Source: Halobacteriales archaeon QS_4_66_20 (lineage in GTDB: Archaea; Halobacteriota; Halobacteria; Halobacteriales; Haloarculaceae). From it: a DNA stretch of 32,773 nucleotides. Below are positions 1 through 32,773 of this stretch, in pieces. The stretch lies in the NCBI GenBank assembly GCA_003021015.1, contig PXRK01000045.1, positions 1 to 32,773 on the forward strand, given 5' to 3'. Below the pieces are notes generated by a model. It did not search any database, had not been told where the DNA came from, and worked only from the letters and a program-made list of their open reading frames with translations. Numbering within the stretch: the stretch's first letter is position 1; each line of letters starts with the position of its first letter. Made by a program: the position numbers and the translations under genes.

Positions 1-335
1 GTTCCCCCACCTTTCTGGAGATAATCTGTTGCTCCGGCTGAGATCGCATCGCTTGCCACTTCCTCGGACCCTTTTCCAGTAAAAAGGATAAACGGTAGCT
101 CGGGAAACTCGTCCCGTACTGCCTCCAAAAAATCAATCCCGTTCTTGCCCGGCATATCATAATCACTGATAATACAGTCAACGCCTGCATCTCTATCAAG
201 ACGGTCGAGTGCATCACCGGCGCTTGTCTTCTGTATCACCTCGAACTCCTCATTTTCGCGTTCAAGAAATGTCGCAACCAAGTCCCCAAAATCCGGGTCG
301 TCGTCTACGTGGAGGATTTGGATTGAGTTTGACAT
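1..335 (-). CDS. Receiver-domain signalling protein (response regulator or hybrid kinase), C-terminus cut by window edge
   Basis: The minus-strand frame opens at an ATG (335) and stays open to the window edge, giving about 111 N-terminal residues. They form a CheY-like receiver domain: acidic triad D11-D13 after strand 1, phospho-acceptor D58 in an SDYDMPG motif, the conserved Thr in FTGKG, and Lys in a YLQKGG motif after strand 5. In haloarchaea this DYDMPG type of receiver commonly precedes PAS and histidine-kinase domains, so the full gene may be a hybrid sensor kinase rather than a stand-alone regulator; the missing part lies left of the window. Local GC is visibly lower than in the rest of the window. 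Confidence 0.9.
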   Translation of the reverse strand, partial: MSNSIQILHVDDDPDFGDLVATFLERENEEFEVIQKTSAGDALDRLDRDAGVDCIISDYDMPGKNGIDFLEAVRDEFPELPFILFTGKGSEEVASDAISAGATDYLQKGGG

Positions 336-344
336 ACGCGAGTA

Positions 345-623
345 ATGTGTGTATGCGTTCTTCATAGCAGTATCGGTGCAGGTGGTTCCAGAAGTCATAC
401 TGAGGGGCAGAAGTCAGCGCCGTCAGTCGTACATCAAGCCGAGAATGTTCCCTGTGGGTATGACCGTGAATGGGCGTCGGACGTGCTTGGTGACGCCCAA
501 GATGAGTTGCTAGACCAACTGGACTTAGAAGTTCAGACCATCTCGGACGTGATTGAGGGAGGAACCGTGGTCGAATACTGTCCCGAGTGTTTTCCGGAGC
601 TCACCAGTTGGTCTCCGGAATAG
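345..623 (+). CDS. Possible small CxxC protein, perhaps 5'-truncated
   Basis: A 92-codon frame starts 10 bp from the divergent receiver gene. The first ~30 residues (Ser/Gly-rich) do not look like a folded protein. The remainder does: an acidic stretch rich in Asp, Glu and Leu followed by a YCPECFPEL motif, which could be half of a zinc knuckle; upstream only a single Cys (VPCGY) is present where a second CxxC would be expected. No other ATG is available, and there is little room for a promoter. It may be a real small protein, or the 3' remnant of a longer gene in a lower-GC accessory stretch. I do not recognise the family. Confidence 0.4.
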   Translation: MCVCVLHSSIGAGGSRSHTEGQKSAPSVVHQAENVPCGYDREWASDVLGDAQDELLDQLDLEVQTISDVIEGGTVVEYCPECFPELTSWSPE

Positions 624-846
624 ATTTCAACCGCAGGAAAAACTGGCAGACTGCAAAGCTTAAGAGCTCGCCTTCTGTGTTGATACTGACCATGGGTCCC
701 CATCGTGTCCCCGTAACTTCTATGATGCGCCAAATGTTCGGCTAACCTCGCCGAAGATCTGCTGACCGTTCGCCGATCGATTTATTGAAGCGGCAGACAT
801 CGGAATCCGTAACCGATTTTCGGGAGCCACGTTGAGAGGGAGACGC

Positions 847-930
847 GCGAGGGTGGCTGAGCCAGGCCAAAGGCGGCGGGCTTAAGACCCGCTCCCGTAG
901 GGGTCCCTGGGTTCGAATCCCAGCCCTCGC
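847..930 (+). tRNA. tRNA-Leu (anticodon UAA)
   Basis: The acceptor stem GCGAGGG (847-853) pairs with CCCTCGC (924-930), and A931 follows as discriminator; CCA is not encoded. The anticodon arm is GCGGG-CTTAAGA-CCCGC with anticodon TAA at 883-885. A long class II variable arm (CTCCCGTAGGGGT) and a normal T arm (GGGTTCGAATCCC) identify a leucine tRNA. No intron is visible. A TATA-like ACCGATTTT lies about 30 bp upstream (809-820). Confidence 0.97.
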
Positions 931-1040
931 ATTCTCCGGCTCGAACGAACGTGAGAGCCGTGAGAATCGTGCTGGGATTCGAATCACGGCAGACCGAGCA
1001 AAGCGAGGTCTGGCATCGGGTTCGAATCCCAGCCCTCGCA
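908..1040. repeat. Duplicated 3' end of tRNA-Leu (att-like repeat)
   Basis: The T arm plus 3' acceptor strand of the tRNA (908-931) recurs exactly at 1018-1040, about 110 bp downstream. An inverted copy of the core (GCTGGGATTCGAAT) lies between them at about 970-983. A repeated tRNA 3' end is the usual footprint of integrase-mediated insertion, but only about 87 bp separate the copies, so any element has been lost. The gap also holds GC-rich hairpins (CAGACC...GGTCTG; GGGCGC...GCGCCC at 1046-1068). Confidence 0.7.
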
Positions 1041-1165
1041 TGAAGGGCGCGAGCGAAGCGAGCGCCCGGGAACGTGAGCGGCGAAGCCGCGAACCACCCG
1101 CGACGGGTCCGGGCGTGCGACGTTGCCCGTCGAAGTCAGGCATCTTTTGCACTCGGAGACCCACG

Positions 1166-1675
1166 ATGGCAGTAATGAGCAGCAACGTTCCGGACGGCGT
1201 CGCGTCGGCGTTCCAGGCACACGACGCCTACGAGGCCACGGACGGGGGGTACGCACTGACGACGACCACGTTCGAGACGACAGTGACGGCGACGGCGGAC
1301 GGCGATTCGGTGCAGTACGCGGTGACCGTGCTCGTTCCCACGCTGGATGCGGCGACAGTCGAGGAGATCGGCGACGTGCTCGCGGAGAGCTGGGAGGGGA
1401 CGCTGACCCGCAGACTCGAGGAAGCGCCGAAAGCGACGCGGGCACGCGTCGACCTCGACGCGTTCAGCGTAGTCGAGGAGGGCGACGAGCTACGGATCGA
1501 GTACACATTCACCTGGAGCAACCCGACGAAGGCCGTCGAGATCGCGAAAACATTCGCCGAGTACGTCGAGGGGACCTACGTCGAGGGGATCGTTCCCGGC
1601 TACGAGTACGAATCCCCTGTCTCCTCGCTCATCTCCGAGGCGAGCCAGGCCGGCGAGGGCGGCACGCCCCTGTGA
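1166..1675 (+). CDS. Conserved haloarchaeal protein, DUF5813-like
   Basis: This acidic soluble protein of about 169 residues has no membrane segment and no catalytic motif I can name. Its alternating beta-rich N-terminal half (TTFETTVTATADGDSVQYAVTV) and a helical C-terminal half with an FAEYVEG motif resemble the haloarchaeal family I remember as DUF5813; this was not checked. The frame is open back to 1040, but the upstream residues are Arg-rich and read through the duplicated tRNA end, so they are not coding. ATG at 1166 or ATG at 1175 (MSSNVPDG) are the plausible starts; a TATA-like CATCTTTTG at 1141-1149 fits leaderless initiation near 1175. Confidence 0.85.
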   Translation: MAVMSSNVPDGVASAFQAHDAYEATDGGYALTTTTFETTVTATADGDSVQYAVTVLVPTLDAATVEEIGDVLAESWEGTLTRRLEEAPKATRARVDLDAFSVVEEGDELRIEYTFTWSNPTKAVEIAKTFAEYVEGTYVEGIVPGYEYESPVSSLISEASQAGEGGTPL

Positions 1676-1764
1676 GCGAGGCCAGCGTGACGACGCCGCT
1701 GTGAGCGTGAGCGAGGCTAGCGCGACGACGCCGCTGTGAGCGAGGCCAGCGCGACGACGCCGCT
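1672..1764. repeat. Three copies of a 29-bp direct repeat
   Basis: Units at 1672-1700, 1707-1735 and 1736-1764 begin GTGAGCGAGGCCAGCG and end CGACGACGCCGCT, differing at one or two bases. The first unit contains the stop codon of the preceding gene, so each copy repeats the 3' end of that reading frame with its TGA. This looks like slippage-type amplification in non-coding DNA. Confidence 0.85.
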
Positions 1765-1827
1765 GTCAGCGGGACCGCCGGGACCAGATCACAAGCGATA
1801 AGCGGCCGGCGTAGTTCTCCTGTCTCC

Positions 1828-2673
1828 ATGGACGCCAGCGACACGGCGACAGGTGGCGGGGCACCGGACCTCGACCTCGGGTTCACGCTCGGGCTGGACC
1901 TGCCGTTCGAGGAAACGGTCGCCTGGGCCGGTGAGGCGGGGTTCGACTTCGTGGAGCTCCTGCTCGATGGCCCCTACGCCCGCGAGCGGATCGCCGGAGA
2001 CGCGCCGGCGATGCAGGAGACGCTCGCCGACGCCGGCGTCGACGTCGCCGTCCACCTCCCGTTCGCGATCGATCCCGGCTCGCCGTTCACGCCCGTCCGG
2101 GAGGGGGTCGTCGCGGAGTTCGAGGCAGGGATGGACCTCGCCGCGGACCTCGGGGCGGAGCTCGTCGTCTTCCACCCTTCCTCCGACGCCTGGGAGCTGG
2201 GGTGGACCGAGGGGGAGTGTCGCGAGTTCGTCCACGCGGCGCTGGACGACCTCGTTCCAGCGGCCCACGGGCGGGGGCTTACACCCTGTCTCGAAAACAT
2301 CGTCTCGACGTACTACGACGCGACGGCGTTTCCGGAACTGCTCGAGCGGTACCCCGACGCGTCGATGACGTTCAACACCAGCCACGCCCTGCTCGCCGGC
2401 CTCTCCGAGGCGGAGATGGCGACGTTCTGTCGCGAGCACGCCGGACGGATCGACCACCTCCACGTCGTCGACACCCGCACGGGCGACGAACACCTGCCGG
2501 TGGGCATGGGGAACATCGACTTCGAGCCGGTACTGGCGGCGCTGGGGGCGGTCGACTGGCGCGGGACGGCGACGCTGGAGGTCGGGACTGAGGACTACGA
2601 CACGATCGCGCTCGGAAAACGAAACCTCGAGGAGCTGCTCGCAGGGGTCGCGTCGAGGACGGATGCGGCGTGA
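1828..2673 (+). CDS. Sugar phosphate isomerase/epimerase-like TIM-barrel protein (AP endonuclease 2 family)
   Basis: A 281-residue protein with the xylose-isomerase-like TIM-barrel pattern of divalent-metal enzymes: FVELLLDGPY (strand 2), VHLPF (strand 3), VVFHPSSDAW (His on strand 4), CLENIVS (metal-ligand Glu), MTFNTSHALLAG (Asn/His where Asp/His is common), IDHLHVVDTRTGDEH, and a C-terminal TATLEVGTEDYD (second metal-ligand Glu). The family includes sugar isomerases, epimerases and endonuclease IV; the substrate cannot be read from sequence. A TATA-like CAAGCGATAAG sits about 30 bp upstream, suggesting a leaderless transcript. It is a single-gene unit, convergent with the Lrp-type gene. 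Confidence 0.85.
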   Translation: MDASDTATGGGAPDLDLGFTLGLDLPFEETVAWAGEAGFDFVELLLDGPYARERIAGDAPAMQETLADAGVDVAVHLPFAIDPGSPFTPVREGVVAEFEAGMDLAADLGAELVVFHPSSDAWELGWTEGECREFVHAALDDLVPAAHGRGLTPCLENIVSTYYDATAFPELLERYPDASMTFNTSHALLAGLSEAEMATFCREHAGRIDHLHVVDTRTGDEHLPVGMGNIDFEPVLAALGAVDWRGTATLEVGTEDYDTIALGKRNLEELLAGVASRTDAA

Positions 2674-2679
2674 GCCGGC

Positions 2680-2910
2680 CTAGTCCATCGCGATGTAGGT
2701 TTGCGTGCCGCCGACGCCGCCGATCGACTGGATCTCCGACGCGGCGATATCCTTGACTGCGGCGGGGGTGTCGACGTTCGCCACCGCGATGATGTCGACG
2801 TCGCCGGCGACGATGTGCGCCCGCTCGACCCCGTCGATTTCCGCGATCTCCACTTTGAGTCTGTCCGCCTCGCCGGTGTGCGCTTTGACCATGACGTATG
2901 CTTTGACCAT
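2680..2910 (-). CDS. Stand-alone Lrp/AsnC ligand-binding (RAM) domain protein
   Basis: The 76-residue protein starts MVKAYVMVKAHTGEAD and consists of a single alpha/beta RAM domain (effector-binding half of Lrp/AsnC regulators) with no DNA-binding helix-turn-helix. Pattern: beta (AYVMVKA), helix (ADRLKVEIAEID), beta (RAHIVAGDVDIIAVANV), helix, then GGVGGTQTYIAMD. An ATG five codons upstream (2925) is possible but less conserved-looking. It lies 57 bp downstream of the TrkA-type gene on the same strand, so the pair is probably co-transcribed; small RAM proteins beside trkA genes are common in haloarchaea, and a ligand-sensing role in potassium transport is an inference. Confidence 0.85.
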   Translation of the reverse strand: MVKAYVMVKAHTGEADRLKVEIAEIDGVERAHIVAGDVDIIAVANVDTPAAVKDIAASEIQSIGGVGGTQTYIAMD

Positions 2911-2967
2911 TAGGGACACCTCCACTGTCGCTCGATGGACGCCCTGACGGCGCGACCTGTGTGCACG

Positions 2968-3651
2968 TCAGGCTCCCCCCGCGGTCGCCCGCCCGGTTTC
3001 GCCGACGATGAGGCTGCGAACGTCGTCGAGCTTCTCCGAATCGGAGAGGACGACGAGGTGATCGCCCAGGTCCAGCGTCTCGTCGGGCGTGGGGAGCATC
3101 AGCCGGGCCCCTTCCTTGCCGAACGCGAGGAGGCGGGTCCGTGCCGGCAGTTCGAGCTCGCTGAGCGAGTACCCCTTCATCGGCGAGGACTCGGTGATCG
3201 TCAGCTCGACGAGCTGGAGGTTCTGCTCGACGTCGGCGATGGCGTGGATGTTCCCGCCGACCAGCGCGTTCTTCGCGACCAGCGCGCCGAGCCGTTCGGG
3301 GTAGATCACCTCGTCGACCTCGTCGGCGTACTCCCGGTAGATCTCCTCGCGGTAGTCCTCGTCGATGCGCATGACCGTCCGGCAGCCGTGCTGTTTGGCG
3401 ATCATGCACGCCGCGAAGTTAATGTTGAGGTCACCGGTCAGCGCGCCGAACGCGTCGGCAGAGGCGATGTCCGCCTGCTTGAGTACCGACTCCCGCGAGC
3501 CGTCACCCTCGACCACCTCGAACTCTTCCTCGCGAGCCCGCGCGACGCCCTCCGGGTCCGGCTCGACGAGCACGACCTCGTGGTCGCTCTCCTTGATCGC
3601 GCGTGCGGTCCGGAGGCCGACCCGGCCCGCACCGACAATGACGAATCGCAT
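2968..3651 (-). CDS. TrkA-type K+ transport regulatory protein (RCK_N + RCK_C)
   Basis: A 227-residue cytosolic protein. The N-terminal Rossmann domain (1 to ~125) begins MRFVIVGAGRVG, the GxGxxG NAD(H)-binding loop at residues 7-12, with the acidic residue ending strand 2 in VLVEPD. A TrkA-C/RCK_C domain follows (~140-220; MKGYSLSEL...LDLGDHLVVLSD). Such proteins gate Trk/Ktr potassium transporters or RCK channels in response to nucleotides. No transporter subunit is adjacent, so its partner is elsewhere. The start at 3651 is chosen because NAD-domain homology begins there and a TATA-like element (GGAATAAAGC, 3674-3683) lies 27 bp upstream; the frame is open for a further 64 non-homologous codons. 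Confidence 0.93.
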   Translation of the reverse strand: MRFVIVGAGRVGLRTARAIKESDHEVVLVEPDPEGVARAREEEFEVVEGDGSRESVLKQADIASADAFGALTGDLNINFAACMIAKQHGCRTVMRIDEDYREEIYREYADEVDEVIYPERLGALVAKNALVGGNIHAIADVEQNLQLVELTITESSPMKGYSLSELELPARTRLLAFGKEGARLMLPTPDETLDLGDHLVVLSDSEKLDDVRSLIVGETGRATAGGA

Positions 3652-3673
3652 ACCTGCTACTACGTCGAGGTGT

Positions 3674-3683
3674 GGAATAAAGC
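3674..3683 (-). promoter_or_regulatory. TATA element of the trkA-like gene
   Basis: On the minus strand this reads GCTTTATTCC, centred about 27 bp before the ATG at 3651, the spacing expected for a leaderless archaeal transcript. Confidence 0.6.
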
Positions 3684-3841
3684 TATCCTCGGCTGGGAGG
3701 AGCGACCGGGCGCGTGGGGCGCCGGGGCCCGGCCGATCGCTACCCCGGTCCGGGGGCGACCGCCACGTCCCGCAATTATAAGAGCCGAACCCGGGCTGCA
3801 GCCGGGTGGCGTCCGGGCGGGCGAGGATTGCGCGTCCGGCC

Positions 3842-3852
3842 AACCTTTATCA
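3842..3852 (+). promoter_or_regulatory. TATA element of the ParA/MinD-like gene
   Basis: AACCTTTATCA is centred about 28 bp upstream of the ATG at 3876, consistent with leaderless initiation. A second AT-rich box (GCAATTATAAG, 3772-3782) lies in the same divergent spacer with no gene at the matching distance. Confidence 0.6.
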
Positions 3853-3875
3853 CCCAGAACGCAGCAGAGCCAGCC

Positions 3876-4607
3876 ATGGGGACACAGATACTGGCGTACG
3901 TCGGTGCGGCCGGCGGGGTCGGGACAACGCGGCTGGCCGTCGAGTGCGGCGCGACGCTGGCCCGGACCGGGCGGGACGTAGCTGTCTTCGACGCGGCGTT
4001 CGAAACCCAGGGGCTGGCTGCTCACGTACAGGGCGGGATCGATCCCGACGTGACGACGCTCGTCACCGAGGAGGTGCCGCTGGACGCGGCGCTGTACGAC
4101 CACACGGCAGACCTGCCGGGGCGGCTGGCGCTGTGTCCGGCGCGGGCGCCGTTCGAGCGGCTGGCGCGGGCGAAGACCGCCGGCGCTGCCCGGCAGTTCG
4201 AGCGACAGCTGGCGGCCGCGTCGCTGTCCCACGACGTCGTGCTCGTCGACACGCCGCCGCTCGGGACGAACCAGGCGCTGGCCGCTGTCAACGCCGCAGA
4301 CCGGATCGCTGTCGTGACGGTCGACAGCCGCCGCGGCCGCGACGCGCTCGCTCGGACGCAGGAACGGCTCGACGACGTCGGTACGACGGCCGACGCCGTG
4401 ATCGCGAACCGGTCTGACGGCTCGCTGGAGGCCGCCGACGGAGCCGTCCCGACGAGCGACGTCCGCAACCCGGGGGACTGCCCGGCGTGCGTGCCGCCCG
4501 ACGAGTCGTTCGCGCCGGCGGTCGCCGCGGCCGCCGAACGTGCCCTGGGGATGGAACTCGACGCCGAGCATGGCGGGGAGAGCCGAATCGGCGGGCTGCT
4601 GGGCTGA
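3876..4607 (+). CDS. MinD/ParA-like ATPase-family protein with degenerate P-loop
   Basis: The 243-residue protein has the ParA/MinD fold signature: N-terminal strand and loop ILAYVGAAGGVGTTR (residues 5-19), switch-like VAVFDAAF (36-42), Walker B-like HDVVLVDTPP (119-128) and a later strand RIAVVTVDS. In the family the deviant Walker A is KGGxGK[T/S]; here both lysines are replaced (A12 for the signature Lys, T17 for the P-loop Lys), so ATP hydrolysis is doubtful. A C-terminal CPAC motif is present. The last residues are Gly/Leu-rich (RIGGLLG). The TGA stop (4605-4607) is formed by the start of a repeat end (4605-4622). Function unknown; it may be a regulatory or scaffolding homologue. Confidence 0.8.
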   Translation: MGTQILAYVGAAGGVGTTRLAVECGATLARTGRDVAVFDAAFETQGLAAHVQGGIDPDVTTLVTEEVPLDAALYDHTADLPGRLALCPARAPFERLARAKTAGAARQFERQLAAASLSHDVVLVDTPPLGTNQALAAVNAADRIAVVTVDSRRGRDALARTQERLDDVGTTADAVIANRSDGSLEAADGAVPTSDVRNPGDCPACVPPDESFAPAVAAAAERALGMELDAEHGGESRIGGLLG

Positions 4608-4622
4608 TACGGTCGTTCGTGA
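4605..4622 (+). repeat. Solo left end of the ~110-bp inverted-repeat family
   Basis: TGATACGGTCGTTCGTGA here is identical to the corresponding end of the complete element at 14411-14520 (reverse orientation) and nearly so to 28894-28911. Similarity fades after this, so only one arm survives. Its TGA is the stop codon of the ParA-like gene. Confidence 0.65.
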
Positions 4623-4647
4623 ATCCTCCGACCCACGGACGCCGCGC

Positions 4648-5106
4648 TCAGGCGGGATTGGAGGACTGCTCGGCGCTCGCAGGAGTGTCGAAAAACCGGC
4701 GGTTGCGGAGGAAGAAGCCGTACAGGCCGGAGAACAACGACGGGACGGAGACGGCGACCTCGACGCCGTCGACCGACAGCGGCCCGAGCGTCGCGGGCAG
4801 GCTCTCGAGGCCGATGACCTCCAGCCCCGTCGCCGCGGCTGCCGTCACGACGGCGGCAACGACGAAGACGTACGCGCCGTCGAGCAGGATGCGCGGGCCG
4901 CCGAGCGCGCGGTACCCGGCGTAGTCCGTCGAGTCGAACAGGAAAAAGACCGCCACGAGCATCACTGCGAGGCCGCCGTTGTCGATGGCGGTGACCGCCC
5001 GGTCGCCGGCGTCGGCCGCCTCCTGGAGGGTGCCGACCACGACGGCGGTCGCGAGCGTGATCGCCACGACGACGACCACCACCGGGCCGAGTGCCTCGCG
5101 GTTCAT
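4648..5106 (-). CDS. Small integral membrane protein, unknown function
   Basis: The 152-residue protein starts MNREALGPVVVVVVAITLAT and contains about four hydrophobic segments (approximately residues 7-26, 45-60, 75-98 and 115-135), ending in a short basic FFLRNRRFF stretch and a polar tail. I do not recognise a named family. Its start lies 4 bp after the stop of the gene upstream (5111), so the two form a tight operon. The open frame extends upstream to 5250, but that part overlaps the preceding gene and is not hydrophobic. Confidence 0.8.
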   Translation of the reverse strand: MNREALGPVVVVVVAITLATAVVVGTLQEAADAGDRAVTAIDNGGLAVMLVAVFFLFDSTDYAGYRALGGPRILLDGAYVFVVAAVVTAAAATGLEVIGLESLPATLGPLSVDGVEVAVSVPSLFSGLYGFFLRNRRFFDTPASAEQSSNPA

Positions 5107-5110
5107 CGGT

Positions 5111-5665
5111 CTACTGGGTGTTCGGGCCGTCGTCCGCCGCGCTGTCGGTGTCGGACTGGCTCTGTGCCGGGCCGCCCGCGCCCGGCCCCCCTGCCGGCCC
5201 GCCGTGTGCAGCGCCAGGGTTGCCGCCGTGCTCGGCCTCGGGGCCACCACCCAGCGGCGCGCCCGACAGGATTTCGGCGCCCTCCGGGGAGAGGTCTGGC
5301 AGGATGTCGCTCCTGGTCACCTTGCTGATCTCGTCGATGTTGCCCGCCAGTACCTTCAGCGCGTCCTGGGGGTTCGGGTAGACGAGCATGTACCCGTTCT
5401 CACCCATCGTGATCAGCTGGGTGTCGCTGACGGCGACGCCCTCGTTCTGGATGGTCGCCGCGACCGCCGGCAGCGCCGTCGGCCGTCCGTCGTCGCCCTC
5501 GTCCTCCTTGACTTTCCGGATGTGGACGTCCTCGAGGTCGATCACGTCCTTGTGCTCTTTGACCACCTCGGCGCACGCGACCAGGTCCCGGGTGACCGCC
5601 GTCTTGTGCTCGTTCTCGTGTTCGCCCCTGAGACAGTGGTAGCAAACGCGTAGTTCGATCCGCAT
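5111..5665 (-). CDS. Conserved haloarchaeal hypothetical protein with CxxC motif
   Basis: A 184-residue protein. Residues 1 to ~135 look folded: MRIELRVCYHC gives a CxxC near the N-terminus, followed by alternating helices and strands (DLEDVHIRKVKEDEGDDG, ATIQNEGVAVSDTQLITMGENGYM is one continuous region). The last ~45 residues are low complexity (Gly/Pro/Ala-rich, then Ser/Asp-rich) and probably disordered. It has no signal peptide or membrane segment. It is first in an operon with the membrane protein at 4648-5106. The CxxC suggests metal or redox chemistry, but one pair alone does not establish it. No family name recognised. Confidence 0.8.
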   Translation of the reverse strand: MRIELRVCYHCLRGEHENEHKTAVTRDLVACAEVVKEHKDVIDLEDVHIRKVKEDEGDDGRPTALPAVAATIQNEGVAVSDTQLITMGENGYMLVYPNPQDALKVLAGNIDEISKVTRSDILPDLSPEGAEILSGAPLGGGPEAEHGGNPGAAHGGPAGGPGAGGPAQSQSDTDSAADDGPNTQ

Positions 5666-5811
5666 TGGCGGATATTTGGGCTGTGCGCGAAAGAGCGTTC
5701 CGTTCTCTAGTGGTGAGTGTGTGAGGAATTCTCTGTCCCGACGTCGCTCGTTCATGGCGACTACCGGCCCGGCAACATCCTCTTGGCGGGGGCGGACCGT
5801 GTCGATGCCGA

Positions 5812-6777
5812 TCAGGCGACCGGGATGTCCTGCTCGGCTTCGAGCAGTTCGTGATAGCGATTGCGGATCGTCACCTCGGAGATGTCGGCGACTTCGCTGA
5901 CCGCCGCCTGGGTGGTCTTCTCGTTGGTGAGCAGCGCGGCGGCGTACACCGCGGCGGCCGCGAGGCCAACCGGCGACTTGCCGGAGTGGACACCCTGCTC
6001 TTTGGCGTTCTGGAGCAGCTGCCGGGCGCGCATCTCCGCCTCCTCTGACAGCTCCAGCGAGGAGGCGAACCGGGGCACGTAGCTCTCGGGGTCGGCCGGC
6101 TTCACTTCGAGGCCGAGCTCCCGGACCACGTACCGGTAGGTGCGAGCGATCTCGCTTTTCTCGACGCGCGAGACCTCGGTGATCTCGTCGAGCGAGCGCG
6201 GGACGCCGGCCTGGCGCGCGGCGGCGTACACCGACGCCGTCGAGACGCCCTCGATCGAGCGGCCCGGCAGCAGGTTCTCGTCGAGGGCGCGGCGGTAGAT
6301 CACCGAGGCGGTCTCGCGGACGTTTTCGGGCAGGCCCAGCGCGGAGGCCATCCGGTCGATCTCGCCAAGCGCCTGCTTGAGGTTGCGTTCCTTGGAGTCG
6401 CGGGTCCGGAACCGCTCGTTCCACTTGCGCAGGCGCTGCATCTTCTTGCGCTGCTTGGCGCCCAGCGCGTTGCCGTAGGCGTCCTTGTCGCGCCAGTCGA
6501 TGTTGGTCGACAGCCCCTTGTCGTGCATCATGTTCGTCGTCGGCGCACCCACGCGTGACTTCTGGTCTTTCTCTTGGGCGTCGAAGGCGCGCCACTCGGG
6601 CCCGCGGTCGACCGAGTCCTCCTCGACGACCAGGCCACACTCGGTACAGACAGTCTCGCCGTGCTCGTCGTCAACGATCAGCTTCCCGCTGCACTCGGGA
6701 CAGTCCATCGACTGCTCTTCGCGTTCCTCGGTCTGTTCGCCCTCCTGTACTCGCGTTCTTGTGTTCGAGTCACTCAT
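5812..6777 (-). CDS. tfb: Transcription initiation factor IIB (TFB)
   Basis: The 321-residue protein has the complete TFB architecture: an N-terminal acidic tail, a zinc ribbon with C26, C29, C44 and C47 (CPEC...CTEC), the B-reader/linker region (GPEWRAFDAQE, VGAPTTNMMHDKGLSTNIDW), and two cyclin-like repeats (about 125-215 and 220-315) including AASVIYRRAL-type and YAAARQAGVPRSLDEI motifs. TFB recruits RNA polymerase to TBP-bound promoters. Haloarchaea usually carry several tfb paralogues, so this is one of a set. Transcription seems leadered: a TATA with purine-rich BRE lies near 6856-6872 and a GGAGAGG lies 12 bp before the ATG. Confidence 0.97.
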   Translation of the reverse strand: MSDSNTRTRVQEGEQTEEREEQSMDCPECSGKLIVDDEHGETVCTECGLVVEEDSVDRGPEWRAFDAQEKDQKSRVGAPTTNMMHDKGLSTNIDWRDKDAYGNALGAKQRKKMQRLRKWNERFRTRDSKERNLKQALGEIDRMASALGLPENVRETASVIYRRALDENLLPGRSIEGVSTASVYAAARQAGVPRSLDEITEVSRVEKSEIARTYRYVVRELGLEVKPADPESYVPRFASSLELSEEAEMRARQLLQNAKEQGVHSGKSPVGLAAAAVYAAALLTNEKTTQAAVSEVADISEVTIRNRYHELLEAEQDIPVA

Positions 6778-6789
6778 ATATTGGAATGT

Positions 6790-6872
6790 CCTCTCCGGGA
6801 GGTTTCTCCCCGTAAAAACCCCGGGCTGTTAGCTAAACAAACGTTAGTCCGAAAAGCACTTAAACCTTTCGC
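6790..6872 (-). promoter_or_regulatory. tfb promoter and leader
   Basis: On the minus strand CGAAAGGTTTAAGTGC (about 6856-6871) matches a BRE followed by a TATA box. Initiation about 27 bp downstream would give a leader near 55-60 nt, containing a possible ribosome-binding GGAGAGG (6790-6796). No TATA occurs at the leaderless spacing, in contrast to most neighbours. Confidence 0.5.
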
Positions 6873-6926
6873 TATCTGGGCTATGACACCCGTTTGACGC
6901 GCCGTATCGCCGGAATTTGGTAACCG

Positions 6927-7070
6927 AATATATACTCTTAAGTATGAGCATCGTTCACATGCGGGCGGAATTTCGGGCCGCTGAGCGCCCACAGCGGCTG
7001 TTGTGCGTTCACTCGGCCACGAGTGAAACCATTCAGTACCATTCAATGGCAACTGACGGTGGGCTATGAC
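6927..7070 (+). ncRNA. Candidate small RNA or 36-aa leaderless mini-gene between tfb and aglD-like
   Basis: A strong TATA (GAATATATACTC, 6927-6938) stands in a 305-bp spacer with no annotated gene downstream of it on this strand. Within the expected transcript are two hairpins: GCCGCTG (6977-6983) with CAGCGGC (6992-6998), and TTCACTCG (7008-7015) with CGAGTGAA (7020-7027) around a GCCA loop. An ATG at 6959, 27 bp from the TATA centre, opens a 36-codon frame ending at 7069. RNA and mini-protein are both possible. The TATA is near-symmetric and might act in the other direction. Confidence 0.4.
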
Positions 7071-7082
7071 CTCGGTACTGCG

Positions 7083-8897
7083 TCAATCCTGGAGTGCAGT
7101 GTCGGCCTCGCGGCCCTCCTCGACGGCGGTCGTCAGCGAGACGTTGAGGACCATCATCGCGGCGAGGCCGCCCAGTACCGTGACGGCGTTTTTGATCGCG
7201 TGGTCGACGATGGCGACCGAGAGCGCGGTCACGGCGCCGACGGGCGTCAGCGCGACCATCAGCAGCGTGAACGCCCCCTCGTAGAGGCCGATGCCGCCGG
7301 GCGACAGCGGGAGCACTTTCGCGAGGTTCCCGACGCTGACGGCGAAAAAGCCCGCGCCGACGAGAAGTCCGGGCGCCATCTCGACGCCGAAGGCGAGCAA
7401 CACGACGATGGCGACGAGCACGTCGATGGTCCAGATGAGGAGGCTGCCGAGGCCGACCCGGAGGAACGCCCGGCGGTCCCGGGCGACGGTCTGGACGTCG
7501 CCGGCAAACTGCTCGACGACGCCCGCGACGGTGTCGGCGTACCGGTCGCTGCTGAGCCGGCCGACGACTCGCCGGACGTAGTTGGTCTCCGAGCGCGCCG
7601 TGTAGACGATTATCGCCACGGCGCACAGCGCCGCCAGGCCGACGCCGGTGGCGACGAACAGCGCCGTCCGGCCGCTCTGTGCTTCGCTGCCCTCGACTGG
7701 CTGGCCGGTCAGCGCCGCTTCGAGTTCGGCCGTCGACCCCGTCGCTGCGAGGCCGAGCAGGACTATCCCCGCCAGGAACGTGATCGTCAGCAGGTCGTAC
7801 ACCCGTTCGACGGCCAGCGACGCCACGCCCGAGGGGTAGGGGATCCCCCGGCGTGCCTTCACGATGTACGCACGGACGGCATCGCCGGCCCGGGCCGGGA
7901 ACACGAGGTTGCCGGTCTGGCTGATGAACACCGCCCCCGTGAGGAACGCCCAGTCAGTCCGGAAGCCGATGGAGTCGAGGATGTCCCGGTAGCGCAGCCC
8001 CCGTAACGGCCACGAGAGCAGGTAGACGACGGCCGCGAGCCCGACCAGCAGTGGGTCGGCGCCGGCCATGCTGTCGAGGACGGCCGACGGATCGAGGTAG
8101 ACGGTCATCAACAGCACTGCGAGGACGATCAGCAGGCTCCCCGCCGCGAGGCTCGTCCGGCGGGTCACGCGCGGGCTGACCGACAGCTGCCAGAACGTCC
8201 GTACGATCTGGCTCCCCATCCCGAACACGTCCCGGACGAGGTCGACTTTCGAGTCGCCTTTCGGCGTCCAGGCGACGGGGAGCTCCGCGACGCGGTAGCC
8301 GGCCCGCTGGGCGCGCACCAGCAGCTCGGTGTCCCAGAACCAGTGGTCGTCCTCCACCTCCTCCAGCAGCGCGAACAGCACCTCCCGGTCGAACGCCTTG
8401 AACCCGCACTGGTGATCGCGCACCTCCGAGCCCAACAGCAGGCGGACCAAGGCGTTGTACCCCCGGCTCGGCACGTCGCGTTTCGCCGGCCGGTCGGCGT
8501 CACTGCCAGCCAGCAGCCGCGACCCAGTCGCGACGTCTGCCTCCCCCGAGCGGACGTGCTCGATGAGTTCCTCCAGGTGTGCCATGTCCGTCGCCAGGTC
8601 GGTGTCGAAGTACACGAGCGTCCCCCCGCGGGCCTGCCGGAACGCGAACTCCAGGGCGCCGCCCCGCCCCAGGCGCTCGTCGCTGTGGAGGTGCCTGACT
8701 GCCCCGTGCTCGGCCGCGAGTTCGTCCGCGATTTCGGGGGTCCGGTCGTCGCAGCCGTCTTCGGCGACGATCACCTCGTAGCTCCCCGCGGGGAGAAACG
8801 AGTCGAGGTGTTCGAGCGTCACGCGCACCGTCTCGGCCAGCGTCGCCTCCTCGTCGTAGGCGGGCAGGACGACGCTCACCTCGACGGACGCTCCCAT
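7083..8897 (-). CDS. aglD: AglD-like family 2 glycosyltransferase fused to a flippase-like membrane domain
   Basis: The 604-residue protein has a cytosolic GT-A domain (about 5-225): VSVVLPAYDEE, VIVAEDGCDDRT, a metal-binding DxD (D98, D100 in VYFDTDLATD), HQCGFKAFDRE and DDHWFWDTELL. It is followed by about seven or eight membrane helices (250-600) of the LPG_synthase_TM/UPF0104 type, including an SLAVERVYDLLT motif and PLSPGGIGLYEGA. This order is that of Haloferax AglD, which loads the terminal mannose onto dolichol phosphate for S-layer N-glycosylation. The assignment to aglD rests on architecture; paralogues with other substrates exist. The start at 8897 (MGASVEVSVVLP) is where GT homology begins. 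Confidence 0.85.
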   Translation of the reverse strand: MGASVEVSVVLPAYDEEATLAETVRVTLEHLDSFLPAGSYEVIVAEDGCDDRTPEIADELAAEHGAVRHLHSDERLGRGGALEFAFRQARGGTLVYFDTDLATDMAHLEELIEHVRSGEADVATGSRLLAGSDADRPAKRDVPSRGYNALVRLLLGSEVRDHQCGFKAFDREVLFALLEEVEDDHWFWDTELLVRAQRAGYRVAELPVAWTPKGDSKVDLVRDVFGMGSQIVRTFWQLSVSPRVTRRTSLAAGSLLIVLAVLLMTVYLDPSAVLDSMAGADPLLVGLAAVVYLLSWPLRGLRYRDILDSIGFRTDWAFLTGAVFISQTGNLVFPARAGDAVRAYIVKARRGIPYPSGVASLAVERVYDLLTITFLAGIVLLGLAATGSTAELEAALTGQPVEGSEAQSGRTALFVATGVGLAALCAVAIIVYTARSETNYVRRVVGRLSSDRYADTVAGVVEQFAGDVQTVARDRRAFLRVGLGSLLIWTIDVLVAIVVLLAFGVEMAPGLLVGAGFFAVSVGNLAKVLPLSPGGIGLYEGAFTLLMVALTPVGAVTALSVAIVDHAIKNAVTVLGGLAAMMVLNVSLTTAVEEGREADTALQD

Positions 8898-8960
8898 TGT
8901 GTGCAGGTGATTTGCTGCGAGTAAGAACCTTCTGGATCGGAGAATCGACGGCCGCGACGG

Positions 8961-9055
8961 AGCCAGGGCGAGTAGCTGCTCGTCCCCCGTTACAGGTCCA
9001 GCGCGAGTAGCTGCTCGTCCCCCGCTACAGGTCCAGCGCGAGTAACTGCTCGTCC
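8961..9055. repeat. 35-bp direct repeat duplicating the 3' end of the PQQ-repeat gene
   Basis: Units begin at 8961, 8996 and 9031 with a 35-bp period. Read on the minus strand each encodes the C-terminal DEQLLALDL followed by its own stop codon (TAG or TAA). Only the unit at 9031-9055 is inside the functional gene; the others lie beyond its stop. The outermost unit has diverged (CCAGGGCGAG). Confidence 0.85.
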
Positions 9056-10302
9056 GTGGCGGCGTAGACGCGATCCACAACGAGGAAGTCCCGCAGCGAT
9101 CCGACGGGGCTCTCCGCGACGACCTCCCCGTTCCCGTCGAGCCGATAGACGCCCCCGTCGGTGCCGGCGTAGACGCCGTCGTCGGCCGGGGTGAGGCACT
9201 CGATCGGGCTCCCGTCGAGGGATCGTTGCCAGCGGGTCTCCCCCGCGCTGTCGAGTGCGCGAAGCTCCCGGACGCCGACGTACGGCCCGGCGTCTCCGAC
9301 GCCGACCGCGTGGCGGTCGTCGGTCCCCAGGCCCCATCGCTCCTGGCCGGTTGCCGCGTCGAGGACGGCGAACTGGAACCCGTCGCTGACGCACACCGCC
9401 CCGTCGCGGACGGCCAGGATACTGCCGCCAGTGCGGTCGCTCGTCCACTGCAGTTCGCCGTCCTCGAAGGCAGCGACCAGCGAGCGGGTCGCGGCGTAGA
9501 CCTGCTCGCCGGCGTGGACCGACCGGATGCGACCCCCACCCGGCCAGGCGATCCAGCGTTCGTACCCCTCGGCTGCGTCCAGCGCGAGCAGGCGATCCTC
9601 GGTCGTCGCGCATACCACGCCGTCCCGTACGGCCGCGACGGAGACCTCGGCGCGGCCCTCGGGTGGGCTGACCTCGTGAGACCACGCCACCTCGCCGCTC
9701 TCGGCGTCGAGGCGGTAGATCCGCCTGTCGTCGCTGCCGAGGTACAGGGCGTCGCAGTGTGGCACTGGCGGCTCGTAGACGCTCCCGGTTTCAGTGACCC
9801 ACTGCTCGGTCCCGTCGTCTGCGATCGCGGCCACGTACCCGCTGCCGCTGCCGATGGCGTCGTCGCCGTAGCCGACGTAGACGTCCCCGTCGACGACCGG
9901 CGTCGTGAACGAGGAGTAGCCGCCGGTTTCGCCGTACCCCCACAGGCGCTCGCCGGTCGCCGCGTCGAGTGCGACCACGCCGCCGCTGCCGTTGGCGAAC
10001 CCCTCGCGGCCGTAGAGGACACCGTTTGAGACCGCCGCGATGCTGCCGCCGGTCCCGTAGCGCCACTCGGGGTCGGGCGTCCTGACCTCCTCCCCGTTCC
10101 GGTCGTCGTCTGCGTCGTCCGCGTTCCCGTTCGGATTCTCGTCGTTGTCGTCTCCGCTGCTGTCGTCGCCGACTGGTCCGCCGTCTGTCGATCCGTCGTC
10201 GCCGGAATCGGTGTCGCCGTTGTCGTCGCCAATCACACAGCCCGCCGCCCCGGCGACGAGCGCCCCGGAGACTGCGAGAAATGACCGTCGTCCCAGTTTC
10301 AT
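9025..10302 (-). CDS. Tat-exported lipoprotein with PQQ-like beta-propeller repeats
   Basis: The 425-residue protein starts MKLGRRSFLAVSGALVAGAAGC: a twin-arginine motif (R5-R6), a hydrophobic core and a lipobox Cys at residue 22. A ~50-residue Asp/Gly/Asn-rich linker, typical of haloarchaeal surface lipoproteins, follows. Residues ~75-425 are repeated blades with motifs such as GGVVALDAATGERLW, AAIADDGTEQWV and YRLDAESGEVAWSHEV, the PQQ_2/quinoprotein-like fold. It has no visible catalytic residues and probably acts as an outer-surface scaffold or binding protein. The frame extends seven codons upstream to 10323, but the Tat signal fixes the start. Confidence 0.9.
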   Translation of the reverse strand: MKLGRRSFLAVSGALVAGAAGCVIGDDNGDTDSGDDGSTDGGPVGDDSSGDDNDENPNGNADDADDDRNGEEVRTPDPEWRYGTGGSIAAVSNGVLYGREGFANGSGGVVALDAATGERLWGYGETGGYSSFTTPVVDGDVYVGYGDDAIGSGSGYVAAIADDGTEQWVTETGSVYEPPVPHCDALYLGSDDRRIYRLDAESGEVAWSHEVSPPEGRAEVSVAAVRDGVVCATTEDRLLALDAAEGYERWIAWPGGGRIRSVHAGEQVYAATRSLVAAFEDGELQWTSDRTGGSILAVRDGAVCVSDGFQFAVLDAATGQERWGLGTDDRHAVGVGDAGPYVGVRELRALDSAGETRWQRSLDGSPIECLTPADDGVYAGTDGGVYRLDGNGEVVAESPVGSLRDFLVVDRVYAATDEQLLALDL

Positions 10303-10414
10303 GTCTCCTCGTTGTGACGGCACGGATAAACCAGTACCCGAGAGTCAAATGTGTCTTTGAGTGACTGGGCCCCGAACACCCTGCACGGGCCGATCGCGAC
10401 CTGCTTCTGGCGAC

Positions 10415-10804
10415 TCACTCCCCGCTCTCGGCCGGTGCTGTCCGGTCGGTGTCGGCGTCGATCCGGTCGAACCGCTCGACGAACCCCCGCTCGATGAGGT
10501 CCCGCGTCCCGTCCGGGCCGGTGATCGCCAGTTCGACCTCGTCGTAGGGCGGCTCGTAGGTCAGTTCGAACGTGAACGAGGAACAGCAGGCCGACTCCTT
10601 GCCGACGAAGCGACCGAGCGACTCGAGACTCCCGTCGCTGGCATCGAATGTCGCGTGGAAGCCGTCAGCAGTCAGGCGGCCCTCGCGGAAGTGCGGAACG
10701 ATGTGCTCGCGGGCCCACTCGATCCGGGTCTGTTCGCCGGGTTCGGAGAGCGTGCACGCCGCCGTGTTCTCGGGCTGTTCCTGCGTAGCGGATTGATCGG
10801 ACAT
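10415..10804 (-). CDS. Small protein with CC motif, resembling a heavy-metal-associated domain
   Basis: The 129-residue soluble protein contains TAACTLSEPGEQTRIEWAR near the N-terminus, a central DGFHATFDASDG and a KESACCSSFTFEL motif. This layout resembles a small domain I recall from bacterial genes near merR/arsR, in which an N-terminal Cys and a later CC pair occur (pattern ...EQxCCPFFxFxL). That suggests metal or thiol chemistry, but it is a memory-based resemblance and no metal gene is adjacent. A perfect 10-bp palindrome (10845-10854) lies in the promoter region. It is divergent from the penicillin acylase gene. Confidence 0.75.
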   Translation of the reverse strand: MSDQSATQEQPENTAACTLSEPGEQTRIEWAREHIVPHFREGRLTADGFHATFDASDGSLESLGRFVGKESACCSSFTFELTYEPPYDEVELAITGPDGTRDLIERGFVERFDRIDADTDRTAPAESGE

Positions 10805-10844
10805 TGCAATTTAGTGTTCGTTCTCCCAGTCTGTAAGCGTATCT

Positions 10845-10870
10845 CCCACGTGGGTGGGAACGTTTAAGAT
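10845..10870 (-). promoter_or_regulatory. Palindrome and TATA-like box upstream of the CC-motif gene
   Basis: CCCACGTGGG (10845-10854) is a perfect palindrome, followed by TGGGA, which extends partial symmetry. A TATA-like TCTTAAACG (minus strand, about 10861-10870) lies just beyond, and a weaker box (ACGCTTACAG, 10831-10840) lies at leaderless spacing from the ATG at 10804. In either case the palindrome overlaps the region where TFB and polymerase would sit, so it is a plausible operator. Confidence 0.45.
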
Positions 10871-10973
10871 GGCGGGGTAGTCGGGAAGGCTGTTGCAGGT
10901 TCTGCAAGCAGCATGAAAGCTTCCTCGCAGTCGATCCGAAAAAACCCAAGTACACACCCGCCGAGAGGCAGGT

Positions 10974-13406
10974 ATGGATCGGGAGACGACTCGGCGGGCC
11001 GTGCTGGGGGGGATCGTCGGCGCGGGCGTCGCCGGCGGGCTGCTCTCGCCGGCCAGCCAGTATCTCGAGCAGTTCGCGCCGCTCTCGGGGTCGGTGTGGG
11101 GGGCGGCACGCACCAGCCGGCAGGGGGTCGTCGAGAGCCCCTACGGGCCGGCACAACTCCGCTACGACGACGAGGGCGTCGCGGGGGTCAGCGCCGACGC
11201 GGAGCCGGCGCTGTACTACGCGGTCGGCTACGCCCAGGGCGCCGACCGCCTCTTTCAGATGGATCTCCAGCGCCGGCTGTTCCGGGGCCAGCTCTCGGCG
11301 GTCGTCGGCGACGTCACGCTCGGTTCCGACCGCTTCCACCGCCAGATGGCCTTTGCGGAAGCCGCCGAGGTGACCGCCGAACACGTCCAGGAGAGCGAAA
11401 TCGGGCCGCTGCTTGCGGCGTACCGCGACGGCGTCAACGACGCGATGGACCACGAGGAGCTACCGCTGGAGTGTCAGCTGCTGGGCTACGAGCCCGACCC
11501 CTGGACGGTCGCGGACTCGGCGCTGATCGAGAAGCTGATCGCCTGGCAGCTCACGGGCAGCTTCCGGACGCTCCGGCGCGCGCTTGTCCGCGAGGAGTTC
11601 GGCGCGGAGATGGCCGACCAGCTGTTTCCCGCCCGCGTCGACCACGACACGCCGATCATTCGGGAGGGACAGGGCCCCGAGCGGTTCGGCGCGAGCCTGT
11701 TACCGCAGGCGGGTGGCGATGGCGGCAGCGGGAACGACGGCGGCGGGAATGGCGCCTCGTCGTCGGTCGAGCCCGTCGGTGGCCCGCTGCTGGCCCGGCT
11801 GAGCCGGTTCGAGCCCCCGTCGGAGCTGGGGTCGAACAGCTGGGTGATCGGCCCCGAGCACGCCGATGGCGACGCGCCGATCCTCTCGAACGACCCGCAC
11901 CTCTCCCTGCAGGCGCCGCCGACGTGGTACGAGCTGCAGGTCGACGGCCCCGAGCACCGCGCCCGCGGCGTCGCGTTCCCGGGCTCGCCGTTTGTCGTCA
12001 TCGGTGAGAACGACCACGGCGCCTGGGGCTTCACGAACGCCGGCGCGGATGTCATCGACTTCTACCGCTACGACCGCGACGGCGAGACGTACCGCTACGG
12101 CGACGAGCGCCGCGAGTTCGCGGTCGAGGAACAGGAGATCGAGGTCGACGGCGGCGACGACGAGACCGTCGAGGTCCGCAAATCGGTCCACGGACCGGTG
12201 ATCGAGGAGTCGGGCCAGGAGGTCGGCGTCGCCTGGACCGGCCACACCGCCACCGAGACGACGGTCGCGCTGTACCGACTCAGCCACAGCGCGGGCATGG
12301 CCGACGCGCGAGCGGCGATCGAGCAGTTCGACGCGCCGACGCAGAACTTCCTGTACGCCGACCGCGACGGCAACACCCGCTATCACATGACCGGCCGGGT
12401 CCCCATCCGGACGGTGGACGGCGAGGCCGTTCACGGCGACCAGATCTTCGATGGCTCCGCCCCCGAGGGCGAGTGGGCGGGCTTCGAGCCGTTCGGCGAG
12501 TCGACCTGGGAGGGGTTCGTCCCCGTCCCGGAGAATCCTCACGTCGTCAACCCCGAGTACCTCTCGACGGCGAACCAGCGGATCGTCGACGACGACCGCC
12601 TGGGCTACTACCTGGCGGCCTCATACGCCGACGGGTACCGCGGCCGCCGGATCGCCGAGCTACTCGACGACCGGGTCGAGAGCGAAGAGCCGATCGACCT
12701 CGACTTCCTCCGGACGGTCGGCCGGGACACCTACGACGGCCGCGCGGCAGAGTTCGTCCCGGATCTGGTCGCGGCCGCGCGCGATGCCGAGGACGCTGAC
12801 GAGACTCTGCGGACAGCCGCGGACCGGCTCGACGAGTGGAACTATCGGATGGACGCGGACTCGCGGGCGGCACTCGTCTTCGACCTGTGGATGGCGGAGT
12901 TCCAGGACGCTACCTTCGCAGAGGTGTTCGAGGAGTCCGAGGTCGACGACGGGTTCCGGCCGTCGCCAGCGACGATCGCTGCGCTGTCAGAGGACAGCCG
13001 CTGGTTCGGGTCGAGCGGCCGAGCGACACTGATGCGGCGGGCGCTCCGGGACGCTCTCGCGGAGATCGACGACGAGGGCCACGAGGTGTACGGCGACGTC
13101 AACCACACGGGCCACATCGGGCACCCGCTGGGGCTCGACTTTCTCGGCTACGACGCGCACCCGCGCGGCGGCACGGGCTGGACGGTGTGGAACTACGGCC
13201 GGGGCGGCCCCTGGGGCGGAAGCTGGGAGATGCAGGACGACCTCGACGGCGACCTGCTGGGGCTGTTGCCCGGCGGGAACTCCGGCCACTACTTCTCGAC
13301 GCACTACGACGACCAGATCGAGCGCTGGGCGAACGGCGAGTACCGGACGCTCTCCCGGGAGATCGAGGGCGACCTGACGACGCGGTTCGTGGAGGGTGAC
13401 GGATGA
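10974..13406 (+). CDS. Penicillin acylase family Ntn-hydrolase, Tat-exported
   Basis: The 810-residue precursor has an N-terminal twin-arginine sequence (TTRRAVLGGIVGAGVAGG, R7-R8). The alpha-chain region contains GYAQGADRLFQMDLQRRL, a family hallmark. The autocatalytic site is the GSNSWV motif, with S287 as predicted nucleophile of the beta chain, followed by the conserved SNDPHL. The spacer before it contains a Gly/Asn-rich stretch (about residues 242-262). Other conserved beta-chain features are GVAFPGSPFVVIGEN, FLYADRDGN and the C-terminal PGGNSGH. The family hydrolyses amide-linked acyl groups (beta-lactams, acyl-homoserine lactones and other amides); the substrate here is unknown. A TATA-like AAAAAACC lies about 30 bp upstream. 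Confidence 0.92.
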   Translation: MDRETTRRAVLGGIVGAGVAGGLLSPASQYLEQFAPLSGSVWGAARTSRQGVVESPYGPAQLRYDDEGVAGVSADAEPALYYAVGYAQGADRLFQMDLQRRLFRGQLSAVVGDVTLGSDRFHRQMAFAEAAEVTAEHVQESEIGPLLAAYRDGVNDAMDHEELPLECQLLGYEPDPWTVADSALIEKLIAWQLTGSFRTLRRALVREEFGAEMADQLFPARVDHDTPIIREGQGPERFGASLLPQAGGDGGSGNDGGGNGASSSVEPVGGPLLARLSRFEPPSELGSNSWVIGPEHADGDAPILSNDPHLSLQAPPTWYELQVDGPEHRARGVAFPGSPFVVIGENDHGAWGFTNAGADVIDFYRYDRDGETYRYGDERREFAVEEQEIEVDGGDDETVEVRKSVHGPVIEESGQEVGVAWTGHTATETTVALYRLSHSAGMADARAAIEQFDAPTQNFLYADRDGNTRYHMTGRVPIRTVDGEAVHGDQIFDGSAPEGEWAGFEPFGESTWEGFVPVPENPHVVNPEYLSTANQRIVDDDRLGYYLAASYADGYRGRRIAELLDDRVESEEPIDLDFLRTVGRDTYDGRAAEFVPDLVAAARDAEDADETLRTAADRLDEWNYRMDADSRAALVFDLWMAEFQDATFAEVFEESEVDDGFRPSPATIAALSEDSRWFGSSGRATLMRRALRDALAEIDDEGHEVYGDVNHTGHIGHPLGLDFLGYDAHPRGGTGWTVWNYGRGGPWGGSWEMQDDLDGDLLGLLPGGNSGHYFSTHYDDQIERWANGEYRTLSREIEGDLTTRFVEGDG

Positions 13407-13431
13407 TCGCGGTGCCACGGGAGGGTGGCCG

Positions 13432-13773
13432 ATGACGGCACTCGGCGACGGGCTGACGCAGCTGCGCCGGACGCCGCGCTACCACTGGGCCGGGCTGCTC
13501 GTCGCCTGTGTCGTCGGGCTCGTACTGGCGAATGTCCACTGGGTTGGGCTGGTGGCCGGCGGCGCGCTCGTGGGGCTCGTCGCGACGACGCTCCGCCGGG
13601 CGCTGCTCGCGGGGCTCTGCTTCGGTGTGCTCGCGCTGGCGACCTGGGGCGCGGTTCTGCTCTGGCACGGGACGCTCGGCGGCGTGCTGGGGACTGGGCT
13701 GTTCGCCGGCCTCGGCGCCGCGGTCGCGCTTGTGGCGCCGGTGCTGGGCAGCCTGGTTCGCGGCGTGGTGTAA
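13432..13773 (+). CDS. Small membrane protein (three to four helices)
   Basis: The 113-residue protein starts MTALGDGLTQLRRTPRYHW and then has hydrophobic segments at about 20-38, 40-58, 60-80 and 82-108, with small-residue packing (GLFAGLGAAVALVAPVLG). I recognise no family. An in-frame GTG at 13396 would overlap the end of the acylase gene by 11 bp and add 12 polar residues; the ATG is preferred because a GGGAGGGTGG sequence precedes it. It is 25 bp downstream of the acylase gene and probably co-transcribed. Confidence 0.75.
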   Translation: MTALGDGLTQLRRTPRYHWAGLLVACVVGLVLANVHWVGLVAGGALVGLVATTLRRALLAGLCFGVLALATWGAVLLWHGTLGGVLGTGLFAGLGAAVALVAPVLGSLVRGVV

Positions 13774-13808
13774 TCCAGCATCGCCCGCAATCACGTCCGG
13801 ATGTATAG

Positions 13809-14375
13809 CTACCCCTGCAACAGGAAAAACAGCGCGACGAGGACGCCGCCGAGGACGATCAGCGAGCCGACGAGGACGAGCGTCTCCTGGAGGACCAGCG
13901 CCGCGACGAGCGCGACGACCAGCGCGAGCGCGCCGAGGCCGAACACGAGCAGCTGCGGGCCCGGGAGCGGGCTGGACTCCTCCCGAGCGGGACGGCGCTG
14001 TGGCTGAGCGAGGGACTCGTCGACCTGGACCGAGTTCCGGGTCTCGTCGGGTTCGACGACCTTGACGTCGATCCAGCGCGTCTCGGCGCCGTAGGCGGAG
14101 GCCACCTTGAGTTTGCCGACGTGGGAGGTGCCGTCGAGGCGGTCGGTGTCGACGGTGACGCGGACGAACCGCTGGGACTCCCGTTCGACGAAGTGGTTGC
14201 TGGCGTCGATAGCCGCCACCTCCGAGAGGGGGTCGTCGAGGTGGAGGTGGAGGTGCAGCGACTCGCCGTGGTTGATCAGCCGCACGTCGAAGGAGTCGGC
14301 GGCCTGGAACGACTCGGGCACCTCCAGGGTATGCAGCTCGTCGCGGCTGATGTGCACTGGCAACTCGTCGGTCAC
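13809..14375 (-). CDS. Haloarchaeal membrane-anchored protein, DUF7524-like
   Basis: In this 188-residue protein, residues 1 to ~115 form a beta-rich domain (ELHTLEVPESFQAADSFDVRL, then HLHLHLDDPLSEV and RFVRVTVDTDRLDG) that resembles an immunoglobulin-like fold. A Pro/Arg/Ser linker (~120-138) leads to two C-terminal membrane helices (about 140-162 and 165-185). It should be anchored with the N-terminal domain on one face; the topology is not decidable by eye. I recall the family as DUF7524, unchecked. The minus-strand TATA-like CTTTTTCTAC lies about 27 bp upstream. It is convergent with the membrane protein at 13432. Confidence 0.8.
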   Translation of the reverse strand: MTDELPVHISRDELHTLEVPESFQAADSFDVRLINHGESLHLHLHLDDPLSEVAAIDASNHFVERESQRFVRVTVDTDRLDGTSHVGKLKVASAYGAETRWIDVKVVEPDETRNSVQVDESLAQPQRRPAREESSPLPGPQLLVFGLGALALVVALVAALVLQETLVLVGSLIVLGGVLVALFFLLQG

Positions 14376-14410
14376 GCTTGTGGCTGCGTAGCGAGGGTAG
14401 AAAAAGCTTC

Positions 14411-14520
14411 ATACGGTCGTTCGTAACTATTTGGGGACTGCCTCGTCATATCGGGCGTTGGCCTGGCTGTGACGAACGAACTGTGACACCGTAGCGGTAC
14501 CGAATCACGAACGACCGTAT
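14411..14520. repeat. 110-bp inverted-repeat element, copy E1
   Basis: Perfect 14-bp terminal inverted repeats bound the element: ATACGGTCGTTCGT (14411-14424) and ACGAACGACCGTAT (14507-14520). Flanks are TC on the left and CA on the right. The reverse complement aligns along its length, with few gaps, with 28896-29006 (for example ACCGCTAC, GTGTCACAGTTCGT, CGCCCGATATGACGAGG). It has no open reading frame. It lies in the 254-bp spacer between two minus-strand genes (13809-14375 and 14630-14824). Confidence 0.85.
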
Positions 14521-14586
14521 CAGGCGCCGGTACGGGACTGCGACGGGGACGGCTCGGGTGCCGTCGGGCGGCGGCTGACGTATAGC

Positions 14587-14624
14587 AAGCGGAAGCCCCG
14601 TCCTTCAGGGCGGGGAGGATGTCA
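14587..14624 (-). mobile_element. Orphan right-end hairpin of an IS200/IS605 (IS1341/tnpB)-type element
   Basis: CCCCGTCC-TTCA-GGGCGGGG (14596-14615) is an 8-bp hairpin (one G-T pair), followed by AGGATGTCA. I know this sequence (AAGCCCCGTCC...GGGGAGGATGTCA) as the right end found after tnpB genes in haloarchaeal IS200/IS605-group elements. No tnpA or tnpB fragment is present, so only the end survives. The strand is uncertain. It ends 6 bp from the Trm112-like gene's stop codon. Confidence 0.6.
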
Positions 14625-14629
14625 AGGGG

Positions 14630-14824
14630 CTACGCTTCGGCTTCCTCGCGCATGTCCGGCGGCAGCAGGTTCGGGATGCCGTCCTCGATGGGGTAGCGCT
14701 CGCCGCACTCGGTGCAGACCAGCGACCCCGCGAGGATCTCCTCGTCGTTGCGCTCATCAACCTCCAGGTCGAGGTCGTGGTTGTCCAGGGGACAGCACAG
14801 GATGTCCATCAGGTCCTCTTTCAT
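14630..14824 (-). CDS. Trm112-family methyltransferase activator
   Basis: A 64-residue zinc-binding protein of the Trm112/UPF0434 type: MKEDLMDILCCP gives C10/C11, and CTECGERYPIEDGIPNLLP gives C37 and C40 followed by the family's YPI..GIP.LLP signature. In archaea and eukaryotes Trm112 stabilises and activates SAM-dependent methyltransferases acting on tRNA, rRNA and translation factor eRF1/aRF1. Length is normal for the short archaeal form. It lies 105 bp downstream of purA on the same strand; co-transcription is possible. Confidence 0.9.
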   Translation of the reverse strand: MKEDLMDILCCPLDNHDLDLEVDERNDEEILAGSLVCTECGERYPIEDGIPNLLPPDMREEAEA

Positions 14825-14929
14825 ACCTCCTGCATGGCTGGCCTTGGGAATAGGGTTTGCGCTTGGAAACGCTGGATGCTCTGTATTCCCGCGACTCGCT
14901 GCGCACTTCGTTCACTGTAACCCGAGTCC

Positions 14930-16327
14930 CTAGAACGGGTATTCGAGCACAACCGACTGCTCGCGGCCCGGACCCACACCCACCACGTAGATCGGCGTCT
15001 CCAGGTCCGAACTCACGTACTCCAGGTACGCTTGAGCGTTCTCTGGCAGTGCATCGTACCCCACCGCAGCGACGTGATCCCAGTCGACCTCGGGCCAACC
15101 CTCGAACGTCCGATACATTGGCTCGCACTCCGCCCAGCGCTCGACCGTCGCAGGAATCGTCCGGAGCTTCTCACCGTCGAGGCGGTACGCGCGGGCGACC
15201 TTCACCTCGTTGAGGCCGGCCAGCGTGTCGACGTGGTTGACCGCGAGGCCGGTAAAGCCGCTGGTGCGGGTCGCGTGCCGGAGCATCGGGAGGTCGAGCC
15301 AGCCGACGCGGCGCGGGCGGCCCGTGACCGTGCCGTACTCGCCGCCCTCCTCGCGGATGTACGTCGCCAGCTCCTCCGCGCGCTCGTCGCCCTTGCCATC
15401 GTAGCCGGGCGTGTCGCCCTCGACGCCGGCGAGTTCGGTGGGCATCGGGCCGCTGCCGACCCGCGAGAGGTACGCCTTCACGACGCCGATCACCTCGCCA
15501 CCGCCGACGACGCCGGGGCTGAGCCCGGAGCCGACCGCGGCGCCCCCGGCGGTGGGGTTCGAGGAGGTGACGTAGGGGTAGTTGCCGTGGTCGATGTCCA
15601 GGATCGTCCCCTGGGCGCCCTCGAACATGATCCGCTCGCCGTCGTCGAGGCGGTCGGCGAGGAACGCGCCGGCGTCGACGAGCATCCCCTCCTCCTCGAG
15701 GCGGCGGCCGTACTCGCGGTACTCCTCGAACAGCGCGTCGACGTCGAACGCCGTCTCGAGTTCGACGTCGGCCGCGTCCACCCCGGCGTCCTCGACGGCG
15801 ATGCCGAACACGTCCTCGGCGAGGGCTCGCTTGAGCGGGACGACGTACTCCAGGCGCTCGCGGAGCACCTCGGGGTCGACGAGGTCGCCGACCCGGACGC
15901 CGCGGCGGCCGGCCTTGTCCTCGTAGGTCGGGCCGATGCCGCGGCCGGTCGTCCCGACCTCCTGGTCGTCCTCGCTTTTGACGGTCTCCTCGATCCCATC
16001 GAGCACGCGGTGGTAGGGAAAGATGACGTGGGCGCGGCGGGCCACCCGGACGTCGGGATCGACGCCGCGCTCGCGGAGCGCGTCGAGCTCGTCGAACAGC
16101 GTCCGGGGGTTGACGACGCAGCCGTTGCCCAAGACGTTGGTCTTGCCCCGGATGGCGCCGCTTGGCGCGAGCGAGAGCTTGTACTCCTCGCCGCCGTGGA
16201 CGACGGTGTGGCCGGCGTTGTCGCCGCCCTGGTACCGGACCACGACGTCGGCGGCCTCGCCGTACAGGTCGACGATCCCGCCCTTGCCCTCGTCACCGAG
16301 CTGTGCACCGACGATTGTCACGGTCAT
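14930..16327 (-). CDS. purA: Adenylosuccinate synthetase
   Basis: The 465-residue enzyme makes adenylosuccinate from IMP, aspartate and GTP, the first committed step from IMP to AMP. The N-terminal P-loop-like motif VGAQLGDEGKGG contains catalytic D12; GGDNAGHT supplies H40. Downstream are GTTGRGIGPTYEDKAGRRGVR, the FEGAQGTILDIDHGNYPYVTSS block and GTVTGRPRRVGWLDLP. All are canonical, and the length is slightly above the usual ~430. A TATA-like CTGTTTACC (minus strand, about 16351-16359) is about 27 bp from the ATG, and four 23-bp repeats begin just beyond it. Confidence 0.97.
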   Translation of the reverse strand: MTVTIVGAQLGDEGKGGIVDLYGEAADVVVRYQGGDNAGHTVVHGGEEYKLSLAPSGAIRGKTNVLGNGCVVNPRTLFDELDALRERGVDPDVRVARRAHVIFPYHRVLDGIEETVKSEDDQEVGTTGRGIGPTYEDKAGRRGVRVGDLVDPEVLRERLEYVVPLKRALAEDVFGIAVEDAGVDAADVELETAFDVDALFEEYREYGRRLEEEGMLVDAGAFLADRLDDGERIMFEGAQGTILDIDHGNYPYVTSSNPTAGGAAVGSGLSPGVVGGGEVIGVVKAYLSRVGSGPMPTELAGVEGDTPGYDGKGDERAEELATYIREEGGEYGTVTGRPRRVGWLDLPMLRHATRTSGFTGLAVNHVDTLAGLNEVKVARAYRLDGEKLRTIPATVERWAECEPMYRTFEGWPEVDWDHVAAVGYDALPENAQAYLEYVSSDLETPIYVVGVGPGREQSVVLEYPF

Positions 16328-16350
16328 CAGGGCTCACTTCCCGCCTCCGG

Positions 16351-16359
16351 GGTAAACAG
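16351..16359 (-). promoter_or_regulatory. TATA element of purA
   Basis: On the minus strand CTGTTTACC is centred about 27 bp before the purA start codon (16327), implying a leaderless mRNA. It abuts the tandem repeats starting at 16362. Confidence 0.5.
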
Positions 16360-16361
16360 AT

Positions 16362-16453
16362 TACGGTCCGAACACGGCCCGGAGTACGCTCCGAACACGA
16401 GCGGAAGTACGGTCCGAACGATGGCCGGATGGCGTTCCGACCGTGGATCGCCT
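16362..16453. repeat. Four 23-bp tandem repeats immediately upstream of the purA promoter
   Basis: Units at 16362-16384, 16385-16407, 16408-16430 and 16431-16453 share TACGGTCCGAACACG-like cores (TACGGTCCGAACAC, TACGCTCCGAACAC, TACGGTCCGAACGA, GGCGTTCCGACCGT). The first three are close and the fourth is diverged. They occupy about -35 to -126 relative to the purA start. The regular 23-bp phasing beside a TATA box suggests a regulator binding array, though simple slippage is not excluded. Confidence 0.75.
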
Positions 16454-16520
16454 GCCGATCCCAATCCCGGGAAGAGCCGGTGGAGCCACCGTTCCCCCCC
16501 GGGAGTGCCCCACGTTCACA

Positions 16521-16690
16521 ACGATTAAAAGGGGGCTGCTCCAACCGCTGACAATGGCGAGACGACCGCCCGAACTCCTCTGTCACCGTCCACGATCCCA
16601 CAGGACACTGTAAAAACACGGCTGGCAGGACCGCTCCGGGCAGTTTCACACCGCCATGCTCCCGGACCTGTCGCCGTCGGGGCCCAAAAC
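16521..16690 (+). other. Structured spacer with orphan TATA, micro-ORF and hairpin
   Basis: A TATA-like GATTAAAAG (16523-16531) lies 27 bp before an ATG at 16554 that opens only 19 codons (stop at 16611-16613). Next is an imperfect hairpin: CAGG (16626-16629) with CCTG (16667-16670), inner TCCGGG (16635-16640) with CCCGGA (16661-16666). The downstream winged-helix gene has its own TATA at 16697-16706. It could be a small RNA or leader; no homology is recognised. The rest of the 405-bp spacer holds the purA promoter and 23-bp repeats. Confidence 0.3.
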
Positions 16691-16732
16691 ACAACAACTT
16701 TTAAATCTGGGCAATACTAGTTAACAATTGCC

Positions 16733-17038
16733 ATGATAGACAGGCTTGAAAAAGAGGTCGATATGCTGGAGCGGCATCTGCAGGTATTGCAGATGGTGAT
16801 CGAGAACGAACCGATCGGCATCGTGAAGATGTCAAACGAGACTGGCTACCCCCACCACAAGGTCCGCTACTCGCTGCGCGTGCTCGAGGAGGAAAACCTC
16901 ATCGAGCCCTCCAGCCAGGGCGCGATCACGACCGAGGACACCCACGAGTTCGTCGAGGACCTGGACGAGAAACTCGACCACATCGTCCACAAGCTCGACG
17001 GGATGAAGATCGACGACGTCGCGGAAGTCGAAAGCTAA
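16733..17038 (+). CDS. Small winged-helix protein, predicted transcriptional regulator
   Basis: The 101-residue protein has an N-terminal coiled-coil-like helix (MIDRLEKEVDMLERHLQVLQMV) and a compact winged helix-turn-helix: PIGIVKMSNETGYPHHKVRYSLRVLEEENLIEPSSQGAITT, in two segments at about 27-45 and 46-67. A C-terminal acidic helix follows. It is typical of haloarchaeal one-domain regulators; no ligand site is seen. A TATA-like CTTTTAAATC lies about 30 bp upstream, and ACTAGTTAACAATTG close to the start may be an autoregulatory site. It is convergent with the 755-residue gene, with 1 bp between stop codons. Confidence 0.85.
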   Translation: MIDRLEKEVDMLERHLQVLQMVIENEPIGIVKMSNETGYPHHKVRYSLRVLEEENLIEPSSQGAITTEDTHEFVEDLDEKLDHIVHKLDGMKIDDVAEVES

Positions 17039-17039
17039 C

Positions 17040-19307
17040 TTACAGTTCTGGCACCGCGAGGTGGAAGTTCTCGTTGCGGGCCTCGACGAGACAGAGGTGA
17101 TACCCCTGCTTGCGCGAGAGGTTCACGAAGCTTTTGCGCTTGTCGCGGCTGAGCAGCCCGCCCTGGGTCGCCTCCTCGGCGACCTCCAGCGCTCCGGGAT
17201 CGAAGAAGCTCCGGGTCACGAGGAACGCGCCGGCGAACTGCTCGGAGGTCTGTCCGACGCGCTCGGCCGCTGTGATGAGATCCTCCATCATCGTCTCCGT
17301 CGCCGCCTCCCGCGAGTCATTCAGGTTCGCCACAAGTAGCGGGTTGCCCATCCGGTCCCGGAGAATGATGTCGAACGACTCCTGGCTGCGGGTCTCCTGT
17401 CCGTCGGTCGTGTACACGACGTCGACGATGCCCGCCAGTTCCGCGCGGTCGACCAGCGGCAGGATGTCGTAGAGATTCTTCAGCTCCTTCTGGTGGCCCG
17501 TCTCCCGGATCTCGAACAGGAGTTCGCGGACGAGCCACTCGACGAACTGGTACTCGACGGTGTTCTCGAGGGACTCCTCGTAGGCCTGGGCGCCGACGGC
17601 GACCGAGTCGGCGTCGAACTGGGTGTGTTTCTCCAGCCGGAGGTTGTCGTTGACGTCCTCCCTGCGCGTGCTGGCGCCGTGGGCTTTTTCCAGTGTCGCG
17701 TCGCCTTTCGAGTGGTACCGGACGAACACGTCGGTGCCCGACAGCGCCTCCTCGCCGGTGATCCGCCGCTCGGCGTCGGTCGCCGCGCCGAGTTCTTCCT
17801 CCAGCCGGTCGAGTTCCCCCTCCAGGCGCTCCACTTCAGTCTGAAGGTCGTCGCGCTCCTCGCGGACGGCCTCGAGTTGCTCGCGCAGCTCGTCGCGCTC
17901 GGTCGTCGCCGACGCCAGTTCGTCCTCCAGCCGGCCGATCTCGGCCTCGCGCTTCTCGAGGTCCGACTCGAGCTGCTCGACGCGCTCGGGGTCGACCCCG
18001 GGTTCGGGCTGCTGTGGCTGCCCCCCGCCGCCCGCTCCCCCGGCCTGCCCGGACTGCTGGGACTGCTCGGGCTGTGACCGGTCGGGCTGCTGTTGTGCGT
18101 CGGTCCGGGATTCGGCTCGCTGCTCCCGGGTCGCTCCCCGGTCGCTCGACTCCTCGGAACGGTCGGGGTCCAGCGACGGGATCGCCCGCTGTTCGAGCCC
18201 GAGCGCCTCGTCGCTCCCGGTCGAGCCCGACCCCTCGGCGCGGTCCCGGGCCGCCTCCTGGTCCCAGTCGCCGCCCGCGTCCGCCGACCCGGCCGCTCCG
18301 GCCCCGGGCTGTGCGTCGCTCGTGGTCTCCCTGCCGGACGACCGCCCCTGCTGTCGCGTCTCTGCCCCCGACGTCCGCTCGCGCTCCGCCGGCTCGCTGG
18401 CCGGCTCCGACGGCTGCTCGCGGGGTTTGGCTGGTTGCTCCGAACTCCGGCCCTCGGTCGTCGCGTCCGAAGCCCGGCTCTCGGCCGATGCGTCCGCCGT
18501 TCGGCGCTCGGCGGTCGGTTCGGCGTCGTGTCCCGCGTCTGCCGTGCCGGCGTCGGTGGCGGTCTGCTGTGTCGCCCCGCCGGTCGATCGGCCACCCCCG
18601 GCCGGCTCGTCTCCGGCCGTCGGCTCGTCGGCGCCGGCCGTGCCGCCGGTCGGGGTCGTGTCGGTGCCGGTCGTTCCACCAGTCGCGCCGGTGTCGGCTC
18701 CTCCCGCGTCTGTACTGGTCGCAGCCCCGCTGGTCGCCCCGCCTGCACCGCCGGTCGACGGCTCTTCGGGTTCGGGAATCTCGATCGGGTCGACGTCGAC
18801 GGCGTGGACCTTGTAGATACCGACCTCGTCGTCGGCAGTCTCGAACGCCTCGTCGCCGTCGATCAGGCGGCCGGCGTTGCCGACGAACCCGACGCTCATC
18901 GAGCGGCCGGCCTGGTAGACGAGGTAGTAGTCGCCGCTGAGGACGTTCTCCGACAGTTCGATGTAGCCGGTGAACCCGCCCTCGGAGAGCGTGCTGTCGA
19001 CGTCGGAGATCGACGTCTTCTCCGAGTAGAACTCGTCGCGGACCTCGCCGCCGCGCTCCTGCATCACAGCGAGCAGCGGCAGCGCCGGCGACGGCGAGTC
19101 GTACATCGTCCCGTGCGCGTCCGCGAAATCCTCGATGTCGCCCTGCTGGACGCCGACGACGACGCCCTTGGTCATGGAGAGTTCGGCACCCTCGGCGCGG
19201 ACGATACCGGAAAACTCGCCGTCAGCGAGGTCGTGCAGCTCGCGATAGCCGCCTGTGAACGACCGCTCTTCCCAGTCTTCGACGCGGTCGACGACGCGTG
19301 TGCTCAT
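17040..19307 (-). CDS. Large mosaic haloarchaeal protein (DUF7527-like): N-terminal domain, disordered linker, coiled coil, C-terminal alpha/beta domain
   Basis: The 755-residue cytosolic protein has residues 1 to ~180 as a folded domain (EDWEERSFTGGYRELHDLA, GYIELSENVLSGDYYLVYQAG). Residues ~185-450 are low complexity, rich in Thr/Gly/Ala/Ser/Gln. A Glu/Arg-rich coiled coil spans ~450-525. The C-terminal domain (~530-755) has a strand-turn-strand FDIILRDRMGNPLLVANL that looks like a PD-(D/E)xK nuclease core with the expected E-x-K altered. I recall the family as DUF7527 (unchecked). The start is MSTRVVDRVEDWEE, with a strong TATA at 19331-19340; four upstream codons are excluded. Partner and function are unknown. 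Confidence 0.8.
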   Translation of the reverse strand: MSTRVVDRVEDWEERSFTGGYRELHDLADGEFSGIVRAEGAELSMTKGVVVGVQQGDIEDFADAHGTMYDSPSPALPLLAVMQERGGEVRDEFYSEKTSISDVDSTLSEGGFTGYIELSENVLSGDYYLVYQAGRSMSVGFVGNAGRLIDGDEAFETADDEVGIYKVHAVDVDPIEIPEPEEPSTGGAGGATSGAATSTDAGGADTGATGGTTGTDTTPTGGTAGADEPTAGDEPAGGGRSTGGATQQTATDAGTADAGHDAEPTAERRTADASAESRASDATTEGRSSEQPAKPREQPSEPASEPAERERTSGAETRQQGRSSGRETTSDAQPGAGAAGSADAGGDWDQEAARDRAEGSGSTGSDEALGLEQRAIPSLDPDRSEESSDRGATREQRAESRTDAQQQPDRSQPEQSQQSGQAGGAGGGGQPQQPEPGVDPERVEQLESDLEKREAEIGRLEDELASATTERDELREQLEAVREERDDLQTEVERLEGELDRLEEELGAATDAERRITGEEALSGTDVFVRYHSKGDATLEKAHGASTRREDVNDNLRLEKHTQFDADSVAVGAQAYEESLENTVEYQFVEWLVRELLFEIRETGHQKELKNLYDILPLVDRAELAGIVDVVYTTDGQETRSQESFDIILRDRMGNPLLVANLNDSREAATETMMEDLITAAERVGQTSEQFAGAFLVTRSFFDPGALEVAEEATQGGLLSRDKRKSFVNLSRKQGYHLCLVEARNENFHLAVPEL

Positions 19308-19330
19308 TGTTGTCCACAAGTCTCATGCGA

Positions 19331-19340
19331 AGTATATAGT
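19331..19340 (-). promoter_or_regulatory. TATA element of the 755-residue gene
   Basis: ACTATATACT on the minus strand, centred about 28 bp before the ATG at 19307; leaderless initiation expected. Confidence 0.65.
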
Positions 19341-19400
19341 TTGCGGGGGCGCGCGAGGACGATCGTTCTGTACGACTATCTTTGGCGGAAGGACTGCAGG

Positions 19401-20126
19401 TCACAGTTCGCGAACAACGATGATCGGCGTTCCGGACTCCTCGGCGATGTACGTACAGACGGGACCGAACAGCTGGTTCGACACCTCCGGCTGTTCGGTC
19501 TCGCCCAGCACGACCATGTGATGGTCCCGGGCAGTCGCGGCGAGCGCGGCGTTCGGGTCCTCGGCGACTTCGACCGTCACTTCGAGGTCGGCCTCCGAAA
19601 ACCCCCGGTCGAGCAGCGTGTCCTCGACGTCTCGCAGCATGTCAGTCGCCGCGTCGACGGCCGCGTCGTCGGGCGTCACGTGGTACAGTTCCAGGATGAA
19701 GAGGCTGTCCGCATCGAACCCGCTCACCAGGTCGACGATCTCCGCCTGGTGCCGGCTGTCCCGGAGCGGGACCAGAATGTTGTGGACGGACTGCAGCTCC
19801 TCAGCGAGGAGGACGCCGTCGGCGCCGGTCTCCGCGGCGAGCCGGCTCTGGTACTCGCGCTCGGCGGCACCGGTAGCCCCGAACTGTAACTGGATGTCGG
19901 TCCTCGCTCCCGCGCGGCTGAACTGGGCGGCGATCTCGTAGAGGTCAGCTTCCGCGTCCGTCTCGTGATTCTCCCGCACTGCGTCGGGTGAGAGCCCGTC
20001 CGGGACTTCCCAGTAGCCGGACAGCACGAGCTTGAAGCCGCGCAACCCCGACAGGTGCATATCGTCCATCAGATACAGCTCCGGTTCCGGGAACACGACG
20101 GGGGTCAGGAGCGTTGGGTCGGACAC
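19401..20126 (-). CDS. Universal stress protein (UspA)-like protein, GTG start
   Basis: The 241-residue protein has a degenerate N-terminal Usp-like half (LTPVVFPEPELYLMDDMHLSGL to about 105) and a more typical UspA half (112-241): VHNILVPLRDSRHQAEIVDLV, ILELYHV, HHMVVLGETEQPEVSNQLFGPVCTYIAEES, PIIVV. The usual ATP-binding G-x2-G-x9-G-S/T is only partly kept. No ATG is available at the homology start. A GTG at 20126 is chosen because GATATTTTTCC (20151-20161, minus strand) lies about 27-30 bp upstream. Usp proteins respond to stress and nucleotides; the role here is unknown. It is divergent from the VAT ATPase gene, with a 151-bp spacer. Confidence 0.8.
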   Translation of the reverse strand: MSDPTLLTPVVFPEPELYLMDDMHLSGLRGFKLVLSGYWEVPDGLSPDAVRENHETDAEADLYEIAAQFSRAGARTDIQLQFGATGAAEREYQSRLAAETGADGVLLAEELQSVHNILVPLRDSRHQAEIVDLVSGFDADSLFILELYHVTPDDAAVDAATDMLRDVEDTLLDRGFSEADLEVTVEVAEDPNAALAATARDHHMVVLGETEQPEVSNQLFGPVCTYIAEESGTPIIVVREL

Positions 20127-20150
20127 GCGTACCGGCAGTACGCCACGACG

Positions 20151-20161
20151 GGAAAAATATC
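20151..20161 (-). promoter_or_regulatory. TATA element supporting the GTG start of the UspA-like gene
   Basis: GATATTTTTCC on the minus strand, centred 27-30 bp upstream of GTG 20126; it decides the start for a gene with no suitable ATG. Confidence 0.6.
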
Positions 20162-20277
20162 TACTGGAACCCGCCCTGACGGACAACAGAACGGTTGTCT
20201 CGCGGGCTGAAGACCACGAACTGTGACTTCTCGACGCTTCGCAAGAGGTTAAACAGTTCCCAGCCATACGGAAGAGC

Positions 20278-22389
20278 ATGACAGAGGGCGATGGCGTCAT
20301 TAGGGTTCGCGTCGAGGGCGCCCGAAAGCGCGACGCCGGCCGGGGTATCGCGCGGTTGCCGTCTGACATCCAGACGCGGCTGGGCGTGCTCAGCGGCGAC
20401 CCGATCATCATCGAGGGCGAACGGCTCACCGTCGCGAAGGTCTGGCCCAGCGACGACGGCGGTGCGGTCGTCCGGATCGACGGCGACACCCGCGCGACGA
20501 TCGGCGCGAACATCGGTGACACCGTCAGAGTGCGCAACGCGTCCGTCGAGGACGCAGTGGCGATCACCCTCCAGCCCGCCGACGAGCACGCCGACGACGC
20601 CGCCTCCGAGGAGGCGCTGCGAGTGAAGCTGCTCGACCGGCTCGTCCGGGCCGGCAAGCGGCTCCGTATCGAGGGGTACGGCCCCTACGTCGTCACCGAC
20701 ACCATCCCGACCGGCTCGGTCCGGATCACCGCCTCCACGTCGGTCAAACTCGAGCCAGAGGTCGCCTCCGTCGAGGAGAGTTCTACCGAGAGCGAGGCCG
20801 CCGAACCGGCCGAGGAGCCGACGACCGGCGCGACCTACGAGGACATCGGCGGCCTCGACGAGGAGCTCGATCTCGTCCGCGAGATGATCGAACTCCCGCT
20901 CTCGGAGCCGGAGCTGTTCACGCGGCTGGGGATCGACCCGCCGAAGGGGGTGTTGCTGTACGGGCCGCCGGGCACCGGGAAGACGCTGATCGCCCGCGCC
21001 GTCGCCAACGAGGTCGACGCGTACTTCGACACCATCTCCGGCCCCGAGATCGTCTCGAAGTACAAGGGTCAGTCCGAGGAGCGCCTCCGGGAGGCGTTCA
21101 ACCGCGCCAGCGAGAACGCGCCGGCCATCCTGTTCATCGACGAGATCGACTCCATCGCCGGCGCGCGCGACGACGACGCCGACATGGAAAACCGCGTCGT
21201 CGCACAGCTGCTGACACTGCTAGACGGGCTGGAGAACCGCGAGGAGGTCGTCGTCATCGGCGCGACCAACCGCGTCGACGCCATCGACCCCGCGATCCGC
21301 CGGGGCGGCCGCTTCGACCGCGAGATCGAGATCGGCGTCCCCGACGAGCAGGGCCGCCGGGAGATCATCGACGTCCACACCCGCGACATGCCGCTCGCCG
21401 AGGATGTCGACCTCGACGACCTGGCCGCCCGCACACACGGGTTCGTCGGTGCCGACATCGACTCGCTGACCCGCGAGGCCGGCATGGCCGCGCTCCGGCG
21501 CCGCGAGGAGACCAGCGCCGAGGAGACGACCGTCACGACGGCGGACTTCGAGGAGGCGCTGACGGGCGTCGAGCCCTCGGCGATGCGGGAGTACGTCGCC
21601 GAGTCGCCCGAGCGGTCGTTCGCGGACGTCGGCGGCCTCGACGACACCAAGCGCCGGCTCCGGGAGGCCGTCGAGTGGCCGCTCTCGTACGGTCCGCTGT
21701 TCGACGCAGCGGCGACCGACCCGCCCAGCGGCGTCCTGCTGTACGGGCCGCCCGGCACCGGCAAGACGCTGCTGGCGGAGGCCATCGCCGGCGAGAGCGG
21801 CGTCAACTTCGTCCAGGTCGCCGGGCCGGAGGTGCTCGACCGCTACGTCGGCGAGAGCGAGGCGGCGATCCGCGAACTGTTCGAGCGGGCGCGCCAGACC
21901 GCGCCGGCGATCATCTTCCTCGACGAGATCGACGCGCTCGCGAGCAACCGCGGCGAGGGCCACGAGGTGACCGAACGGGTCGTCTCACAGCTGCTGACCG
22001 AGATGGACCGGGCCGCCAGCCACCCGAAACTGGTCGTCCTTGCGGCGACCAACCGGAAGGGGAGCATCGACCCGGCGCTGTTGCGCCCCGGACGGCTCGA
22101 ACAGCACATCGAGGTGCCCAACCCCGACGAGACGGCGCGCCGGGAGATCCTTGCGGTCCACACCCGCGGGACGCCGCTCGGCGAGGACGTCGACCTCGAC
22201 GAGTTGGCCGCCGAGACGGCGGGCTACTCGGGTGCGGAACTGGAGGCGCTCGTCCGCGAGGCGTCGATGCGCGCGATCCGCGAAATAGCCGCCGATATCG
22301 ACCCCGAGGAAGCCGAGGCGTACGCCGAGGAGGTCACTGTCGACCGCGAACAGTTCGACGCCGCAAAACAGACGCTCGACGACCAGTAG
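20278..22389 (+). CDS. VAT/Cdc48-type AAA+ ATPase
   Basis: The 703-residue two-ring AAA+ unfoldase has a double-psi N domain (1 to ~95, IARLPSDIQTRLGVLSGD), a second N subdomain (~110-165), and D1 and D2 ATPase modules. Walker A motifs GPPGTGKT are at 229-236 and 490-497; Walker B motifs are ILFIDEID and IIFLDEID. Pore loops, sensor and Arg-finger regions (RRGGRFDREIEIGVPD, LLRPGRLEQHIEVPNPDE) are intact. It unfolds proteins for the proteasome or remodels complexes. Slightly shorter than the usual 730-750. AGGTTAAACAG (20246-20256) lies 27 bp upstream, so initiation is leaderless. Haloarchaea usually carry more than one Cdc48 paralogue. Confidence 0.95.
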   Translation: MTEGDGVIRVRVEGARKRDAGRGIARLPSDIQTRLGVLSGDPIIIEGERLTVAKVWPSDDGGAVVRIDGDTRATIGANIGDTVRVRNASVEDAVAITLQPADEHADDAASEEALRVKLLDRLVRAGKRLRIEGYGPYVVTDTIPTGSVRITASTSVKLEPEVASVEESSTESEAAEPAEEPTTGATYEDIGGLDEELDLVREMIELPLSEPELFTRLGIDPPKGVLLYGPPGTGKTLIARAVANEVDAYFDTISGPEIVSKYKGQSEERLREAFNRASENAPAILFIDEIDSIAGARDDDADMENRVVAQLLTLLDGLENREEVVVIGATNRVDAIDPAIRRGGRFDREIEIGVPDEQGRREIIDVHTRDMPLAEDVDLDDLAARTHGFVGADIDSLTREAGMAALRRREETSAEETTVTTADFEEALTGVEPSAMREYVAESPERSFADVGGLDDTKRRLREAVEWPLSYGPLFDAAATDPPSGVLLYGPPGTGKTLLAEAIAGESGVNFVQVAGPEVLDRYVGESEAAIRELFERARQTAPAIIFLDEIDALASNRGEGHEVTERVVSQLLTEMDRAASHPKLVVLAATNRKGSIDPALLRPGRLEQHIEVPNPDETARREILAVHTRGTPLGEDVDLDELAAETAGYSGAELEALVREASMRAIREIAADIDPEEAEAYAEEVTVDREQFDAAKQTLDDQ

Positions 22390-22397
22390 TCGCGACG

Positions 22398-23351
22398 TTA
22401 CCCCGAGGACTCGCCGTCGCCCCAGTCCTGGACGAACTCGGTCATGACCATGCGGCCGTGCTGTTCTTCGGCGATTATCTCCTCGTAGCCGGAGGTACCG
22501 ATCTCGATGATCTCGCGTGCGCGCTCGACCGTCGCGGACGCCTCGTCGCGGAAGACGAACGCCCGCGTAGTTCGGGCCGGGTCGTCGTTCTCGTCGACCT
22601 CGTGATACGTTGCCCCGTTGATGAGAAGGTCGTCGAGGTTCTCGTGTCGCGAGAGCGTGGTCTGGAACCCTCGCGGCAGCACGTTCAGTACGTGGCCGGC
22701 CGCCTGGTCGGCGTCGATCAGCCGCTCCCCGTCGGCGTGTTTCGCGTCGATGTACGCTGCGTAGTTCGGGAGCACGAGGATCGCGTCCGGGCCGACGGCG
22801 CCTTCGCCCTGTGCGCCCTCGATGACAGTGTACTCGCGGTACTCGTCGACCTGTTCGGCGGTACCGGCTTCCTCGAACGTCTCGACGACGGTTTCGGGAT
22901 CGAACTGGCCGAGGTGGATCCGCCGGTTGCGGGCGCTGTTGGGATCGCCGACGATCAGCTCTCCGGCGATGTCGGCCGCGTCGATCCCGTACGTTCTGGC
23001 GAGTTCGGCCCGGTAGGTGTCCATCGAGTCCAGCGCCTGCGCGTCCTCGGCCTCGAAGTCCTGGTAGCCGAACACCGTGACGACGCCGTCCTGGCTGCCG
23101 ACCGGGTTGTCCGGCACGAGCCACTGCTTGAACCCCGCCGCACCGTCGCCGGCCAGGTCGAACGCCTCGCTGTAGTTCGACACCTCGTTTTCGCCGTTCT
23201 CGTCGTTCTCGTTCCCGTTTTCGTCACCGTTCTGTTGGCCGTTCGGGCTCTCGTCGTCGCCGTCGCCCCAGAGACAGCCGGCGAGGGCGACGGCGGTGGT
23301 GATGCCACCGTAGCGCAGGAACCGTCGTCTGGAGGGCTCGTCGCCAGTCAT
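22398..23351 (-). CDS. Tat-exported lipoprotein, unknown function
   Basis: The 317-residue protein starts MTGDEPSRRRFLRYGG, a twin-arginine motif (R8-R10), and has lipobox Cys at residue 26 (LAGC). A 30-residue Asp/Asn/Glu/Gly linker follows the lipidation site. The rest is an alpha/beta domain with recognisable stretches VTVFGYQDFEAEDAQAL and VLPNYAAYIDAKH, with no catalytic motif that I can name. It should be tethered to the outer face of the membrane. It is convergent with the VAT gene, 8 bp apart. Confidence 0.85.
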   Translation of the reverse strand: MTGDEPSRRRFLRYGGITTAVALAGCLWGDGDDESPNGQQNGDENGNENDENGENEVSNYSEAFDLAGDGAAGFKQWLVPDNPVGSQDGVVTVFGYQDFEAEDAQALDSMDTYRAELARTYGIDAADIAGELIVGDPNSARNRRIHLGQFDPETVVETFEEAGTAEQVDEYREYTVIEGAQGEGAVGPDAILVLPNYAAYIDAKHADGERLIDADQAAGHVLNVLPRGFQTTLSRHENLDDLLINGATYHEVDENDDPARTTRAFVFRDEASATVERAREIIEIGTSGYEEIIAEEQHGRMVMTEFVQDWGDGESSG

Positions 23352-23386
23352 ATCTACCAGTCCATGGATCAGGCGTCATAAGCTTC

Positions 23387-23464
23387 CTGTTCGGCGGACG
23401 GCCCGCGGGGTCGGCCGCGCTGTACATGCTCGACGAGGACGGGACGATGGAGTCGGGCCGGTGA
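23387..23464 (+). pseudogene. Possible relic of a protein C-terminus
   Basis: An open stretch without a start reads LFGGRPAGSAALYMLDEDG and ends in a natural-looking MESGR-stop. Nothing upstream continues the frame plausibly. It could be chance in GC-rich DNA; recorded because composition is gene-like in an otherwise empty 454-bp spacer. Confidence 0.2.
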
Positions 23465-23648
23465 GCGTGGCGGTCCGGACAGCGCCACGCTGTCAGCCGT
23501 CACCGCCGAGCGTTCGGTGTGGCCGGAACAGCAGCGCGCGTTGCCGGCTTCGACGTGAAAAGCGTCTGTACCGGCATCCGGTAGTTGGTCGTGATCCCTG
23601 TTAAAACCTCCGCAGACAAGCCAGGGAGCCGGCCTGACCTGGCTGGCG

Positions 23649-23757
23649 CCATTGTTTCTCTCCAGGGCACAGCCCCCGCCATTGTTTCTCTCCAGGGCAC
23701 GGCCCCCGCCATTGTTTCCCTCCAGGGCACGGCCCCCACCATTGTTTCTCTCAAGGG
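23649..23757. repeat. 30-bp tandem repeat, four units
   Basis: Units start at 23649, 23679, 23709 and 23739 (last partial), reading CCATTGTTTCTCTCCAGGGC then ACAGCCCCCG. There are no spacers, so this is a minisatellite, not CRISPR. On the minus strand it could read as repeated WRETMAGAVP, but no credible start or promoter accompanies it. It is in the 454-bp spacer downstream of the nitrilase gene; the rest of that spacer shows nothing beyond the possible relic at 23387-23464. Confidence 0.9.
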
Positions 23758-23805
23758 CAGAATATCGGCAGTTGCCCACCAGTGAACGCGACACCCGAAA
23801 GAGGG

Positions 23806-24615
23806 CTACAGTCGCCGGTCCTCGAGTGCGGGGAACTCCTCGCGGTAGTCGGTCACCGTCTCGGGGTCGATGCGGGCGGTCACGACGCCGGGTTCGTCGC
23901 CGAGACCAGCCACAGTCGTCCCCCAGGGATCGTACACCGTCGAGCGACCTAGCAGCGTCGACTCCTCGAACGTTCCCACGCCGTTGATCGTCGCGACGTA
24001 CAGCAGGTTCTCGATCGCGCGGGCCCGCGAGAGCACCCGCCAGTGTTCGACCCTGGGGTACGGCCACGCGCTGGGCACCAGCACCAGCGTCGCGCCGGTG
24101 TCGACCAGTTGCCGGTACAGCGCCGGAAACCGCAGGTCGTAGCAGGTCGTGACGCCGACCGTGAACCCGCCGTACTCGACGGTCGTCGTCGACTCGCCCG
24201 GTTCGAGCAGCTCCTGCTCGGCGGAGCCGTAGCCGAACAGGTGGTGCTTGCGGTAGACGCCGCGGCGCTCGCCGGTGTCATCGACGAACACGGCAGTGTT
24301 GGCGTACCCGTCCTCGGCCGGCGTTTCGAGGCCGTCCGCGGCCGACGCCGCCAGGTCCTCGACGATGGTGCCGGCCAGCACCGCGACCCCCAGGTCGGCG
24401 GCCAGGTCCTGGATCGCCGTGATGGTCGGCCCGTCGATCGGTTCGGCGCCTCTGGCGTAGCTGTCGAACGCGAAGTAGCCGACGTTGAAGATTTCGGGCA
24501 GTGCGACCAGGCCAGCGCCGCGGTCCGCCGCCTCCCGGATCGCCGACAGCGCCCGGTCGCGGTTCGCGTCCGTCTCGCCTCCCTCGATCTGGAGCTGTGC
24601 GAGTGCGAGTTTCAT
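23806..24615 (-). CDS. Carbon-nitrogen hydrolase (nitrilase superfamily, omega-amidase-like)
   Basis: The 269-residue enzyme has the nitrilase triad: E41 (LPEIFNVGY), K123 (YRKHHLFGYG) and C158 (TTCYDLRFP). The alpha-beta-beta-alpha fold boundaries are normal, and the DLRFP after the Cys and the HLF after the Lys resemble Nit2/omega-amidase rather than nitrilases or N-carbamoylases. It hydrolyses an amide to acid plus ammonia; the substrate is uncertain. Its start codon overlaps the stop of the SRPBCC gene by 4 bp (ATGA), indicating translational coupling in one operon. Confidence 0.93.
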   Translation of the reverse strand: MKLALAQLQIEGGETDANRDRALSAIREAADRGAGLVALPEIFNVGYFAFDSYARGAEPIDGPTITAIQDLAADLGVAVLAGTIVEDLAASAADGLETPAEDGYANTAVFVDDTGERRGVYRKHHLFGYGSAEQELLEPGESTTTVEYGGFTVGVTTCYDLRFPALYRQLVDTGATLVLVPSAWPYPRVEHWRVLSRARAIENLLYVATINGVGTFEESTLLGRSTVYDPWGTTVAGLGDEPGVVTARIDPETVTDYREEFPALEDRRL

Positions 24616-25043
24616 GGGTCAGTCTCCTCGAGATCTGCCCTGATCGCCGCTTCGAGGTTGTCGAGTTCGTCGCCCAGGTTCCGGCTAAAGAAGCGCTCGA
24701 CCCCCGGCAGTTTCCCGTCGACGACGAACCGATTGGTCAGCCGCGTCCCGTCGGCAAGCTCCTCGAGTTCGTGCTCGCCGACGATATGTGCGACCTTCGA
24801 GCTGCCGGTGAACTCGACGTACCGGGGCGGGTCGCGCTGTCGCTCCCGGGTCTCGAACGCGACCTTCCGGTCCATGAGGGGAATCGGGAGCGTCACGTAC
24901 CAGGTGGCGTGGCCGTCGTCGTGCACCTCGAAGCGCTCGACGACGCTGATCGCTCCGGCCCGTTTCGCCGGGTCGGAGATGAACGACCAGACCTGCTCGC
25001 ACGATCCCGGCACCTCCACGACGCGCTCGACGCGAACGACCAT
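24612..25043 (-). CDS. SRPBCC/polyketide cyclase-like ligand-binding protein
   Basis: The 143-residue protein has the START/Bet v1 helix-grip pattern: an N-terminal strand VVRVERVVEVPGSCEQVWSF is split by the first helix, central strands (YVTLPIPLMDRKVAF, YVEFTGSSKVAHIVGEHE) and a long C-terminal helix (FFSRNLGDELDNLEAAI). The family binds hydrophobic ligands or acts as cyclase; the ligand is unknown. It is first gene of a two-gene operon with the nitrilase-family enzyme, overlapping by 4 bp, and is 32 bp from the DUF7123-like gene. Confidence 0.88.
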   Translation of the reverse strand: MVVRVERVVEVPGSCEQVWSFISDPAKRAGAISVVERFEVHDDGHATWYVTLPIPLMDRKVAFETRERQRDPPRYVEFTGSSKVAHIVGEHELEELADGTRLTNRFVVDGKLPGVERFFSRNLGDELDNLEAAIRADLEETDP

Positions 25044-25075
25044 ACTCGCCTATTGGGTGAGAGAAGGAAAAGCGT

Positions 25076-25300
25076 TTAGCTGCGGGTGACCCGCCAGGTG
25101 GTCGACCGCGCACGCCCCCACTTCTCGATCTCGACTTCCTCGGCGGCTTCGTTGAGCTTCGGGAGGCGTGCGCCGACCTGCTTCGAAGAGAGCCCCAGCT
25201 GCTCGGCGATGTTCTTCGAACGGAAGTAGCTCTCACCCCGGGAGACGCTCTCCCGGAGGTACTCGAGAATCTTCCGGTCTTCCTCGCTGAGCTCTGTCAT
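25076..25300 (-). CDS. Small winged-helix protein, DUF7123-like
   Basis: The 74-residue protein starts MTELSEEDRKILEYLRESV and is a single HTH domain: SYFRSKNIAEQLGLSSKQVGARLPKLNEA is one recognition unit (two helices across about 24-50), with a basic C-terminal wing WGRARSTTWRVTRS. I recall it as DUF7123 (unchecked). Probably DNA-binding. The start is fixed by a TATA-like GTTAAGACTAT (25321-25331) 26 bp upstream; an inverted-repeat element begins 7 bp beyond that. Thirteen upstream codons in frame are excluded. Confidence 0.85.
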   Translation of the reverse strand: MTELSEEDRKILEYLRESVSRGESYFRSKNIAEQLGLSSKQVGARLPKLNEAAEEVEIEKWGRARSTTWRVTRS

Positions 25301-25337
25301 TGTACGCACGTTTGAACGCGATAGTCTTAACTCTTTC

Positions 25338-25419
25338 ATAGTGATTATTGTGACTGTTTACCGGGTCGACCGCACGCGATCGTGCGGTCGATCCCGTAAC
25401 GACTCACAATAATCACCAT
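25338..25419. repeat. 82-bp inverted-repeat element, copy A
   Basis: Terminal arms include the perfect 13-bp pair GTGATTATTGTGA (25341-25353) and TCACAATAATCAC (25404-25416). Between them CGACCGCACG and CGTGCGGTCG form a further 10-bp hairpin with a CGAT loop, so almost the whole element can fold as one stem. It is flanked by TC and CA, as in the other copies, and shares the inner box GTGAGTCGTTACGG (minus strand). It abuts the DUF7123-like promoter. Confidence 0.8.
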
Positions 25420-25443
25420 CAGGCTGTTCTCGAGCGCGATACG

Positions 25444-25662
25444 CTACCGCTCGTAGATGTGGATCGCGGCGACGGCGATGCCCGCCGCGAGCAGCGCCAC
25501 GGCCAGCGAGACGCCCGACAGCAGCTGCATCGTCTCGGCCTCCTCGGCCAGCGCCGAGATGTAGGCGGTGCCGGCCACCGCGATCGCCGCGAGCACCGCG
25601 ACCAGGCCCAGCAGCAGCCCGAGACCGATGCCCATGTCCGACCCGGCTGTCGTCTCTGCCAT
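25444..25662 (-). CDS. Small two-helix membrane protein, DUF7525-like
   Basis: The 72-residue protein starts MAETTAGSDMGIG and has two hydrophobic segments (about 12-34 and 46-68) separated by a short acidic loop (ALAEEAETMQ), ending IHIYER. Short, low complexity and membrane-bound; I recall a haloarchaeal family of this form as DUF7525 (unchecked). No function is visible. It is a single-gene unit between the AbrB-PhoU gene and element copy A. Confidence 0.75.
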   Translation of the reverse strand: MAETTAGSDMGIGLGLLLGLVAVLAAIAVAGTAYISALAEEAETMQLLSGVSLAVALLAAGIAVAAIHIYER

Positions 25663-25762
25663 ACCGGCCCTTTGCCGGGTTCCCCCTTAATCGCCACGGT
25701 CCCGGCGGGTTCCGTTCCGAAACTGCATTCCTCGGCGTGAGAACTGCATGCTTGCGGGCGAA

Positions 25763-26797
25763 TCACTTTATCGAGATGTGGTCCGACTCCTCGTTGAGCG
25801 CGAGGTTCGTCGATATTTCGGCGTTTCGCACCGCGTACTGGGCAGTTTCCCCGAGGCTGACCAGCACCTCACGGATCTGGAGCAGCTGTTCGTTGTCCAG
25901 CTCGGGGAGGTTCGCGAGGATCTGCTGCTGGCGGGCGTCGCTGTCGGCGAACCGCTTGCGGGCCTCGATCGCGGTGTCGTAGTCGCGCTCGACGGCCGAC
26001 TCGATCGCCAGCTCGGAGATCTCGTCGACGTCGTCGGTGAACTCCCGGATCTGGCGCATCGTGCTCTGCTCGACGTTCAGCGCGTGCCCGTCGGCCTCCA
26101 GCACGATCTCCGCGATGTCCTCGGCGCTGTCGGCGGTTAGTTCGAGGTTCTTCGCGATCGAGCGGTAGCCGATCAGCGGGAAGCCGTCGGTCAGCCCGAC
26201 CTGGTGGGCGAGGTTCGGGTTCTGGTAGGCTGTAAACAGCAGGCGCAACAGCAACACGAAGATCTTGTTGGCCTGCCGTTCGCGGTTGAGCGCCCGCTGT
26301 GCCAGATCGGGGTTGTTGTGCGCCAGCGCCTTCACCGCCTCGTTGCGCATCGTGCTGCCGGTCGATTCCAGCCGCTCGAGCAGATTGTTCAGCGTGAAAT
26401 CCACCGGGTCGACCGAACAGCGGATCGCGATGCTGTCCGGCGTCTCCTCGATGACTCCCAGCCCCATCAGCTGCGTCTCGGCGTTGTACACCGCGTTGAT
26501 GTGTGTACTCTCCAGCGTCTCACCCTCGCCAGCCTCGACGTGGATGATCCGCCGGCCGAGTACGTACTGGGCGACGATCGCCCGCTCGACGGCGTCCGCG
26601 TCGAGGTCGGTGGTGTTGACGACCGCTTCGCTCTCCTCGGTCTGAACCGATTCGGGCATCACCGTCAGCATCCCCTTGCTCCCCAGCCGGAGCGATACCT
26701 CGTCGCCCTTTTCGACCTCGTACTCCTGTGCCCATTCCGCCGGCAGCGTCATTGCGAGCGTCGACGGCCCGAGCCGCTGCACTTTCCGCGTTTCCAT
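25763..26797 (-). CDS. AbrB-PhoU fusion, phosphate uptake regulator type
   Basis: The 344-residue protein has an N-terminal AbrB/SpoVT-like DNA-binding swapped hairpin (METRKVQRLGPSTLAMTLP, with EYEVEKGDEVSLRLG, about 1-50). Two PhoU-type helical repeats follow, rich in acidic and Arg residues (e.g. RIIHVEAGEGETLESTH region, then NAEISTNL). This archaeal fusion is linked to phosphate-dependent regulation and to Pst transport, but no pst genes are adjacent. The start at 26797 is supported by the AbrB motif and by AGATTAAGGT (26821-26830, minus strand) 29 bp upstream. A 7-bp inverted repeat (26846-26869) lies just upstream of that TATA. Confidence 0.9.
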   Translation of the reverse strand: METRKVQRLGPSTLAMTLPAEWAQEYEVEKGDEVSLRLGSKGMLTVMPESVQTEESEAVVNTTDLDADAVERAIVAQYVLGRRIIHVEAGEGETLESTHINAVYNAETQLMGLGVIEETPDSIAIRCSVDPVDFTLNNLLERLESTGSTMRNEAVKALAHNNPDLAQRALNRERQANKIFVLLLRLLFTAYQNPNLAHQVGLTDGFPLIGYRSIAKNLELTADSAEDIAEIVLEADGHALNVEQSTMRQIREFTDDVDEISELAIESAVERDYDTAIEARKRFADSDARQQQILANLPELDNEQLLQIREVLVSLGETAQYAVRNAEISTNLALNEESDHISIK

Positions 26798-26820
26798 AGA
26801 ACCTTTACGTTCTTCCCAGT

Positions 26821-26869
26821 ACCTTAATCTTATCAATACGTCCTAGACCAAAGTTGATGATATTTGGTC
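26821..26869 (-). promoter_or_regulatory. phoU-like promoter with inverted repeat
   Basis: TATA-like AGATTAAGGT (26821-26830, minus strand) is followed upstream by GACCAAA (26846-26852) and TTTGGTC (26863-26869) around a 10-nt spacer, an operator-sized dyad. The AbrB domain of the gene product makes autoregulation possible. The remaining part of the 320-bp spacer contains a second strong TATA (GAGTATATAAGG, 27048-27059). Confidence 0.45.
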
Positions 26870-27117
26870 GTCACGTGTTACCACGACAGTCGACAGCCGT
26901 TTGTGGGCGAAAACGGCAGCCGCGCCGTGTACCCCCGCTGTTCTCCGGTCGCCCTTGAGACGCCGATTCCAGTCTGTAAATCCGTTTTACCGTGGCATCA
27001 CGGGATCATTTACGCGAGGCGAACAGCGAGAGTCGTGACAGCTGACGAGTATATAAGGTCGCCGACCAGCTGGAAGCACTGCACCGGATTTTTGTCGCTT
27101 CAGTCCAACCGACAACC

Positions 27118-27273
27118 ATGAGCATTCGGGACAAATTGGGCGCCGTGACGAGCAAACTCCGCTCGATCCTGTTTCCTGCCTTCTCGATCCCACAGAGTCG
27201 CGGGCCCGTCGGCGAGCTCGATCCCGACGACTGGCCCGACGACCTCGGGGAGCGCGAGCAGGACGAGGAGTGA
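27118..27273 (+). CDS. 51-residue acidic small protein
   Basis: The frame from ATG 27118 reads MSIRDKLGAVTSKLRSILFP, an amphipathic helix, then AFSIPQSRGPVGELDPDDWP and a strongly acidic tail ending EREQDEE. Codon use matches neighbouring genes and the protein has the acidic halophilic signature. A TATA-like CGGATTTTTG (27085-27094) lies 28 bp upstream; a stronger TATA at 27048-27059 would give a ~40-nt leader. I recognise no family; the amphipathic N-terminus might bind membrane or a partner. Confidence 0.7.
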   Translation: MSIRDKLGAVTSKLRSILFPAFSIPQSRGPVGELDPDDWPDDLGEREQDEE

Positions 27274-27424
27274 CCGCGTCTGCGGGCCGTCCTGGGGGAA
27301 TACTCCCATCTCGCTCCTTCTCGTCTCCCGCATCTGTCCGTCGAGATGAGTTTGGCAACGGCACCAACGGGCGACAGAGTCACCAAAACGACACGCAAAT
27401 ACGGCCACAGACCAACCCCCAGAC

Positions 27425-28039
27425 ATGTCCACCGCCACGGCGCCGGAACCGATCAGGGAGCACGTCACCGCGGTGACCGCCGTGCTGACAGTCGTCGGCT
27501 ACGGGCTGGTCGCGGCGACGTTCGGCGGGCTAGTGCCGATTTTCCCCGACATCGGCGAACAGGGCGTCAACCTCCTGGGGCACGCCATCGCCGTCGTCAA
27601 CACGGCTGCGACGATCACGCTCGTGCTCGGCTGGCGTGCGATCCGACGGGGCGACGTGCGAACGCACCGCAGGTACATGATCACCTCGTTCGCCCTCATC
27701 CTGCTCTTTTTGCTGTTGTACCTGCCGAAAGTCGGTGGCGGCGGCGAGAAGCGGTTCGTGCTGTCGGCCTCCTACGCGTTCGTTCCGACGTGGGAGTGGA
27801 TCCGCCCCGCCTACCTCGCGATGCTCGCGATCCACATCCTGCTGTCGGTGCTGGCGATGCCCGTCGTGCTGTACGCGCTCATGCTCGGGCTGACCCACAC
27901 GCCTGCCGAGCTGCGCGAGAGCATCCACCCCCGGGTCGGTCGGATCGCCGCCGTCTCCTGGATCCTCAGCCTCGTCCTCGGCGTGTTGACCTACCTGCTG
28001 CTCAATCATCTGTACGCCTACGAGTTTTCGGCTGTCTGA
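27425..28039 (+). CDS. DUF420 family membrane protein
   Basis: The 204-residue protein has about five or six hydrophobic segments (roughly 14-34, 48-68, 85-102, 128-152 and 172-196) and the DUF420 pattern: GHAIAVVNTAATITLVLGWR is followed by RGDVRTHRRYMITSF, with conserved histidines, then AYLAMLAIHILLSVLAMPVVL. Related bacterial proteins (CtaM-like) assist assembly of haem-copper oxidase; no oxidase gene is in view, so that role is inference. A TATA-like GCAAATACGG (27395-27404) lies about 26 bp upstream. Confidence 0.88.
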   Translation: MSTATAPEPIREHVTAVTAVLTVVGYGLVAATFGGLVPIFPDIGEQGVNLLGHAIAVVNTAATITLVLGWRAIRRGDVRTHRRYMITSFALILLFLLLYLPKVGGGGEKRFVLSASYAFVPTWEWIRPAYLAMLAIHILLSVLAMPVVLYALMLGLTHTPAELRESIHPRVGRIAAVSWILSLVLGVLTYLLLNHLYAYEFSAV

Positions 28040-28120
28040 ACTGGTGGAGACGCGAGCTGCAGTGTTGATCGCATCTGTAGTTCTCGTGACGAGGAAAGCC
28101 CTCGGCGCGCTCGCGGATCA

Positions 28121-28175
28121 CGCTGAGCGGGATATCCTCGGTCGCTTCGCTCCCTCGGATAGGGCCCGCTCAGCG
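28121..28175. repeat. 11-bp inverted repeat upstream of pyrE
   Basis: CGCTGAGCGGG (28121-28131) and CCCGCTCAGCG (28165-28175) are perfect complements 33 bp apart, with partial inner pairing (GATATCC/GGATA). It could be a terminator of the DUF420 gene or an RNA hairpin. The rest of the 314-bp spacer contains no gene; a TATA-like CCATTAG (28325-28331) lies 26 bp before pyrE. Confidence 0.55.
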
Positions 28176-28353
28176 ACCGCGACCGCGTCTCGCCCTTTCA
28201 GTCCGCCAGGGACAATGTTTGCTGCGTCGGCAGCAACACCTCGATTGTGGCGTCGGGAGAAACGCGGCGATGAGAAGTGCAAGAGGGACAACTCCGGTGG
28301 CATCCTCGTAGCGGATCGGCAGGTCCATTAGCCGGCACGCGCTGGGTCCGGGT

Positions 28354-28896
28354 ATGGACACGGATCGGCTCATCGAACTGCTGCGGGCGGCCGACGCCGT
28401 CCGGTTCGGCGAGTTCGAACTCTCCCACGGCGGGACGAGCAGCTACTACGTCGACAAGTACGTCTTCGAGACGGACCCCGCGTGCCTGGAGGCGATCGCG
28501 GCGGCGTTCGCCAAGCGGATCGACGACGAGACGCTGGCGGGGGTCGCGCTGGGGGCGGTCCCGCTGGTCGCGGTCACCAGCACCGTCGCCGGGCGGCCGT
28601 ACGTGATCGTCCGCAAGGCGGCCAAGGAGTACGGCACCGGCAACCGCATCGAAGGCAGTTTCGAGCCCGGCGAGGAGGTCGTCGTACTGGAGGACATCGC
28701 GACCACCGGGCAGAGCGCTATCGACGCCGTCGAGGCGCTGCGCGAGGCGGGTGCGACCGTCGAGCGGGTGCTGGTAGTCGTCGACCGCGAGGAGGGTGCC
28801 GCCGAGAACCTCGCCGACCGCGGCGTCGACCTCCAGTCGCTCGTGACCGCCTCGGAACTGCTCGCCGACGCCGACCAGTCGGTCGAGAGGTCCTGA
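28354..28896 (+). CDS. pyrE: Orotate phosphoribosyltransferase
   Basis: The 180-residue enzyme converts orotate and PRPP to OMP in pyrimidine synthesis. It shows the type I phosphoribosyltransferase features: [31 protein letters not shown], and the PRPP-binding loop [13 protein letters not shown] (about 109-121). The length is normal. In Haloferax a pyrE is the common selectable marker; this is the same family. Its TGA stop (28894-28896) overlaps the first bases of an inverted-repeat element, so that element supplies the stop codon. Confidence 0.95.
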
Positions 28897-29006
28897 CACG
28901 GTCGTTCGTGATTCGTTACCGCTACAGTGTCACAGTTCGTGCGTCACAGCCCGGCAAACGCCCGATATGACGAGGTAGTCCCGAAAGTACTCACGTCCGA
29001 CAGTAT
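28896..29006. repeat. 111-bp inverted-repeat element, copy E2
   Basis: Aligns with the reverse complement of copy E1 over most of its length. The left arm is ACACGGTCGTTCGTGA and the right arm reads TCACGTCCGACAGTAT; 12 of 16 arm positions pair. The right arm is closer to that of copy E3 (TCACGTCCGGCAGTAT) than to its own left arm, suggesting recombination or gene conversion between subtypes. It is flanked by TG and GA. Confidence 0.8.
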
Positions 29007-29076
29007 GAGCGCCGATCCTGCGCTGGCGGCGCACATAACCGTCCGATTCTTGAGCGACCAGCCCCTACCACTGGTG

Positions 29077-29325
29077 ATGGCAAACCTCGAACTCTACGAA
29101 CTCGAAGGCTGTCCGTACTGTGCGAAAGTGAAGCGGAAACTCGACGAACTCGGACTCGAGTACGAGTCCCACATGGTGCCCGCGAGCCACAGCGAGCGCA
29201 CGGAGGTCCAGGAAGTCAGCGGACAGACCGGCGTGCCGGTGCTGGTCGATACGGAGCACGGGGTCGACGGGATGCCCGAGAGCGACGACATCGTCGCGTA
29301 CCTCGAGAAAACCTACGGCAGCTAA
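29077..29325 (+). CDS. Glutaredoxin-like protein
   Basis: The 82-residue thioredoxin-fold protein has the dithiol active site CPYC (C12, C15) after strand LELYELEG, cis-proline P54 (TGVPVL) and a C-terminal ESDDIVAYLEKTYG helix matching the glutaredoxin/GST N-terminal pattern. It probably reduces disulfides; haloarchaea use gamma-glutamylcysteine rather than glutathione. The start at 29077 (a GTG lies directly before it) is preferred because CGATTCTTGA (29044-29053) is 29 bp upstream; the frame extends upstream through element E2 but is not protein-like there. Confidence 0.9.
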   Translation: MANLELYELEGCPYCAKVKRKLDELGLEYESHMVPASHSERTEVQEVSGQTGVPVLVDTEHGVDGMPESDDIVAYLEKTYGS

Positions 29326-29406
29326 CTGCCCTGGCGACGCTCGCCTTTCACGTCGGAATCGCCGTCACGGCGTTCCTCGTTGTGCACGTGAGCGCGCCCG
29401 GCAGGG

Positions 29407-29850
29407 CTACTCGATCCCGTCTGAACCGCGTGGCCCGAACTCCGCCTCGTAGGACTGGTAAATCTCCCAGTACTCCTCGATTTCCGCCCACGGGTTCCGG
29501 CCGCAGGGACAGTCCAGTTTCCAGCGCAGTTCGCTCTCGATGCCGACCTGTTCGGCCCGGCTCCTGTCGATCCGGTCGTGATCGAGCGGGTTCGGCTCGA
29601 GGTCGCGGTCCGATCCCGCCGTCGTCGTCTTGTAGCAGTAGGCGATCTCGCCGTGGACGTGCTCCTCCCAGCAGTCCGTCCGGCTGTGGCTTTTCAGCTG
29701 ATTGCCGAGCTGGCGCGACTCCCCGATGTCCAGACAGCAGTGCAGCTCCCCGTCGACGAGACACACGACGACGTAGACGCCCCGTGCGTCGAGGGGTACC
29801 TTCGTTACGGACGTGTATGGCCCTTTGAATTCGTAACCCGCGAACTCCAT
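29407..29850 (-). CDS. Degenerate GIY-YIG-like domain protein
   Basis: In this 147-residue protein GVYVVVCLVDGELHCCLDIG occupies the place of GIY...YIG in GIY-YIG nucleases, followed by ESRQLGNQLKSH (normally [YIG]-xS-xNLxxRLxxH). The YIG tyrosine is Asp and the catalytic Arg is Gln; CxC and HSRTDCWEEH follow, and the C-terminal half has an acidic helix and a CPCG motif. The fold is probably conserved but the nuclease is likely inactive, or uses other residues. A TATA-like box (ACTAAGTGCC on the minus strand) lies about 27 bp before the ATG. Element copy B is 78 bp upstream. Confidence 0.7.
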   Translation of the reverse strand: MEFAGYEFKGPYTSVTKVPLDARGVYVVVCLVDGELHCCLDIGESRQLGNQLKSHSRTDCWEEHVHGEIAYCYKTTTAGSDRDLEPNPLDHDRIDRSRAEQVGIESELRWKLDCPCGRNPWAEIEEYWEIYQSYEAEFGPRGSDGIE

Positions 29851-29927
29851 GTGGGATGTAACAGCCCCGCGGCACTTAGTTATCAGGCTGGAGGCATGCC
29901 CGTCGACGGGTAGAGCGGCGTGCACTC

Positions 29928-30038
29928 ATACTGATTGTTGTGATTATTTTCGGCACCACATCGCAATAGCGGCGGTTTCACGTCCCGAAACTGGCGTCTG
30001 AGGAATACTCGGCGGTAACGAGTCACAACAATCAGTAT
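29928..30038. repeat. 111-bp inverted-repeat element, copy B
   Basis: Perfect 16-bp arms ATACTGATTGTTGTGA (29928-29943) and TCACAACAATCAGTAT (30023-30038), flanked by TC and CA. The minus strand carries the family's inner box GTGACTCGTTACCG and, at the other end, GCCGAAAATAATCAC. It lies between two minus-strand genes and encodes nothing evident. Confidence 0.85.
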
Positions 30039-30092
30039 CACGGGCAGACAGGCGGCTACCGCGTCGGTTCGGCGCGCGGGCAGCGCCAGCGG

Positions 30093-31052
30093 TCAGGCGG
30101 GCTCTTCTTCGACCCGATCGTAGATGAGGTTCCGGAGGTCGGCCTGCTCCTCGATGTCCTCCATCTCCTCCTGTTCGATGATCGCGGTGCCCTCGACGGA
30201 TTCGCGTTTGGCCGTGTCGACGATGTACACGGACTGGGTGCGGGTCACCTGCCCGACGGAGGACATGATCCGGGCTCGTTTCTCTGCCGTCTTCGTGAAC
30301 GCCGAGTGGCCGGTGAGCATCTGCCCTTCGTCCTCGTCCTCGCTGACGGTCTTGAACGGCGCGCGGTCGGTCAGGTGGACGTCGTAGCCGACCCGGGTGA
30401 GCACCGTCACGACCGGCTCGTCGTCCGGGTCGGCCTCCGGAGCGTCGGGGAGTTCGTCTGCCTCGCGAACCGCCTCCGCGCCGTCGAGGACCGACACCGG
30501 CGACCCCAGGTCCTCGTCGAACATCTCCTCGAGCTGGGCGGCGACCTCGACGCTTGCGTCCATGCCGTCCTCGTACTTCGAGACCGTCCGCCGGGAGACA
30601 CCCAGCTCCTGAGCGAGCTGGCCCAGCGACCAGTCGCGGTCCTCGCGGGCGTCCGCAAGCACCTCGCTGTCGATGTTGACGTACAGCCCGCCAGGCGCCG
30701 CGTAGATGAGCGGCGGCACGCCGTCGACGAACAGCTCCAGCGCCGTGTCGGGCGAGAACACCGGCACGCCGTGCCGGAAGTAGACGACGCCGGGGTCGAG
30801 CTCCTCGTCGCGCGTCCGCAGGCCGATTACCAGCGCCGTCGCGTGCAGGTACTCGCCGAGCCGGCGCATCTCCGCCCCCGTCTTCGCATCGAACGCGTCG
30901 ATGTTTCCGAGAATCTTCAGCAGCAACACGTCGTTGCCCCGGCGTGCCGCGACGTCGAAGCTTTTCGGTCGGATCGCACACCGGTCGCTCACGACGAACC
31001 CGGCGTCCTCGAGCATTGCGGTGACGTTGGCGACCAGTGCGGACCGGGACAT
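30093..31052 (-). CDS. COG1395-type HTH transcriptional regulator
   Basis: The 319-residue protein has an N-terminal alpha/beta domain (1-125) resembling a nuclease-like fold ([19 protein letters not shown], a strand-turn-strand). A Cro/XRE helix-turn-helix follows at ~130-175 ([23 protein letters not shown]), then a C-terminal domain (~205-319) with [20 protein letters not shown] split in two strands. This is the archaeal family annotated as putative HTH-type regulatory protein (COG1395). Targets unknown. The start at 31052 is followed by [13 protein letters not shown]. Length is typical. Confidence 0.9.
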
Positions 31053-31194
31053 GACTGTTCTTGGACAGACATAGGTCGTTCGTCATATTTATACGTTGTG
31101 GCGGCTGTAAGCCCTACGTACGGTGATTTCCGGATCGTTTCCGCGTTGTGATACGTCTCCAGAAGAAACAGTGGCGGCCCGGACTGCCGTCCTG

Positions 31195-31304
31195 ATACTG
31201 CCGGACGTGACTATGTTACTCCGAGTGATGCTCGGACTGGGGGTTTCGGTTGTCTCAGATGCTGAGCGCTATCCGGGTGGGAACGGAATCACGTCCGGCA
31301 GTAT
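31195..31304. repeat. 110-bp inverted-repeat element, copy E3
   Basis: Perfect 16-bp arms ATACTGCCGGACGTGA (31195-31210) and TCACGTCCGGCAGTAT (31289-31304), flanked by TG and GA. The inner sequence is unlike the other copies except near the ends (GTGACTATGTTAC; GGAACGGAATCAC). It lies in the 295-bp spacer between divergent genes (COG1395-type and tiaS), which otherwise contains only promoter-like AT-rich DNA (31084-31094). Confidence 0.85.
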
Positions 31305-31347
31305 GACTCTCGAAAGCGGTTAGTACCCACCGGAGCTAGCCGGGACA

Positions 31348-32613
31348 GTGACTGTCATCGGTATCGACGACACGGATTCCCGCGAGCGTGGGATGTGTAC
31401 GACGTACGTCGCGGCGATGCTGGCCGGCCGCATCGAGCGGGCGGGCGGGCGCGTCGAGCGAGTCCTGCTCGTTCGCCTCAACCCCGCGGTCGAGCACAAA
31501 ACCCGCGGCAACGCGGCGCTGGCGATCCACTGCGATCTGACCGTCGACCGGGCGCTCGAACTCGGCACAGAGGCGCTCGACCGGGCCGAAACCGGTGACG
31601 ACCGGACGAACCCCGGGCTGGTCGTCGCGTCCGGCGATCCCGACACCGTCCCGGTGGCCGTCGCGTCGTTCGCCGAGCGTGCCGTCCGGTCGCACCTCGA
31701 CCGCGCGAGTGCCCGGGAGCAGTGTACCGAGGCGGGCTTCGAGACGGCGGCGCGGGGGAACGGCCGGGGGCTGATCGGCGCGCTCGCGGCGGTCGGCGCC
31801 TGGCAGGCGTTCGGGGAGTGGACCTACGAGCACATCGCCTACCGCGAGCGCGAGCGCTGGGGGACCAGGCGGACCGTCGACCGCGACTCCGTGTTCGCCG
31901 CTGCCGAGGCGTTGTACCCCGCGGTGTGGGACACCGTCGACCGCGAGGAGGGCACCGCCGTCTGCGTCCCCCGCACGCCCTGTCCGGTGCTGTACGGCAT
32001 CCGCGGCGACGACCCTGAGGCAGTCAAGCGAGTCGGTGCAGACATCGCGAGCGAGCCGGTCGCCGACAGCCAACTGTTCGTGACTAACCAGGGGACCGAC
32101 GCCCACCTGCAGGACGGCACGCTCGGCAAACTACCCGACGGCCACGCCTACCGCGTAACCGGCGAGGTGGTCGCGTCGCCCGACACGCGGGAAGGCGGGC
32201 ACGTCTTCTTGACGCTCAGCGACGGCACCCAGACGCTGCCCGTGGCGGCGTTCGAGCCCACGAAACGCTTCCGCGACCGGGTGCGGGCGCTCCGGGTCGG
32301 CGACCGGATCACCGCCTGCGGGGAGGTGAGCGACGGCACCCTCAAGCTGGAGAAGTTCGCCGTCCGCGACCTCGTGGCGACCGAGCGGGTCACGCCGGAC
32401 TGCCCCGACTGCGGCCGATCGATGGAGTCCGCCGGGCGTGACGCGGGCTATCGCTGCCGGGACTGCGGGACGTCGGCAGCGGGGAAAGTCGAGCGGCCAA
32501 TCGAACGCGACCTCGAACCCGGGTGGTACGAGGTGCCGCCCTGCGCCCGCCGACACGTCGCGAAACCGCTGGTCCGCGGCGGGTTCGACGCGCCAACCCA
32601 TCCCGAGCGGTAG
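31348..32613 (+). CDS. tiaS: tRNA(Ile2) 2-agmatinylcytidine synthetase
   Basis: The 421-residue enzyme conjugates agmatine to C34 of tRNA-Ile(CAU) with ATP, letting archaea read AUA. Domain order is that of TiaS: an N-terminal catalytic region beginning VIGIDDTDSRERGMCTTYVA, a ferredoxin-like/kinase part with NPAVEHKTRGNAALA, an OB-fold (HAYRVTGEVVASPDT), and a C-terminal zinc ribbon CPDCG...CRDCG. The gene begins with GTG (31348-31350); the conserved VIGIDDTDS motif starts two codons later. GCGGTTAGTAC (31316-31326) is 27 bp upstream, consistent with leaderless GTG initiation. Full length. Confidence 0.95.
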   Translation: MTVIGIDDTDSRERGMCTTYVAAMLAGRIERAGGRVERVLLVRLNPAVEHKTRGNAALAIHCDLTVDRALELGTEALDRAETGDDRTNPGLVVASGDPDTVPVAVASFAERAVRSHLDRASAREQCTEAGFETAARGNGRGLIGALAAVGAWQAFGEWTYEHIAYRERERWGTRRTVDRDSVFAAAEALYPAVWDTVDREEGTAVCVPRTPCPVLYGIRGDDPEAVKRVGADIASEPVADSQLFVTNQGTDAHLQDGTLGKLPDGHAYRVTGEVVASPDTREGGHVFLTLSDGTQTLPVAAFEPTKRFRDRVRALRVGDRITACGEVSDGTLKLEKFAVRDLVATERVTPDCPDCGRSMESAGRDAGYRCRDCGTSAAGKVERPIERDLEPGWYEVPPCARRHVAKPLVRGGFDAPTHPER

Positions 32614-32663
32614 GCGATCGACTGGTCACAGCTACCGTTATACACCCGGACGTGATTTGCCTC

Positions 32664-32676
32664 ATAGTGATTGTTG
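32664..32676. repeat. Truncated right end of the inverted-repeat family (copy C)
   Basis: ATAGTGATTGTTG, preceded by TC, matches the outer end of copy A (ATAGTGATTATTG) and stops abruptly where GGCTCTGTTGAA begins. It looks like an element split by an insertion, with the remainder outside the window. Confidence 0.5.
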
Positions 32677-32773
32677 GGCTCTGTTGAATCGCCATACAGC
32701 AGTCGAATTACGTGATACAGCTGTTCTCTCTCTCATTTTCGGGCCAGAGAGCAGTTAGCTATCCCGAGAGAAA
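32677..32773. mobile_element. Probable terminus of an insertion sequence, cut by window edge
   Basis: GGCTCTGTTGAA resembles terminal inverted repeats of IS6-like haloarchaeal insertion sequences as I remember them. The following ~85 bp has lower GC than the window average and contains no complete gene. The other end and any transposase would lie outside the window, so the family assignment is tentative. Confidence 0.4.

What the first reader, a model, noticed from the sequence alone, without database searches (positions are those of the whole stretch)
14411..31304. Family of ~110-bp inverted-repeat elements whose arms differ between copies but still pair
Five complete copies occur in this window: 14411-14520, 25338-25419 (82 bp), 28896-29006, 29928-30038 and 31195-31304. 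Oriented alike, each runs CCTG/CGTG-AT... to ...AT-GA with 13-16 bp arms. Arm cores differ (ATACGGTCGTTCGTGA, ATACTGATTGTTGTGA, ATACTGCCGGACGTGA, ATGGTGATTATTGTGA), yet in four copies each left arm is complementary to its own right arm. A GTGA-N-TCGTTACCG-like box follows the left arm, and a CCCGAAA-like box precedes the right arm in several copies. Pairing conserved while sequence drifts is the signature of a structure under selection (RNA hairpin or cruciform), or of several MITE subfamilies tracking related transposases.
Basis: seen in the sequence. Interest (0 to 1): 0.85.

Follow-up and report, generated by a model that had tools for sequence, protein, structure and literature searches.

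The report
Tiny palindromic transposons of haloarchaea
The five repeats belong to a large family of very short, gene-less jumping DNA elements in salt-loving archaea; their two halves keep pairing although the letters change, most likely because the palindrome re-copies its own arms, and the enzyme that moves them is still unknown.

Summary
Confirmed: five copies, 80 or 108-109 bp, each between two TGA triplets. They are mobile: 264 left-end matches in the genome (reversed control 2); three elements nested in other elements, compared with uninterrupted copies, show a TGA duplication, mostly at CTGAG. In 37 of 70 sampled insertions the left TGA ends, in frame, a frame of 100 or more codons. The same ends occur in 48 of 392 genomes of the order, as single hits in 2 of 203 outside it. 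The pairing claim holds: in 33 diverse 80-bp elements two stems form 85.9% standard pairs (partner-shuffled 69.8%); 19 of 28 pairs have two-sided changes. In the longer class only the arms do so well. Balanced G.T and A.C mismatches in the inner stem and exactly inverted loops in 8 of 18 genomes favour a DNA cause, template switching, over RNA selection; the arms do show a mismatch bias. No transposon with these ends was found among the loci examined. Closest known: 'small mobile repeats' of Haloquadratum walsbyi (about 110 and 80 bp, mobiliser enigmatic); sequences could not be compared. New variant of a known kind.

The parts
14412..14519 (-). Copy 1, 108 bp, arms TACGGTCGTTCGTGA / TACGGTCGTTCGTAA; flanking TCA at 14409-14411 and 14520-14522
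25339..25418 (-). Copy 2, 80-bp class: arm, internal loop, inner stem, 4-nt loop in the fold; flanking TCA at 25336-25338 and 25419-25421
   Evidence: single-strand DNA fold z -10.0
28897..29005 (+). Copy 3, 109 bp, chimeric: left arm CACGGTCGTTCGTGA, right arm TACTGTCGGACGTGA; left TGA (28894-28896) is the stop codon of ORF 28354-28896 (Pribosyltran); right TGA 29006-29008
29929..30037 (-). Copy 4, 109 bp, arms TACTGATTGTTGTGA on both sides; flanking TCA at 29926-29928 and 30038-30040; not present at this place in relative G017
31196..31303 (+). Copy 5, 108 bp, arms TACTGCCGGACGTGA on both sides; flanking TGA at 31193-31195 and 31304-31306; not present at this place in relative G017
4608..4622 (+). 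Isolated end TACGGTCGTTCGTGA directly behind the stop codon (TGA 4605-4607) of ORF 3714-4607; no partner arm found

Best explanation
The repeats are non-autonomous DNA transposons of one haloarchaeal superfamily with two main size classes (about 80 bp and about 108-109 bp). SHOWN: they insert at TGA, mostly within CTGAG, and duplicate TGA; they occur in both orientations, sit next to and inside one another, and are often placed at stop codons, where the duplication restores the codon. SHOWN: most ends share the tip TA[CG].G, an inner GTGA (GTRA in many relatives) and a box NTNN[TG]T[AT]C[CG]G, while letters between tip and GTGA vary together on both sides. INFERRED: a transposase (or one close group) supplied in trans reads tip, GTGA and box; the letters in between are free to drift. 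They stay complementary because replication through the palindrome occasionally switches template, copies one arm onto the other and flips the loop; transposition then multiplies such variants, giving the 'arm types'. Chimeric copies such as copy 3 arise by recombination or template switching between elements of different type.
For: Target duplication: 46 of 55 exact-arm pairs in 0.8 Mb are TGA/TGA; 3 nested elements of three arm types have exact uninterrupted counterparts (64 examined, 5 hits, 2 of them artefacts of neighbouring elements). Same target for different arms. Pairing. Loop inversion: exact reverse complements in 8 of 18 genomes. Five of 102 own elements carry the same deviation in both arms, more than independent mutation should give by my rough estimate. 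Arm homogenisation plus spacer inversion is the described outcome of template switching at short inverted repeats (PMC8604942 abstract and introduction; PMC8794818 abstract and first lines). Mismatches in the inner stem show no strand bias: 23 G.T, 27 A.C.
Against: The transposase is not identified. One-arm deviations (42 of 102) far outnumber two-arm ones, so homogenisation is not fast in this genome, and no inverted loop was seen among its 26 elements of the 80-bp class (247 comparable pairs, all direct). The outer arms have a mismatch bias (29 A.C, 7 G.T on the GTCA-left strand) that template switching does not predict. The near-constant lengths suggest a constraint beyond end reading. Part of the arm pairing comes from how copies were found (told under Tried and rejected).
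Confidence: 0.5

Rival explanations
1. The DNA hairpin itself is the recognised object: the element moves as a cruciform or single-stranded hairpin, so both stems are kept paired by selection while the sequence is free, as proposed for REPINs (and, recalled, for integron attC sites).
For: Both stems and the conserved mismatched internal loop are kept over many genera; near-constant length (80, 79 or 78 nt in most of the short class); strong single-strand DNA folds of the 80-bp class (z -8.9 to -10.0 for three tested).
Against: Symmetric target with a 3-bp duplication fits double-strand DDE-type insertion better; Y1 transposases are not found in three of seven copy-bearing genomes, one of them 99% complete; the interior of the 109-bp class pairs only weakly (60.7%) yet it is mobile.
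Confidence: 0.25
2. Several MITE subfamilies, each moved by its own related transposase that reads that arm type; pairing of arms then only reflects that both ends bind the same protein.
For: Nine or more arm types, most with several copies, in one genome; the same arm is usually on both sides.
Against: All arm types tested share target and duplication; does not explain covariation of the inner stem; own genome has one DDE_Tnp_1 match, not bounded by such ends; 35 loci with DDE_Tnp_1 in ten genomes show none bounded by such ends. Other transposase families and 61 of 91 matches were not examined.
Confidence: 0.17
3. The pairing serves an RNA: the element is transcribed behind genes and its hairpin acts in the mRNA 3' end (terminator, stability or regulation).
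For: Many insertions directly behind reading frames (37 of 70 own; 58 of 94 and 60 of 121 elsewhere); covarying stems around a conserved internal loop; the outer-arm mismatches are biased (29:7), which would fit G.U pairs on the CTGT-left strand.
Against: No G.T excess on the TGA strand (92 G.T, 119 A.C over both stems) nor in the inner stem (23 vs 27); both element orientations relative to TGA (57 and 40); inverted loops; no Rfam match in the window besides a tRNA.
Confidence: 0.06

Closest known systems
Small mobile repeats SMR-A (HqIRS42/43/55, about 110 bp) and SMR-B (HqIRS40/41, HqIRS41 80 bp) of Haloquadratum walsbyi (PMC3119063; sections 23, 25, 29, 31 and passages seen)
   Same: Haloarchaea; lengths 110 and 80 bp; prominent inverted ends unrelated to known transposons; many copies; families alike in build but not in sequence; insertion into other elements; mobiliser enigmatic.
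   Different: Reported without target duplication and aimed at IS605-type palindromes; here TGA is duplicated and many sites are stop codons.
REPINs moved by RAYT transposases (PMC3116915, abstract seen)
   Same: Small non-autonomous elements, inverted repeats predicted to form hairpins, high copy number, extragenic.
   Different: RAYTs are Y1-type (search listing, PMC2817692); Y1 is not found in three of seven copy-bearing genomes; here a 3-bp duplication and a symmetric target.
MITEs of bacteria such as ERIC/RU-1 and Correia elements (PMC2229807 and PMC2759123: search listing only; details recalled)
   Same: Short palindromic gene-less elements with a target duplication.
   Different: Here arms and inner stem covary over an order of archaea; TGA instead of TA duplication (TA recalled).
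IS5-family elements with TNA target duplications (IS1031 group; recalled)
   Same: 3-bp duplication of TNA type.
   Different: No IS with these ends among the DDE_Tnp_1 loci examined.
Template-switch homogenised inverted repeats (PMC8604942, PMC8794818)
   Same: Arm homogenisation and spacer inversion.
   Different: There described for yeast genes and RNA genes; here for mobile elements.

Membership tests
MITE / non-autonomous DDE-type transposon | terminal inverted repeats | tested here: met
MITE / non-autonomous DDE-type transposon | target-site duplication of fixed length | tested here: met
   TGA; 46 of 55 pairs; 3 empty sites inside other elements
MITE / non-autonomous DDE-type transposon | too short to code for a transposase, multicopy | tested here: met
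   80-109 bp, 264 left-end matches
MITE / non-autonomous DDE-type transposon | autonomous partner with the same ends | tested here: inconclusive
   none found in 0.8 Mb of the genome, 35 DDE_Tnp_1 loci and regions around ends in other genomes; much not searched
Small mobile repeats (SMR) of Haloquadratum | length about 110 or 80 bp with inverted ends | tested here: met
Small mobile repeats (SMR) of Haloquadratum | no target duplication | tested here: not met
   TGA is duplicated; the paper may have drawn borders differently
Small mobile repeats (SMR) of Haloquadratum | preferred insertion into IS605-type/PATE palindromes | not tested
   IS605-type elements were not mapped here
Small mobile repeats (SMR) of Haloquadratum | sequence relation to HqIRS40-43/55 | not testable with these tools
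   supplementary table not available; plasmid PL47 (46,000 of 46,867 bases scanned) has no such element; one contig of a MAG named Haloquadratum carries an 80-bp element
REPIN / RAYT | Y1 transposase in the genome | tested here: not met
   no match at E<=0.001 in 3 of 7 copy-bearing genomes, two of them incomplete (63-79%), one 99% complete
structured non-coding RNA | covarying base pairs | tested here: met
structured non-coding RNA | G.U preferred over A.C on the RNA strand | tested here: inconclusive
   not in the inner stem nor on the TGA strand; outer arms 29:7, in favour of the CTGT-left strand
structured non-coding RNA | transcript | not testable with these tools
   no RNA-seq

The most novel reading that the evidence does not exclude
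A transposition system that recognises a DNA fold rather than a terminal sequence: any element of the right length with tip TA, the GTGA/box internal loop and paired stems is mobile, so one enzyme serves unlimited arm and stem sequences, and one arm is rebuilt from the other at each move, which also flips the loop.
Probability: 0.18. Interest if true: 0.85.

Novelty: new variant of a known kind. Interest (0 to 1): 0.6.

Why it matters
It may give the 'small mobile repeats' seen in one haloarchaeon in 2011, whose movement was called enigmatic, a wider family, a defined end, a target and a target duplication, so that the mobiliser becomes searchable. It is also a case where base-pair covariation, often taken as proof of a functional RNA, probably has a mutational cause (template switching) in a mobile DNA palindrome; loop inversion is a simple diagnostic. 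Ends of this kind in 48 of 392 genomes and 25 of 95 genera of the order mean that intergenic 'structured RNA' candidates in haloarchaea could be such elements.

Tried and rejected
Autonomous copy: arm pairs 200-3000 bp apart in 0.8 Mb of the own genome gave 13 cases (reversed control 1). The 1364-bp one was read (no transposase recognised by eye; its far arm belongs to another element); the 219-bp and 637-bp cases are visibly nested or neighbouring elements; the rest I judged to be cross-pairs of separate elements but did not read one by one. Ends 1042 bp apart in G215 (L314) are two elements. Longer elements read in G390 are nested composites. DDE_Tnp_1 loci: the terminal repeats found there are other families; 30 of the 91 matches were looked at, plus the 5. 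Y1.

Viral carriers: 44 viral contig stretches with one exact arm; no second arm at 80-110 bp; arms 300 bp apart in three low-GC contigs were not followed up. 22 of the 23 matches stretches have GC 0.40-0.43 and look like one repeated non-haloarchaeal sequence (not checked). No match to window 28880-31320 in phages.

TA duplication (IS630/Tc1 type): rejected, the empty sites have CTGAG, not CTGATATGAG.

Orthologous empty sites: G017 lacks copies 4 and 5, but the flanks are too diverged to show the exact site.

Stop-codon preference: 37 of 70 own, 58 of 94 and 60 of 121 elsewhere against 18.5% of 627 CTGAG sites, but survival of harmless insertions could explain this; spurious long frames are common in GC-rich DNA (other two frames 17 and 11 of 70; mirrored right side 8 of 70). 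The 100 'others' held 6 own-genome elements; one search repeats the count without them.

Covariation sets: of 104 collected sequences 9 were dropped; one search kept lengths 77-80 and left out five named loci, leaving 216. The alignment has 33 sequences: 32 of the 35 references printed (L380, L434, L439 left out as poor fits) plus window copy 2. Bias: the patterns fixed GTGA and box, arms had to match at 9 of 13 or 15 positions, the later set had to pair at 7 of 11 inner positions, and the pattern fixes several arm letters. The first 35-sequence set had no inner-stem filter and gave inner pairing 0.778 against 0.537+-0.027. Shuffles do not remove relatedness.

Genome groups: 19 labels, but G359 and Natrarchaeobius chitinivorans AArcht4T share a contig length (313,699) and are taken as one, hence 18; three labels had no comparable pair; G282 and G305 had only partial inversions (0.8, 0.92).
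Full report
OBSERVATION. The five copies are real and their borders can be set to the base: 14412-14519, 25339-25418, 28897-29005, 29929-30037, 31196-31303, each between two TGA (or TCA) triplets. The window is one contig of a 2.89-Mb haloarchaeal genome; the genus is probably Halovenus, because a genome of the same genus (G002) has a match at the same coordinates as plasmid NZ_CP112975 of Halovenus salina (inference). A left-end pattern matches 264 times in the genome, its reversed form 2 times.

MOBILITY. In about 0.8 Mb read (and the window), 46 of 55 exact-arm pairs are flanked by TGA on both sides, with C before in 32 and G after in 31 of the 46. Three elements of three arm types are inserted in elements of the copy-5 type, and uninterrupted copies show the site...CATCTGAGACAACC... 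or ...CAGTCTGAGCATC... becomes ...CTGA-element-TGAG.... So the duplication is TGA and different arm types use the same target. Elements also sit side by side or inside another element's inner GTGA. A relative (G017) with the same gene order lacks copies 4 and 5.

PLACE. The left TGA is the in-frame end of a reading frame of at least 100 codons in 37 of 70 own elements, and in 58 of 94 and 60 of 121 elsewhere; mirrored right sides give 8, 19 and 13. Copy 3 and the isolated end at 4608 lie directly behind ORF stop codons. The duplication restores the stop codon, so such insertions are harmless; I do not claim active targeting.

ANATOMY. Two main size classes: about 80 bp (mostly 78-80) and about 108-109 bp (106-112 in the set), plus 46-57-bp shortened forms. 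In the 80-bp class: tip TA[CG].G, variable stretch, GTGA or GTRA, a mismatched internal loop with two different boxes (GTCA-like and CTGT-like), CCGG, an inner stem of about 13 bp, a loop of about 10 nt, and the mirror image. In the longer class arms and boxes are of the same kind, but in the 18 aligned elements the interior pairs weakly (60.7% for the central stem I named); a Natrialba copy, by contrast, folds as one rod (L376, z -8.4).

SPREAD. A full-element pattern occurs in 14 of 392 genomes of the order; the end pattern in 48 of 392 genomes and 25 of 95 genera, with one match in all for the reversed control. Outside the order 2 of 203 genomes have a single match each. From one capped scan (120 stretches kept, more exist) complete elements were recovered in Natrialba, Natronococcus, Natrarchaeobius, Salinadaptatus, Halobiforma, Natrinema, Natribaculum, Halostella, Halopiger, Haloterrigena and others, and in one contig of a MAG named Haloquadratum; Halorhabdus and Natronomonas gave end matches only.

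PAIRING. On 33 diverse 80-bp elements, 85.9% of cells in 28 pairs are standard pairs (69.8+-0.9 when partners are shuffled; 25-45% when slid); 162 cells have two-sided changes against 63.8+-6.2; 19 pairs have at least one, which 30 of 500 shuffles also reach. At below 80% identity (36 sequences) the inner stem is 0.778 Watson-Crick against 0.542+-0.025, the arms 0.855 against 0.720+-0.014. In 18 elements of the longer class the arms are 95.9% paired with 9 of 15 pairs changed on both sides.

WHY THE PAIRING. If an RNA were selected, G.U should be tolerated over A.C on its strand. On the TGA strand there are 92 G.T and 119 A.C; in the inner stem 23 and 27. The outer arms do show a bias (29 A.C, 7 G.T on the GTCA-left strand, i.e. 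G.T on the other strand); positions 7 and 9 supply 17 of the 29, so a few old changes may carry it; I leave it unexplained. Otherwise similar elements of one genome carry apical loops in opposite orientation: exact reverse complements in 8 of 18 genomes, for example two Natrialba taiwanensis copies (L354, L358); none in the window's genome. Arm homogenisation together with spacer inversion is the described outcome of polymerase template switching at short inverted repeats (PMC8604942, abstract and introduction; PMC8794818, abstract and first lines). In the own genome 5 of 102 elements carry the same deviation in both arms, 42 a deviation in one arm or different ones, 5 arms of two types.

MOBILISER. 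Not found. Own genome: one DDE_Tnp_1 match, without such ends; six copy-bearing genomes: 91 matches, 30 loci examined, none bounded by these ends. Y1 transposases are not found in three of seven copy-bearing genomes. Other families (IS630, IS1595, IS66, integrases) were not tested.

KNOWN KIND. The closest description is the small mobile repeats of Haloquadratum walsbyi: 110 bp and 80 bp, strong inverted repeats, many copies, target preference, enigmatic mobilisation (PMC3119063, sections 23, 25, 29, 31 and passages). Searches that showed no paper on such elements in other haloarchaea: (open-licence papers only; listings seen).

Noticed in passing
window 32626-32700: A truncated arm (TAGTGATTGTTG) runs into GGCTCTGTTGAATCGCC, which resembles the terminal repeat GGCTCTGTTGAAATCC of insertion sequences in L451, L456 and L466; the contig may break in an insertion sequence sitting in an element.
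   Followed up: no
window 32641, L071 near 1537, flank of the element at L166:5433: A further arm-like repeat, TACACCCGGACGTGA or similar, not flanked by TGA in the usual way; perhaps an older or PATE-like family.
   Followed up: no
L301-L304 (G390): Composite elements: a 109-bp-class element carrying another element with arms TACTGTCGGTCA... inside; the same composite at several places suggests it moves as a unit.
   Followed up: partly
L003-L030, inner stem next to the loop of the 80-bp type: About four letters on one side of the loop differ strongly between otherwise near-identical copies (ACG, GAG, GGT, AGC ...).
   Followed up: no
outer arms: Outer-arm mismatches are biased to A.C on the GTCA-left strand (29 vs 7).
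   Followed up: partly
L444, L445 (G215, G401): Insertion sequence of about 970 bp with inverted ends TGCTCTGTAGGATCGCTAG / TGCTTCGTAGG; an 8-bp duplication is visible in L445; unrelated to the elements.
   Followed up: partly
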